Assembly: GCA_017506865.1 (NCBI GenBank)
Contig: JAFCMP010000490.1
Location: 248,001-312,000, forward strand
Origin: Tribonema minus
Taxonomy: Eukaryota; Sar; Xanthophyceae; Tribonematales; Tribonemataceae
Length of the DNA: 64,000 bases
Reading direction: 5' to 3'
The notes under the pieces are model-generated. The model saw only the letters and a program-made list of their open reading frames with translations, searched no databases and was not told where the DNA came from. Each line of letters begins with the position of its first letter. Position 1 is the first letter of the stretch. Both the position numbers and the translations under genes were made by a program. Below are positions 1-64,000 of this stretch, piece by piece.

Positions 1-3000
1 TGTGTGGGGGGGATGCTTGCGAGATTGGGCAGCCTGCCGTTGACGCGGTGGAGGATGACTGCTGGGTGCTCGTTGGGGTGGATAGCGACGCTTGCCGCTG
101 ACGGTGGTGATGGCCATGCCCCCCCAACGCCTCGTTGAAGAACGGTGCTTCAAGTGCAGCACAACGTCATCCCCCTTCCGCATGAAGCGGAATGCCTGCA
201 TTATGCGACAAGTGGCACAGTACCAGAACACTATCTGTTCAGCGATATAATGCTACTGCATACCTTGTTAACAAGAGTACACTGTGGCACATCCACACTT
301 GAAGTTGGGACTTGGTTATGCAGACCTACAGGATTCACCACAGCACACTGCAAAGTTTTTGTATGCACCGTGCAAGAGACATACAATACATGGAGCCAGT
401 AGCAACAGCTATATAAGGTAAGCCCCCCATGTGTCACCCTCCTCTCCTCTCTATAATGGTAACTTCAAATACAGATCAGGAAGTGATGTGTGTGTGGAAG
501 CTTTCAGTGAGCTATGGCGTGTAACACATATCGTTCAAGAGTGTTAGAGCTACGGTATGAAGTATCATAGTATTGTCAACTGTGCAACCCGACAATGACT
601 GCGCACCTGTACCATGCCATGCGCATGTTCATTGTGCATTGCTGATGGTGTTGAAGCAGTCTAGTGTGTTGAAGTGAGCACCCGCACACTCCTGGGCACA
701 GGCCGTGCAGGCGCATCGTGATAGACTTGTGTTCATTGCACTCTCATGAGGGTGGTATCTGGCTCATCTAACGCATGTGCATGCACTGTTGGCATCAGCT
801 TGTGACTTGAAGTTGCAGCAAAAATGCACTGATATGTTGTGGCCTCGTACCTGCGGGTATGTGATGAGCGTCACCGGCTTGATGAATGGCTTCAGCAGGT
901 CTTTGATGTTGGCAATGTTGTCCAGCTTCATGTGGAATACATCCAGCGTTGAAAGTGCCGCAGCAAACGCCTCCCCCAGGTGCTCCCGGCTGATGGCGTT
1001 GGCTCCTTGAAGGAACCCTTTGACACTGCAGAGTGCATTATGCACAATGGCAGATAAGGATCAATGCGGCTGCGCTATACAATGGTAACAACATCATGCG
1101 GCTTGATACTAAGCAGGCTATAGTACTCTGGAGCGCATGGTTGAGTTTCAAGCAACTTCAAGGCGTGTGTTTGTTTGCTCCAGCACAGATGTGACTCATC
1201 GGATGATAACTTGTACTAGATGCTCTATAGATAGCTGCACCACCGAGCACATGCTGAAAACAAGCACCATACCAGTGCCACATTTATACCAGCAATGTCA
1301 GTCAAATGGCTATACCTGTTACAGTTTCAAGTTTGCCACGGTCCACGATGCCGCCGGCACAGGTCAGATGTGCATACAATTTGGACTGGTTCTATGTGGT
1401 AGTTATTGGTGTGATTCTTGTTGCAAGCAGAAGCGAAGTGAGCGTCCTGTCTATGATGCCATGCCCATGCCAAATGCTCAGATCAGCACCCCTCAGCAAC
1501 CCTGAGGCTAACCGTACCGTAACTACAACTACGAACATTGCTGCGCCATCATGGAAGAACATGTCTTTGAGTGCGGTACAACACCACCACTTACGTTCCA
1601 AAGGTGCTATCGATGTCACAGTGCGTGTGCCCGACCAGCAGGAAGTGCAGCTCCACTGTCTGGAACAGCCCCGCCAACACCAGCAACGCGCAGTACGCCA
1701 TCACCGTATGGTTTTTGTTGTCCTTGTTGGTGTTGTCCAGCTGCAGGCGTAGCTGTTTTGGAAATGGGCGGCCCGGGTTCTTCTCGCGGTACTGCTGCAA
1801 CATCTCGTTGAGCGCTGTGCTGGTGAGGTTGCCACCTGCATAAGCAACCGATCAAGTGCATATGATAAGTTGAGGTTGACATAAATGTGGATGGATGGAT
1901 AAGCTGGCACGCACCAAACCCCTACGTACTCGTATGTAGCCCTGCAGGACCCTCATGTACCGGTGAACATTGCTAACTTGAAGTAATGACCTATCATGGG
2001 AGCATAAGAACCGTGTGACAGGAGTGTGCAACTCCGAGGATATGATATATTCTGCATCACAGTGTGTGGTACTTCATCAAAGTCAAACGCTGCAACAGTA
2101 TGATGATATAATGTATGCTACTTCAAGAATACTATACTACCACTAGTAGGCAGTCCTGCCAGTGCATTGTGTCAGGTGCAACATGTCAACTGCTGCTAGC
2201 ATAGATATGTGCTGAAGATGCCGTAGTTAAAGTACCATAGTGACTGTGCAAATGATGCCTCATTCAAAGTATTCTGCTGAGGCTCCGACGTACTATGAAC
2301 TGAACTAGCATCTTCCAGAGGAGTGTAGGTCAAAGGCTTCAGTGCCAATAAGATGTTTACCAAAGTGAGAGGACCGCATTCTACTGGGTATGGGCAATGA
2401 CAAAATACAACTCATGCGCACTCTACACGTGTATACTGCAGCACACTGTAAAATACTGGGCAATGCCATGAGCAAGCGACTCATGCGCAATCAGCGTGTG
2501 TGTACTGCAGCACACTGTAAGGCACTACACAAGCACTACACGAGCAAGTGATTGCTGCATGTACCTGGGAGCCGACACCGCTTCTGCCATTGCTGACACA
2601 GTGACTGCTATTGAAGCTCCTGCATAGTATTACTGGACACACCAGGCAATGTTGCACGCTGGTGACCACCATTGTAAAATGGCTCACCTCCAGGCAAGTG
2701 CTTCAGTACCGTGAACACGCTATACTTCACCCCGTGCATCTTCGCTCCGAGCAAGGTGAGGCGCACAGCATGTCCAGTCTCCACGGCCTTGTTCTTCTCA
2801 TGGAACTGAGGCAACCCGTTCTCCATCGCCGCAGCATCCATGCAGATGGTCAGGATGTCCGGCACAAACGTCACCGTGCTGGTGTACTCCCCTGCATCCT
2901 CAGCAGCAGCGAGCAGGCGGTCCAGCTGGTTGTGCTGCGCCTCGGCCAACTCAGCAGCCAGCATGTAGTGCCGGCGCTGCGCATCCGCATCCTGTTGCGT

Positions 3001-5035
3001 GACAAGGCGATTGGCAGCATCAACACATTCAGCATGGACGCCTATGAACAAATCAATGCAGCACAGACTCAAAAGTTAATGATGGCACGTGTTCCAGTAA
3101 CGACGAAGCTTTCGTGATGGCAAACGACAGCATCTCTCTCATCCTTGCTGACTTGAAGTGACAGTACGCGTAACGATGGTGGACCTGACCCAGTGCCATT
3201 CCTCTCCCTGTGTTCGACAGACAATGTATGCTTCAAACTGCGATCATCAAGTGCAGTCTGGCAATCTTGTAGTGCAGTAATGTCAAGCAAGTCTTACAAC
3301 TTCAACGCTGACAGCTTTGCAATGATGGTGCGCATTCAGCATGTGGGCAGAGGCCAATAGTATGTGGTGCTCTCTCAAAGCGACTGCCGCGGCGGCACCT
3401 CTCACCTTGATGTGATTGTAGTAGCAAGTTTTCGAGGCAGCCGATGTGGCAGGGTCACGAGTCTGGTCCAGCCTCTCCCTGTAGTCCACGCACATGCTGC
3501 ACGTTGTGAAGCGCATCGTCTTGCGCACTTTAAGCTGCGGCAGCCACTCGGCCCACACCTTGAGGAAGTAGGAATAGCTGCACGGCTCCCAGCGGCAGCC
3601 AATGCATTCTGCTGGTCCTTCAAGTAGAGCTGCCACACCAACTTCTGCAGCCCGGAAAAGCGTATGCAATGCAGAATGTTTCCGTGAGAAGAGCATTAGA
3701 AGTTCAAGTACGTGGGTTGAAGTTGAAGCTGTGGTGTGAGCCAACATAGCTGCAACCCATTCAGCAAGGCTGAGCAATAACAGATGCAGTTCTATGTGTT
3801 AAGTTATGGCAAGTACTCGGCTGCACACTCAGCGCTTCAACTTGAAGTAGATACATGCAGTATCACGTTTGAAGTACAAGATCGTGAGGCACTTGCACAA
3901 TGTCCCTGGGTCTCAGTGCAGGAGTTCAGCAAACAAGACGGCTTCACAATGCATGCGGAATACACCATATACGGCAGCTGCGCTTCAAAATGCTGCCACA
4001 CAGTAACACTGCTGCTGCAGCAGGATGTAATTTATTCCACCATGCATGCCAACTGTAAAATGCAAGCATCGTGCCTATGGATCGCTGTAGCATGTTGTAG
4101 ACAATAGTCTTCATCAATGCCGCACATTGCGGGCCCCGTGATTTGCAACGATCCACGATGGAACACGCACGTCCGCTACAAGCACTCTAAGCGAGCTAAC
4201 CATCATCACATCGCTTTGACTGTGTGGTATAGCACTAGTTTGCTTCAAGTACTTGCTTTGTTAAACGTAACGTGGTTGCAAAATCCCGACCGATAGCTTA
4301 CCTTGCGCTTGAGTGGCGAGTGAACCTGGTCAGAGTCCGGCTGACTTTCGCACGTCACCCAGTAGATTCTCAGCCACGCATGCACGCTGATGGCAACCTT
4401 CGCCTTTGGCGCATGGAATTGCCTGCAAGGAAGCATTGCGGTCATAGTGATCTTTGGGTCAGGTACTACTTTGTAGAAGGTGCGCCGTAATTAGATGATG
4501 GTGCAGCAGACTAAAGCTGAGAGTGTGTGCTGCATTCAGTACAATTGCTGTTCTCAACACTGACAAGTGCACAATTACTTGCTGGTCTCAAGTAGACTTA
4601 ATGTAGGTGCAGAGCAAGCGAACCACTGGATGGCACAGCACAAGTTGAAGCGACTGCCTAGAGCACAATCAGATTCCAAATGCTGCTGAGGCTGCAGTGA
4701 CACGAGTCATGAAGGGCAGCATGAAAGCTCACCCCAAAGTATCCGTGACACCTGAGCCCTCGTCTTATCTGCAGTTGTCCAGCAGGCGGTTGCTCCCTCC
4801 AACTGCTTGTTTGAGGTAGCCCCGGCACACCCGCTTGTAGGCGATGGTAGCGAAGCCTTTGGTGTCAGCGTTGGCCTTCCGCACAACGCCCATGAAGTAG
4901 ACCTTATGATCAGCACGATTGACACAGGCCCTGGCAGCCCTGGCCCTCTCCGCCGCGAGTTCGTGGTCGCTGATGGTCTGCCAGCAGCGATTCTCCGTGC
5001 AGCAACGCGTGATCTTGTGCTGAGGGATGTGTGTG
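1..5035 (-). pseudogene. DUF7869-type gene, 3' part (exons after the virus insertion)
   Basis: This multi-exon gene reads right to left and runs off the window start. Exons I can place by GT-AG borders and phase are 4302-4422, 3406-3644, 2688-3041, 1595-1835 and 851-1025. An exon from 5035 to about 4740 abuts the virus, and a weak exon lies at about 1-140. The exon at 1595-1835 encodes QLDNTNKDNKN followed by FLLVGHTHCDIDSTFG, the hallmark of DUF7869 proteins, a family often linked to transposon-derived nucleases. Exon 4302-4422 (HAWLRIYW...QPDSDQVHSP) and exon 3406-3644 (SYFLKVWAEWLPQLKVRK, C-x2-C) fit the same family upstream of that motif. The first exon has a Cys-rich start (CCTENRCWQTI). 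A TAA near 4755 and a one-base frame change inside 3406-3644 suggest decay or sequencing error. Function is unknown; the family assignment is from motif recognition. Confidence 0.75.
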
Positions 5036-5064
5036 TGCTGTATAATATTTGATATTATACAGCA
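5036..5064. repeat. Terminal palindrome, left end (hairpin-telomere candidate)
   Basis: Thirteen-base arms TGCTGTATAATAT and ATATTATACAGCA flank a TTG centre, giving a perfect hairpin exactly at the element boundary. The same palindrome, inverted, is the last 29 bases at the other end. Sites for telomere resolvases are palindromes of this general size, and the element encodes a resolvase-like protein; a functional link is inferred. Confidence 0.8.
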
Positions 5065-5316
5065 CTGGGGTATGTATGTGTATATACGGGGGGTCGGTAC
5101 TGTATATATCCAATACCCCCCCCACCCCCTCGTACTGTATATATCCAATACCCCCCCACCCCCTCGTACTGTATATATACAATACCACCCCCAACCCCTC
5201 ATACTGTATGTATACAATACCACCCCCACCCCCTCGTACTGTATATATCCAATACCCCCGCCCCCAATATATATGTATCCAATACTCCCCGCCCCATCGG
5301 CTACTGTATATTGATG

Positions 5317-5342
5317 CTAGGGTTAGGGTTAGGGTTAGGGTT
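5317..5342 (+). repeat. Telomere-like (TTAGGG) tract in left TIR
   Basis: Four consecutive CTAGGG/TTAGGG units lie inside the left TIR; a degenerate mirror copy is at 24643-24669. Confidence 0.9.
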
Positions 5343-5630
5343 CACATGACACGGGCGATCGCTAGTTCTCGGCGCCGCACGCCGGCGGGGCCCTCAGACA
5401 TGACGCTCGGCGACGGCCGCCGCTGTGATGACGCGGCAGCTGTATGTTGTATGTATGTTGTATGTTGTATGTTCAGAAGTTCGACGCGGGCGAGTTCTCG
5501 GCGCCGCACGCCAGCGGGGCCCTCAGACATGACGCTCGGCGACGGCCGCCGCTGTGATGACGCGGCAGCTGTATGTTGTATGTATGTTGTATGTTGTATG
5601 TTCACTTTAAATGTTGCGAGTAGACAAACA

Positions 5631-6026
5631 ATGGACTACACGCTCACGGTGCGCTCACGCGATGCAGTCAACGCGTTCGACGCGCCTTGCCAATTTGAAG
5701 TGCAGGTGCCGGACATGCCGATCGGGCCGTACCGCGCATCCGTCTCGTTCATCGCCCCCTCGCTGACGGCGACGGTCGCGTACGCTCTGCAATTCAGCGC
5801 GCCGGAGATCGCGCGGTGTCTCGACACGTCGACCGCGGGCAGCGACGGCTGGGTGACGGTCGCACTCGCCAGCACATCGGACAGCACGCAGGGCACGTTC
5901 TACTGTGACAGAGTGCCGCGCCGTCTCAAAGTGCGCGTCCTGATTCCCTCGTCCCTTGCGCTCGCGGTTACTCTCGGGCATCATTTCATTACGATCGATT
6001 TCAAGAACGTTCAAGATTGTGAGTAA
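5631..6026 (+). CDS. Small PLV protein, possible minor virion protein
   Basis: A 131-residue protein starting MDYTLTVRSRDAVNAF. The frame stays open upstream through the TIR repeat, but that part is repeat sequence and the first sensible ATG is at 5631, just inside the TIR. The predicted protein is rich in alternating hydrophobic residues typical of beta strands (YRASVSFIA, FHYC-like turns, LKVRVLIPS, HFITIDFKN) and has no signal peptide or membrane segment. It converges with the major capsid gene, ending 30 bases from that gene's stop. The beta-rich composition and position beside the capsid genes suggest a virion component, but I recognise no family. Confidence 0.7.
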   Translation: MDYTLTVRSRDAVNAFDAPCQFEVQVPDMPIGPYRASVSFIAPSLTATVAYALQFSAPEIARCLDTSTAGSDGWVTVALASTSDSTQGTFYCDRVPRRLKVRVLIPSSLALAVTLGHHFITIDFKNVQDCE

Positions 6027-6056
6027 TAAGAAGAACCATTCTCATTCACATTTCAC

Positions 6057-7358
6057 CTAACCTAAACTGCTACCATGATCGACCCGGTCGAGCCACCCGG
6101 TCGAGCCATCGATGTGGTACTGGGCATCCGCCTCGCAGAAGCTATCGATGTTGACACCGTGAGGAGCGGCTGAAAAAACGATCTCACATACCAGCGCGTT
6201 GGCGCTCGTACTGTGACCACTGACGAGCTTCTGTTGCGAGAAAACATCCAATTCTGAAGCGATCATGAACGATCCTTCAACTCTCGTCGGTGTTGGGGCC
6301 ACGCTCGTGTCAAGTGTCCATGAATCAGATGCGAGGAGTCCACATGTGGACTCCGATGCAGGATTGCTGAAAACTCGCGTCGCTTCTAAGTAGGCCGGAA
6401 TCGCCTGCGCGCCACATTGGATCGGGACGGTCGTCACCCAGCTACCCCCAACTCTGACAGCAAACTGACGCAAATTGTTCCTCAACCTCTGGGTGACTGA
6501 ACTCGCAGAGATGTTGTATTCCGTCGCGGCCTCCCTTTGGATGATGATGAGTGATTTCATACTGCTCACCCTACTCAGTACCATGAGAGAGTTGCTCAGA
6601 GCCCCTGCTTGATGTATCGTCCTATACGTTTTCCATTGTGACGAGGACCAGTCATACCTATTGCCGGTCAAACCTCGATTCTGATCCGCCGCTGAATCGA
6701 CGAGCGTTATGTAGCTACAGTCCAGTGTGACGTTACTAAGTGAAACCGTCGCAGAAGTTGCAGGGACTGTGCCCCCGCTCGCGATCGCAGTTGCCGCGCT
6801 GGCGACCTCTATGTCAAGCCTTAAGGCGGACGAAAGCGCATGAATGGGCAACATTCTATCCGTGTTGGAAAGTAAGCCGATTATCGACAACAAAGGAACA
6901 CTATACTGTACGGAGGTCACTGCAGCCGCGTTTTGCACTGGTGATCGCAGTCTGGTTGGGTCACTGCCTAGGAGAATGCTGTCCCGCGTTCTCACCATGT
7001 CCTGCGAGCTGCAAAGGTCCCGCAGCGCGGCATGTAGGGCGTTGTAATTCGTAATTTGCTCAAGTTGCGAACTTCCCGCGCTACTCCACAGGGTGAGTGT
7101 CTGAATCCAGTTATATCCGTGAGCACCCCATGTAGGCGCCGTACCCCCATTTAAGCCTACATTAACTTGAAATGTAAGCATTGTATTCGCACAATCCAAC
7201 CAACAGTTCCTCGCACCACAATTCGCGATGTCGATCGAAAAAATTGATCCCGGGGCAAACGAGGTACCAGACACACAAGGTGAGCTAAATCTGGAACTCA
7301 GGGCAGAGCAGCTCACTGGCCGGAGCTGTGGGTAGCTCAAGGATGCCGGAACGCTCAT
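6057..7358 (-). CDS. MCP: Major capsid protein (PLV double jelly-roll)
   Basis: A 433-residue protein that would build the hexameric capsomers of the icosahedral shell. Features matching PLV/Polinton major capsids are the early FAPGSIFSIDIAN and NCWLDCANTMLTFQV segment, followed by YNWIQTLTLWSSAG, LEQITNYNALHAALRDL and a second beta-rich half (SVPLLSIIGLLSN, LPIHALSSALRLDIEV). Length is within the family range of roughly 400-600. It is intact with one ATG start. Its gene is the first of a minus-strand block of virion genes (pVI-like, minor capsid), although a hairpin insert now lies directly upstream and may have displaced its promoter. Confidence 0.88.
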   Translation of the reverse strand: MSVPASLSYPQLRPVSCSALSSRFSSPCVSGTSFAPGSIFSIDIANCGARNCWLDCANTMLTFQVNVGLNGGTAPTWGAHGYNWIQTLTLWSSAGSSQLEQITNYNALHAALRDLCSSQDMVRTRDSILLGSDPTRLRSPVQNAAAVTSVQYSVPLLSIIGLLSNTDRMLPIHALSSALRLDIEVASAATAIASGGTVPATSATVSLSNVTLDCSYITLVDSAADQNRGLTGNRYDWSSSQWKTYRTIHQAGALSNSLMVLSRVSSMKSLIIIQREAATEYNISASSVTQRLRNNLRQFAVRVGGSWVTTVPIQCGAQAIPAYLEATRVFSNPASESTCGLLASDSWTLDTSVAPTPTRVEGSFMIASELDVFSQQKLVSGHSTSANALVCEIVFSAAPHGVNIDSFCEADAQYHIDGSTGWLDRVDHGSSLG

Positions 7359-7419
7359 CTGCTTTCTGATCTACACATCCTAAACATTTTAATGTCTGAT
7401 ATTCAAGTTTTTATACTGA

Positions 7420-7852
7420 AGGATCCGCTCCGCTCATCCGCGACCCTGAAACTCAAAAAGCAACCGAGCACTTATGCTATAGTAAAGTCTCCAGGGCAGA
7501 ACAGGTGTTGAAGTTGGGTAATGGCATGCTGTAGCCCTATGTCAGGGGCATCTGCTGACTACTCACTTGTTGAAGTTGATGTTGTTCCTGATGTGATAGT
7601 GTACTTCAACGGTGATATTCAGACTTCAACTTCATGCCAACTTCAACTGTCATATCACTGCTCAGCGTGCAATAGCACGGCTCCACCCGTCTCAACTTCA
7701 ACAACCAACAGCTCTTCTGGTGCGTCTAAGTGAGGCCAAGAATCTACCATTATCAAACTTCAACAGTTTGAGTGTCTTGACTGACTTCACTATAGCATAA
7801 GTGCTCGGTTGCTTTTTGGGTTTCAGGGTCGCGGATGAGCGGAGCGGATCCT
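7420..7852. mobile_element. MITE-like hairpin insert between capsid genes
   Basis: Two arms of about 70 bp (7420-7489 and 7783-7852) are near-perfect inverted repeats beginning GGATCCGCTCCGCTCATC. They enclose about 290 bp dotted with ACTTCAAC/GTTGAAGT motifs that resemble host introns and repeats rather than virus genes. ACTG occurs next to both outer edges, a possible short target duplication. No protein is encoded. It separates the major capsid gene from the pVI-like gene and abuts the latter's stop codon. Confidence 0.7.
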
Positions 7853-8204
7853 ACTGCTGCTGTAAATTCGCAAGATCTTGAACGCTCTGGCCTGCCGTGT
7901 GCGGCTGCTTGAAGCCATGCAAGATGCTCGGAACCGCGCGCGTCGCGCTGTTCGCAAAGCCTGCTGCCGCACTGATGCCGTTCATCGCGAGCCCCGCCTC
8001 GGGGCCCAGAGCCGCGGACGCCAAACCCTGGGCGAGTGGATTACTGGCGACGTCACGGACGATTCCCGAGCCTATGCGCAATATAGGCAATGCGTTTTTG
8101 CCAATCCACTTCGACGCCGCTGAGATCCCCCGCGGGAGTGTCTTGCCCAAAAACCTTTGCGCAGGCCTGAAGATTTTCTTAGCGAGCCATCCGCCGAAGC
8201 CCAT
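7851..8204 (-). CDS. pVI-like small amphipathic protein
   Basis: A 117-residue protein beginning MGFGGWLAKKIFRPAQRFLG, Gly/Ala/Lys-rich with an amphipathic amino end and a hydrophobic middle (LAQGLASAALGPEAGLAMNG). Small proteins of this kind sit near the capsid genes of PLVs and adenoviruses and are thought to act as internal cement or membrane-active virion proteins; that role is inferred from composition and position. The stop codon lies at the border of the hairpin insert, so the original carboxyl end may have been longer. It lies just downstream of the minor capsid gene on the same strand. Confidence 0.65.
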   Translation of the reverse strand: MGFGGWLAKKIFRPAQRFLGKTLPRGISAASKWIGKNALPILRIGSGIVRDVASNPLAQGLASAALGPEAGLAMNGISAAAGFANSATRAVPSILHGFKQPHTAGQSVQDLANLQQQ

Positions 8205-8238
8205 GTGTAATAGTTTGCTAGAATGCTACATTTTATTC

Positions 8239-8995
8239 TCACATGGGGGCCGTCAGGCTGCCGGGGTGCACTATGCGAAGGTCGCGCACGCCCGTTGCGA
8301 GCTGCGAGAACTTGATCATGGCATTAAATGGCAGGCTAGCCAGTAAACCACGCCCAGCGTCGTCAAAAAGGCTAACGCGGAATTCAGCGACGCTTCGAGC
8401 GTCGATGAGCCCTCCTTGCACGGCTTGTGTGTCGATGTAGTGCAGCACGCCCAAGGGTCCGACGTTGACTTGCACGGAGGCGAGCAGCCCCCTCCGGCGA
8501 TTGGCCGAGGCGTCGAGTGAACTGTTCTGCAAACTGGTGAAGACATTGATGCAGTGTGTTGAACTGAGATCAACATTATAAGCGCTGCTGATCTGCAAGC
8601 CGCTGCTGCCCTCATCAATCTGCAGCACCGCGCACATGCTTTCCGTGATCACCATGGTGGCGGCGCTCGCGAATGTGATCCTTGAAGTGATCGAGTTTGA
8701 AGCTCACGCTGCGCGTCGGGAACGCGGCAGCCAGCGCCGCGGTCAAGCTGGTAGCACTGTAGTTGCCGGACGGCAGCGTCACGCTGACACCAGAGATGGT
8801 CAGAGTGTCGCAGTACAGGTTGATACACATCTGCGTATTTGCAATGGACAGCGAATGCAAGCTGATGCGCAGGCTGTAGCCATCCATAGCGTGTATCGCG
8901 TGGGGCAGCACAACCTGCACGTCGTTGTGATATGCGCTGGCGCGCACGCACTGCGAAGAGTCGATATAGATGTTGTCAGGCTGCGGTTGTTGCAT
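8239..8995 (-). pseudogene. mCP: Penton-like minor capsid protein, frameshifted
   Basis: Two overlapping frames (8615-8995 and 8239-8655) together form one protein of about 250 residues. The first half has YSLRISLHSLSIA and LPSGNYSATSLTAALAAAFP, and the second has RITFASAATMVI, SAYNVDLSSTHCINVFT and FRVSLFDDAGRGLL. The order P-x-GNY-x-A-x-SL, then ITFxS, then S-x-YxVDL, then FxVSLxDD is that of the single-jelly-roll penton of Polintons and PLVs, which would occupy the five-fold vertices. The frame changes by one base near 8690-8700. Without that change the family pattern continues in register. It could be a true mutation, a sequencing indel or, less likely, programmed frameshifting. Confidence 0.8.
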
Positions 8996-9155
8996 CGCGC
9001 TTCTGCTGTGCCTTAAGCAATATCTTTTCAGCCTCGCGTAGCTGTTTGGCCTTCGTCTTGCGAATGTTGTCCCTCACCAGTCTCAATTTAGCAGGCGGGA
9101 TGTCAGAGCAGCCGCCGAGAAACTTGTCAAGGTCCACTTCCACGATGCTGTCCAT
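8976..9155 (-). CDS. Small charged PLV protein
   Basis: A 59-residue protein starting MDSIVEVDLDKFLGG, with a Lys/Arg/Glu-rich helical second half (LRDNIRKTKAKQLREAEKIL-like). An in-frame ATG at 9173 is an alternative start. It overlaps the start of the minor capsid gene by about 20 bases on the same strand and is divergent from the gene at 9194. I recognise no family. Confidence 0.55.
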   Translation of the reverse strand: MDSIVEVDLDKFLGGCSDIPPAKLRLVRDNIRKTKAKQLREAEKILLKAQQKRDATTAA

Positions 9156-9193
9156 TATTTTGTTACAGTACATTGTAGATAAAAAAGCACGCG

Positions 9194-9598
9194 ATGACAC
9201 GCTCGGACGCCCAGAAAGCTGCCTTCGACAAATGCTTGGCCAGCCGCAAAGCATCGCTAGAGGCCAAGGCGAAGGCCGTAGAAGACGCTAGACAGGCGGA
9301 GACCGCGCCGCCGGCACCCATCGCCGAGGCTGCGCCGCCGCCGCCGGTGCAGCTCGCGCCGCCGCCGCCGCCGGTGCAGCTCGCGCCGCCGCCGCCGCCG
9401 CCGCCGCCTTCTTCTGATAGCGGCTCCGACATTTCATTTATCGACGCGGAGGACGTCCTCGAAAAAATTCATGCCCAAACTGGTGAGATGCAAGACCTGC
9501 GCGATGAGCTCGCGGCACTCCATGCCGGCCAGGGCGTGATCTGCGACGACCTGCAGAAGGCGCACGTCAGAGCCGCACACGCGATTAATTTCGTGTGA
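9194..9598 (+). CDS. Proline-rich PLV protein
   Basis: A 134-residue protein with three parts: a charged helical start (MTRSDAQKAAFDKCLASRKA), a low-complexity centre of APPPPPVQL repeats at about residues 38-75, and a helical carboxyl end (EDVLEKIHAQTGEMQDLRDEL) able to form a coiled coil. It begins a plus-strand block that continues with the packaging ATPase 17 bases downstream. Function is unknown; polyproline linkers joining helices are common in virion scaffold proteins. Confidence 0.7.
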   Translation: MTRSDAQKAAFDKCLASRKASLEAKAKAVEDARQAETAPPAPIAEAAPPPPVQLAPPPPPVQLAPPPPPPPPSSDSGSDISFIDAEDVLEKIHAQTGEMQDLRDELAALHAGQGVICDDLQKAHVRAAHAINFV

Positions 9599-9615
9599 GC
9601 TGAGTAAAGGACACG

Positions 9616-10419
9616 ATGCGCAAGTTGCCGGACTTGGAGAGCCGCTTTCCAAAAGTACAATCCGTGACGTTCAAATACATCAGTATGGTGCCATTTATTC
9701 TTACATTGAGTGCCAAGGTGAACGCCGGGAAGAGCTATCTGGCCGTGGCACTCATATCATTGATGCAGCGCGAGGGCTCCATAACACACACGTGGGTGCT
9801 CTCGCCGACCGCATCATCAAACCAGATCTACCGCAATATAGTCACAGATGAGCACATGGACAGAGTACATGACGACCTCTCTGCGCCGGCGGTGTGGAAC
9901 ACGCTGAAAGCAATACAGGGTGAGATGGAGGCGATAACAGCACAGTACGAGGCCGACCTCAGATACGCAACTGCTCACCATAAATTCACCTCTGGCGCCG
10001 CTGTGAACTTCGTGGATGAGCGCCTTCTGGATAGCCGCGGGTTCATGCCGTGCACGCCGCGCACGCCGTCGTATTGCATTCTCGTCGATGACGCGCAGGC
10101 CAGCCCGCTGCTGTCGCGCGCCAAGGCCAATCCGTTCCTCAATGCAGTCCTGCGTCACAGACGTATGGCACGGTTCGGCGTCAGCTTCGTGTTGGTGAGT
10201 CAAACGGTAAAAGGCTTGGCAAAATCGATACGCACAAATACCAGTCATTGGGCATTTTTCAAAACGCTGAACAAGCGGGAGATCGAGGAGTGCTATGATG
10301 AAGTGAGCGGCTTCTGCGAGCAGGAGCATTTTGAGAAATTGCTGCGACTGTACACGCTAGAGCCGTACGGTTACCTCTGGGCCGATATTCCCAGACAACA
10401 GTTGAAAAATAGCTTTTAA
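9616..10419 (+). CDS. Genome-packaging ATPase (FtsK/HerA, A32-like)
   Basis: A 267-residue motor that would pump virus DNA into the capsid. A Walker A-type loop AKVNAGKSY is encoded at about 9712-9738, a Walker B strand CILVDDAQ at about 10075-10100, and a sensor-like segment FGVSFVLVSQTVKGL follows. This order (P-loop, long helical insert, hydrophobic strand ending DD, then S-Q-T) and the length match A32-like ATPases of PLVs, Polintons and giant viruses. The first Gly of the classical P-loop is replaced by Ala. The stop codon is followed at once by the ATG of the next gene, indicating a tightly packed block. Confidence 0.88.
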   Translation: MRKLPDLESRFPKVQSVTFKYISMVPFILTLSAKVNAGKSYLAVALISLMQREGSITHTWVLSPTASSNQIYRNIVTDEHMDRVHDDLSAPAVWNTLKAIQGEMEAITAQYEADLRYATAHHKFTSGAAVNFVDERLLDSRGFMPCTPRTPSYCILVDDAQASPLLSRAKANPFLNAVLRHRRMARFGVSFVLVSQTVKGLAKSIRTNTSHWAFFKTLNKREIEECYDEVSGFCEQEHFEKLLRLYTLEPYGYLWADIPRQQLKNSF

Positions 10420-12039
10420 ATGTTTGACAAAGGGCAAGTCAACATGAGCCGCAAGGTGATGGTGCGCCGCAAACGGGCCAAGGCTGTGCCCATAGCCAAA
10501 AAAAGGAAAAAGGTACTGCTCAAACACATCAACAGGTCTCAAATTATTAAGGTGCGCGTCAATGTGAAAACTGGGGGCGGGGGCGGCGGCGCGCCCGTGT
10601 TCATACCCAGCGGAGGCGGCGGTGGACAGACGGTTGTGAGTACACCCGACAGCAGTGGCGCGCTGCTGCAGTACCTGGCAGGTATGCAAATGCCGCCGCC
10701 GGCTCCGGTCACTGCGGCCTCGGGCCCCACACAGACTCTGGTTGCGCACCAGATGGATCAAGTGCCACCTGATCCGTGGCAGTACACAGAGGCCGGCACG
10801 CAGACTGCGCAAGACGCCGTATCATCTGCTGACATGGTGACGCAGACGAGGGGGCCGGCGACGTGGGGCGTCGGCACACAGACACGCGCGCCGGCGACAC
10901 GCGACTCGGCAGCGCAGGCAGTGCGCGCCCCACACACGGGCGAGGCCGAGACACAGACGCGCGCGCCGGCGATACGCGACTGGTCAGCACAGGCCGTGCC
11001 CTCCATTACGGCGGCCGCGACACAGGCGGCGGCGAGCACCGGCGACGCGGCGGTACAGACAGACGTCGGCGGCGCCGAGGAGACGAAGAGCGGCGACACA
11101 GAGCCCCAGAATGCAACGGCGGTCGTTGAAGACAACGCAGCAGGGCTGGCGCCCGTGGTGCAGGACCAGCTCGCGCTCGTCGTCGCGCCGTTGCGTGATG
11201 AGATCGCGAATTTGCGGATGGGCTTCGGCGACGCGCAGGGCGTGCTGCGTGACATCGCGCAGGCCCACATCAGTGCGCAACGCGCATTCATCGGTCGGCG
11301 AGAGGAGGTGGCACAAGTGAACGCTGTATTCGACCGCCTCAATCGTGAGGTGGCGCAGCCACACACGACGCCGCCGCCTGTCTTCAACAACCAGCTCGCG
11401 CTGCTACCGCCGGGCCGCGTCACCGGCGGCCCCCCCTCACCCATGGCCGAGGTCCCCGCACCCCCCGCCGAGGCCCCCCCAGCCGCGCCCCCCGCCGCAG
11501 ATGAGGACGTCCCCGCGGCTGACACCCCCGCGGCTGACGCCCCCGCGGCCGACGCCCCCGCCCCCGCGCCCTTCATGGAGTTCAATGCGCCGCCCCTCGC
11601 CCCCACCCCCGCCCGGCAGCAGCGACATCCCGCGCGCCCCGCCGTGGTGGCACCCCCCGCGGGTGATGCGGCTGAACCTGCGTACGCGCCGGGCGCAGAG
11701 CCAGAACGGAAGAAGGTCGCTCAATTGGCACCACTGCTAAAGGGCGCACGCATCTTCTACAGGGCCAAAAAGGACACGGCGGCACAGATGGGCGTGCTGC
11801 GGTTGCAGGACCGCCTCAAGAAATTCGGCGATCCGGTGCCACTTGACCTCCAACAAGAGATCCTGGATGCGTTCAAACATGTCCAGAACGGCGTGCGACG
11901 CGATCTCAAGGTGAGCAGAACGCCGGACGAGGCGGCGAACGCACAGCGACGCAGAGAGCAGCGCGCGGCGACCGCGTCCGACACGCGCGAGAGGGCGCGC
12001 GAGGCGCGGCGCAGACCAGCTCAGCAATTCTACGTTTAA
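10420..12039 (+). CDS. Large basic and Pro/Ala-rich virion protein candidate
   Basis: A 539-residue protein. The amino end is strongly basic (MSRKVMVRRKRAKAV from a second ATG at 10444), suited to DNA binding. The middle has repeats of the form TQTRAPATRD / AQAV at about residues 145-205, then a predicted helical region, then a long Pro/Ala tract (APPAEAPPAAPPAADED). The carboxyl end is a charged globular segment (APLLKGARIFYRAKKD ... RLQDRLKKFGDPVPLDL) closing with an Arg-rich tail. I recognise no family. It sits between the packaging ATPase and the fibre-like gene, consistent with an internal virion protein. Confidence 0.75.
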   Translation: MFDKGQVNMSRKVMVRRKRAKAVPIAKKRKKVLLKHINRSQIIKVRVNVKTGGGGGGAPVFIPSGGGGGQTVVSTPDSSGALLQYLAGMQMPPPAPVTAASGPTQTLVAHQMDQVPPDPWQYTEAGTQTAQDAVSSADMVTQTRGPATWGVGTQTRAPATRDSAAQAVRAPHTGEAETQTRAPAIRDWSAQAVPSITAAATQAAASTGDAAVQTDVGGAEETKSGDTEPQNATAVVEDNAAGLAPVVQDQLALVVAPLRDEIANLRMGFGDAQGVLRDIAQAHISAQRAFIGRREEVAQVNAVFDRLNREVAQPHTTPPPVFNNQLALLPPGRVTGGPPSPMAEVPAPPAEAPPAAPPAADEDVPAADTPAADAPAADAPAPAPFMEFNAPPLAPTPARQQRHPARPAVVAPPAGDAAEPAYAPGAEPERKKVAQLAPLLKGARIFYRAKKDTAAQMGVLRLQDRLKKFGDPVPLDLQQEILDAFKHVQNGVRRDLKVSRTPDEAANAQRRREQRAATASDTRERAREARRRPAQQFYV

Positions 12040-12060
12040 ATTTCTCACACAAAGGGCAGC

Positions 12061-13030
12061 ATGGCGTCCATCACGAACAGCGCAGCGGACGCGTCTCAGT
12101 ATTTCATGCAACAAGGGGTTTCCGTCATTTCAACTGCAGAAATTGACAATCGCATCGCCAGCAAGAGCGCGCCGACCATGCCCGTCGACAACTTCAACAC
12201 TGTGAAGCGCTACGTCTCGCAGGGCTACATCGCGACGGGGGGCGCCGTGAGCTGTTCCGCGCTGAACGTGTCTGGGGTCACAAAGCTGAACTCTACGTTG
12301 GCGGTGACCGGCGCCGCCAACATGAGCTCGGCGCTCAATGTGACGGGCACGTTGAACGTGATCGGCGTGCTCAATAGCACGAATCTGACAGTCGCGGGGG
12401 CCGCCACTCACACAGGCCCCGTCGTCTTCGGCACAGCAGTCGGGGCGGTGGGTAGCTCTGGTGGGACGCGCATCGTGCTCTACCCCGTCAGCACGCCGTC
12501 TACGAACGACTACGCAATCGGAGTGAATAGCAACACGCTGTTTTTCAATGTCTCTACACCCGCTAAATATAGCTTCTGTTCAGGGGGCGCAGAGGTCATG
12601 GCCATCAGCAGTACCGGATCGATTACTGGGGGCGACCTGGGTGGCTTGCTCGCTCGCTACCTGTTGCCGAGTTCACAGACCTACCTCAACGTCAGTGCAT
12701 CGACTCGCTACGACGTTGCCTCTTCGACGATCCAGGCTCTCGGGAGTAATATCCTCGTCGAGGCTGACATCAACTACCAAACGACGGGAACCGGCAACGC
12801 CGGCTTGTCTTTCAATTGGCAATCGAAGAAGAGCGCTGTCTATGTCGCATCAGCCATGAGCACGTGGGGTGTTTGCAGCTACGGACCCGGCTACACGACG
12901 TTGTCTTTCAACGCTGTACTCGCAGTCACTACAGGGCAATTTTTACACCCTCGCTTTTGTGGTCACGCCGGCTGCGAGCGTGATTGCTTCGGGTACCTGT
13001 AACAATCTCAGAATAAGTCACTTTGTATAA
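12061..13030 (+). CDS. Fibre-like protein, frameshift near the end
   Basis: About 320 residues. Residues 75-120 hold repeats such as LNVSGVTKLNSTLAVTGAA and LNVTGTLNVIGVLNSTNL, the pattern of trimeric beta-helical phage and virus fibres. A globular head-like domain follows. The open frame ends at 13002 with an unusual Cys-rich tail (HPRFCGHAGCERD). Dropping one T from the TTTTT run at 12948-12952 instead gives a hydrophobic, beta-like ending that stops at 13030. The run is therefore a likely one-base insertion or sequencing error. The protein probably projects from the capsid and binds the host surface; this is inferred from the repeats. Confidence 0.72.
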
Positions 13031-13057
13031 TAATAATATTTTTGAAAATCAAAAGAC

Positions 13058-13432
13058 ATGGTTGCAATTTCAGTATTTCTCCCCACCGCGAGCTACGCCA
13101 CCACCGGTTCAGTTGCGATCACCTCACCCACCTACATAATTCCGGTGTCCGCTATCAACGCTGTGATTTCTGGCACCGGCCCCATCGGCACGGGGGAGGC
13201 GGCGGAACGCCTCCTCTATGGGCTACTTCAAGTGATGTACACAAAGAACAGCGCCGGCACCCTAGGGCAATCGTCCATGGGTTGCGAGATCGCCAGTAAA
13301 AATATCACTAGGTCAGTATATGAATCAACCGTCAATTCTTTTGCGGTCGTTACCAAGGCGAATTTCCTTTTTTCGGCAAGTCTGGGCGCCAACGCGGTGT
13401 CAGAGAATCCATCTAATTTGGCAGTTGTGTAA
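13058..13432 (+). CDS. Small hydrophobic PLV protein, unknown
   Basis: A 124-residue protein (MVAISVFLPTASYATTGSVA...) rich in Ala, Ser, Thr and Val with predicted beta strands. It has no clear signal peptide or membrane segment. It lies just after the fibre-like gene and before the integrase on the same strand. The composition resembles the fibre head of the preceding gene, so a fibre-associated or second head protein is possible. No family is recognised. Confidence 0.6.
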   Translation: MVAISVFLPTASYATTGSVAITSPTYIIPVSAINAVISGTGPIGTGEAAERLLYGLLQVMYTKNSAGTLGQSSMGCEIASKNITRSVYESTVNSFAVVTKANFLFSASLGANAVSENPSNLAVV

Positions 13433-13467
13433 CGGTTTTTAATGTTGGCGTAACGGTAACCTCGAAA

Positions 13468-14816
13468 ATGGATGAGACAAGAGCTGAGAGTATAACTGCG
13501 GCGGCTGATGAAGCGGGGGGTGGCAAGGCGAGCGACGTTGCTGATGCGGTCCTCCTCAGGAAACTGGCCCTCATCTCATTATTCAAATTAGAAGACAGCG
13601 CCGACATCAAAAAGAGAGCTCCGTTCCCTTTAGAGTACCACGAGAAGGAGGACGTGTACACCTTTCAGGGGCGGGTTGTGCTGGCCCAAAGTGAGGTCTT
13701 TGGCGTGCTCGTTCAGGAATGGGACGACATGCCGTCGTCTACAGGAATGCACCGCTTCTTCACATATCTAAAGGGTCGCTACATAGGCATTAGTATGTCA
13801 CAGGTGCAGAAGTTCCTTCGCTCAGATCCAGACCACCAGACATGGTTCAGTAGAAGGAAAACCGCAAAAGCTTTACCCACACTTCCACTGAGGCCGTGGC
13901 ACACGGTCAGTATCGACTTCGGCTACCTAGAGGGTGGCACGTTTGACCAAGAGGGGGAGAAAGTGAACAAAAAACTAAAATTCCCATACCTCTTAGTGTT
14001 GGTGGACGATTTCACCAAAAAAATTCGAGCTCGTCTGACGTCTACGCGCGAGAGCGGCTCGCACGTCGCGGAGATGCAGAGCATGATCGACGACATGCCG
14101 CAACCACCGCGTTACTGTCGTTCAGACAACGAGTTCCGCAGCGCCGCGTACTCTGCGTTCCTGAAAGCAAACGGTATCAAGCCTATCTACTCGTTGCCTG
14201 GGAACCCTGCCGGAAACGCTCGAGCGGAAACGGCCGTTAAGTCGGTGAAGGTGCTCCTACACAGCTACTGGCAGAATGACAAGTATTCTATCCACCGCGA
14301 CCTCCGCAAGAACCTGGCGCGCGTCCTCAACATAATAAATAATTCACAGAGTTCGGTCACGGGCTACAGGCCGAACGATTTAGATGACCCACTCTGCCCT
14401 AAGGCCGTCATCGCCACTGCGCGCAAGCGCATGGCGGACTTGTACCAGGGCAAACTGGTGGATGAGCGTTTCAACTATGTTCTACGCCACGCGACACAGT
14501 GCGTATCGACAACGCCGCGCTGCACACCAACGTGCGGCAAGCTCGCAAAATCGGCCAGTACAAATCAAGTCATAACGCCAGCTTCAGCCCAACCGAGTAC
14601 AAGGTGGACCAGGCTCGCGAGGACAACACGGTCACGGTTGAAGAAATACCTAACAGAGTCTTTTTGAGAGGTCAATGTCTATTTGTGCCGCAGGTCACGG
14701 ACAGAGCCAGCTTTGTCACGGTCTGGCAGGGGGAGCGTGATAGCGCGGGCATACCGCAGGGCCGTGAGGACCCGTTCGGCTACGGCGAGCGCAAGCGGCC
14801 GGCGCAGGGGACGTGA
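13468..14816 (+). pseudogene. Retroviral-type integrase (rve), frameshifted
   Basis: The gene encodes an integrase of the Polinton/PLV type, which would join the element's TIR ends to host DNA. After an amino-terminal region (YIGISMSQVQKFL) the catalytic core shows the DDE triad: SIDFGYLEG (about 13910), RSDNEF (about 14118) and NARAETAVK (about 14214). The first frame stops at 14667. A one-base change at about 14495-14500 shifts to a frame that continues to 14816 with an integrase-like tail (SFSPTEYKVDQARED ... RVFLRGQCLFVP). The core is intact and only the carboxyl DNA-binding part is split. The missing base could be a true mutation or a sequencing error. Confidence 0.85.
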
Positions 14817-17744
14817 TCATGTCTGACGCTGCACGCAGTGTTTGCGTATGTCCCCTCCGTCCCTGAGCTGCTGCAACAGCGCGTTGACTTGTGCGATCTC
14901 TGACATGCTCAACACCTCGAACTCTGAGGGGCCGGTCTTCACGAGGGCCTCCGTCTGATCAACATGCCTCCTCTGCGCAATCTCGATCAAGTGGTCCAGC
15001 TCGTTCTTGACGTACTTCAGATGGGAGCTGATCGGCCACATGTCGGCGTTTAAGTGCGTCATATCGTCGTCCACGCCGTACTTCACCTCGAGGAAGGTCT
15101 TAGTCACCAAGCGGTCTATCGCGTAGTGTCTGCTAGACTTTGAATGGACGTACGTCACGCCGCTGTCGTACTTGACGCCGGCATTGCACACCGCCTCCTT
15201 GACTAACGCGACCAACATCTTGCCCGTCGCGTTGTGATTGGTTGCCTTCGCGTTGGCGCCAGCTCTGATGACTTGAATCTTGTACGCTGACACGAGCTCT
15301 GCGAACTGGCGCGCCGTGATTTCCACCGTCGGTTCTTGAACAACATCAGACGCGACGATGCTGTGCAGGACCTGAATGTAGTGCGGGGTGTTCGCCTGCA
15401 GCGCCTCCTTGTACAATTCAGTCTTCGGCCTCGCGCCCTGAAAGTTGCTGATCGTGATGGGCAGGTCCCGCAGGTACATGAACCAGGACATGATGGCCTG
15501 TTCATCCTCTATGAGCTTCCAGAACTCGTTAAAGTACTTCTCGTTGCCGATCAGCTCGTCCGATGCTCTCACCAGCCACATGCGCCGCTCAGCCTCGCCG
15601 GACTGTACGTTCGCCGCGGCGCCGGCGCCGCTGCTGGACGGATTCGCCACGCCCCAGAGCCGCGTGAAGTTGGCAACGTCGCCAGTGTCAACGCCCTTGA
15701 AGGTCAGCTCCTTGACCTTGTCTGTTATGATCTTCTTGATGGCCTCTGCGTACTCGTACGTCTCACTGCACTTGACCTCGGGCAAGGACACCAGCACCTT
15801 TCCGTTCTGCTTGGCGTTGAAGTGACCGAACGCGGTCTTGGCGTTGCAGGCGCTGAAGAACCGCCTGCCGACTACGAGAGCGCCGAAGAACTCATCGACG
15901 TACACCGTCTTCCTGCAGCCTTGCTTTCCCTGCGTCACGATGGCCACTCCACTCAAAACCCCCGGTCGCTGGATGATCTGCGCCTGCCACTGAAGCTGAA
16001 AGTTCAGGCAGTCGGCGTTGTGGTCGACGAGCACGGAGTTGTGGAAGATCATCCTGTCCACCTTCGCCTGACTGTACTCGTACTTGCCCAGCAGCCGTTC
16101 CGCTCGCAAGCCGCACCACGTGTTGTACGTGTCTGGCGGCACGGGCAGCGGCGGAGGGATGCACTGCATGCCGCCGTGAGTGCGACGGGACACGTGCTTC
16201 ATCCAGAAGCAGGTGAAAGGCGTCGTCGTCGGCGTCAATCTCACGGGGCCTACTACGACGGGCGGAAGGTTGCTGTACGCGGTGTCGAATTGCGCATTGC
16301 TGTGCACGAAAGGCGCCTCGTGCGCGCCTCTGAAGGTGTAGCACACGGCATCCTGCATGCACACAGCGTGATCTCTAGTGAAGACCAGGACCCTGTCGCA
16401 GTCCGTGATGTCACCTGTAAAATCCAGAGCCTGCTCTCGCCGGTTCCACTCGCCCACGGCCAGCACGGCTTCGCTGTCATCCGCGTACTCCACGACGTCC
16501 ACGGCGCCGCATCCGCAGAGAACCTTCACGTCAGCCTCGCACTTCGGCGACCAGTCTGGCGTGAAGGCCAGATGGAAGCGGTACTTGCCGACGACAGGCT
16601 TCCCGTGCGGGCACTCGCCTTCTCTGTCCAGCGTCAATGAGTACTTGACCCTGCGCCCGTCGCACGCACGGGAGTCGGCGCTCAGAGCGGACGCGTCGCA
16701 CGTGAGCACGCGAGCGACGAGCCGCGACAAGTCTGCGCACTGACGGACTGAGTTCTGCTCGGTCTCAGGAGGCGGCGGCGGGGGCAGCTCCACGTGAGCG
16801 TGCATGGCGCGGAGCGCCTCGATGGTGTAATGCGGCACGTCCTTGGTGGTGATGCGCACGACGAAGCCGGTGGCGCGGAGCACGGCGGCCTGCATCTGCA
16901 CGAGATCATCCTCCGTAGGACACGCCTGGGGCATGAAGCCGTCGTGCATGGGCGTGCGGGGGACCAGCGCCTGCTTCTTCGCTGCTGCGTACATGGGGCG
17001 CAGGCAGGCGCACTCCAGGCCTTGCATCACGAGGCTGGCGCAGCTGAGCTCGGGATATTTGCGGCCCTGCTCAATGCAGAGCTGCAGCACCGAGGGGTTG
17101 CGTTCGCAGATGAGCTTCACGCCCAGTCCCGCAGCCTCCGACAGAGCGCGCAAGACGGGGTGGTCCACCCTCGCGTCGAGTACTTCCTCGTCGTTGTGCT
17201 CGACGACCGCGGCTCCGCCGTTGGAGACTCGCTGAAGCAGAGTCTTGGCCTGCTCCACCGTGATGCCCAGGTCCTCAGAGATCGTCAACCGCGTCTCTTT
17301 GGAGTTTTCAGCGTAGGCTCTGATGGGCGCGTATTCCTTTTCATCCATCCCAAGCTTGCGTAGATACTGCCAGTTGAGCGTAGGATGGCAACACTCGATG
17401 TCTACGTCACTCAGTTTGCCGTGAGAGGCCACGTGGCGCACAGGTCGCGGAAAGTTCTGCAACGAAGGCCCGACGGGCGTCAGCCGTCCGAACTCCATCG
17501 AGTCGTCGTGCTTGTATTTAACTTTGACGCATCGCCCCGCGTCGGCGACGTGGGACACCTTCGCGATGTACGCCCGGAGCCGCGTGCGCAGTTGCTCGCG
17601 GTTGCGCGTCTTATAATCACGGCAGCTCTCGATGCGTGCCATGAGGTCGCCGTCCTCCAGGAGCGCGCACAGCGCCTCCACGTTCACGGGCTCGTAAACC
17701 CACATATTCTCCAGCTGCGGCCCCATGAACTCTGGCAAGACCAT
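14817..17744 (-). CDS. TV-Pol-like DNA polymerase fused to SF3 helicase
   Basis: A 975-residue replication protein from ATG 17744; an upstream in-frame ATG at 17852 lies in repeat sequence. The amino half has polymerase-like motifs: LSDVDIECCHPTLNWQYL (motif A-like, near 17366-17410) and PMHDGFMP (motif C-like HD, near 16940). This is as in the family-A-like TV-Pol found in virophages and PLVs. The carboxyl half is a superfamily 3 helicase: Walker A TQGKQGCRKT (about 15907-15936), a B-like strand GKVLVSLPEVK, a motif C-like LWGVANPSS, and RRM as a possible arginine finger. It would unwind and copy the virus genome. It converges with the integrase and diverges from the origin-like repeats at 17.8-18.3 kb. 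Confidence 0.85.
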   Translation of the reverse strand: MVLPEFMGPQLENMWVYEPVNVEALCALLEDGDLMARIESCRDYKTRNREQLRTRLRAYIAKVSHVADAGRCVKVKYKHDDSMEFGRLTPVGPSLQNFPRPVRHVASHGKLSDVDIECCHPTLNWQYLRKLGMDEKEYAPIRAYAENSKETRLTISEDLGITVEQAKTLLQRVSNGGAAVVEHNDEEVLDARVDHPVLRALSEAAGLGVKLICERNPSVLQLCIEQGRKYPELSCASLVMQGLECACLRPMYAAAKKQALVPRTPMHDGFMPQACPTEDDLVQMQAAVLRATGFVVRITTKDVPHYTIEALRAMHAHVELPPPPPPETEQNSVRQCADLSRLVARVLTCDASALSADSRACDGRRVKYSLTLDREGECPHGKPVVGKYRFHLAFTPDWSPKCEADVKVLCGCGAVDVVEYADDSEAVLAVGEWNRREQALDFTGDITDCDRVLVFTRDHAVCMQDAVCYTFRGAHEAPFVHSNAQFDTAYSNLPPVVVGPVRLTPTTTPFTCFWMKHVSRRTHGGMQCIPPPLPVPPDTYNTWCGLRAERLLGKYEYSQAKVDRMIFHNSVLVDHNADCLNFQLQWQAQIIQRPGVLSGVAIVTQGKQGCRKTVYVDEFFGALVVGRRFFSACNAKTAFGHFNAKQNGKVLVSLPEVKCSETYEYAEAIKKIITDKVKELTFKGVDTGDVANFTRLWGVANPSSSGAGAAANVQSGEAERRMWLVRASDELIGNEKYFNEFWKLIEDEQAIMSWFMYLRDLPITISNFQGARPKTELYKEALQANTPHYIQVLHSIVASDVVQEPTVEITARQFAELVSAYKIQVIRAGANAKATNHNATGKMLVALVKEAVCNAGVKYDSGVTYVHSKSSRHYAIDRLVTKTFLEVKYGVDDDMTHLNADMWPISSHLKYVKNELDHLIEIAQRRHVDQTEALVKTGPSEFEVLSMSEIAQVNALLQQLRDGGDIRKHCVQRQT

Positions 17745-17809
17745 GGCAGTCGCGGATGATGACAATAGATACAATAAACAGTGCAGACCGCGTGCACAGT
17801 CCGCCGGAG

Positions 17810-18032
17810 TGACACGTGGTGTTTGTCGGCTTGAACCTCCGAGGCACTCCATTCACCCACAGACATTCCAGGGGGAATGGTTCCATCTGTAAGAGGGTGG
17901 CTGGCACTTGGTGACACCGGTGACACCCGGGTGACACGTGGGTGACATGTGGTGTTTTTGGGCTTAACCCTCCGAAGCACTCCATTCACCCACAGACATT
18001 CCGGGGGGAATGGTCCCATCTGTAAGAGGGTG
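17810..18032. repeat. Tandem 126-bp duplication upstream of the replication gene
   Basis: Two copies start near 17812 and 17938. Each contains CTCCATTCACCCACAGACAT, GGGGGAATGGT and CCATCTGTAAGAGGGTG with few differences. GTGACAC-type iterons lie between and after them (GTGACACCGGTGACACCCGG...). Confidence 0.88.
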
Positions 18033-18065
18033 ACACGGTGACACCAGATTTCTAATATTCTCATA

Positions 18066-18129
18066 TCTCAAAATACAACTCTCAACTCTGTACTCCGACG
18101 CTCGACAGAGTACAGAGTTGCGTTTGAGA
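18066..18129. promoter_or_regulatory. Cruciform-forming inverted repeat, origin candidate
   Basis: Perfect 13-base arms CAACTCTGTACTC (18083-18095) and GAGTACAGAGTTG (18108-18120) flank a 12-base loop. An outer 7-base pair TCTCAAA / TTTGAGA extends the stem. It lies between opposed GTGACAC and GTGTCAC iterons, in front of the polymerase-helicase gene. Confidence 0.6.
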
Positions 18130-18237
18130 TCTGAGAAGCCGAAAAATGGCGATCTGCTGTCATGGTGTCACCCTCCCGCATACCGACCGTCCCTCCCCCC
18201 CTGTCGTGAGGGGGTTCGGCTGTTTAAGGTGCGGACA

Positions 18238-18302
18238 GCACGTGTCACCCACGTGTCACCCACGTGTCACCGGTGTCACCCACGTGTCACCGGTGTCACT
18301 CA
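18238..18302. repeat. GTGTCACCCAC iterons
   Basis: At least five copies of CACGTGTCACC or CCGGTGTCACC occur in 65 bp. They mirror the GTGACAC copies at 17.88-17.95 kb in opposite orientation, as expected of a binding array around an origin or divergent promoter. Confidence 0.75.
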
Positions 18303-18390
18303 CGATGACATCGCAGACGGAACGATTATTTTGTGCACGTCTGACAGAAACACGTCCGCGGACCACGCTCGCGTATAGTATTACCTGAAC

Positions 18391-18633
18391 GTGCCTTACT
18401 CTGTCAAAGATCAGGCGAAGGCGGGCGGAGCGCGGTACAACCCCGCGAGCAAGCAGTGGTACGTCGACCGCGCCGCCGCGTACGAGCTGTGCCGCGAGTA
18501 CGTGCCGGACGGCGCGGGGTACCCATGGGAGCGGCGCGACTGGCAGCCGCAGTACGGGTACGAGAGCAGGGACGAAGCGAAGGCGGCCGGGTGCAAGTAC
18601 GATGTCGCCGCGAGAAGCTGGTACCAGCTCTGA
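18391..18633 (+). CDS. Two-module DUF5710-like protein, no ATG start
   Basis: An 80-residue frame with two copies of the short DUF5710-type module: YSVKDQAKAGGARYNPASKQWYV and YESRDEAKAAGCKYDVAARSWY share the pattern D-x-AKA-x-GA/C-x-Y/W-x(4)-K/R-x-WY. Such modules are seen in primases, conjugation proteins and mobile-element proteins, perhaps in nucleic-acid contexts. The frame is closed by a TAG at 18376, and no ATG lies between that stop and the first module. Start must be GTG (18391), CTG (18385), or come from an upstream exon or a frameshift. It diverges from the polymerase-helicase gene. Confidence 0.6.
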   Translation: MPYSVKDQAKAGGARYNPASKQWYVDRAAAYELCREYVPDGAGYPWERRDWQPQYGYESRDEAKAAGCKYDVAARSWYQL

Positions 18634-18765
18634 GAGTTACCTTGCTGCCGTATGTTGTATGTATGTTGTATGCTGTATGTCAGCAGACACGCAACAGCAA
18701 GATGGTTGATGTCGGGAAAGAATTGTCATTTACTGCGATGGCGCAATGGTCCCGCGGCGCCGCGC

Positions 18766-19164
18766 TCAGTCGGCACGCCTGCGCAGTTCGAGCAGCGCCA
18801 CTGTCGCGTCCATGAGCTCCCCTCGCAGGCTCGAGTTTTCGCCAGCATGGGAGGGGATGTCGTCTTCACCGCCCTCGCCGATGGCAGCGCACAGCCGCTC
18901 GAGTACGGCGATGATCTGCGAGTTGCCGCTATTCACGGCGTCGGTGAGCTTCGCGACGGCTTCACACAGCGCCGGCGTCGGCGTGGACCCGGTGGGCACG
19001 CAAGCTTGCAGGCCAGCCAGGCGCTGCTCCGCGAGGAGCAGCTTGATGGCAGTGTTGACCTCGTTCTGCGTCCTCGGCGTCGGCGTGGACCCGGTGGTCA
19101 CGCATGCTTTCAGGGCAGCCACGCGCTGCTCTGCAGTGTTGACCTCGTTCTGCGTCGTCGACAT
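18766..19164 (-). CDS. Small repeated PLV protein, unknown
   Basis: A 132-residue protein from MSTTQNEVNTA. It contains two copies of a unit TQNEVNTA...EQR-x-A-x-L-x-AC-x-TGSTPTP and a helical carboxyl half (LTDAVNSGNSQIIAVLERL). A more distal ATG at 19227 would add 21 residues. It converges on the DUF5710-like gene and diverges from the resolvase gene across the 15-bp iterons. Function is unknown. Confidence 0.6.
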   Translation of the reverse strand: MSTTQNEVNTAEQRVAALKACVTTGSTPTPRTQNEVNTAIKLLLAEQRLAGLQACVPTGSTPTPALCEAVAKLTDAVNSGNSQIIAVLERLCAAIGEGGEDDIPSHAGENSSLRGELMDATVALLELRRRAD

Positions 19165-19257
19165 GGTCGATGTGCGTCGTGGTAGTGATGGAGAGCGGCG
19201 TGCAGCGACAAGGATGAAACAATTCAATTAGGACGGCTGAAGTGATATTGTGCACCC

Positions 19258-19346
19258 CTCCGATCAGCGGCCCGTCCGATCAGCGGCCCGTCCGATCAGC
19301 GGCCCGTCCGATCAGCGGCCCGTCCGATCAGCGGCCCGTCCGATCA
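19258..19346. repeat. Six 15-bp iterons upstream of the resolvase gene
   Basis: GTCCGATCAGCGGCC repeats about six times head to tail with no spacer, 55 bases before the ATG of the tyrosine-recombinase gene. It sits between two divergent genes, so it may be an operator or a binding array. Confidence 0.85.
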
Positions 19347-19399
19347 GCGGGCCATTGTTTATTTCTCAGGAATATATCAATACATGGCATCCGCGCGTA

Positions 19400-20674
19400 A
19401 TGCCAACACAACCTCGCGAGCGTCGGACGAAAACCAAGAAGATGCAGTGGGCGAACGAGCGTCTGTCAAAAGAGCTCTATGATCTTGCCGTGGACAAGAT
19501 GCGAGGTCATGACGACTTCACACTGTTGAGGCCGGTCGTGGAGGAGTGGACGGGCAACAAACGCCGACCGTATCAGGAGCATGTGTTGCCGCTGGTCACG
19601 AGCTACAAGGAGGCTTGGGACTCCGCGAAGGCTAACATGACGAAGAACCAGTTCAAGAATTGGGTGAAGGACTCCGAGCAGAGGAAGACGCGTGATTGCA
19701 TCGACAAGAAGAGACGCGAGTTCACGGCGTACGCGGACAACACCATGAAGACGATAGTGTGTCAAGCGGGCAATTTCATGGAACAGGGCAGCCACCTGAA
19801 GCTCTTCTGGTCCTCCAAGCATGGCAACGGGCTCAATTTGACGCTATACAGAGACTGCGGCACGAAGCACGAGGATAATTTGCGCGAGCGGCAGACGGGC
19901 GAGGTGCTCAAGTATGACTTCGGACCCATGCTCTGCCACAGCATGGACGTGCTGGACAAGCTGCCCGGTCTCCGCGAGGTGATCCACGCACTGACGCTTG
20001 CGACCGCCCGCCGCAGCATCGAGGTACTAGACCCAGCCTTTGAGTACCGCGACGATGCCGATGACAATACCTCTGTCATAATCAACAAGCTCGCGAAGAT
20101 GCCCGACGGCTCGCAGCAGACGGAGTTCAAGGTTCAACTGCTGTGCAACAGGCAGCTATTCCACAATGGCCTGCAGTACGTGCGTGCGAACTGCGACGGC
20201 ACGACCGGCAAGTCGCGACAGCTGATTCGCAACAACGTCAACAACATGATGGCCGCACCGACGTACAGATTCGCAGACTTCGCCGCCCTCGTCGAGGAGC
20301 GCTTCAAGCGTCACTACACCGTGCACATCAACCGCCACATCGCTGTTGCGATACACGCGACTGTCAAGGGTGATGAGTTCTCTGTTCAGAACGCCAAGGC
20401 GCTGCTGGGCCACAGGAGCATAATGAGCTCGCTGTCATATGCGGACATGAAGCACGTGCCGCAGTGCGTCGTCAGCGTGTCGCCCCCGGCGGACGGCTCC
20501 GACGATGAGGACGAGGACCTCGAGAGCGTCGAGGCCGGCGCAGCGGCCGGCCTGCTGTCGCTGTTGCATGCTGACAAGAAGCAGCGCGTAGACGAGTTCA
20601 CCGCGCAGCTGGAGCGCCTGAAGGCGGGCGAGATCACCACCGCTGAGTACCAGCAGCTGGTCAGCGAAACTTGA
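19400..20674 (+). CDS. Telomere-resolvase-like tyrosine recombinase
   Basis: A 424-residue protein from ATG 19400; the longer frame upstream only translates the iterons. The catalytic set of tyrosine recombinases is visible in order: Arg in LATARRSIEVL (about residue 205), a beta-hairpin Lys in TEFKVQLL (about 244), HINR (309-312), LGH (335-337) and Tyr in SLSYADM (347). The segment ATxRRxIEVL is closer to protelomerases (TelN, TelK, ResT), where a G/A-RR-x-x-E-x-L helix carries the first Arg, than to phage integrases. Such enzymes cut palindromic sites and seal hairpin telomeres. The element's ends are perfect palindromes, supporting that role. An acidic tail follows (DDEDEDLESVEAG). An ordinary integrase or resolvase function cannot be excluded. 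Confidence 0.75.
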   Translation: MPTQPRERRTKTKKMQWANERLSKELYDLAVDKMRGHDDFTLLRPVVEEWTGNKRRPYQEHVLPLVTSYKEAWDSAKANMTKNQFKNWVKDSEQRKTRDCIDKKRREFTAYADNTMKTIVCQAGNFMEQGSHLKLFWSSKHGNGLNLTLYRDCGTKHEDNLRERQTGEVLKYDFGPMLCHSMDVLDKLPGLREVIHALTLATARRSIEVLDPAFEYRDDADDNTSVIINKLAKMPDGSQQTEFKVQLLCNRQLFHNGLQYVRANCDGTTGKSRQLIRNNVNNMMAAPTYRFADFAALVEERFKRHYTVHINRHIAVAIHATVKGDEFSVQNAKALLGHRSIMSSLSYADMKHVPQCVVSVSPPADGSDDEDEDLESVEAGAAAGLLSLLHADKKQRVDEFTAQLERLKAGEITTAEYQQLVSET

Positions 20675-21138
20675 GCGTGGGAGAGCATGGACTGTACATG
20701 AAACTTACATAGTGTGTGCCTTGCAGTCTGCTGCTGCCCCTTCTCTGTCTCAAAATGTCGTGTGTGTCTGCAAAACGCTTTCGCGCCAAATTCAACATAC
20801 ATACCCATCGGACCGGCCATGTGGGGGGTACGGAGCTTTGCTAAACAAAGAACACAAGAGCAGCGGGGTGGGCGAAGGCAGTGGCGTGAGCCAGAACCAG
20901 CAAGCAGCGCGGCAGCCGCACTATGGAGGTGAGATGTTAATCCGACGACCTTCACATCCCGCGTAGGTCGCTTCGCATGGACGAGGCATCAGTAGCATCA
21001 TTCGCAGCAACAGCGCCGCAGCCGAGGTAGGGAGCAGGCAGCAGTAAGCGAGATGCCAGACTCGCAAACATACAACATACAACATACATGCAACATACAG
21101 CATACTGATGTGTCTGTCCTTTGCCCCCTCTGCAGGCC
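20675..21138. other. Intergenic stretch, PLV
   Basis: No convincing gene. It ends with ACATACAAC-type repeats at 21066-21105, the same motif as in the subterminal array and at 18646-18680. Confidence 0.6.
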
Positions 21139-23320
21139 ATGGCAGAGGATGTGATATGGCTGGATCAGAGACAGAACAGAAACCACGGCGTCCGCTGCCT
21201 CTTCGAAGGGGATGGCGATCACGAGGCCGAGGTGCGCGCGGTCACTGATGCACGGGAAGCTGGAGCTATCAATAAACCGACGCACGACATCTACAGCACG
21301 GAACTGACCACAGCAGAGGCAGCGCTCTACCAGGCTCGCAAGGGCCCCGTCAGCTGCGTGTGGCTGCACGTCAGCGGCACCGGCGTCAAGGCTACCGTCG
21401 TTGCCAACATGCTCAAAAAAGTGCCGGGCCTTCTACGCCTCGAGTTTGTCAACCACTCACCCCCGCCTGCGAGGCAACAGATCGAAGCGGCAGCAGTGGC
21501 AGCAGGACCAGCAGCACCGGCGGCGACCGCAGACGAGAAGCGCGCTATGTGGCAGCTGGCCGCGGCGCACCTCGACATACGGCACGCAGCGCTGGACGCA
21601 GCCACCGTCGAGTGGCACATGCGCGAGATCTCCGACTTGGCCGAATTGCCTCTCAAATGGGCAAGCGCCGATGACGAGGACTCTGCCACCTACAAGTGGA
21701 TCACGTCTGACGTAGCCAGCCACATCAACGAGCACCGCATGACCACCCCGTTCGCGCAATTTGGCCGCGTGCTGTGTGGACCACGCGGCGGCGTTCATGC
21801 ACGACTTAGACTTCGCCAACGTGCAGAAGTGCATCGACCACGCATTGCGCATGACGGCGGAGTGGCGCACCAACGTCGCACCACCACCAGACAGCTTGTG
21901 CCGGACAGTGCAGGAATCTATCGGCGGTCTGCTCAACGACTGTGCGCGCATGCTGCAGCGGTCGCCCAGCCAGTGCGCAATCTCCGAGCATGCCAACAGG
22001 ACCATGGAGGCGGTATGCGGACGTGCGCTGGCTGCGCAGCGCCAGCTCGCCGAATCCGCAAACGACGACCGCGTCGCGGCATTAGAGCGAGAGGTGGCGC
22101 AGCTGCGGGCGCACGTGGACGTCGTGCGGGAGAACGTCTCCTCGGCGATCAGGCTGGCGGTGGAGAGGCCGCTGCGAGTGGAAATGCTAGCGGCGCAGCA
22201 GCGGACGGAACGCGTGGCGAAGGAGAGCGGGTGGCTAACCCTAACCCTAAAGAAAAAGCTGCTGATCTGCGAGGCGGAGCTCGCACACACGAAGACAGCG
22301 TTGGAGCGCAGCCCGCTCATGGCATCGCCCCTCGAAGACGGCGACGAACCGGCCAAATGTTTCGCCCTGCTCCGGTTGAAGACAAATAGCCTGTTGATTG
22401 CAGAGGAAAGAGTCAAGCTGCAGACACAGATAGCGGAGGCGTGGCGCCAGCGTGCGGTGGCAGCGGAAGCGGGCGCTGCGGCGGCGGCGGGCGGCGGCGC
22501 TGCGGCGGCGGCGGGCGGCGGCGCTGCGGCGGCAGCGGGCGACGGCGCTGCGGCGGGCGCTGCGGCGGCAGCGGGCGGCGGCGCTGCGGCGGCGGTGGGG
22601 GTGGGGGTGCATGCGGCGGGTGCTGCAGTGGGTTGTGCGCCATACCCTTACATTGAGGCGTTTGAGGCAATGGCGCACAAACAGGCACAGTTCAGAATTG
22701 AGATGCTAGAAATGGTCTCCGCAGCAGCAGTCAAGCGTCCAAACGCACAAGGCACTTCTGGTCTCAAAATGCGATTAGATGCCGCGATCGATCAGCCATC
22801 GAAGCGGCGCGCCCTCAAAATAATCACTGCTGCGCTCAGGGAGGATTGGCAGGAGGAAGCGGCGACGGACGCGGCGCCGGACGCCGCGGCGCCGGCGGCG
22901 TTGGACGCGACGCCGACGGCGATGGACATCGAGGAGACGCCGGACGCCACGACGCCAGCGGCGTCGGATGCGGCGCCGCCGCGTCCGGCGCTGCGTCCGT
23001 TGCCGTCGGCGCCGGCGGCGTTGGACGCGGCGCCGGACATGACGCCGACGGCGATGGACATCGAGGAGACGCCGGACGCCGCGGCACCGGCGGCGTCGGA
23101 CGCTGTGCCGACGGCGACGGAGGGGGTGGGGGTAGATGCGGCGGGCAGTGGCGATACAGTGGGTTGTGCACAACACCCTTACATTGAGGCGTTTGAGGCA
23201 GTGGTGCCTGCTGATGCACAGTTCAGAGATGCGATGCTTGAAGCGGTGCATTCAGTGGTAGTAGAGCATCCAGATGAACGCGGCACACGTCGTCTGAGCG
23301 CAAGAATTCAAAGGCAGTAA
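21139..23320 (+). pseudogene. Large Ala-rich coiled-coil protein, frameshifted
   Basis: Two frames form one protein of about 725 residues: MAEDVIWLDQRQNRN... from 21139, changing frame by one base near 21770-21780 into the frame ending at 23320. The first part ends ...PFAQFGRVLC and the second continues VDHAAAFMHDLDF. The middle is heptad-rich (DDRVAALEREVAQLRAHVDVV) and would form a long coiled coil. It is followed by Ala/Gly low-complexity tracts encoded by GCGGCGG repeats. Two related modules (GCAPYPYIEAFEAM and GCAQHPYIEAFEAV) end each low-complexity tract, a duplication. A telomere-like CTAACCCTAACCCTAA at 22235-22251 lies inside the frame and is translated as LTLTL. Function is unknown. 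Confidence 0.65.
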
Positions 23321-23532
23321 CAGTCGCACACCAAAGGCATGCTCTCATACACATAATGGGTCGGCCGAAGCAGCATGAGCTTGCCGAGAACAGAGTGAGA
23401 GCTGCGCTACGTATGGATTGGAAGGATGAACTGCTTCCTGACTCCATGCGTTGAGGACGAGGACGCTTGAATTGCACACTTAATGTACCAGTGATCAGGT
23501 GTTGACTGCCATCTTTGTCGCTGTGCAAAGTT

Positions 23533-24640
23533 GAACATACAACATACATACAACATACAGCTGCCGCGTCATCACAGCGGCGGCCGTCGCCGAGCGTCAT
23601 GTCTGAGGGCCCCGCCGGCGTGCGGCGCCGAGAACTCGCCCGCGTCGAACTTCTACAACATACATACAACATACAGCTGCCGCGTCATCACAGCGGCGGC
23701 CGTCGCCGAGCGTCATGTCTGAGGGCCCCGCCAGCGTGCGGCGCCGAGAACTCGCCCGCGTCGAACTTCTGAACATACAACATACAACATACATACAACA
23801 TACAGCTGCCGCGTCATCACAGCGGCGGCCGTCGCCGAGCGTCATGTCTGAGGGCCCCGCCGGCGTGCGGCGCCGAGAACTCGCCCGCGTCGAACTTCTG
23901 AACATACAACATACAACATACATACAACATACAGCTGCCGCGTCATCACAGCGGCGGCCGTCGCCGAGCGTCATGTCTGAGGGCCCCGCCGGCGTGCGGC
24001 GCCGAGAACTCGCCCGCGTCGAACTTCTGAACATACAACATACAACATACATACAACATACAGCTGCCGCGTCATCACAGCGGCGGCCGTCGCCGAGCGT
24101 CATGTCTGAGGGCCCCGCCGGCGTGCGGCGCCGAGAACTCGCCCGCGTCGAACTTCTGAACATACAACATACAACATACATACAACATACAGCTGCCGCG
24201 TCATCACAGCGGCGGCCGTCGCCGAGCGTCATGTCTGAGGGCCCCGCCGGCGTGCGGCGCCGAGAACTCGCCCGCGTCGAACTTCTGAACATACAACATA
24301 CATACAACATACAGCTGCCGCGTCATCACAGCGGCGGCCGTCGCCGAGCGTCATGTCTGAGGGCCCCGCCGGCGTGCGGCGCCGAGAACTCGCCCGCGTC
24401 GAACTTCTACAACATACATACAACATACAGCTGCCGCGTCATCACAGCGGCGGCCGTCGCCGAGCGTCATGTCTGAGGGCCCCGCCGGCGTGCGGCGCCG
24501 AGAACTCGCCCGCGTCGAACTTCTACAACATACATACAACATACAGCTGCCGCGTCATCACAGCGGCGGCCGTCGCCGAGCGTCATGTCTGAGGGCCCCG
24601 CCGGCGTGCGGCGCCGAGAACTCGCGATCGCCCGTGTCAT
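23533..24640. repeat. Subterminal tandem array, nine units
   Basis: Each unit has a conserved core of about 75 bp containing CAGCTGCCGCGTCATCACAG and GTGCGGCGCCGAGAACTCGC, joined by variable runs of ACATACAAC. Cores begin near 23558, 23673, 23802, 23931, 24060, 24188, 24311, 24427 and 24543. Long open frames across it on both strands are repeat artefacts. Confidence 0.93.
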
Positions 24641-24642
24641 GT

Positions 24643-24669
24643 GAACCCTAGCCCTAACCTTAACCCTAG
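24643..24669 (-). repeat. Degenerate telomere-like tract in right TIR
   Basis: AACCCTAGCCCTAACCTTAACCCTAG, the inverse of the left tract with substitutions. Confidence 0.85.
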
Positions 24670-24921
24670 CATCAATATACAGTAGCCGATGGGGCGGGGA
24701 GTATTGGATACATATATATTGGGGGCGGGGGGTATTGGATATATACAGTACGAGGGGGTGGGGGTGGTATTGTATATATACAGTATGAGGGGTTGGGGGT
24801 GGTATTGTATACATACAGTACGAGGGGGTGGGGGGGTATTGGATATATACAGTACGAGGGGGTGGGGGGGTATTGGATATATACAGTACCGACCCCCCGT
24901 ATATACACATACATACCCCAG

Positions 24922-24950
24922 TGCTGTATAATATCAAATATTATACAGCA
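24922..24950. repeat. Terminal palindrome, right end
   Basis: The same 13-base arms as at the left end around CAA, ending exactly where host exon sequence resumes. Confidence 0.8.
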
Positions 24951-25162
24951 TCGTGCTTGAAGGTGCGGCCCTTTTTCTTGAGTGGCTGCCCATCGCTTCT
25001 GGTGTAGGACCGCTTCAGCGACGCACCCTCGTCGTAGCGGCGCTCGGCTGAGTGGAGGAAGGCAGGGAGGTTGGCGAGGTCCCCGCCGTTCTCGTCGGTG
25101 TCCAGATCATCGCAGTCATTGCAGCTGTCCTGATGCTGTCCATTAAGCTGCCTGGTGCACAT
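24950..25162 (-). pseudogene. DUF7869-type gene, 5' exon separated by the virus
   Basis: An open frame starts at an ATG (25162) and encodes an acidic then basic stretch (DLDTDENGG ... PLKKKGRTFKHD) before running into the right virus end at 24950. Its reading continues in the exon that starts at 5035 (IPQHKITRCC...) if the 19.9-kb insert and about four duplicated bases are removed. This is therefore the amino-terminal exon of the same host gene. Upstream exons may exist at about 25.2-25.4 kb but I cannot define them. Confidence 0.7.
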
Positions 25163-26640
25163 CGCGCACGTGGCAGGTCAGGTGACTGTAATTGGTGCAA
25201 GCCTCGACAGCACGTAGTCTGATTGATCTCAACAACGCTGCGCACTATAATCTCGCGTCTCAGAGCAGGAGTCCTGATTCCACGACGGACCCCACGAACG
25301 TTGATCCTTTCGTAGTCATTGAAAGATGCGCCTTTGAGGCGAGTTTCCGCGGTGGCGGTTGAAATCGTCATCGCTAATACGCCGTGCAAGTCGGTTTGGC
25401 CAAATATGCAACCTCCGATAATGGTTCCGTTACAAGCGTGAGAATGGCTGACAGAATAGTGCTAACAGAAACGATTGTCGAGCACAGCGAGGCGGCCAAG
25501 AATCAAAGTTGTGATAAAGCACGCGTGCAACCATTGTCGGCTTGTGTCACCCACAGCCGAATGACATCAATTGCGCGCTACAGCGCGGCAGAGATATTGA
25601 TGTAAGTCATTCCGCTTCGTGCGCAGTAGGCGGCACTGGTTACCACCTGCGCGAAGCTTTTGAGGCATCAGGGACACACCGCGGTTGCCGTCAGCAAGTA
25701 GCACAGGCAAGGGCCTGCACGCTGCATAGCCAGTCTATCAAGCCCGTTGCAGGCCTGGCGCAGCAGGCTGGCGCAGCAGGCTGGCTCTGCATCACCCCAC
25801 GAGCCATCATCGCCATCATCAACAACTCAGGTACCGTTGCAAACCAATGGCATGTTACTTGTTCACCTGCTGTACATGGCAAATCTGAGGCCATCATTTT
25901 TTCAGCATGCTCCTCGTACATTGCAGTCAAGGTATGCGAGCTCTGAGTTGTTATGACTACTGTTGTGGTGCAGCTGGTCAAGTGAGCACCTCAATTGCTA
26001 GCTGCACAGAGTAATTGCGCTGTCACTCGTTCTGAAAGCCGCTGTCAACAATCACATCATAACAGGGTCTGTGGTCATCAGTACATGTGATATTGTAACA
26101 ACCGCTACTCGGATCAGTGATCACATGTGCTGCCACTTCGCGAAACTCGTCTGCTACATGGCCGTTCCAGTTTTTATTATCATATTGTTTCACAAGCAGC
26201 CTTGTCGATTTGTAGCTGAGGACGGTAGCATATGATGTCTCAGTATCAAACTATTGTATCATGACCAGCCCGGTTCTATTGCAGCTGAGGGTGATAGCAT
26301 TATACTTTTGACGTGTCTTGCACATCAGCACTTTTGCAATGCTTTGGCCATGCAGGCAGCATGGTCTCTGGTCTGTTCAAGTGTAAAAAGGGTTGGGCAA
26401 AGTGCATGCATAGTGAGCTGAATGCACCAGGCACTGGAAATTGGGAGTTGGCGGCATGCACAGGTAAATTGTTAAATGGTGAGGCTGGAAACTGGAACTT
26501 TCGTGGCATGCTCAGAACATTGACACGTGGCACACGCGCAGCAACACGAGCAAAAAGAAACACCGTGTAAGAGCTACGCGTCAGATGTGAATGGTTGGTA
26601 ATTGTGTGCCATTTTCTGTGTGCCGATTTGTGCGGGTAAA
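25163..26640. other. Gene-poor host DNA
   Basis: I see no supportable coding region; it may hold upstream exons or the promoter of the DUF7869 gene. A short direct repeat GGCGCAGCAGGCTGGC occurs near 25757-25785. Confidence 0.4.
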
Positions 26641-26970
26641 TCAGCATACATCAATACCTCCAGCCGAAAACTCTGTGCCTTCAGGATATTCAACCTCAGG
26701 TAATGGTATTGAGCTCAACTTAGCATTGAGCTCTGCAGGCAGGCAGGCCCTGCAGAAAAACATGTTCTCCGCTAGCTTCAAAACCTTCTGACAGCAAAGG
26801 TTGTGCACAGGCTTGCCACATTCTTTACACATATGGGACCCGGCTCCGTTGAGCTGTCCACCCGGCATCATGCAGCCTGGGTCCACAGCACAAACGCCGC
26901 ACTCTACGTCTTTGGCAGCGCCAACAGCGCCACTGCTGAAGAGGGCAGTGCTCGCTGCTGCAGCAGGCAT
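26641..26970 (-). CDS. Cys/His-rich finger protein fragment
   Basis: An open frame of about 109 residues with CGVCAVDPGC, then HMCKECGKPVHNLCCQ and FFCRACLP. The spacing (C-x2-C, H-x-C-x2-C-x3-VH-x2-C, C-x2-C) resembles a zinc-binding finger of PHD or transposon type. It is probably one exon. Upstream lies a long Ala/Gly-rich low-complexity stretch (27.0-27.4 kb) with a C-homopolymer at about 27008-27035, which may be part of the same gene in another phase. Whether it belongs to the gene ending at about 27.93 kb is unclear. Confidence 0.45.
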   Translation of the reverse strand: MPAAAASTALFSSGAVGAAKDVECGVCAVDPGCMMPGGQLNGAGSHMCKECGKPVHNLCCQKVLKLAENMFFCRACLPAELNAKLSSIPLPEVEYPEGTEFSAGGIDVC

Positions 26971-27930
26971 GCTGTCGTACGCTGCGGCGAATGCGCTTTC
27001 CCCCTCCCCCCCCCCCCCCCCCCCCGCCCCCCCCTGTCACGCATTGCGGCGCGTGTCATTGCCCCCTGGTTCCCCTTCCCCTTCCCCCCCCCCTGCCCCC
27101 CCCCGGCAGTGCCGCTGCAATTCTCTGCAGCGCTGCCGCCGCTTGCCGTGACGCCTGCGTTGCCACTTACGCTCATGGGGGCAGTGCTCGCTGCAGCTGC
27201 GGCAGCGCCACTAGCACTCTGCGCATCGCTGGCGCACACCACTGCAGCAGGTGCACTTCCCCCTTCGTTGCCCCCCCCACCCCGCCCCCCCCGCGCAGCG
27301 CCACCATCCGCCATGCCACTGCCAACGCTTGCCGCAACACCTGTGCTGCCGCTTCCGCCGCCGCTGCTGCTACCATCGCTCGCCGCGGCACCGGCACGGG
27401 GGAATCGAAGACCCAAAAATTTCCACCCATGCTCAAATGGCCTGACGGCTGCGCACCGCCAACTCGTCAGAGCTGGTTCAAAGTGAGCGGCGCTGCAGGT
27501 GGTCTCGATAGCGAAAACGCAACGGCCGGTATATATAGAGCCTGCAATGAGCCCTTCATTGATGCGCCTCGCAACAACTGGCAGTGTCTTGGTGGTCTTC
27601 GTCATTGCTGACTTGAACGGGCAGAGGATGGCAAGGGTCTGCGCCTTTCCTAGTGCATACCTGCACATCGTCAAACAGACCACAACATGCAAGTCAGCAA
27701 TCGTTGTACTGGTGTGAGAATGCGAGTCAGTCGCCGTTGTGCATGGCGCCACTATGTACCAACTTGAAACTGAAGGTAACAATGTCTCGACGGCTCTGTG
27801 AATTGCAATCATAACCAATCTCTAAACATGGGAGCTGGGCGACGTGAACTGCAAATTACTAACAGCATTTCTGAAACCATCAAGATGCAACAAAAGAATG
27901 CAGTGCCGTGCTGGTTGTCAACGCAAAGCA

Positions 27931-30900
27931 TCAAAAGTACTGTTCACGGTAGCGCGCGTTATAGCGTCTAGTTTGTGACAGAGGGCTCATCCGCACTTGA
28001 CCATAAAGGCCACAGAAAAAGGTCATGGCTGTTGGTTCAGCGGCACTAGCAGTCGCACACCTGCAAAATGACATGCTAGAACTTACTTGACCCCAGGAGC
28101 ACTCAGGCCGCAAGCTGCAATTGCATGATATAGACACCCAAGACACTAGTCAAGACTGAATATAATGACTGTCGCAGCTATGGCATTCTGGGCCTCCGCT
28201 TGGAGAGACAGTGTCTGGTTGCACTTCTTGCACACATACCTCGTGACAATTGTGCGCACCAGGTCCTCGATGTCGGTTAGAGTCTGCAGCACAACTGTAT
28301 CGCTGCCCCGTTGCGGGTGCTGCTGGCCACCTTGGTCATGTAAGTACTGCCCTGTGGCGCAGTGGAAGCCCTTGGTCGGGTGCGCGATCACGAGGTAGAA
28401 GGTAGGAGACGGCTTCAAGTACTTCTCGGCGTCAGCTGGCGGAGCACCTGCTGTGCCCCCCAATGTGACTACCGTCACCACTTCCACTCTCGTGTCGGCA
28501 CATACCCGCTCCAAAAGGCCTGCAACAGCCAATGGCGTACACGTTAGGGCTGCATTAGGGCTGCTTAGTACATGCTATGCACCAGGATGCCCACATTGCA
28601 TGATATTGTGGTAAACCTGCATTCTACACATGCCTCAGCAGGTACTACTGTAACAGCGCCGGCAGGCACATGGTAACTTACTGTTCCACAAGCTTGAAGT
28701 GTGACCTGAAGTCTGACACACTCTCATTGGCCGCGAGCTTAATAAGAACGTACATTCGCATGTCAAGTTTGGCTGCAATGGCCGAGCATACTTCAAGCGA
28801 TGAACTTGACACTGCAAACCCTAACCCCAACCTTAACCCTAAAGTGCAATCACAGACTCTGAAGTAAAATTACGTGAATGTTACAGGTGTAGAGCCCACA
28901 GTAGCCTGGCGCTGTTCACTCATACATGCCTACACAACTCCGTGACGAGCAACACATGCTATGGATCTGTATGTGTGCATCTGCATCTATGGGTGTGCTT
29001 GACTTAGCATGCGACATGACATTGTGTGAGCCTGATTACACACTTACGTTTCAGTGGCACAAGTGCCTCCATGTCATGTACAAAGTACACCACGGGGCCG
29101 GAAGTGGACACCGGGGCTGAGGGCTCATCATCGTCAGATGGGGGAACCAGCAGGTCCCAAAGCCGCTCCATCATAGCCGTGAAATCAGCGCCATCGCCTT
29201 GCACATGGCTGAGTGGGCCTGCCACGTGCACCAGTGCCAAGGCAACGCTGCCGGGTTCCAACTCCGTCGTGAGCCGACTGCACCCCGGATGCAGCATGCC
29301 CGGATCAACAGCGCCGCGTAGCGCCCACTCCCTGAAGAGAGCATGAAAGACACAGGCTCAGTGCAGTCAACGGCACATCACTGTACAAAGCATGATCATT
29401 ACAAATGATAAACATCCAGATGCAGTGTTCATTCTGTCGTGACTGCAACTACTGCAGCTGCAGCAGTGCGCACTTCAGCACCCTTGACTTTGTTTGTGCT
29501 GCAAACCACAGTGACAATGTAAATCGCAAGTGCGGTTTCAGCTGCTTTGCAGTCCTGTCAATAAGCGTTGTTGCTCAAATAACACAATGCATGCTCAGTT
29601 GGGCGCCCAGAATGCAACGTTCACCGAGTCAACCGCATGCAGCAAGCTCACAATGCACTTGCCGATGACTTGCACACAACACACTGAGAAGCATTGTCAG
29701 CATCGCAAAAATCCACCTGTGTATGCATTCACGCATGGCACCATGTCTGATGTGCGAAGTTCAACATGAAGTGTTGACTTACCATTGCTCATGCGCTTCG
29801 TGTGGCATATCTGAAGATAGCTCTCCGGTGGCGTCACCACTGACCGCTTTAGGCGCTTGTTTTTGCTTGCCAGTGCGTTGGGCTGTAGCAGTTGATCCTA
29901 CCATGATGACAGCATCGGAAGCAGCAGCAAAGCAGCGGCCGTCAAGAATGCAACATGAGTTGGCAGTCCAGTGCGCTCATTTGCCGGCGCAGGAGGTCAA
30001 GATGCGTGATCAGAAGTAGCCTAAGGGTCAGTGCTGCCTTTACGGTTTGCGCTAGCGCAACGGTCACGCCTGAGGTGACAGCAAGACAGACCAAGTTGAG
30101 CCGCATGCAGAAACTTCAAGTTGAACTTGTCAATAGAGAGGGTAAGCAGATCCGCCTTAGCATCAGACCGGGGGGCACAACCTTCAAGGGAGCAGTGCAA
30201 CACGTACTGCCATACCTAACCCTAACCCTAACCCTAACCCTAGCCCTACCCCTAACCAATCAAAGCATGTGCAGGTGTCTGCCTCTAACAGAAGGTAAAC
30301 CCTTGAGCACTGGGCAACAAAGAAATCATGCTCACGCACATAATGATGATTCTGCCAAGAATACGTCACTCACCAGACATTGCAGAGTGGTCCTCGCCCT
30401 CGCTACCTGCTGCCTCAGCGTCCTCTGCCTCATGCTGCTGCGCTGTGTCGTCCATGCCTCCTCCAGTACTGCAGTTGTCCCCTGCGCCGTCCTGGTCGCC
30501 ATTCTCCACTCCGTCGTCCTGATCGCCGTCCTCCTCTTCAACACTTCCATCAACAACATCAGGGCCCTGGAGCTGTTGTGGTGCCTCTGTTGCCGCGCTG
30601 CCCCGCCTACCACTTGCAGCGACGCGGCCACCGCGACGACCAGCTGCTGCAGTGGCACTTGAGCTGTAGCGCTGCTCAACGTCCTGCTTGTCGCTTGACC
30701 ACTTGGTGAATGTCTGGTGTATGATGTCGTCGTTTTTGCTCAACTGTGACAGATGGGCAAACACAAAGATAAGCACAAATTGACTTGCAACACACGACTG
30801 GACAACAACCGGCTGGACAGCAATTACAATGAAGCAGTGAAAGAATGTTCAATAGAGCCGTTAACACCCGTTCACAATGCCTCCTGTACACAGTGCACTT

Positions 30901-33900
30901 AGTCAGTGCACCTTGTCCATCAGAGCAAATGCTAAACTTGCTGATGCTGCAGCAGTTGATAGACATGGTGATGGTAAAATATTAGCCACATGCACGGACT
31001 GCTCATGACCAAGAGTTTTGCTGTGCATGTGCTGATGAAGTTCAAGCTTTGCTGGAGCTACACATCCTCAACAGTTGTACACTACACTACACGCTAAGCC
31101 TTCCATCTGAGCAATGCAGTCAGGCCAGCAAGGCTTTGAAGATGAGGGAGACGTTGTGCTGTGCATGTGCTGATGAAGTTCAAGATGAAGTTCAAGATTT
31201 GCAGAAATAACTGTGCACAAATTCTCAACAACTGCTGTAGTACTTACACGTTGCCAACTGAGCAATGCTGTCAGGCCAGGTTTGGGAGCTGAGTCAAGAG
31301 GTGACGTGCGAGTTTTGTCCACTCCCAATGCCAAGGCCAAGGGGATCAAGCCAACGCATCCATCAACGCAGCAACATTTGTCACCGTGACCTCACATGAG
31401 TGCACTTACGGTGAGGAAGAGAGGCAGTGGTGCCGTCCTGTACACTTTGAGCAGTTCCTGCGTCAGTGCGCCCACAGAAGTGCTGCTCTCTTCGACAGCG
31501 CCAGACTTTGTTGCATACATAGCCTGATGGTCAAGCAGCGCCTTATGTTTTGGAGCATCGCCTGCCGGAAGAATGATGTTGATGCGCAGGGCCCTGTGCA
31601 AGACAGCATGATGTAGAACCATACAAGTCAGCATGTAAATTCTCTGTGATGCGCAGCTGCGGTCAGGCTCAGTCTGATTCCAGCATACTGACAGTACGGA
31701 AGTCAACAGCACTGAGACGATGATGCCGCCTACTCACTCACTGATAGTATTACTATGCCTTTTTCACAATGTAGTATACTCTATTCATTCAAACCAGCAT
31801 GGGCAAACTTTGCGTTCTACTATGAGCAGTCACAAGGTTAAAGCAATTGATTCATTCACTAACAAGGTGCTTCCCCAAGGCTTGTCTCTATGGCACTTGA
31901 GGGTACAAGTTCAACTTGGTGACTTGATACCTACAAGCGACCTTCAAGCAATGTGACATAGCAGCAGTGTGCATGTATCGCCAGAATCGAACGATTGGGT
32001 CATCACAGAATTGCAGCTATGCAACTTACCACTCTAACCGTTCCGTCCACTGAGCGAAGGGCAGCAGCTCCACCATGCCCTCCAGATACCGGGAGATGGG
32101 CTGAAGCGATAAGTCCACCAAGAATGCCTGCTCCTGCTGCACTGGCAGCGTTTGCTTGTTGGCCAAAAAAGCCGCGTTGAAGATGCGAAGCAGCGCAGCG
32201 AACTGCCCTGCATCAGACAGACCGCTGCCAGCAACCCGCTTCACTGCAGCTTCTGTGCAAGCTGCAGCAAGAAATCAATGCCATGCAATGTGTTATAAAC
32301 CAGCCAGCGCAGTGCAGATGTACAGTATATCAGTATGCTACAGCACTGTAGGGGCAACTCAAAGCACCAATCCATTTGGCTGACCTCGTACAACAAGCCA
32401 TGAGGATATTGATCCCTTGTCCCATTCGCAATAGTTGCATATGCTGGCGTTCCTGACCTCAACTACAATAACTGTCCCAGCACCTGCCATACCCCAGCAA
32501 CTTCAAGGCTCAACTTCAAGGCTCTACTTCAAGGCTGCCATCCAACACCATATGATCTGCTAAACTGAGTTTCGTGATGCCTGCGGGTGAAAGCACCGCC
32601 GTTGGCCAAACAGCTAACCCTGAAAACATGTTGTGGGCATTGAACTCATTAACAAGAGCGAGCAGGGAACCAAGAATGTTGAGGTGACTGAATGAGATGG
32701 GGCAAGCCAATTCCTGGACTTTACAGAGGATATTCAGGTGCTACTGACTAAACCTCACAAGTGTCAGGGCAACACACTGTCATATGCGCTCTTCAAAGCC
32801 ACTGCTGCAGGTCATTTGACATACCTGAAGGGCTGAGCTTCGTCTTCTGTAGCTCAGCCTGCGGGAGGTGATGCATATCCTTGATGACTCTCATGGCCAT
32901 AGCTCCTAGGCTGCCGGCAAGCGAAACAAGCGTCCTGACCGTGGTCGCGCTGCAGGCGATGCCCATTTCTGCATGCAAGCATGCATCACAGGATCAATAC
33001 AAGTGACAAACCGTAAGATACAATAGTGATCTTTCAGGTCGCCTAAAGTGAGATGGCCGGCCAGAACCACGCAATAGTACTACACTGCTGTTCTCAATAT
33101 GCAGGCAGTGTCTGAGAAGCGTACTACCTGAGCTAGGCTATGCGCTGGACTGTAGAGGTGAGCCAGACGGTGTGCTGAGGTACGAAACCCTCTGCCATCA
33201 CAACATCAAGTCTCAGATATAAGTGGGGCATTGTGGAAGCATTTTACACAAAAGTGCGCATGCAGTGAGTTGACTTGTCAGTCAACTGCAACTTAACACA
33301 GGACAGAGGCCTTGGGCCTCATACATATGCACCAGTCAGCAGGAAGTTTACCACAGCATAATGTGACTGTACTACATTGTGTTACATTGATATTTGAACA
33401 GGCGGGCACATCAATTTCTGTTATTCGGTCAGTGCAGCATGACTTACCCTTGTATTGCTCCGTCATCGCAGTCACCAAGCGCGACTTGTTGCCCTGCTCC
33501 AGTTTCGACAGCCGCTGCAGTTGTGCCAGCTTGTCGTACAAGGTAACAACCACGACATTGTGGTCGATGCTGTTCAGCTCTGCAGCATACCAAAACGTGC
33601 AGGCAGACCTGACGGTTGAGTCTCTACAAGCGTTGCCAGTTGTAGCTGAGTGTGTGAATGACTGGTATACCGCTGCCAGCATGCAGATGCATGACGACGG
33701 CATCATGCCGTCAGAGCGCTATGACCAGCCTGGCAGATAATGTGACCATGCGCATATGCGTTGTGCACGAAACCCGCGATGTCATATGCTCAGAAGATGC
33801 CAGGACTGTACTGCATGCCATCACGGTATATAAAAATCCAATACAAACCATGAGTACATGTGTGCTACTCATCGAAGAGTGATGCGCACATGACTAAATT

Positions 33901-35015
33901 TACTCACGTGCAGCCAGAAGCGACAGCTCGAGGGCGTTTAGGCCAACGATAACGTGCGTCTTGACGTACAGGAAGCGCTCATCCGCCGGCTCCTTGTTGT
34001 TGAGGTCCAACATAGCTACAACACGGTGGTTTCCATCGCAGACGCAGTACTTCCCATCTTCGTTCAGGAATACGCGAATTGCCCCCCCCAGGTCCTGCAC
34101 ATATCCCTTCTGCTGGATGCTGGCGCGTAGCTCTTGCATCCCAACCTGCAATGACATTGCTGAAGCGCAAGATATATATATACCACAGCAAGCTATAGCC
34201 GCAATGCCACACCAGGCCGTTTATTGTCTCATACAGCACTGTGCAATGTTGTGGCAAGTACAAACACGTGCTTCAACATGCCTGCACTTCACACCTGAGT
34301 TCCTTGGAGCTGTCAGTAAAGAAAACTACAGGCCGGAAACGATTGCATGGATCTGCGCACTGACCTGATTAAGGGGGCGCCCAAGATCAGTGACCACCAA
34401 GTCAGTGACCTTGATCCGCTTGGTTAGCGGAACCATGGTGCCCTCCTCGCACTCGGTATGGCTCAGCAAGGACTCAGCAAAGCGTCCAGCACTACCGTCG
34501 CCGTCCTTGAATAGCTCACGCAGCGGCTCTGCAGCACCTGCTGTGGCATCCTCCGAGTCGCCAGCCGCTGCGCCAGATCGTCGTTTCCTGCTGCCTCCAC
34601 TGCCTCGGCTGGCAGGCTTAGAACCAGTAGGACCTGCTTTCGCGCTCAGCTGCTCCACGGACGCGTCTTCTGAAGGCTTGGTCTTCTTCTTCTTGGAGCC
34701 GTCGGCAGCTTTCTTTGACGACTTGGGCACGCTGCGCTTCAAGTTGTTGCCTGCACAGGCTGCAGGAGTTTTGCTGAGACTGCCCCCCGCTGTTAGCTCG
34801 GAGCCTGGGCCAGCATTTGGCAACTCGGAGTCTCCCACCACATCTACACCACTTAGTGTCCCTGCTGAGCGAGTGCGCCGAGTGCTGCCAGCTGGCTTTG
34901 GGGTACCGAGCGGGGAGATGACATTATTGAGAGCGTTGGCTGTGCCGCCAGTGATGGGTGCATTGCTCGTATCACTATCTGAGCCAGAACTCCCCGAGCT
35001 GCTGCTAGCGGCCAT
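27931..35015 (-). CDS. Multi-exon gene with ParB/sulfiredoxin-like domain
   Basis: The gene starts at ATG 35015. Exons with agreeing GT-AG borders and phase are 34365-35015, 33908-34145, 33448-33579, 32825-32968, 32030-32261, 31410-31593, 30374-30743, 29783-29975, 29048-29331 and 28682-28772. Further exons at 28.1-28.5 kb (CKKC motif) and about 27.93-28.06 kb are likely but unphased. Exon 1 encodes a Ser/Lys-rich nuclear-type tail with SKKAADGSKKKK. Its end plus exon 2 form a ParB-like fold: DLGRPLNQ, then MQELRASIQQKGYVQDLGG, then YCVCDGNHRVVAML, where GNHR matches the G-x-x-R nucleotide-binding motif of ParB/Srx proteins. ParB is a CTPase/nuclease fold in bacteria; eukaryotic relatives are mostly uncharacterised. 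Exon 30374-30743 is acidic and disordered. Confidence 0.78.
28817..28843 (-). repeat. Telomere-like CCCTAA tract in an intron
   Basis: AACCCTAACCCCAACCTTAACCC, degenerate interstitial telomere-type repeat just upstream of exon 28682-28772. Confidence 0.8.
30214..30258 (-). repeat. Interstitial telomere-like tract
   Basis: About seven CCCTAA-type units, the last ones degenerate, in an intron of the ParB-like gene. Confidence 0.9.
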
Positions 35016-35252
35016 GGCTCTGTACTGTGTGCGCCTTGGCTTTGCGTCGCGGTGCTAACAAATGCACGCTGCTTTAAACTTGAGTTTTTTTTTTCAAATT
35101 TTCGCGCCTCCCCAAAATAGCCGCGTCTCATCTTCCAGAATGTCGGCCCACACATTGTATCTCCTCTGAGGGGACAGCAGGCAGCAGCAGCAGCGCAGCA
35201 CTAATCTTAACAGCAGCAGCACCAATACGCAAAAAGTAGCAGCAGCAGAACG

Positions 35253-36490
35253 ATGCCGCCTCGCTGGTTTCAAATCGCCTCTTACGTTGCGATGTTATTT
35301 GCTGCTGTGGCTGCTGCCGCGATGGAATCGGAAGCCTTGACAGTTGGACCAAGTGCGGCGCCATCACAGGCACCTACTAGTGCTCCTGCCGCAGCAGCAG
35401 CGGCTTCTTCAGAACTTATAGTTCCTGTTCCTGGCGTCATAGCAGCAACCGACTTTGCCTTTTACACCCTTCCCAACGGCATTGGATTCGACTGGCCGAG
35501 CATTAGCACACAGATCGTGTTCGTCGCAACTCCGGTGTGGCGTTGGCGTGGCATCACCTCGCCCTGTGCCGGCCTCTACTACGCGAAAGTGCGGCAAGAT
35601 GGAATGTACAAGGTGATGTACAGGTGAGCCATTGGAGCAGATTTATCTAGTAACAACCTCTTGCACCTAACTCAACACCACCCTGAAAGACCACTCGCCT
35701 TACCCCCTCACAGAGGGGGTATCCTGTCGGTGCGTCAGCGCAAGAGCTTTGTGCGCCCGCCGTGTTCCTCAGATGCGATGCTCGCATCTCAGTGGCAGCA
35801 GCAGCACTGTACCACCTTCTGCAGCGTTTGCGACGCCATCAGCAGGTTGCGTGCTCATCATGTGTTCTGAAGCTGCTCGCCAGCTTGCCGGCCAATGCTC
35901 AATCGACGTGGGCGTGCCGCGTTGTAGCAAGACCATTCAAAGAGTTATACACCAGATTCAGTTTGTGACAAGAGGAAGGATGTGACACGGCAGCGGACAC
36001 AGCTGCGTGCGTCGGCGCTGATGCCACGCTGCCCTCGCGTTCAAGGCATGCGCTCGCAGCTGCAGTGCTTTCATCGAGAGCACGTCATACAAAGGCAACT
36101 AAGTGAGTAGTGCTCAGGGCAGGTGATGTCCACACACATAGCTCCATGTCTGATTCTTAGTGTTCCGCTTTCCTGCCGCCTCCCAGGCTTTCTGGTACAA
36201 CAAGCAAAGGTCCTGCGGCGCTGTCCATGTTTCTGAATCTGGTGCCGGTGGCTCAGAAACCTGACGACTTTGTTGAGGTGACAGATGCGACAACAGCCAG
36301 GTGCATGGACCCCAAGCAGGGCGTGGCGCCGCTGCACATAGAGGACTTCAAGCCGGCGCGTGAGCAGGCGATCCAGCTGCACAGCGGCGGTGCGGTTGCT
36401 CTGCCAGCTGGCTACGTTGAGCTGATGATATGCTTCACGTCTTTGCCGGTGGGACTGGTGTTTGATAGTGTGGAGTTTACAGCAGCGTAG
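35253..36490 (+). CDS. Secreted beta-rich protein, about three exons
   Basis: Exon 1 (35253-35623) starts MPPRWFQIASYVAMLFAAVAAAA, a clear signal peptide, followed by a Ser/Ala/Pro linker (AAPSQAPTSAPAA) and a globular part (FDWPSISTQIVFVATPVWRW ... GLYYAKVRQDGMYKVMY). A GTGAGC donor follows. A middle exon at about 35715-35843 has an ambiguous acceptor and frame. The last exon 36187-36490 gives FLNLVPVAQKPDDFVEV ... VGLVFDSVEFTAA and a stop. The pattern GLYYxKVxxDGxYxVxY with a final GLVFDSVEF resembles a C1q/TNF-like jelly roll, but this is weak. A near-identical first exon recurs at 37741. Confidence 0.6.
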
Positions 36491-37740
36491 ATGGCAGTGC
36501 ACTTGTAAATTGGGCAGCAGCGCTCGCTGGCAAACAGGTAACCGTCGCATGCCGGGGCACACGCAGGGTGTGTGGCAGCCATCTGCTGCCGCATCTGGCG
36601 CTGCCTACTTGACCTTTTTGTTGGGGGCACTCGTGCCATCAGATGTTGCGGCGACAGGACTGTGTTAGACGTCTGCATGTGCGCACAGCGCTATCCTGTT
36701 GACATGGGGTAAATTGTCGTTTGGACTTCGCGGACGCGCAACGCGTGCCGAGGGCAGCGGCGCTTGCTCTCAGTGCTCCTCTGCTGCATGTTTGGTGCAA
36801 ACGCGAGTTTATGTTGCCTCGACGCATTGCAAGATACACCGGCAAGGTCTGCCTACCCAGACGCTGGCATGCTTTTACAGGCCGCTTTTTGTTGCAAGAG
36901 AAGCTGACAGGCACGAGAGACGCCACGACGCAATGGCAACTTATGCTGCAAAGTGAAAGTGATTCTACTTCTGTCGTTTTTGTCTTGCGTGCTGCCTGCT
37001 GAAGCCGCATCGTTCCGCCACATCACTTTGCACTTATCCCCACATTGTCAAGCTCACGTGCACATTTGCGAGTCTTGGCCCACTTTGAGGTGGTTGTGTA
37101 GTGTGGCCACGTGCATTGAAGGGCACCGGGCGGTCGCGCATCAGAGCTGCGTTGTCAGCCTCATTGCAGATGGCGCTTTCCGCACGTGTGATGGGTCATA
37201 TGGCTGCAACACGGGAGACAGGAGGCTATACATGGGGACTGAGTAGCCCTGGGAGAGTTAGGGCAGTACATGTCACGGCCAGATTATGTTCATTACATAT
37301 TGCATATATTTGCAATTGCAGTTGGCTGGTCAGGCCAATGGGTTGTGGAACTACACATAATGGAAGTAGTGCATCACATATAGCTGGGTCGCGAGGCATA
37401 CGCATTTCTGCGTAAGCTGGCGGCGCACGCAGCTGTGTGTGGGGGGGGGGGGAGATGCGGTCATTTAGTGTAGGGCTGGCATCGTCTTGCGCAAGTGCAT
37501 TGTGGAGCTGAACTCATCGCTGGCGTGTGAGCTTGCTGACTGTATATTTGCGTCGTACGTGGTGCGCTGATGGCAGGGAGGGATGGAGACCCTGTATCGC
37601 ACTTTTCAGAGTGAAGTAAAGTTGACTTTCAATTTGATCTAAAGGACGGGAGGAGCAACACAGCAGCAGGCAGCAGCACAGCAGCAGCAGCAGCACGGTA
37701 AACTTCCAACACGCAGAAGCAGTGGGCCGCAGCAGCAGCG
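36491..37740. other. Intergenic, host
   Basis: No supportable gene; a G-homopolymer at about 37440-37452 and CAG-rich tracts at 37660-37740 precede the duplicated exon. Confidence 0.4.
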
Positions 37741-37905
37741 ATGCCGCAGCCCTGGTCTCTAATCGCCTCTTACGTTGCGATGTTTTTTGCTAGTGTTGCT
37801 TCTGCCGCGATGGAAGCCTCGACAGTTGGACCCACTGCGGCGCCGTCACAGGCCCCTACCAGTGCTCCTGCCGCAGAAGCAGCGGGACCCTATATTATCA
37901 TTGAA
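37741..37905 (+). pseudogene. Truncated copy of the secreted-protein first exon
   Basis: Encodes MPQPWSLIASYVAMFFASVASAAM with TVGPTAAPSQAPTSAPAAEA. This aligns with the start of the gene at 35253, including the nucleotide run ATCGCCTCTTACGTTGCGAT. Similarity stops at about 37890, where it runs into the 3' end of the minus-strand gene 37846-38370. The signal peptide and linker survive without the mature domain. It is either a partial duplication or the end of a rearrangement. Confidence 0.65.
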
Positions 37906-38370
37906 CAGCTCAGTTATCTTGGCATAGACGAGCGATGCGCGGTTCTCCCAAACATCCTGCTGTGACAGTGGGACCGGGGTCGTCATGGAGGTGATGATGT
38001 AAGTGAGGATCTCCAAGTTGCAGCAGTCGTAGACTCTGAGGTTGAAGTCATTGTCCAACAGGTACTGCCCGAGCTGCATAAGCCAGGGCACCTGTGTCAG
38101 GTGAGATGTGTCCGTGTAGGCACCATGCAGAATGGAGGTGAGGTTGTCGAAGTCTGCCATGGACATGCCGTTGGCCTCCAACCATGTGTTGATGGCTGTC
38201 TCAAACGGGACCCAAGTCCCTTGGCGCATGGTGTTGATCATGCTGTCGAGCATGCGGGCGGCGTCGCCATTGCCCATACTGTTGCCGGCAATTGCAGGCA
38301 CTAGCGTAGTCATGCGAGCCCGCGCATTGCCGTTCACATCATTGGTGCCGATGATGTCTGGGGACGCCAT
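37846..38370 (-). CDS. Helical protein of unknown function
   Basis: A 174-residue frame from MASPDIIGTNDVNGNARARM, mostly helical (GDAARMLDSMINTMRQGTWV ... YLLDNDFNLRVYDCCNLEIL). It has no membrane segment or recognised domain. The last 15-20 residues overlap the truncated copy of the secreted-protein exon, so the original end may lie near 37900. It reads away from the ARM-repeat gene, sharing the 38.4-38.87 kb interval. The gene is intronless as far as I can see. Confidence 0.55.
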   Translation of the reverse strand: MASPDIIGTNDVNGNARARMTTLVPAIAGNSMGNGDAARMLDSMINTMRQGTWVPFETAINTWLEANGMSMADFDNLTSILHGAYTDTSHLTQVPWLMQLGQYLLDNDFNLRVYDCCNLEILTYIITSMTTPVPLSQQDVWENRASLVYAKITELFNDNIGSRCFCGRSTGRGL

Positions 38371-38649
38371 TGCTGCTGCAGGGGCGGGGGGGCGGGAGCA
38401 TCATGAGTACTCCAGGCAATTGAGCATTGCAGAACGTAGGCAATTGAGCATTGCAGAACGTAAGCAGGGCATATCCCATCACATGTACAGCCCTACCACT
38501 TCTTGTGATGCAGTGCGGTCTTGAGAATACATGCCACCGGTCTGTGATGCTGGTGCGCGCAGTGATGGGATCACGGAACCACATACCTGAAGTCAAGTCT
38601 TGCAGCTAGAAGCCTCGGCGCTGAAGTGTGAAAGGCGTGTGTGCAGGAC

Positions 38650-38800
38650 AGACCTGGGAATATAAGGCCGCGTGTTTAATCCGCGAGAATATAGCGCGTC
38701 GCGGGCATATACCCGGGGATTCACGCGCTACATTCTCGCCACCGCCTGACCACGTGCTATATTCTCGCGCCCGCACCTTGTATTCCCACCATTGCTTCGG
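38650..38800. promoter_or_regulatory. Dyad-rich upstream region of the ARM gene
   Basis: CGCGAGAATATAGCGCG near 38682 is mirrored by CGTGCTATATTCTCGCGC near 38752, and GGGAATATAAGG near 38655 by CCTTGTATTCCC near 38785. This gives a nested inverted repeat of about 140 bp just upstream of the ATG at 38868. Confidence 0.5.
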
Positions 38801-38867
38801 GCTCTTGACCTTCACAACACAGCACCGCGGCTCCTGCTCTCCGAACACTTGCTCGTTGCCAGTAAGG

Positions 38868-40049
38868 ATGGACGTCTACTCCCGCGCCCGCCTGGCCATT
38901 GCGGCCATGAACATTGACCCCAGCAACCTAGAACTCCAGCGAGGCGGAATCATAAATTTAGTCGAAATGTGCGAACATGGGGGGGCGGCGGAGCTGCTTG
39001 ATGCCGGTGTGCTGCCCGCCGTCATGGCGCCCATGAACGCTCACGTCGGCGACGCATTGCTGCAGACGTTGGGCATCTGCATCATCACAAGCCTGCTGCA
39101 GGCGAATGTTGTGCCGGCTGAGCACTTCATCACCGCCGGCGTGCACCGCTCCGTTGTAGCGGCCATGGACACCAACATAGGCGACAGCCAACTGCAGCGC
39201 ACAGGCGTAATTTGCATAGGAGATCTGTGGAGCGACGTGACGGAAGATCGGCTGATCGATGCTGGTGCACTCCGTGCATTCATTGCGGCTATGGACAGGC
39301 GGGTCGGTCACACCGGCGTGCAGTGGGAGTGTCTCATCAACCTTGCAAAAGTATGGACAGACGGCACAGCGGAGCGCTTAATTAATGACGGCATGCACCG
39401 CGCCGTCCTCGCGAGTATGCGCATCCACACCGGCATCGCAGGCCTTCAGTTTTGGGGTATCATGGCCATCTCTAAAAGGATGTGGACTGCAGACACGGCG
39501 GAGCGCATGATCGACGCCGGCGCGCACCGCGCCGTCATGGAGGCCATAAACATGCCGGTCACTATCACCCAACTCGACACCCACAACGCGCGCCACCTTG
39601 GCAACCTAACGGACGGTAAAGACCCTGTCAGCGCAGCGCAAATGCGGGAGGAGGGCATCATTGCCGTTTCAAGGATGTGGAGCACTGTTACGGAGGAGCG
39701 CCTACTCGACGCTGGCGCTCACAGCGCCGTCATTGCGGCCATGAAGGCCGCAACTGGAGATATTGCGCTGCAGAGGGCGGGCATCGATGCCATCAATATC
39801 ATGTGGAGCGATGCTACGGCGGTGCGTCTTCTTGCTGCCGGTGTGCAAGGTGCCGTCATAGCGGCCATGAACAGACATGGCGACTTGCAGACGGCAGGCT
39901 ATAGGATCCTCTCAATAATGCAGAGCTGTGTTATGGCAATGGCCAAAGAGGTGGTGGAGTCTAGCGGCAGAGGCGGCGGCAGCAAGGGCGGCAGAGGTGG
40001 GGGGAGCGATGATAGTGAGAGCAGCTCCTCAAAGAAGCAACGTAAATAA
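38868..40049 (+). CDS. Armadillo/HEAT-type repeat protein
   Basis: A 393-residue protein from ATG 38868 (MDVYSRARLAIAAMN); the longer upstream frame crosses the dyad promoter. It is built of repeats of about 42 residues with the core (E)RLIDAGA-HRAVIAAM-x(6)-G-x-x-LQ-x-x-G-x-x-x-I-x-x-MW, for example VTEERLLDAGAHSAVIAAM and ATAVRLLAAGVQGAVIAAM. These fold as armadillo-like helical hairpins for protein binding. The tail is Gly/Ser/Lys-rich (SSGRGGGSKGG ... SSSKKQRK). The gene has no introns. Similar ARM arrays occur in algae and in giant viruses. Confidence 0.75.
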   Translation: MDVYSRARLAIAAMNIDPSNLELQRGGIINLVEMCEHGGAAELLDAGVLPAVMAPMNAHVGDALLQTLGICIITSLLQANVVPAEHFITAGVHRSVVAAMDTNIGDSQLQRTGVICIGDLWSDVTEDRLIDAGALRAFIAAMDRRVGHTGVQWECLINLAKVWTDGTAERLINDGMHRAVLASMRIHTGIAGLQFWGIMAISKRMWTADTAERMIDAGAHRAVMEAINMPVTITQLDTHNARHLGNLTDGKDPVSAAQMREEGIIAVSRMWSTVTEERLLDAGAHSAVIAAMKAATGDIALQRAGIDAINIMWSDATAVRLLAAGVQGAVIAAMNRHGDLQTAGYRILSIMQSCVMAMAKEVVESSGRGGGSKGGRGGGSDDSESSSSKKQRK

Positions 40050-40998
40050 GGGCAGACTTCCGCTGTTGTCAGACAGGTTTGCTAGGACGCGCAGGCGTGC
40101 ATGCTTTGGGTGCCCGTGCAACTAACCAGTCTGAGAGTGAAAGTGTTTCTGGGGCTGTGCGTGACTGGTTAGCGTTGGCATTCAATTCAATGCAAACAAG
40201 CACATTTACGAACGAAGAGGTCTTGCTTGTTTATCTTGCCTTGTGTGGTTGGTCTACAACTTTGTGAGGCGTGCCGCATATTGCACCAGTCAGTACACTG
40301 CAGCAGTCTTGCACATGCACAAGGCCAGCACCTGTGTTTGCCAGCTGCTTTGGTATTTAGTTGCCGATTCACAATGCTACGGGCTGAAGACCACAGGTGA
40401 CAGGGTGCCCTTAAATATGCAACACCGCTGAGTACGCGTAGCCGTACGGTACCGTCCGAATAATATAATGTGCGACAGTCAACAAAGCCACACATGGACA
40501 ACTCACGACACTGTCCTAACTTTCCACAACCCTATCCACATGTCAACAACACAGTGTAACCCTGGGGATGGCTAGTGCGTTTGGTGGCGCGCAAAAATGA
40601 CCCGGATGCCAGCGCCGCCTCTGCTCTCAACATCAACGCCGACACGCCGACCGTATGCCACGCGCAGAGCGTGGCAATGGAGAGTGGTCAATGCGACGTG
40701 CAAGCACCAGGTCCTCTACCTACTTTGGCATATAGTCATCAGTGATGGTAAATATAATGTGAGCACATGCTTGACAAATACGTCAATGGTTGCAGCACTT
40801 GAACTCTTGTACTACATTTGCCGCCACAGGCCTTCAATATGGTTGACGCTGAAGCAAGATGACGCAGCAAAATTTATGTCCGCTTATAACCCTGATGAGT
40901 CCGACAAGGCTGACGAGCTCAGTGAGTAGGACCACCATGCGTAATATAATGTGCGCCACTGCACGTACACGTGCACGTGCGCAGCTGTTGCACGTATC
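40050..40998. other. Intergenic with one doubtful small ORF
   Basis: An open frame at 40597-40929 ends ...SAYNPDESDKADELSE directly before the ClpP-like gene, but its first half looks random and I do not call it. Confidence 0.3.
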
Positions 40999-41718
40999 AT
41001 GCTTGCCAGGCGACTTGTGATGATGTGCTCTCTTCCTCTTATGTGCGCTAGGGCATTCACAATGTCTATGGTGCCCAGAATGAGCTGCATCGACCTCATC
41101 AAGTACGGCGGCGCACCACTCGCAGGTACAGCGACAGCTGCAACGTCCCCCAAGGTGGCCAATGCCGATGAGTCAGAGTACGGTTCTGTAGAACGCAGGT
41201 ACAACAAAATCTACCTCTACACGGAGGTGACCTCGGAGTCGTGCGCCATGACACAAAGAGCCATTGAGGATGCGACTGCAGAAATGCAGCAGTACAGCAC
41301 CGCTCTCTCCATCCCTGAACCTCCAAGGATTGAGTTGCACATCCAGAGCCCTGGTGGTGCGCTCCTGCCGACCTTCGGCCTCATTGATTTCATCGCTCGT
41401 AATCCAGTCTCAGTGGATTCATATATTGATGCGTTCGCCGCATCGGCGGCGACCCTTATTAGTGTGTCATGCTCAAGACGGTACGCGTACCCACATTCAA
41501 TCATGATGCTTCATCAGCTTTCTGGCAGCGCAAGCGGCAAGTTCACTGAGATGGAGACACAGGTCAAAAACATGGACCTGTTCATGGAGATGATACGCAG
41601 GATCTATGTTGATCACACCGCCATGAACAGGTCTGAGCTCAACGGGATCCTGGCGAAGGATGATTGGTTTTCCGCTCAGAACTGTTTAGATAGAGGAATC
41701 ATTGATGCCATTTTGTGA
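40999..41718 (+). CDS. ClpP-like serine protease
   Basis: A 239-residue protein from ATG 40999 (MLARRLVMMCSLPLMC), whose first 35 residues could be a targeting peptide. The ClpP fold is clear: IELHIQSPGGALLPTFGLID gives the oxyanion-hole GG, AFAASAATLIS holds the nucleophile Ser (AAS), MMLHQLSGSASG holds the catalytic His, and DWFSAQNCLDRGIID matches the closing ClpP motif. The catalytic Asp is probably in the helix MDLFMEMIRRIYVDHTAMN. It would cut unfolded peptides, normally with a Clp ATPase, which is not encoded here. It is intronless and lies 35 bases upstream of a basic-protein gene. Confidence 0.82.
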   Translation: MLARRLVMMCSLPLMCARAFTMSMVPRMSCIDLIKYGGAPLAGTATAATSPKVANADESEYGSVERRYNKIYLYTEVTSESCAMTQRAIEDATAEMQQYSTALSIPEPPRIELHIQSPGGALLPTFGLIDFIARNPVSVDSYIDAFAASAATLISVSCSRRYAYPHSIMMLHQLSGSASGKFTEMETQVKNMDLFMEMIRRIYVDHTAMNRSELNGILAKDDWFSAQNCLDRGIIDAIL

Positions 41719-41753
41719 AAAAAAAATGTTGGTGCAACTGTATATACTACTGA

Positions 41754-41909
41754 ATGCCGTTCGCAAGGAGCCCCCGAAAGTCGGCGTCGCCAAAGCGCAA
41801 GCGCAACACCCCTCGCTGCAAGACGTCCACGCCAAGGCACAAGACCGCAACACCGAAAAAGAAGAAGCGCAAGAGCGCTCGCACGCACCTATCCATGTTC
41901 GGTCTGTAA
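41754..41909 (+). CDS. 51-residue basic SP-K/R protein
   Basis: Starts MPFARSPRKSASPKRKRNTP and continues with TSTPRHKTATPKKKKRKSAR, ending MFGL. It is over 40 percent Lys/Arg, with S/T-P next to basic residues as in histone H1 tails and in small DNA-condensing proteins of algal viruses. A TATATACT lies directly upstream of the ATG. It is intronless and immediately follows the ClpP-like gene. The assignment as a DNA-binding peptide rests on composition only. Confidence 0.6.
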   Translation: MPFARSPRKSASPKRKRNTPRCKTSTPRHKTATPKKKKRKSARTHLSMFGL

Positions 41910-42109
41910 GCATGCGCATGATAGGCCCGGCGAATTTATAATGCTTGAACTTCCTTCAAGAGATGCCTGCAAGGCTTTTTCTGAATAATGCAGAACACAA
42001 ACAGCATTGCTACCATCGCACCACACCTTGCATTCGTTTCACAGATGGTCGTACAACAACACTTCACGAGGCTGCGGGTATTGGAACTTCGCCTGCAGAT
42101 AGTACGCTC

Positions 42110-42650
42110 TCATGCCTTACACAACATGTGCTCACCAAAGTGAGGATCTTGTGGAGCAGTCAGTCGTTTATCAGCAGACACCACACAGGACTCCGAAAGT
42201 AAGAACGAAGTCCACAATCCCTTGGGCTCATTGCTAGCGCGCTCTAGGTCAATTAACGAACTTTGCGATGGTCGGAAACCGCTCAAAAATTGCTGCATCG
42301 GCTTTCGCGTTTGCAGCACTGTGGGGGCAGTGGCTCCCAGAGAGGGTATAATTGCGCTCCCCGCTCTCATATTCTTGGAGATAAACTCTTGCAAGCGCGG
42401 CTGTGACAAGCTCTCTGGTGAGCGCCGCCCAGCACGCGCACCTCGCTCTGCTCCTCACCATGATGAAGCGAACAGCGTATTTGAATCTTGCGTTTCGTCT
42501 ACATATCATGCGGTTCACCATTAGTATATTGTTATTGCCTTGAAGCAATTTGCGTGCGCAGCGTACCTCGTAATCGCTGCAGAAGGTCATGTCGTATACT
42601 GCCATACTGCCAGACTTTACCCGCCCAATGCCGTCTCTTGCCGATTGCAT
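42110..42650 (-). pseudogene. Possible broken gene, unknown
   Basis: The frame from ATG 42650 contains MAVYDMTFCSDYEVRCARK and ACWAALTRE. A second minus-strand frame then continues more plausibly (LSQPRLQEFISKNMRAG ... PTVLQTRKPMQQFLSGFRPS). The switch would need a one-base change near 42410. No family is recognised, and either frame alone may be a chance ORF. Confidence 0.3.
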
Positions 42651-42703
42651 AGAACAGGATGTTTGAAGCCAGAGAAAATACTGTCAACTACTGATGCATT
42701 TAT

Positions 42704-43059
42704 ATGAAGCTTCCGCACGATGTTATCTTGTGCCGCATACTGCCTTATTGCGACATTGATGTGCGGGTGCACTTCCATGTTCCACCTGGCAAAGTCGTGA
42801 TATCACCTGCACTGATAATTGCACTGGGCAACGTGCTGAAGGGGGGAGGCAGTACTCGGAGAGTGATGTTGACAATTGGGCAGCAAATTATGGTGTACTT
42901 TTTATTAATTCTATGGTCACCGTGTACTACTTCATTGGAGGGACAGGGAAAAAGTGCGTGCTCGTGGCACACGCAGACCATTACGACATCACAATATACA
43001 ACGCATGGGTGTACGGGATACCGCTAGTGGTGGGGGTCCGTGTGCCTCGCCTCAAGTGA
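42704..43059 (+). pseudogene. Small viral-type protein, frameshift at T-run
   Basis: Begins MKLPHDVILCRILPYCDIDVR, then HFHVPPGKVVISPALI. At a TTTTT run (42899-42903) the frame is lost. With one more T a second frame would continue (VTVYYFIGGTGKK, HYDITIYNAWVYG) to a TGA at 43057-43059, about 118 residues in all. The opening MLPxDVxxxILPY-like segment is typical of small proteins in large algal viruses; this is an impression, not a family match. Confidence 0.5.
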
Positions 43060-43064
43060 CAGCT

Positions 43065-43145
43065 TCAAGGCATACGAAAGTGCGGCCAACGAAAGTGCGC
43101 CCAACGAAAGTACGCCCAACGAAAGTGCGCGCACAAAAGACACGA
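43065..43145. repeat. 12-bp minisatellite CGAAAGTGCGCC
   Basis: Five units of ACGAAAGTGCGGCCA type; related arrays are at 49290-49330 and 61060-61180. Confidence 0.85.
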
Positions 43146-43172
43146 AAGCTGTCCTAGCAACAGGCGCTGTTT

Positions 43173-43523
43173 ATGTTTTGGTCAGGCGTGCCGGCCAAAA
43201 ACGAACATAGCATGCCTGGCTGGTTCCATCAGTGTTTGATTTCATCGCTCGCGAGGTGTTCGAGCACCCTTGAATCTTCAGCGCCTATGATGCTGGTGAA
43301 TCGTGATGATTTGAATGTCTTTATTTCTTTTCTGGAAACCATGTTGGACATGATGGCTCGGGACTCACGCCAGAGCGCATGCAAACAGTTGAAGCAATAC
43401 GCTGACACTTTAATTCGCAATTTACAGAGTGCATCAAGAACTGTAACGAATCCTGAAGTTGTATATTATGTCCTGGACCGCATGGGCTGCGCGCACGATA
43501 AATCGGGCTTGCAATTACTAAAT
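43173..43523 (+). pseudogene. Intronless gene, 5' part, split by retrotransposon
   Basis: From ATG 43173, about 117 residues, mostly helical (VFISFLETMLDMMARDSRQS ... LKQYADTLIRNLQSASRTV, VVYYVLDRMGCAHDKSG). Coding character stops at 43524, where the retrotransposon ORF (opposite strand) ends. Its continuation is at about 47306-47802. No family is recognised. Confidence 0.55.
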
Positions 43524-46500
43524 CTACGGAGGGGCCGGCGGTTCGGCGCTGGCCGGCGAGGGCCGCGGCACTTGCAACAGTGCGATGCGGCGGTAAGCGC
43601 TGACGTCGCCATCAGGGGCAATGACTGCGTTCCAGTTGTCGATCACGACACGTGTGAGCGCGCGCTGTAGCGCGAGGGAGGTGCGGCGGCGCCAGAAGGC
43701 AACGCGCTGCGCGAGATTGTAGCTGCCCTGCGAGCTCTGCTCGGCGAGTGCGTGTAGCAGCGCTTGGGTGTCGCGTGACATAGCGCCGAAGTGGTCAAAG
43801 GCTGCGGAAAATAAGGTGTGTGTAGTGGGGTCCAGGGCCCCTGAGACTACGTATGTGTCTATCTTTTCCTGCGAAGCCGATTCAAGCACGCGCTGCACAT
43901 CGCGCGCGCCCCCCTGAGCCTGACGGAGGCGGGAGGGGTATGAGCTGTCACGTATGGTGACGTCTATGCAACAAGCTACTTCAAAGCCGCCGCGCAGTTT
44001 AGTGCACCGGCCTGCTGCTACCGCGTCGGCGCTCGGCTGCACTTTAGGGACTGGAAGGCAGACCTGGTTGCTGCCAAAGACGATGTCCATGAACTTGTTG
44101 AACCCGTGGCGCGCCGCGTAGCGGCGGAAGGGGGCAAGGGTGTCCCGGTCAAGACCGCGGAGGTGGGCCACCTGCTTGAGCAGCTGAAAGAGCGCGTCTG
44201 CGAGCAAGTTGTGTCGCGTGACGTTAAGCCCTTGTGTGCAGCGGCGCAGGTGGGCACCCGAGTCCACTGGTCTATGGCACTTGGGGCACCGCGCCGCAGC
44301 GGGGGCGGGGCGCTCCACGCCCAGGTGGCGCCGCAGCGTTTCGCGGAATTCCGGCGGGGACATGGTCTCCGCTGCCAGTGGGTCAGTGCTCGGCAATTGC
44401 GCCAAGAAACCCATGGCCCCCTTACAGGCGCCGCTGCGCCACGCCGCGACTGCTTCCAACGCATTTGCTGCTTCAAGCCGACGCAGCTGCGTGGCGGCGA
44501 GCGCTGCGTCTAGCACCCGTGATAGCGCCGCTTGACGCCGCGGCAGCACGGCGGCCGGCGGGGCCTGGGCAGAGCCTGGCTCGCGCGCCACCGCTGGCGC
44601 AGCAGCGCGGCGCGCGCCGGCGCGAGTCCGCATGCCCGGCCCCGCAGCTCCGCCTGCCCGTTGCAGCAGATCGCGCAGCGCCCGCCATGCGCCGTCGTCC
44701 TGGCGCCAGTCCTGGTACCAGACCGTGGGCAGGAGCAGTGCGAGGGCCGCTGCAGCCTCATCGCTGCCGCTGCGCAGCTGCTGCAGGCAGGTAGCTATCT
44801 GGGTGAAGGTGAAGCCATAGCGGGCATGCTCTAGGACACGGTTGCGTGCCGCGACTGGAAATGCCGCCAGTGCCGGCCCCATGCACTCGAGGGAACGTGC
44901 AGCAAATGCGGCACATGCACGGGGCGCCGCGCCCAGCACGCCAAAGCCACCACTCCCCAGCCGCAGATGCACGCGTACCTGCTGATGTGCTGGTAGCGTC
45001 ACTGGGGCCTCGCCACCCCAGTCGGCGCCGCGTACCCATGCCACTGCCGCCGCCCACAGAGAGGGCGGCGCCGCCGCCGCCGAAACCGCCGGCGGGCCGC
45101 GGCAATCGTCACCCGCCGCCGACGCGCCCTGGTGGGCCGGCGGCGTAAGACCCGCCGATGGCTCTTGTGCCAGCGCGGCCACGGCCGCTAGCGTGATGGC
45201 GTCGAAGCGCCGTAGCTCCTCGTGCGTGAGGGATGGCGCTGTATTGCGCGAGACATGCCCTGCGCGGGCGGGGACGGCAAGACGCAGAATGGAGAAGGCA
45301 GCCTGCACATCCTCCATCTGCACAAGCTCCGCAACCAGGCGGTCGGTGCAGGGGGCACGAAGGGTCGCCGCCACTTGCGCGCGCACGAAGCCCTCGGTGC
45401 CGACCGGCACCCCCATCAGCGTGATGCCGTCGTCACATACTGGTACGGGGACATTGGCGGCGGCAAAGACGGCGGCGGCGCGCTCGCGGGCGCCGCCTGA
45501 GGCCGGCACCAGCGCCGCGCATTTCGTGACGTTGACCTGAATGTTGAGCTCGCTCAGCGCCTGTTGTATGAAGCAGAACGCGCGGCCAACGTGGCCGAGC
45601 ACCGGCGCGTCACAGCTGGGCGTCATGATGGTGAGGTCATCGAGGTAGCCCGGAAGCGCCAGTTGCGGGAACTTGGCGCGGGCAGCCACCATGGTGCCGC
45701 GCAGTGCCAGCGCGAACAGCAGCGGCCCCAATGGGTCGCCCTGCTGCACGCCCTGTTGGGAGAGGATGATGGCGGCGTCGGCGTGCCCATCTAGGCCAAA
45801 TTGTAGCCAAGGGGCCCGGCCGGGGCCGTAGATGTGCTCGACGTAGCCGTACAGGCCAGGCAGATGCTCGGCCACCGCGGTGAGGACTGCCGAGCGCGAC
45901 AGCGCGTTGAAGGCATTACTGCCGTCAATGGCAAGGAGCACGCCGCCGCACTCATGCGTGAGCTGCGCCATGAGCGCCACTCTCTCTGCGCCCCCCCGCG
46001 CGCCGACCCCAAACTGGCCAATTGGTTCCAGCAGCGCGGAGACGCGGTCCCGGGTGTCCGTGCAGAAGGTGCGGGCGAACAGGCGGCGGATGGTGTCGCC
46101 GCACGCGATGGGGCGCGCCTTCTCGCCCACAGCGCTGAGGCGCGCGGCCGCGTGAAGGCGCCAAAAGGGGGCGGGCAGTGCGGCGGGGGTGGAGTACACC
46201 GCGGTACCCAGCCGCGCCAGCAGCTCAAGGAGCCAGTCAACCGTGCGCCCCGACGTGTGCGCCGTGTGCCGGACGCACTGCTGGAGGTGGGAGTTGCGCA
46301 GCCCAGAGGGACCGGCGGCCGAGCCAGGGTTGGCGGCGAGGATGGCCTCGCGTAGCCCGTCCGCCGTGAATGAAGCGCAGTTGAGTGGTGCCGGCGCCGC
46401 CAGCGCCGCCGCCGCCACCAAGCTGCGCGCCCGCGATGCCGCGGCATCCAGCTTCGCAGACGCATCGCCAGCTGGGTGTTTAGCCTGCAGTTTATGCAAG

Positions 46501-47305
46501 GTAGCGGAGTCGTGGGGGGCAGATGTGTCAGCACCCTCCGCCAGCAGCCGCGCGGCGCGCCCGACGCCGCCCGGCTGCCGCGCCGTCGCCGCCGCGCGCT
46601 CCCGCACTGCCGCCGCCGCCTCCGTCATAGACCTAGCGCGGCGCGTGCACGCACGGGCGGCGCCGCGGCGGCAGAAGGCCAGCGCTGTGCGCGTGAGCAG
46701 GTCCAGGTCGCCTGCCACGAAGGCCGCAAAACGGTGCGCCCGCGGCAGGGAGCCGTCGGGTACAAGCAGCAGGCACGGCAGCAGATGCAGCAGCTTGCAC
46801 CATGCACCGGCTGTGGCGGACGCCTGTGCCGCTGCCTCAACCCCGTGTGCCTGCGCTACCGCCGTCTGCGCTTCCCGGAGGCCCGCCAGCGTGGCCGTCA
46901 AGGCGGCTGTGAAGTCCGAGCGGTGCTCCAGGCGAATGCAGCGGCCGACCACCAGTTGCTGCTGCAGAACATAGTCAAAGGAGAGGTCGTCAAGCGCTGC
47001 GCGCGCGGGCGAGAGCGGCGCCAGCGTCCAGAGCGGAAGCGCGCTGCGCCATGTTGGCCCTGCCGCAGCCACAGCGGCAGCTGCGCGGGCGCCGGGGCCG
47101 CGCGCGCCGCCGCTGGCTGTAGAGAGGGGGAGGATGGGGGGCAGAGGCGCGACGCGGGGCCCGTGTGGCCGCTGCGTTGCGGCCGCCCCCCGGGACTTGT
47201 ACAGGTGGTCGCGCTGGTGCAATTTCGTGCGCACGCACCCGGGCCCTGGCTCGCCGCACGAGGCGCATGCGCAGAGTAGCAGCTCGGGTTCCACGGCGTA
47301 GTAGG
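43524..47305 (-). mobile_element. Non-LTR retrotransposon ORF (RT plus CCHC/endonuclease-like end)
   Basis: An uninterrupted frame of about 1260 residues. The frame also stays open for 145 residues further, but that part is antisense to the split host gene. An amino-terminal Cys/His cluster (LLCACASCGEPGPGC) precedes an Ala/Arg-rich region. Reverse transcriptase motifs follow: LLAIDGSNAFNALSRS (motif A), QQGVQQGDPLGPLLFALAL (motif B) and GYLDDLTIM with catalytic YLDD near 45636. The carboxyl part has CPKCHRPVDSGAHLRRC (CCHC) and a segment (KLRGGFEVACCIDVTIRD) compatible with the restriction-like endonuclease of R2/NeSL-type elements. No start ATG, poly-A or target duplication is visible, so the 5' end is truncated and the 3' end abuts host sequence at the stop codon. 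Confidence 0.82.
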
Positions 47306-47802
47306 TGCCCGCGAAGTTCCAAAAGACGGGAAAGGTTGTCCAAATGCTCGACAGCCTATATTGCGAAGCCGCCAAAGCGATCGTGGCCAGATGCAAACGC
47401 AACACTTTGCCTAAAGTGGTGTTGGAACTAACAAATGCGGTAGACAGTGGAAGACAGGTAGGTTTGAATGCACCGCCTACATCAGATCTCACGTTCATGC
47501 AAAGCCTCCAGGAAGAAATGTGGAGGACGTTTTCAATGCCTGGAGGACTGTCATCTTTTGATGAAGTACTGAGTATGATAAACGACCATCTCGCTGCGTT
47601 GCACGCAGACACAGCCACTCTGCTGACAGAGGCAACGCAAATGAAAAATTCTCTCGCAGATGCTGCAGCGACATCTGCATCGTGCGCAGCTTCATCAGAA
47701 GAGATGTCGGCTCGACTGCAAGCGGTCACCTCATCCGGCATGGAGACGGCAGTGGAGAGGGACAGTGTACGTGCACAGTTGCAGGCGCTATCACAACAGT
47801 AG
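47306..47802 (+). pseudogene. Intronless gene, 3' part, split by retrotransposon
   Basis: About 160 residues, no own ATG near the border: KTGKVVQMLDSLYCEAAKA ... MQSLQEEMWRTFSMPG, then a coiled-coil tail (LTEATQMKNSLADAAATS, RDSVRAQLQALSQQ). It continues the helical style of 43173-43523. Together they would make a protein of about 280 residues. Confidence 0.55.
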
Positions 47803-48449
47803 GGAGAAGTAAAGTAGAGGCATTGTCATGTTTCATATTGTATTGAGCGCAGTCCCCATCGGCGTCCTCGCCCTGCCTTCAATATGGTGGCAGGTATTCC
47901 TTAATAGCGTTCATGACTGCCACAGGTATAGATGAGGCCTTGGCTGCAGTGAAAATGTCCATTCAATTTGTCAATCTGCGCTGCATGCTCGCTTGCCAGA
48001 ACTCGACGGAGTGCCGCAAAAACTTCTCCAGACATCTGTCAAATCTGCGATGCGTCCTCGCGAACATGCGACTGTAGTAGCCGTAGTATTAATGACGCGT
48101 CCCGGGCTTTTTCACGCACCACACGTGCATCTTAAGATACACAAGTGAAGTGCGAATGGACCACACTTTGCTTTTGCGCCACAGAAACTAATTCAGATCA
48201 AAAGATTCGGGGATGAGCACAGTTGAAGTTGAATATAATACACTTCAAGTTGGGTGTAATATATGTTACAGAAATCAGGAGAGCGTGATACGCTGCGCAT
48301 TTGCTTTTGCGCTATAGAAACGATTTCAGATCAAAAGATTCGTGGGCAGCACAGTTGAACTTGAATATAATCCACTTGAAGTTGGGTGTAAAAAAGATTT
48401 AATCAGCCATTACTGCTGAAGCACACTTAGTCTACCAACATTATCTACC
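47803..48449. other. Intergenic with 140-bp family repeats
   Basis: No gene seen; 48170-48400 holds two to three diverged units of the repeat that dominates 58-63.6 kb (GATCAAAAGATTCGGGGATG, CACTTGAAGTTGGGTG). Confidence 0.6.
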
Positions 48450-48881
48450 ATGGTGCGCTTTACCCACATCATCACGGGCTGCATTGTGCTCTGCGCGCAC
48501 AATGTGGAGACACACAGTGTCACTTCATCCGTCTCGACAGAGTGCCTCTATGAAGGGGAATGTGCTGGCATCGCTCATTGTGTGCGAATGTCTGAAGAAG
48601 ACGGACAATGTGAATGTGACACAGGGTACATGTCTACCGACGGTGCGGTGTGCAACTACCACCAGAAATCCAAGCTGGTAGCGTTTCTGTTATCATTTTT
48701 CGTAGGCTGGTTTGGTGCGGACTGATTCTATCTGGCAGTTGGTGATACTGGCTACATTGTGGCTGGTACCTTCAAACTGATCACCATAGGAGGCTTTGGA
48801 GTCTGGCGGTTAGTTGACTGGATTCGGATTTTAGCAGGTGAGTTTCCAGATGGTAATGGGGTTGCGCTTGAGAGCATGTGA
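48450..48881 (+). pseudogene. EGF-like plus TM2-domain protein with in-frame stop
   Basis: Starts MVRFTHIITGCIVLCAHNVE, a signal peptide. It is followed by an EGF-like Cys pattern (CLYEGECAGIAHCVRM ... CECDTGYMSTDGAVC) and the first TM2 helix LVAFLLSFFVGWFGAD. A TGA at 48723-48725 then interrupts the frame where TM2 proteins have Arg/Trp in the GADRFYLG motif. The same frame continues FYLAVGDTGYIVAGTFKL with the second helix and ends at 48881. One C-to-T change (CGA to TGA) explains it. TM2 proteins are two-pass membrane proteins found in eukaryotes, bacteria and large viruses. Confidence 0.72.
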
Positions 48882-49502
48882 GGCGGTCCGAGAGTGGTGT
48901 TGCCAGGCCGGCAAAAAAGTTGCCCAAGGTCATTCAGGTGACTTCAGTCAGTGAAGCCACTTAAATAGTGCGCAGAAAATCCTCCATCGCCTCCTCCACC
49001 ACCACGACCATGATCACTGTGCCTCTGATTTTGGCGGGTTCGACTGGCTGCTCTCTCTCACCTCACTGGCGCTTGTCCATTGAGGCCGCCGCATATGTCT
49101 GTGGCAATCCGCTGCTCCTGCTCCTGCTGCTGCTACTGTCTGCAGTCGGAGGTTGCCGGTGCTGCAGACATTGTTGAACAGGTGAATCAGCGCAGATTGA
49201 GTTCAGCAATTGACAAAAGGATGTGAGACACGCACAAGTGACGGAGGACTGTCAGGCACAGAAGATTAGGAACAGGTCGACAGCTGAAGTACGGCGCCCG
49301 AAAGTGCGGCTTATGAAAGTGCGGTGCACTAGAGACAGTAGGGATATGTTGTCTAAGGCAGCACAGCGCTTCATCTCTAGGCGAGGTTCAAAGCTATGGG
49401 GTCTTCATATTTCAGAGTCTGGTTTAGTCAATTGTCTGTGAATGAACAGCGTACAGGAGCGAAGTACACTTTTCTAAACATAGCAGGTAGAACCCCAGCA
49501 GC
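48882..49502. other. Intergenic with short repeats
   Basis: Contains diverged copies of the GAAAGTGCGGC minisatellite (about 49290-49330) and of the AGGCGAGGTTCAAAGC...TCATATTTCAGAG repeat (about 49378-49420). Confidence 0.6.
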
Positions 49503-50160
49503 ATGCAAAGTCTTCTAGGAGCGCAGCCGATGTCTGCAGCACGAGCGCAGGTGGCATACTCTGACGCAAATGCCACTTTGCAGGCTCTCGTCACCAGGTT
49601 CATGAGAGCAGATCCCGGGTTGATTTACAGCTACAGGATGGCCGAGATGTACCGGCTTGGCGAGTACCCTCATTTGAGGCCCGATAATGAAATGGCGGTC
49701 CGGCTGTACGAGGCCATGCTCGCATTGCCTCTTCAGCCTGACATGAAAGATAGTATAAACAGCGCGCTGCAGTCGCTGATCGCAGACGTAGATGTGCCGA
49801 GAGACGCCATCAGCATGCCACGTCAACCCGGTCTGGTGGTTACTGGTCATTTACTGCAGCAGCATGACCATTACAGTCGCGTTTTGATGCGGTACTGCGC
49901 CCAGGCTCGTGCATGGGAATCCTATCAAGAGTCTGGAGAGCCACGTTGCTGCACAGAGGCGCGACATCAACGATAGAGTCGCCGCGCTCGCAGAATTGCG
50001 CGGTCACGCTGACCGTCAGAACGTGCATGATTACCCCGTGGTCAGGGCCGCAAGAGAGGCCATCACCCTCGTGATGGAGGAATATTACAGCTCAAACAGC
50101 CTCTGCAAGACACCAGGAAGGTGGAAGCTGGCCTTGAGACTGTGCGCTTATCGCGCATTG
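49503..50160 (+). pseudogene. Viral-type helical protein, frameshifted
   Basis: First frame from ATG 49503: MQSLLGAQPMSAARAQVAYS, then a SEL1/TPR-like stretch (YRMAEMYRLGEYPHLRPDNEMAV). It stops at 49976. A second frame from about 49905 continues with SLESHVAAQRRDINDRVAAL and ADRQNVHDYPVVRAAREAI. The phrase QNVHD followed by V is one I associate with uncharacterised proteins of large DNA viruses. A one-base shift near 49900-49930 would join them. The true end is unclear; the second frame stays open to 50352 but from about 50276 runs antisense to the zinc-ribbon gene. Confidence 0.5.
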
Positions 50161-50275
50161 TGGCGTCACATGGGCAGCATCACAGCTGTACTGCTGAGTT
50201 TGGGAACTTACAGCAACGCATTCGGGTGTAGCGTTGAGGGTGACCATGACGAATGTGAGTACATCACAACGACAC

Positions 50276-50746
50276 TTAGCAGTAAGGGCACCCAGTCGTG
50301 TTCAGAAGACCCGCTTGAAAGTTGTGGCCGCCACAGTGTCCGTTGCAAGTGAACCAGAACTTCTTGTTTGATCGAATGGACACTTGGCGGGGTGTCACTC
50401 CACTGTTGCACTCCGCTGACCAACACGCCACCTTGCGGTCGTCGGACGCCGCGAAGCTGTGACTGAAGCAGTACTCGCAATCTGTATCATTGCACAGCTG
50501 TCTGCCAGCACAGAACGGGCACCGCTGCCCGTTTGTGATGCTGGCGGGGCTGATCTGAAAGTGATGGCCACCGCAGGGACCGTCGCAGGTGAACCAGTAC
50601 AACTTGTGCGACAACTTGGTGACTTGGCGGGGTAACACGCCGTTGTGGCGCTCATCTGACCAGCACGCCACTTTGCGGGCGTCGGACGCCGCAAAGTTGT
50701 TGCGGAAGCAGTAATCACAGTCCAGGTCCTCACACATGCGGGTCAT
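50276..50746 (-). CDS. Tandem zinc-ribbon (treble-clef) protein
   Basis: A 156-residue protein from ATG 50746 (MTRMCEDLDCDYCF). Two modules of about 70 residues each have CDYCFxxxFAASDxRKVACWS, then LPRQVxxxSxKxxWFTCxGxCGGHxFQ, then CPFC or CPYC. Each has three C-x2-C-like pairs for zinc. This is the probable zinc-ribbon (DUF4379-type) arrangement widespread in giant viruses and some algae, where the module often precedes nuclease domains. No nuclease is attached here. The carboxyl end overlaps the open tail of the converging gene. Confidence 0.72.
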   Translation of the reverse strand: MTRMCEDLDCDYCFRNNFAASDARKVACWSDERHNGVLPRQVTKLSHKLYWFTCDGPCGGHHFQISPASITNGQRCPFCAGRQLCNDTDCEYCFSHSFAASDDRKVACWSAECNSGVTPRQVSIRSNKKFWFTCNGHCGGHNFQAGLLNTTGCPYC

Positions 50747-51316
50747 GACTCGTAATACAGTGTCACGTAGAAACACAAAATAACTGGTGTTGAAAGTACA
50801 CACTTTGCTGTCATGTTGTTGTTTGAGACAAGAAAATTGTCTCGCTTCTACAGTTCATATAAAAGTCTACTACAGGGGGTACAGCGTAGTGCACGCTCTC
50901 CTGACTTCTGTAATCCTCAAGCATTGCTGAATCCCAAGGGCCAGGTTTTTGTGCTGTTGCCGCGCCGTACATGTCACTAGGTGACCGCTTACCTCTGCAC
51001 ACCCCTCCCAGCAACCGCAAACACTTCCCTCCTTTAGCAATGCCACGCCACGCCAAGCCACGCCAACTGCTCTCTATAGTTATGTTATCACCTTTCTGCT
51101 ACAGTTTGGCGGCCCACTTGAAGTACGGCACACAGCAAGCGACATGAGGGCGACAACAGCAGCAGCAGCAGCTGCTGCAGCAGCAGCAAACCCCACCAGC
51201 AGTGGCAGCAGCACACAGCAGCAGTAGCAGCAGCAGTGGCAGCAGCAGCAGCAGACCCCACCAGCAGTGGCAGCAGCAGTAGCACAGCAGCAGCAGCAGC
51301 AGCAGCAGCAGCCAGC
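50747..51316. other. Intergenic; CAG/GCA trinucleotide tract
   Basis: 51140-51315 is mostly CAG repeats with an imperfect 54-bp duplication (ACCCCACCAGCAGTGGCAGC). It probably forms the 5' leader of the LRR gene and is open in several frames. Confidence 0.7.
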
Positions 51317-52660
51317 ATGGGAACGGCACAGCGGAGACGCAGCAAGAAGGCTTCTCGGGAAAAAATTGTCAGCAACATAATTCTTGAGGCGTTGTGCAAG
51401 GTGGATGAGCAGCATATGCTGAGTAAACCTGCCTGGGGACTGTGTACAGCTCTGAGGACAAAAAACCAGGTACGACTGCACCTCAGACCTCTGGAACCTC
51501 CACTAGAGGTGGCAGCTTGCATATTTGCCGTGAAAGAGGTGACCAATGTCATGCTCTCGGGCGTGTTCACAGACGGCATCCTCCACTGCATATGCGGCAT
51601 GGTGAGGCCTGGTCTGCTCGAATGGAAGCCAGATTTAACCGTGTTCGACAACCTCTTCAGCAGCGTGAAAGTTATGAAGCTGATGCACTTCAGCGGTCCG
51701 ATGCCACAATACCCTTCGGCGCTGCATACACTCCACATCTCCATGTGCCCGACCCTCACCGAGCTGCCGGAAAGCATTGGCGAGCTGGCGGCGTTGGAGA
51801 CGCTGTGTCTCCTAGGTTGCGGGCTGACCGCACTGCCGGACAGCATCGGCCAGCTGACGGCGCTCCGGAGGCTCGCACTCGAGGACTGCATGGCCCTCAC
51901 CGCGCTGCCGGACAGCATTGGCCAGCTGACGGCGCTCCAGACGCTCACAATCGACGGGTGCACGGCCCTCACCGCGCTGCCGGACAGCATCTGCGAGCTG
52001 GCGGCTTTAACGGAGCTTACTATCGATGCGTGCTGGGGACTCACTGCGCTGCCGGACGGCATCCACCAGCTGGCGGCGTTGAAGTCGCTTTCTGTGGGGG
52101 GCAAGGGGCTGACCGTGCTGCCGGACAGCATTGGCCAGCTGGCGGCCTTGGAGACGCTTGGTTTCTATGGGCTCCAGCGCCGCATTGCGCTGCCGAACAG
52201 CATCCGATTCGGCCAGCTGGCGGCACTGGAGGAGTTTTTTGTCCGTGGGTGCGGGGGCCTCGATGCGCTGCCGTACAGCATCGGCCAGCTGACGGCGTTA
52301 AAGACACTAGACATCATGAATTGCAGACGTCTGACCGAGCTGCCGGACAGCATTTGCCAGCTGACGGCATTGGAGACGCTGATTGTCTGCGGGTGCCAGG
52401 GCCTCACTGCGCTGCCGGACAGCATCGGCCAGCTGGCAGCACTGCGGAACCTTGTAGTAAGGAAATGCGAAGCCCTCACTGCGCTGCCGGAGAGCATCGG
52501 CCAGCTGGCAGCGCTGCGGAAGCTCGAAGTAAGGAACTGCGACGCCCTCACTGCGCTGCCTGCCAGCATAGGTCAGCTGCCCGCGCTGCAGCACATCAAT
52601 ATCGCAGGCACCCGCTGCACCAGTTTCAGCGTGCATGGTTGCCTAGTTGTTTGCCAGTAG
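51317..52660 (+). CDS. Leucine-rich-repeat protein
   Basis: A 447-residue protein from ATG 51317 (MGTAQRRRSKKASREK); the frame is open upstream only through the CAG tract. After about 140 residues of unique sequence come some 12 repeats of about 24 residues with the core LTALPDSIGQLTALETLxIxxC. This is the consensus of plant-type and disease-resistance-like LRRs. It ends with LPALQHINIAGTRCTSF. There is no signal peptide, membrane segment or kinase/NB-ARC domain, so it is likely an intracellular protein-binding scaffold. The repeats are nearly identical at DNA level (CTGCCGGACAGCAT), implying recent expansion. Confidence 0.82.
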   Translation: MGTAQRRRSKKASREKIVSNIILEALCKVDEQHMLSKPAWGLCTALRTKNQVRLHLRPLEPPLEVAACIFAVKEVTNVMLSGVFTDGILHCICGMVRPGLLEWKPDLTVFDNLFSSVKVMKLMHFSGPMPQYPSALHTLHISMCPTLTELPESIGELAALETLCLLGCGLTALPDSIGQLTALRRLALEDCMALTALPDSIGQLTALQTLTIDGCTALTALPDSICELAALTELTIDACWGLTALPDGIHQLAALKSLSVGGKGLTVLPDSIGQLAALETLGFYGLQRRIALPNSIRFGQLAALEEFFVRGCGGLDALPYSIGQLTALKTLDIMNCRRLTELPDSICQLTALETLIVCGCQGLTALPDSIGQLAALRNLVVRKCEALTALPESIGQLAALRKLEVRNCDALTALPASIGQLPALQHINIAGTRCTSFSVHGCLVVCQ

Positions 52661-53689
52661 GCGCCGTGGTTGCTATGCATACTAATAGAAGCGACGATTA
52701 CATACATCATGTACTTGAACTTCGAGCGGTCCCGTCTACCTGCACAACAACACAAACACATGTGAACATGCATGCCAATTCTTGCCGACACACACGCGCT
52801 TGAGGTTTGCAACCAGCACATGCGCTCTTGCAGTTTGCTGTTAACACATAGGCGCTTGCACTTTGTTACCAGCACACACGGGCTTGCAGTCTGCCACCAC
52901 CACATGCGCTTGCAGTTTGCTAGCATCACATGCGCTTGACATTCGCGCTTGCAGTTCGCTACCAACACACACGGGCTTGAGCTACGTCACAAGGCGTTAA
53001 CGCTGGCAGCGGTCGTACGAAAGGAGTGGCTGCGTAATCAAGACGTCAAGGACCAGAGCAAGTACGAGAACGGAGACAAAACGCTGGCAGCGTAAGTGCG
53101 CGAGCTCTATCTTCAAAGGTTGAGTAGCATTCATGAAATGCCCGTGGAGCCTGCAGTGCTGGAGAAACTCCAGCAGGAGACTGCCGAATTCTTCTGAGCA
53201 TGCTCCTATGTTGCTTCTTGCCCCCCAAAAATGCAGCAGATCTTCGCGGTCCTGCTGTCGCGCGAGCTCTGTGTCCGAGCCGCAGCCAGCACCTATGGAG
53301 CAAGTGGTACAGCGTAATACTATGTCGGGGGCAGGGTACTCAGTACGAGCAAAGCATGGGTTGCCACACAAAAGTGAGTCACACTACTGCGACAAACACG
53401 CAAGTGAGCCGCATGGAAGTATGTTCATGCAAAGGGGGCAACAGGCGAAGCGGCATATATTGCCTAAGCCATTACAGTGCACTATCTGTAGGCGAGGATT
53501 AAGGGCTCTGAGGTCCTCACATTTCAAGTTAGTGTGGTCAGACAAGTGGTCTGGCAACGTTGCTTTACCAAAATGTGTAAGGCCTGAAAGTGCACTATCC
53601 CAAGGCTCTGAGGTTCTCATATTTCAGAGGAGTCTGCTGAGACCAAAAGATTCAGGGAAGGCATAGTTGAACTTAACTGTTGAACACCG
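52661..53689. other. Intergenic with short tandem and dispersed repeats
   Basis: 52780-52980 holds five to six diverged units of CACATGCGCTTGCAGTTTGC. 53480-53660 carries two copies of the GGCTCTGAGGTTCTCATATT repeat. No gene is seen. Confidence 0.6.
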
Positions 53690-54268
53690 TCATGACAACC
53701 TCTGACACACGATCTCCGTTCCGATCCAGCGCTTTGTGCCGTCCGACACCTCTTCTCCGGAGTGCGGCAGGTTGATGTCAAACATCAATAGCCTCCCTCT
53801 CGCATGCTGTACGCGCACGGTGGCAGCGTAGTCATCGTCATAGAACTGGGTGTCACCCCCACTGAACTTGTCGCTGAGGCAGACGAGCACAGTGAACTTT
53901 GAGTACTCTCGCTTCAGGTCATCCCACTCTGCGCCCGTGTCCGTATGAATTCCAAAGCCCTGGCCCGTGCTAATAGATGCGTACATTACAACTTTAAAGC
54001 GGCTGTGGCCCACGACTTTCCATGCAACATGGCTGCCATCTACATATTGGTCCGAGGGGAGCCCTCTCCGCACGGCGTCGTATATCTTAAGCGCCAGGCC
54101 GGGGTTGACACATTTGCCATTCATGAACCTAGCGCCCCCTGCGAATCGTCGTTCGCTATCAGCGAGCTTGTCGTTCACAAACACTGCAAACTCCTGCAGA
54201 TCGCTGTCAGCGAGCGTGCCGGAAATGAGTGCAACCTCACCAGGGACTGGTGTCAGGGACCGGTACAT
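53690..54268 (-). CDS. 2OG-Fe(II) oxygenase (prolyl-4-hydroxylase type)
   Basis: A 192-residue protein from ATG 54268 (MYRSLTPVPGEVALISG). The double-stranded beta-helix is shown by MYASISTGQGFGIHTDTGAEW (iron ligands H-x-D), LVCLSDKFSGGDTQFYDD, the distal His in DINLPHSGEEVSDG, and Lys/Arg in TKRWIGTEIVC for 2-oxoglutarate. It would hydroxylate a prolyl or similar side chain using O2 and 2-oxoglutarate. Length and lack of signal peptide fit the viral and algal cytosolic P4H-like group. It is divergent from the capsid-like gene 60 bases away, and the shared gap contains TATAAAC. Confidence 0.83.
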   Translation of the reverse strand: MYRSLTPVPGEVALISGTLADSDLQEFAVFVNDKLADSERRFAGGARFMNGKCVNPGLALKIYDAVRRGLPSDQYVDGSHVAWKVVGHSRFKVVMYASISTGQGFGIHTDTGAEWDDLKREYSKFTVLVCLSDKFSGGDTQFYDDDYAATVRVQHARGRLLMFDINLPHSGEEVSDGTKRWIGTEIVCQRLS

Positions 54269-54327
54269 GGCTGCGCTATGCACGTGCTGTTTAAATTTCT
54301 GAGCCTGGCTATAAACGCAGACCACCA

Positions 54328-55349
54328 ATGGACGAGTACACGGGCGGAATAAGTGCTTGCATACTCGCAAAGGGGGGGCAAGACGAGCGCACTCTGCGAT
54401 GCGTGTCTGCCGACCATCCCAAGCACCAGTTGATGTGGGAGAGGCATGCTAGCTCATACGGCAGCATTCCACACGAGAGGGTGCCACACAAGTCAGCAAA
54501 ACGCGTAATACTGAAGTTGGCGGACCGCACTGAACGCGAGAGAGTAGACATGATCGGCGGACTGGAGCTCGTGATGACGGAGAAGGCAACAGCGCAGGTG
54601 GCATCGCTGTCTGACGTGTTGAGCAGTGTGACTGTTCTAGTCGGCGGCAGCACTGTTGACCGTTGGCTCAGCTCAGACATGGACACACTCATCCGCACAT
54701 CCAACACAATATTCGGAAAGAGGATCACGACGATCGGCGACTCGCTGGTGGTGCCGCTGACGCTGAGGCCGTGGAACACCGATGGCGTGTGGCCCATGTG
54801 CGGCGTGCGCGACCATGCCACAATCATCGAGATCGACTTCAAGACTGCAGAGATCGCGAGCTCGCTTAGATTGAACATTTGGGGAGACCGTTACTTGCTG
54901 AGCGAACCGCTGCGTACCGACTGGACCTGGCCGATCATCAGCATGAATGCCCGCCAGATGTGATGTACGACGGCAATGGGCTTTGCCGGACCAAGAAGTT
55001 TTTCAATCACCCGATCCGGGTGCTGGGAATATGGGGTTTCAACGCGAGTGAGGTCATCGCTGTGCGCCTCGAAGTGAACAAAAATGTCTACGACCAGTGG
55101 TGTGCACAACAGCTCGAGCATGCCAAGATCAACAGAGGTTGGGGTGATGCTGCTCCTTTGCTGGTGACTTTTGGAAACGATGCAATGACAGCCACGCCTC
55201 TGTCGACATTAAACCATTCGCGCCTGGATTGTGTGTACCTCGTGATCGAGACATCTGCGACATCACCCCGGTTGGTGAAGACAATGTCATTGTCCACACA
55301 AATCGTCAAAACTGCTGGTGGGCTAGGCGGGCTTGTATTCTCAAAGTAG
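54328..55349 (+). pseudogene. Capsid-like jelly-roll protein, frameshifted
   Basis: Frame one (54328-54963) begins MDEYTGGISACILAKGGQDE. It carries a pattern of double-jelly-roll capsids: RERVDMIGGLELVMT, VTVLVGGSTVDRW, RITTIGDSLVVPLTLRPWNT, then WPMCGVRDHATIIEIDF (compare I-GG-x-x-I-D/E, PL-x-F-W, LPL-x-x-x-x-H-x-V-x-I-x-F). A one-base shift near 54940-54960 leads into a frame ending at 55349 (NHPIRVLGIWGFNASEVIAV ... LDCVYLVIET). Total length would be about 340. The resemblance to giant-virus capsid-like proteins is by pattern only. It lacks the length of a full major capsid protein, so a minor or divergent form is likelier. Confidence 0.5.
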
Positions 55350-56265
55350 GCAGGCAACAAGTGGAATGGCAAGCAGCAAAATATCGACTGAGAGCTTCTC
55401 ATCATTTTGAGTCACCTGTTTGCGCTGCAATGGTGTGCGTTCATGCTTTACACAAACTACTCCCGAAACTGAACAAACGAAGCAACTTGAGCCCATACAG
55501 TAACACGCCGCGCCGCAATTGACAGCTTCAAGGCACACAAATGTGCGGCGTACAAAAGACATGGAAGTAGGAGTAAGTTGTCAAAGCACTATCCCTAGGC
55601 AAGGTTCAAAGGCTCTGAGGTTGTCATATTTCAGATGCTGGCTTCCCTTGTTAAATACGAGGCATGATCCCCACACATCAAGCCTACTGCTGTTGTGCGC
55701 CTGCTCCTGTTGTGCGCAGGTGATGAACGCGATCGTGTCACATTGAACGCAAACATGTCACATTGAACATGACGATCGCCGACTACCAAGGACTACGCGA
55801 TCAGGTCCCGAGAGCAGTACCGATCAAAGAGATGTACAGGCTAAATGAGACGATGTTTGACCTCGGATGACAGCCTTGTTCCTTTTGGGTTACTCTCTGT
55901 CAACTCACAGCATCCGTTCCACCGGAAAATGATGTTCACATCTCCTTGAGGTTGCGCATTGCGTGCCGCTGCATCGTTTGGTAGCGTGTGTCGCACTTGC
56001 AATGAATGACCGCGTTTGGACCGTGGTGTTGTCGTTGTCACCCTGCACAAGAATATGGTTCAGCTCATGAATGTCATGCGCGCCCCTTACTGTGCCATCA
56101 CCTTGCCTCCTAATACTTTTTTACACCAGCGAGCAAGCTGCTCAAGACGGCGTATCAGATTCGGTGAATTATTGCGTCACGTCAAGATGCGCATAAAATC
56201 AATATTGCCTCACGTCAATGTGCAGCAGTCACTCACAACCTCTCTGACCGTCAGTCACTCACATC
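55350..56265. other. Intergenic with dispersed repeats and a tiny ORF
   Basis: A 33-codon frame at 55769-55870 (MTIADYQGLRDQVPRAVPIK...) looks coding-like and may be a gene remnant. The GGTTCAAAGGCTCTGAGG repeat occurs at 55600-55640. Confidence 0.4.
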
Positions 56266-57606
56266 ATGACCAAAGCTGCACGCAAGACGGCCGAGGAGAC
56301 CAAGAAGCAGAGCCGGTTGTGTAACAAGGCCAAAAAGCCGGACAAGCCATCTGAGAAGCGCAAGAACCTGACGTTCGAGGACTTGAAGAGAGCTTCCATT
56401 GACTGGGGCCACAGCATTGACAATGGTGACGACAAGCAGCGCAAGCACATCCAAGTGCAGGGGAAATGCATGTCAAAGTGCACAATGCTCCTGGCTGACG
56501 GCAGTGTCACACCAACATACAATAACATCCAAAGTGGGCACACTTCGCCGCCAAACATGCCCATGGAGGTCGTCCAGGCGCGCAAGGAAGCGGGAAATGC
56601 CAAGAGGAGTGTGACACACAAAGCTCGCGGTCTCGGCCAAACGCATCATCTCGAGCAAACCACATTTGAAGCACTACTGGACGTCACGAGTCTGCGTGGC
56701 GTGCTGGAGTACCCCTGGGCGCCGGACGGCGTCAGTGTCGACGTGGCGCTGAGATGTGCAGACACGGCCGCAGATGCGTACTGCCCGTGTCAACTCAAGG
56801 CATCTGATACGACAGATGGCGGACAGTTCGACTTCAATCTGTCGAAATCGAACATGCTCACGAAATACGCAGGCCGTCTCATCGTCGCAATTGGCTACAA
56901 ACAGGGTGACGACGATCAGCTGAGCATTACTCAGGTCTTTGTGCTGTCCCACGCGGACGATATGCCAGGCAAATCTCTGTGCCCCATGGTTCATCCGCAG
57001 CGTAAAGATGCTTTTGCAAACAACCGATTTCGCATGGATGATGATGAACAGAGGAAGCTGTGTCGGGAAAGGATCCTGGAGGGCATGCGGAAGGTGCCGC
57101 ACCACACGCTGTACGAGACCTTCTTCAGCCTCGAAGTGAACCGCAACGTGTCTAAGAACCACAAGATGGAGCTAATCGGTTTGAAGCACATATACAATGC
57201 GCTGCCCACCAATACCACGATGACTCTGGCCAGCGACAAGAACAAGACAGTGGATTTTCATATTCATCGTGCTGAGATCTCTCTTGGCATATCAGCCAAA
57301 ACTGCGAGCCTCGACCACAAGAAGCCTGATGGGACTTCGTCGGGGTTTTGGTTTGAGAAAGGAGCAGCACCTGACCACCACAAGTGCGACTGGGTGCTGG
57401 TTGTATACCTGGACAAATCACGCACGATTGTCGAAGGCTTCTCTGCAATCAAGGGCAGTGCAGTGTACACAGATGACAAGGGTGAAACCTTCGGTTGGCA
57501 CAAGTCGGGATGCAAGCAGGGGGTTCACTACACCATTTGCAAGTACAAGGCATGGGAGCTTGTGAAAGCGATCGACATCATGTTGAAGCCGGGAGGACAA
57601 TCGTAG
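56266..57606 (+). CDS. Unknown intronless protein, possible nuclease fold
   Basis: A 446-residue protein with a Lys-rich start (MTKAARKTAEETKKQSRLCN). Two halves look related: the first has PDGVSVDVALRCAD and YCPCQLKAS after EQTTFEALLDVTSLRGVLEY. The second has VDFHIHRAEISLGISAKTAS and CDWVLVVYLDKSRTIVEGFS. A buried D followed by (E/Q)-x-K at a strand end is how PD-(D/E)XK nucleases read, so one or two such domains are possible, with QLK as a variant. I do not recognise a specific family. There are no introns. Confidence 0.65.
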   Translation: MTKAARKTAEETKKQSRLCNKAKKPDKPSEKRKNLTFEDLKRASIDWGHSIDNGDDKQRKHIQVQGKCMSKCTMLLADGSVTPTYNNIQSGHTSPPNMPMEVVQARKEAGNAKRSVTHKARGLGQTHHLEQTTFEALLDVTSLRGVLEYPWAPDGVSVDVALRCADTAADAYCPCQLKASDTTDGGQFDFNLSKSNMLTKYAGRLIVAIGYKQGDDDQLSITQVFVLSHADDMPGKSLCPMVHPQRKDAFANNRFRMDDDEQRKLCRERILEGMRKVPHHTLYETFFSLEVNRNVSKNHKMELIGLKHIYNALPTNTTMTLASDKNKTVDFHIHRAEISLGISAKTASLDHKKPDGTSSGFWFEKGAAPDHHKCDWVLVVYLDKSRTIVEGFSAIKGSAVYTDDKGETFGWHKSGCKQGVHYTICKYKAWELVKAIDIMLKPGGQS

Positions 57607-59862
57607 CAAGACGATGCATGAGATGGATCAGTATGTTTGAGGAGGGACAGTCTGCCTGCCAATGGTGATTGTCACGCATCAATATAACAAACATGAAGTT
57701 ACTGAACTGTATGCATTGCAGCATGCGCATGAACCTTCATCGCGCTTGTCACTTGTCGCACCAGCGGTGATCTTGGCATGACTCCTGCTTCCAGGCATGA
57801 CTCCTGCTTCCAGAGTCCAAAATATTCTGGCAAATAATGTGCTCAGGATGAGAGTAAGCGGGCTAACCCGCAGCGACAATAACCATCGCCAATGGCAGCA
57901 GCTCCTGTGTACAGCAGCATTATAAAGTGAATGAGGAAAACATGACTAACAAAGCGCATGAGCTTGCGCAACACTTTCGCGACTACGTTGACGTCGTGCG
58001 CATGCTTCTCTGTGAGGACAGAAAGCGCACAGTCCCTAGGCAAGGTTCATGAGGTGCTTCATGCCCTACTTGGTGAGCGCATGTTGTTTTAGGCGAGAAA
58101 GCGCACTATCCCTAGGCGAGGTCCAAAGGCTCTGAGGTTCTCACATTTCAGAGTGTGGTTTACTCAATTGGTCTGACAACATGATTGACTATATTGTTTG
58201 AGGCGTGCAAGACTTAGTGCACTATCCCTAGGCAAGGTTCAAAGGCTCTGAGGTTCTCATATTTCAAAGGAGTACCAGATTCGGGGATGAGCACAAGTTG
58301 AAGTTGAATAAAATCCACTTGAAGTTGGGTGAATATAAGTTACAGAAATCAGGAGAGCGTCGTACGCTGCGCGTTTTGCTTTCGCGCTATAGAAACTATT
58401 TCAGATCAAAAGATTCGGGGATGAGCACAGTTGAAGTTGAATATAATCCACTTGAAGTTGACCCTAATATAAGTTACAGAAATCAGGAGACCGTCGTACA
58501 CAGTTGAAGTTGAATATAATATAGGCATGCACTCACCCCCTCAAATGTTTCGCGCCCACATCGCCATCACCATACCGCGCTCCAGGCTGCTGCTATTTGT
58601 TAGGGGTTGCCGGTGCTGCAGACATGGTTGAAGGTGCAGGTCAACCAGTGCAAATTGAGGTTCAACGATGTGACAGAGAATTGTGAGACACGCGCAAGTG
58701 ACGGAGGCACGAAAGGGAGTACATGGTGTGTAAGGCATGAAACCATACCTCTCCAACTTCTAGAGGCGGTGAGATTCTCATATATCAGTATAATGTCTAG
58801 GCTGCTGAAGGTTTCGGGACACTTGTGTTGTGTAGGAATGAGCGACTAGCGCAGGCAAAGGTGAGGAACAAAAATTCGCTCAGTTGATCATGTTGTCTAA
58901 GGCATGAAACCATACCTCTCCAAGCAAGCTCTACAGGCTGTGAGGTTCTCATATTTTAGAACACTCTAGTCAGAATGTGGGTGTACATGGCCAAGGCTGC
59001 TGCTGCTGCTGCTGCCTGCTGTCCACTGCCGTTTGCAGCAGAAGGCACAGTTGCAGTTTAATATAATCCACTTGAAGTTGGGTGAATATAAGTTACAGAA
59101 ATCAGGAGAGCGTCGTACGCTGCGCGTTTTGCTTTCGCGCTATAGAAACTATTTCAGGTCAAAAGATTCGGGGATGAGCATAGTTGCAGTTGAATATAAT
59201 GCACTTGAAGTTGGGTGAATATAAGTTACAGAAATCAGGAGAACGTCGTACGCTGCGCGTTTTGCTTTCGCGCTATAGAAACTATTTCAGATCAAAAGAT
59301 TCGGGGATGAGCACAGTTGAAGTTGAATATAATCCACTTGAAGTTGACCCTAATATAAGTTACAGAAATCAGGAGAGCGTCGTACGCTGCGCGCTTTGCT
59401 TTCGCACGTTGGTGCCCACCTGGCCAAAGTCCAAGATTCGTGGCTAGTGCTCCTGTACAGAGATGTTGCAATGCGTATGCATGCTAAGATGACGCCATTG
59501 CGAGAAATGGGCATTGGGGGTTTCTGCTCGCTGCTGCTGCCCAATCTGCCTTTCCACTTCCATTTACTGATACACGACAACAACGCTACAGCAGCCGGTA
59601 ACAACTGGCGTTTGTCCGGTAATGGCAGTGCTGCAACAGGCACGCATTGCGGACGCAGCACGCAACAGTGAGCACACATGGGTGCCACAGTGTGATGCTG
59701 TGACACAACACACATTGTCAAGTACACGGCACGCAACGAAACGGACAACCACTGACCAGGACAGATGGGCCCAATTCAATGTATTCAACATGCTTTTTCA
59801 GGCCTAGCATGCGCTGTATATACACACTCACGACAGAAGTGCGCAGACCGTCGTCTTAACAA
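57607..59862. repeat. Repeat-rich host DNA with 140-bp family arrays
   Basis: Arrays of a unit of about 135-150 bp lie at 58270-58520 and 59040-59410. The unit reads CACTTGAAGTTGGGTGAATA, AAGTTACAGAAATCAGGAGA, TTTCGCGCTATAGAAACTAT, AAAAGATTCGGGGATGAGCA. Copies of CTATCCCTAGGCAAGGTTCA...TCATATTTCAGAG occur at about 58028, 58100 and 58220. No gene is supported, although the repeats give open frames. Confidence 0.85.
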
Positions 59863-60753
59863 CTACCGGGCTTGGGCTGCCATCGCATCCAGCTTTCTCT
59901 TCAGTGCTACGTGCTGCACCATGAGCTGTTTTCTCAGTCGCTTAAGGGCCAACTCTACTTTCTCGCAATCTTCCGTGCTAATCCGCTCGTCGTCGAGCAT
60001 GTCAGTCAGAACCTCGCATGCACCAGCTTTCACCAGTGCAGCTGCGTTGACATCGCTACCTTCGCTGAGAAGGCACACAAGTGTCAGTATACTCGTGAGA
60101 TCAGGAGACCCAGCGACGTCATCACGCAGCAGCATGACAACGAGATCACATGCGCAGATGAGTCTGCAACGGCAGACATCATGCTCTGTCATGTCTATGA
60201 GCAGGCCAATGCACACCACTGACTTATCGTAGTCAGTCTTACAATAAAAATTTAGCGCACTCACTACAAACTCGCAAGCACCAGCAGCCGCACTGTCTCT
60301 GACCCGCTCTGGAATTGGATCGTATGAGCCGTACACCACAACAACCCATCTCACGATATACAGAGCTGACTCCAGAATGGAAGGATCTGCAGGGTGTGCT
60401 TTTACAGCTGCTATCACGGCCTCAATTATACCTGCGTCGTACAGCTCATCGGCCAACAACTCCTCGTCGAAAACGGCGAGGTCAGAAACAGTGGTCAGGC
60501 ACACGCTCAGCACAGCCTTACACTTCATGTGCGCATAAACCGCTGCTACCAAGACTGCATGCAATCCCGCCGAAATGCAGGCTTCCAACTTCCGCTGGCA
60601 CTCGCGGTATCCGCCTTCGGTGAGGTGGAGTTGTAAATCCTTACCACCGAGCTTGATAACCTCTGCGTCACAAAGGTTGGCACACATGAGCTGGATCACC
60701 CTTGTCAATCTCTTGGCGGCTTTCGCCTCCGTCATGAGATCGCAAGCGTTCAT
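59863..60753 (-). CDS. Armadillo-like helical repeat protein
   Basis: A 296-residue protein from ATG 60753 (MNACDLMTEAKAAKRLTRVI). It is all-helical with ARM-like units: LYDAGIIEAVIAAVKAHPAD, SAAAGACEFVVSALNF and LVKAGACEVLTDMLDD, each followed by a second helix. The AGA/AGI-x-E-x-(V/L) signature resembles the protein at 38868 but with longer, more diverged units. It ends in a basic helix (LKRLRKQLMVQHVALKRKLD). It is intronless and surrounded by repeat arrays, possibly the last gene of the virus-like cluster. Confidence 0.65.
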   Translation of the reverse strand: MNACDLMTEAKAAKRLTRVIQLMCANLCDAEVIKLGGKDLQLHLTEGGYRECQRKLEACISAGLHAVLVAAVYAHMKCKAVLSVCLTTVSDLAVFDEELLADELYDAGIIEAVIAAVKAHPADPSILESALYIVRWVVVVYGSYDPIPERVRDSAAAGACEFVVSALNFYCKTDYDKSVVCIGLLIDMTEHDVCRCRLICACDLVVMLLRDDVAGSPDLTSILTLVCLLSEGSDVNAAALVKAGACEVLTDMLDDERISTEDCEKVELALKRLRKQLMVQHVALKRKLDAMAAQAR

Positions 60754-60765
60754 GACTATCTCCAC

Positions 60766-61620
60766 CTGAGATGGGAAAAAGAGCTCACGTCAACATTCCG
60801 GACAGCTGAAGCATGATATGCGCTTGCTAGAGCAAGGCCATCGACTGACGCCATTTCGTAGCTGGTTGTGAACTTGCAACATTATTTGATCATCAGCATA
60901 CCCAGTCATGACTGCGGTTGAGCACCTACAGATAAAGCACAAGCTCACTGAGCAGCATCAGCTGCTTGCACAAGCCCAAGAGCACCAATGGCGTCTCTCA
61001 TGCTGGCCAGGTCCATCATGGTTTTGTGCTGCCAGTAGTCGCTCAACATGCGAGTCTGCACTTGAGTCACGAAAGTGTGGCACACGAAAGTGCGCCAACG
61101 AAAGTGCGGCCAACGAAAGTGTGGCCAACGAAAGTGCGGCCAATGAAAGTGTGGCACACGAAAGTGGGGCATACGCAAGACACGGAAGTAGGAGTTATGT
61201 TGTCTAAGGCATCACATCGCACTGTCCCTGGCAAGGTTCAAAGGCTGAGGTTATCATATTTCAGAGGAGTCTCCTGAGACCAGATTTGGGGATGAGCACA
61301 GTTGCAGTTGAATATAATCCACCTGAAGTTGGGTGTAATATAAGTTACAGAAATCAGGAGAGCGTGTACACTGCCCATTTTGCTTTCGCGCTATAGAAAC
61401 TATCTCAGATCAAAAGATTCGGGGATGAGCACAGTTGAAGTTGGATATAATCCACTTGAAGTTTGGTGAATTTAAGTTACAGAAATTGGGAGAGCGTCGT
61501 ACGCTGCGCGTTTTGCTTTCGCGCTATAGAAACTATCTCAGATCAAAAGATTCGGGGATGAGCACACTTGAAGTCGAATATAATTTAATAGGGTAGCCCA
61601 ATTTTCAAAGTAAATTAAAC
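60766..61620. repeat. GAAAGTGCGGCC minisatellite and 140-bp repeats
   Basis: 61060-61180 has about nine ACGAAAGTGCGGCCA units, and 61290-61590 has two to three units of the 140-bp family. No gene. Confidence 0.8.
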
Positions 61621-61688
61621 TATAGTAGCCCGAACCTTACGTGCCAACACCCAGATGTCACTCTCAGTCATACTACGACATGCCATGA

Positions 61689-61883
61689 GTTCTGACGACT
61701 GCGCAGGCCGAGAGCGCGGCCAAGGCACTCCACTATGACCCGACGACTGCTGCAATAGGCCGCAAAGATCACACACAGGGGTACACCGAGGCAAACTGTA
61801 ACCTGTGCTGCAAGATATTGGAAGATGGTTACACGCATCAGAAGCACGACATCCTGGATGCGTGGGTGCGTCTGCACATGTAA
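61689..61883 (+). pseudogene. Short coding-like fragment
   Basis: An open stretch after a stop, without ATG, reads ESAAKALHYDPTTAAIGRKD and CNLCCKILEDGYTHQKHDIL and ends at TAA. The C-x2-C and H-x2-KHD suggest a real zinc-type carboxyl end, perhaps a remnant or a last exon. Confidence 0.35.
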
Positions 61884-64000
61884 GGCCTTGGCACACTTCG
61901 CGCCGGGTGTGTTGCTCTGTCTGCGTTGTGTAGGTGAGCTGCCCCTATAGTAGCATTGTCTGGCATGGAGGCTGGTGACCATGGAGGTGGATGTGCACTG
62001 TTTGCATGGTTCAGGCGCTGCTTATGTGGGGGTGCTGCGGGGCTACTTCACCTTATGTATCAATCCAATCCGGCAATGGTGGTGCATTCAGCCACAGCGC
62101 AGTCCGCACTCCTATCCAGCCAGTCACAGCCTGTAATGGCCATGGCACAAGCGTCAAATGATGAAACCCCTGCCCTGCTTCAGTGAATGACATGTCAAAG
62201 TCTTGCATTGTTTGTTATGCAGTTGAACATGCTGTTTGAGCGAAGTGCGTGCGGCATGCATGAGAAAACACAGGGCAATGTTGGCCGGTGAACGCCGTGG
62301 TTGCTATGCATACTAATGAAGCGACAACTTCATATATCATGTACCTTGAGCTTAAACATGTCTCTCACAAGGCAGCGTCGAAGCGTGCTGGGCGGAGACG
62401 CCCATGAGCGCAAAGCTGCGTCGAAGTCATCATTGTTTACCCTCAAATTAAACCTCAAATTAAATAATCACGGTGCCATTGCTGCCACATATGCCTGGAG
62501 ACCCAGATGTCTCCCCGAAAGTGCTTCAACAGTGTCCTAGCACCCCGAATGTGCTTCAACAGTGTGCTGGCACCCCGAATGTGCTTCGACAGAGTCCTGG
62601 CAACCCAATTATCTTCCCGAAAGTGCTTCAACAGAGTCCTGGCAACCTGAATGGCACCCCGAAAGTGTTTTTACAAGAGTGTGGTGCTTCGCCAGAGCCT
62701 GACTTTGTTCAGCATTTATTGTACAAGGCCTGGAAGCGCACCATCCCTAGGCAAGGGTCAAAGGCTCTGGGGTTCTCATATTTCAGACCTGTCTATGCGA
62801 ATGCTCATCCACAAGGTTCAATGGTGCAAACTCACGGTACTGTAAACGTAACATGTTTTAGTGTACCAACGGAAGCAATGAACACATTAACAATTTAGAG
62901 GACACCACACACACTGCTGGCCGCAACTGAATCATCAGATGCTTTGCGGCAGAAGAGGGCGATGGTGCAAGCTGCACAAATGGATGTTGTCTAAGGCATA
63001 AAAACTGACTGCTTCTACGCAAGGTTCAACAACTGTAAGGTTCTCATATTTCAGAGTTACTGTAGTCCAATGTTCATGCAGCTGAGATTCTAGAGCCTTT
63101 GTCTAAGGCACGAAAGTGTCTTACCGATAGGGAAGTTGAGCAGCTCTGAGGGTTTCATATTTGAATCTAGCAAGTCGGATTGTTCAGGCAGCTGAGTTGC
63201 TTTGAGGACGGCATCACAGTTGAAGATGAATATAATCCACTTGAAGTTTGATGAATATAAGTTACAGAAATCAGGAGAGCGTCGTACACTGCACAATTTG
63301 CTTTCGCGCTATAGAAACTAATTCAGATCAAAAGATTCGGGGATGAGCACACTTGAAGTTGAATATAATCCAGTTGAACTTGAGCCTAATATAAGTTACA
63401 GAAATCAGGAGAGCGTCGTACGCTGCGCGTTTTGCTTTCGCGCTATAGAAACTATTTCAGATCAAAAGATTCGGGGATGAGCACAGTTGAAGTTGAATAT
63501 AATCCACTTGAACTTTGATGAATATAAGTTGCAGAAATTGGGAGAGCGTCGTACACTGCCCATTTTGCTTTCGCGCTATAGAAACTATTTCAGATCAAAA
63601 GATTCGGGGATGAGCAAAGTTGAACTTAATATAATCGACACTTGAAGCTCAATTTGCCCTCACCCACCTCAGCTGGTGTGTGTTATGCTAATCACTCCCG
63701 CATCGCCATACCGCGCCTGCTGATGCTGCTCGCCTTGGCCCCTGGCTGTCCGAGCACCTGCTGTGATCAGGCAAACAGGAGGTGGCAGAAGTAAGCACTG
63801 CTGAGCATAAGGGCAGTCAAAGATACGGGATTTCAAAAGATTCGTGGGATATAATTGATGCCCTCTTATGTGCCGTCAAATAATATTAAATGTTGCAGCG
63901 GAATCAAGGTGTTGCTTCACACACACTGAGCCAGATGCACCCCAGTAAGCGCGCGAGACTGGATAATGCTCTACTGAATCCGTCCATCACCAGGGGGCCT
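61884..64000. repeat. Repeat-rich terminal stretch
   Basis: 62510-62650 has four to five diverged units of CACCCCGAATGTGCTTCAAC. 62740-62790 and 63010-63060 have the CTCATATTTCAGA repeat. 63210-63660 has about three units of the 140-bp family. Nothing coding is supported. Confidence 0.75.

What the first reader, a model, noticed from the sequence alone, without database searches (positions are those of the whole stretch)
5036..24950. Telomere resolvase plus palindromic ends: candidate hairpin-telomere system in a Polinton-like virus
Seen: a gene at 19400-20674 with R...K...HINR...LGH...Y and an ATARRSIEVL helix, and a perfect 29-base palindrome (13-base arms) as the outermost sequence at both element ends. 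Known: TelN/TelK/ResT-type enzymes cut such palindromes and seal them as hairpins, giving linear DNA with closed ends. Inference: this virus replicates through inverted-repeat junctions that the enzyme resolves, so its free genome is linear with hairpin telomeres, while the rve integrase handles insertion. Having both enzymes in one integrated virus would be unusual.
Basis: partly seen in the sequence, partly recalled or inferred. Interest (0 to 1): 0.92.

Follow-up and report, generated by a model that had tools for sequence, protein, structure and literature searches.

The report
Algal virus with hairpin-telomere enzyme kit
A small DNA virus built into an alga's chromosome appears to carry, besides an ordinary integrase, an enzyme of the kind that seals DNA ends into hairpins, together with the palindromes such an enzyme would act on, which suggests an unexpected way for a small eukaryotic virus to keep, insert and release a linear genome.

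Summary
The window's only perfect palindromes with arms of at least 13 bp are the two 29-bp palindromes ending this 19.9-kb element; 15 shuffles gave none. The 424-aa protein at 19400-20674 is a divergent telomere-resolvase-like enzyme: profile comparison gives 94.8% probability against seven phage protelomerases, 1.1% against seven lambda-type integrases. Low-confidence models of it and of a remote relative rank TelA, TelK and ResT first, clear of the integrases listed. In the same genome (Tribonema minus by contig match) six elements with such a gene have 29-30-bp TG...CA palindromes at every end located, with differing arms. Three relatives show 5-bp target duplications; two solo palindromes between identical 5-mers look like excision scars. 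Genome-wide, 23 of 48 resolvase-domain loci lie within 15 kb of an rve integrase, about 0.5 expected. Best reading: the integrase inserts; the resolvase cuts terminal palindromes, probably making hairpin telomeres. Hairpins are not shown; recombinase-type excision is the main rival. Against: odd, asymmetric sites; no Pfam resolvase hit for the window protein; no duplication at the window copy; no palindrome found near three other family members.

The parts
5036..5064 (.). left terminal palindrome, 13-bp arms and 3-nt spacer TTG (read outside to inside)
24922..24950 (.). right terminal palindrome, the inverted copy of the left one
5036..5591 (+). left terminal inverted repeat
   Evidence: 96.2% identical to the right TIR over 557 positions; inverted repeats
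24408..24950 (-). right terminal inverted repeat; further 129-bp repeat units lie inside it from about 23534
19400..20674 (+). telomere-resolvase-like protein, 424 aa, with R205, K233, R312, H338, Y347
13468..14667 (+). rve (retroviral-type) integrase, 399 aa
   Evidence: PF00665 40.8 bits, cut-off 32.6
14817..17852 (-). primase-helicase-like protein, 1011 aa
   Evidence: DUF5906 35.5 bits, cut-off 27.6; phage primase PHROG E 5.5e-5
6057..7358 (-). candidate major capsid protein, 433 aa (weakly supported)
   Evidence: a 63% identical environmental relative, P0003, matches Capsid_N PF16903 at E 0.0016, below its cut-off; no PDB match
9616..10419 (+). candidate packaging ATPase, 267 aa (weakly supported)
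   Evidence: terminase PHROG E 5e-4; Pfam AAA_22 E 0.044, below its cut-off

Best explanation
An integrated virus of the Polinton-like kind that combines two end-processing enzymes. Shown: an rve integrase gene; a telomere-resolvase-like gene; 29-bp terminal palindromes; in relatives, the same architecture with different arms and, in three of them, 5-bp target duplications at the palindrome's edge. Inferred: the resolvase cuts and rejoins at the palindromes. At replication junctions (TIR-palindrome-TIR) it would seal each half into a hairpin, so the free genome is linear with closed ends. For insertion, rve would cut 3' of the CA that closes the palindrome and join that end to host DNA with a 5-bp stagger; gap repair then copies the unfolded palindrome, so each integrated end bears it whole. 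On a provirus the resolvase would cut both terminal palindromes and free the genome; rejoining of the two host halves would leave one palindrome between two identical 5-mers, which is what two solo sites look like.
Against: No hairpin, cleavage or read evidence. Five of the six arm types have an odd 29-bp site with a 3-nt centre, whereas TelA needs specific 6-bp palindromic centres (PMC3558466, passages); only C511's 30-bp site fits. The window protein has no PF16684 row at E up to 1. Models are low in confidence (pLDDT 58.7 and 55.1) and share most of their alignment. The window copy has no duplication. Family members C235 and C50 show no such palindrome in the 1.5 kb read on each side, and C201, with a resolvase-domain gene, none in about 19 kb of flanks. 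25 of 53 rve loci have no resolvase found within 15 kb. No negative control for the palindrome was obtained.
Confidence: 0.62

Rival explanations
1. The enzyme has a telomere-resolvase fold but works as a site-specific recombinase. A palindrome is both an inverted and a direct repeat, so recombination between the two ends excises a circle with one palindrome and leaves one in the host; free genomes would be circular or concatemeric, not hairpin-ended.
For: The solo palindromes fit equally well. The odd sites with an asymmetric 3-nt centre resemble recombinase sites more than classic resolvase sites. ResT and a TelA mutant recombine telomere junctions in vitro (PMC12270096, passages). Tyrosine recombinases of Polinton-like viruses are usually read as integrases (PMC4642659, PMC12220804, passages).
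Against: Sequence and fold lie nearer to hairpin-forming enzymes than to recombinases. A circle does not by itself supply the linear ends that rve needs.
Confidence: 0.25
2. The palindromes are only the terminal sites of the rve integrase, or cruciform replication junctions resolved by another enzyme, and the tyrosine enzyme does something unrelated.
For: TG...CA borders next to 5-bp duplications are typical of rve ends (general knowledge). In the window the gene lies 4.2 kb from the right palindrome. No element lacking the gene could be shown to lack palindromes.
Against: In C2, C92 and C511 the gene lies about 0.3-0.8 kb from a palindromic end. Known rve ends need no 29-bp palindrome (general knowledge). 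Palindromes are the substrate of the enzyme's nearest relatives, for example the N15 site about 165 bp from telN. Solo palindromes are not an expected product of rve.
Confidence: 0.1

Closest known systems
Hairpin telomere resolvases (TelN/TelK of N15-like phages, TelA, ResT; Pfam PF16684)
   Same: Catalytic R, K, R, H, Y in register, best fold match, a palindromic site beside or near the gene
   Different: Shorter protein (424 aa against 640 for TelK), too divergent for PF16684 on its own, odd-length sites in five of six arm types, sites at the ends of an integrated element, paired with an rve integrase
Phaeovirus telomere resolvase (EsV-1, FsV-158, Ectocarpus EVEs; PMC13236599, passages; PMC2373305, passage)
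   Same: Telomere resolvase in a DNA virus of a related algal group; a palindromic site; snap-back reads reported there
   Different: Giant virus; palindrome internal to the provirus and not at its ends; integration there is attributed to a separate tyrosine recombinase at CC dinucleotides, not to rve with 5-bp duplications. Its protein sequence was not compared here
Polinton-like viruses with rve or YREC (PMC4642659, PMC12220804, PMC10120064, PMC12721341, passages)
   Same: About 20 kb, TIRs, primase-helicase, candidate capsid and ATPase genes, endogenous in protists
   Different: In the passages read, rve (6-bp duplications) and YREC are alternative integration enzymes; the words hairpin and palindrom have 0 occurrences in these four main texts

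Membership tests
Hairpin telomere resolvase | Catalytic R-K-R-H-Y set as in TelK R275, K300, R383, H416, Y425 | tested here: met
   R205, K233, R312, H338, Y347 in register in the profile alignment (alignments)
Hairpin telomere resolvase | Catalytic domain nearer to resolvases than to integrases | tested here: met
Hairpin telomere resolvase | Match to PF16684 over its curated cut-off | tested here: not met
   No row for the window protein at E up to 1; C235 and C50 below the cut-off. Hence called resolvase-like, not a PF16684 member
Hairpin telomere resolvase | Even palindromic site with a fully palindromic 6-bp centre | tested here: not met
   Window site is 29 bp with a TTG centre; of six arm types only C511's 30-bp site meets it
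Hairpin telomere resolvase | Forms covalently closed hairpins | not testable with these tools
   No reads or assays at hand
Ordinary tyrosine integrase (lambda, Xer) | Best relationship to Phage_integrase-type enzymes | tested here: not met
   No Phage_integrase row in the Pfam tables shown for the family; hhalign 1.1%; lower Z
Polinton-like virus | About 20 kb element bounded by TIRs | tested here: met
   19,915 bp, TIRs 96.2% identical
Polinton-like virus | Capsid protein and packaging ATPase | tested here: inconclusive
   Only weak matches
Polinton-like virus | rve integrase with a short target duplication (where rve is used) | tested here: inconclusive
   Gene present; 5-bp duplications in C2, C290 and C511 but not at the window copy

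The most novel reading that the evidence does not exclude
A two-enzyme cut-in/cut-out life cycle not found described: a DDE integrase inserts the genome by opening its hairpin telomeres, and the telomere resolvase serves as the excision enzyme, freeing the provirus directly as a closed-end linear genome and re-fusing the host's two hairpins, which leaves a solo 29-bp palindrome between target duplications.
Probability: 0.35. Interest if true: 0.95.

Novelty: new variant of a known kind. Interest (0 to 1): 0.87.

Why it matters
How Polinton-like viruses without a protein-primed polymerase maintain their ends is, to my knowledge, open; the ORF list shows no second frame of polymerase size beside the 1011-aa primase-helicase-like one. 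Telomere resolvases paired with rve integrases would supply an answer, extend hairpin-telomere chemistry from bacteria, phages and giant phaeoviruses to small eukaryotic viruses, and give rve-integrated viruses a release route. The genome holds many copies and candidate scars, so the idea can be tested with existing long reads and one enzyme.

Tried and rejected
Ordinary integrase: tested and disfavoured. Direct sequence hits were uninformative: PDB one weak row, PHROGs one weak row, the protein database one Tribonema protein, also with the family profile, where only the 7997 candidates sharing most words were scored.

Relatives in viral contigs: five scans confirmed none by tblastn, so the ends of free viruses could not be read.

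Negative control (rve elements without a resolvase): not obtained. C212's left side is truncated, with no TIR in the 3 kb read. The 3.5 kb read at C531 holds a retrotransposon-like frame. C201 turned out to have a PF16684-matching gene, and neither TIR nor shared palindrome was found in its flanks. The tie between palindrome and resolvase therefore rests on positive cases.

Sites set aside: C528:488834 shows no flanking duplication when the printed sequence is read (by eye). The four 1-mismatch places and the one extra place each are not palindromic.

Choices made after seeing data: C92 and C110 share the flank GTGGC and have opposite spacers, but both contigs carry an rve gene, so they are not counted among the duplications. 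For C290 the outermost of two right palindromes was used; the inner one does not match. The P value printed includes the C92/C110 pair and is not used.

Full report
What was claimed. A Polinton-like element at 5036-24950 with a telomere-resolvase-like gene and perfect palindromes as its outermost bases, read as a hairpin-telomere virus.

The ends are TGCTGTATAATAT-TTG-ATATTATACAGCA and its inverted copy. They are the only perfect palindromes of arm 13 or more and spacer 3 or less in the window, and 15 dinucleotide-preserving shuffles gave none. The TIRs are 96.2% identical over 557 positions. The rve integrase and a primase-helicase-like protein pass Pfam cut-offs. Capsid and ATPase assignments are weak, so 'Polinton-like' is probable, not proven.

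The palindrome goes with the enzyme. Read from outside inward, C92 and C110 have arms TGGAGTATAATAT, C2 TGGAACCATAGAT at both ends, C290 TGCACACAAAGAT at three places, C544 TGCACTGTAAGAG at the one end located, and C511 a 30-bp TGAAATGGTGTAAAC/GTTTACACCATTTCA at both ends. The next inner bases are CT at 12 of 12 sites, which represent six arm types. C511 entered by its rve gene; its end palindrome was seen first and its resolvase-like frame afterwards; that protein matches the family profile at 97.2%, E 4e-11. Different arms with kept symmetry suggest selection on the palindrome itself. Against this, C235 and C50 show no such palindrome within the 1.5 kb read on each side, and C201 none in about 19 kb of flanks.

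Genome-wide link. PF16684 gives 52 matches, 26 over its cut-off alone and 2 more with neighbours; of 14 named control genomes 1 rings. Merged, 23 of 48 loci lie within 15 kb of one of 53 merged rve loci (0.5 expected by uniform placement), and 28 of 53 rve loci have a PF16684 or family member within 15 kb. Of those 23, 12 pass the cut-off (2 only with neighbours). Several are likely copies of one element family, so they are not independent. Twelve strong loci (70-102 bits) are not near rve.

Insertion and loss. Identical 5-mers flank C2 (CAGTC), C511 (GACAA) and C290 (GCCGT, taking the outermost right palindrome). The window copy has none. Two sites hold a single palindrome, with no element in the sequence read around it, between identical 5-mers: C509:778692 (GTCGC) and C1:1240458 (ATGTG), each with one arm mismatch. 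Each 5-mer match has a chance of about 1/1024. The TIRs are inverted, so ordinary recombination between them would invert the element and not delete it; a palindrome also serves as a direct repeat, so its use by a site-specific enzyme predicts such scars.

Mechanism. Shown: genes, ends, duplications in relatives, solo sites. Inferred: hairpin formation at replication junctions; rve cutting after CA; gap repair copying the whole palindrome; resolvase-driven release; refusion of host ends. TelA and ResT can fuse hairpins and recombine junctions in vitro (PMC11271964, PMC12270096, passages), so release with refusion and recombinase excision both have precedent, and the scars do not tell them apart. 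The spacer is flipped between C92 and C110, as hairpin turnover would allow, but C490, C2 and C290 have the same orientation at both ends, and odd, asymmetric centres differ from known sites (PMC3558466, passages).

Prior art. Phaeoviruses encode a telomere resolvase and show snap-back reads at an internal palindrome (PMC13236599, passages; earlier for EsV-1, PMC2373305, passage). For Polinton-like viruses I found no such report: 'polinton-like virus' + 'telomere resolvase', 'Tribonema' + 'polinton' and 'polinton' + 'protelomerase' gave 0 papers each. In some searches no listed title or abstract opening reports it; the phaeovirus paper is the nearest. That library lacks most subscription journals and holds no bioRxiv preprints.

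Verdict. The enzyme class and the link to the palindromes are well supported; hairpin-ended genomes remain a strong, testable inference.

Noticed in passing
C290:839516-841011 and 867285-868779 (L055, L056, L053): About 1.5 kb of the left flank recurs inverted just outside the right palindrome (98.8% identical), followed by 44 bp of TIR end and a third palindrome. Copying through a hairpin-like junction could make this; unexplained.
   Followed up: partly
window 5318-5342 and 24645-24669: Telomere-like TTAGGG repeats (four units in the left TIR, decayed in the right) about 280 bp from the element ends.
   Followed up: no
C179, C90, C445, C59, C524, C112:1540650, C21, C181, C223 (two), C1:61959, C346: Twelve strong PF16684 matches (70-102 bits) not near an rve locus: probably other telomere-resolvase genes, perhaps of phaeovirus-like elements.
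   Followed up: no
C235:781476-783959 and C50:276100-278570: Two resolvase-type genes side by side in opposite directions at each of two similar loci.
   Followed up: no
C92:266953 and C110:11618: Two palindromic ends on different contigs share the flank GTGGC and have opposite spacers: possibly one insertion split over contigs, but each contig has its own rve gene.
   Followed up: partly
C290:864551-865477 (L010): The resolvase-like frame of this element stops just before the position of the catalytic tyrosine.
   Followed up: no
window 19255-19366: Tandem 16-bp repeats directly upstream of the resolvase gene.
   Followed up: no
window 6057-7358: The candidate capsid protein has 61-63% identical relatives on short environmental contigs (P0003, P0004, P0006), so kin exist outside this genome.
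   Followed up: partly
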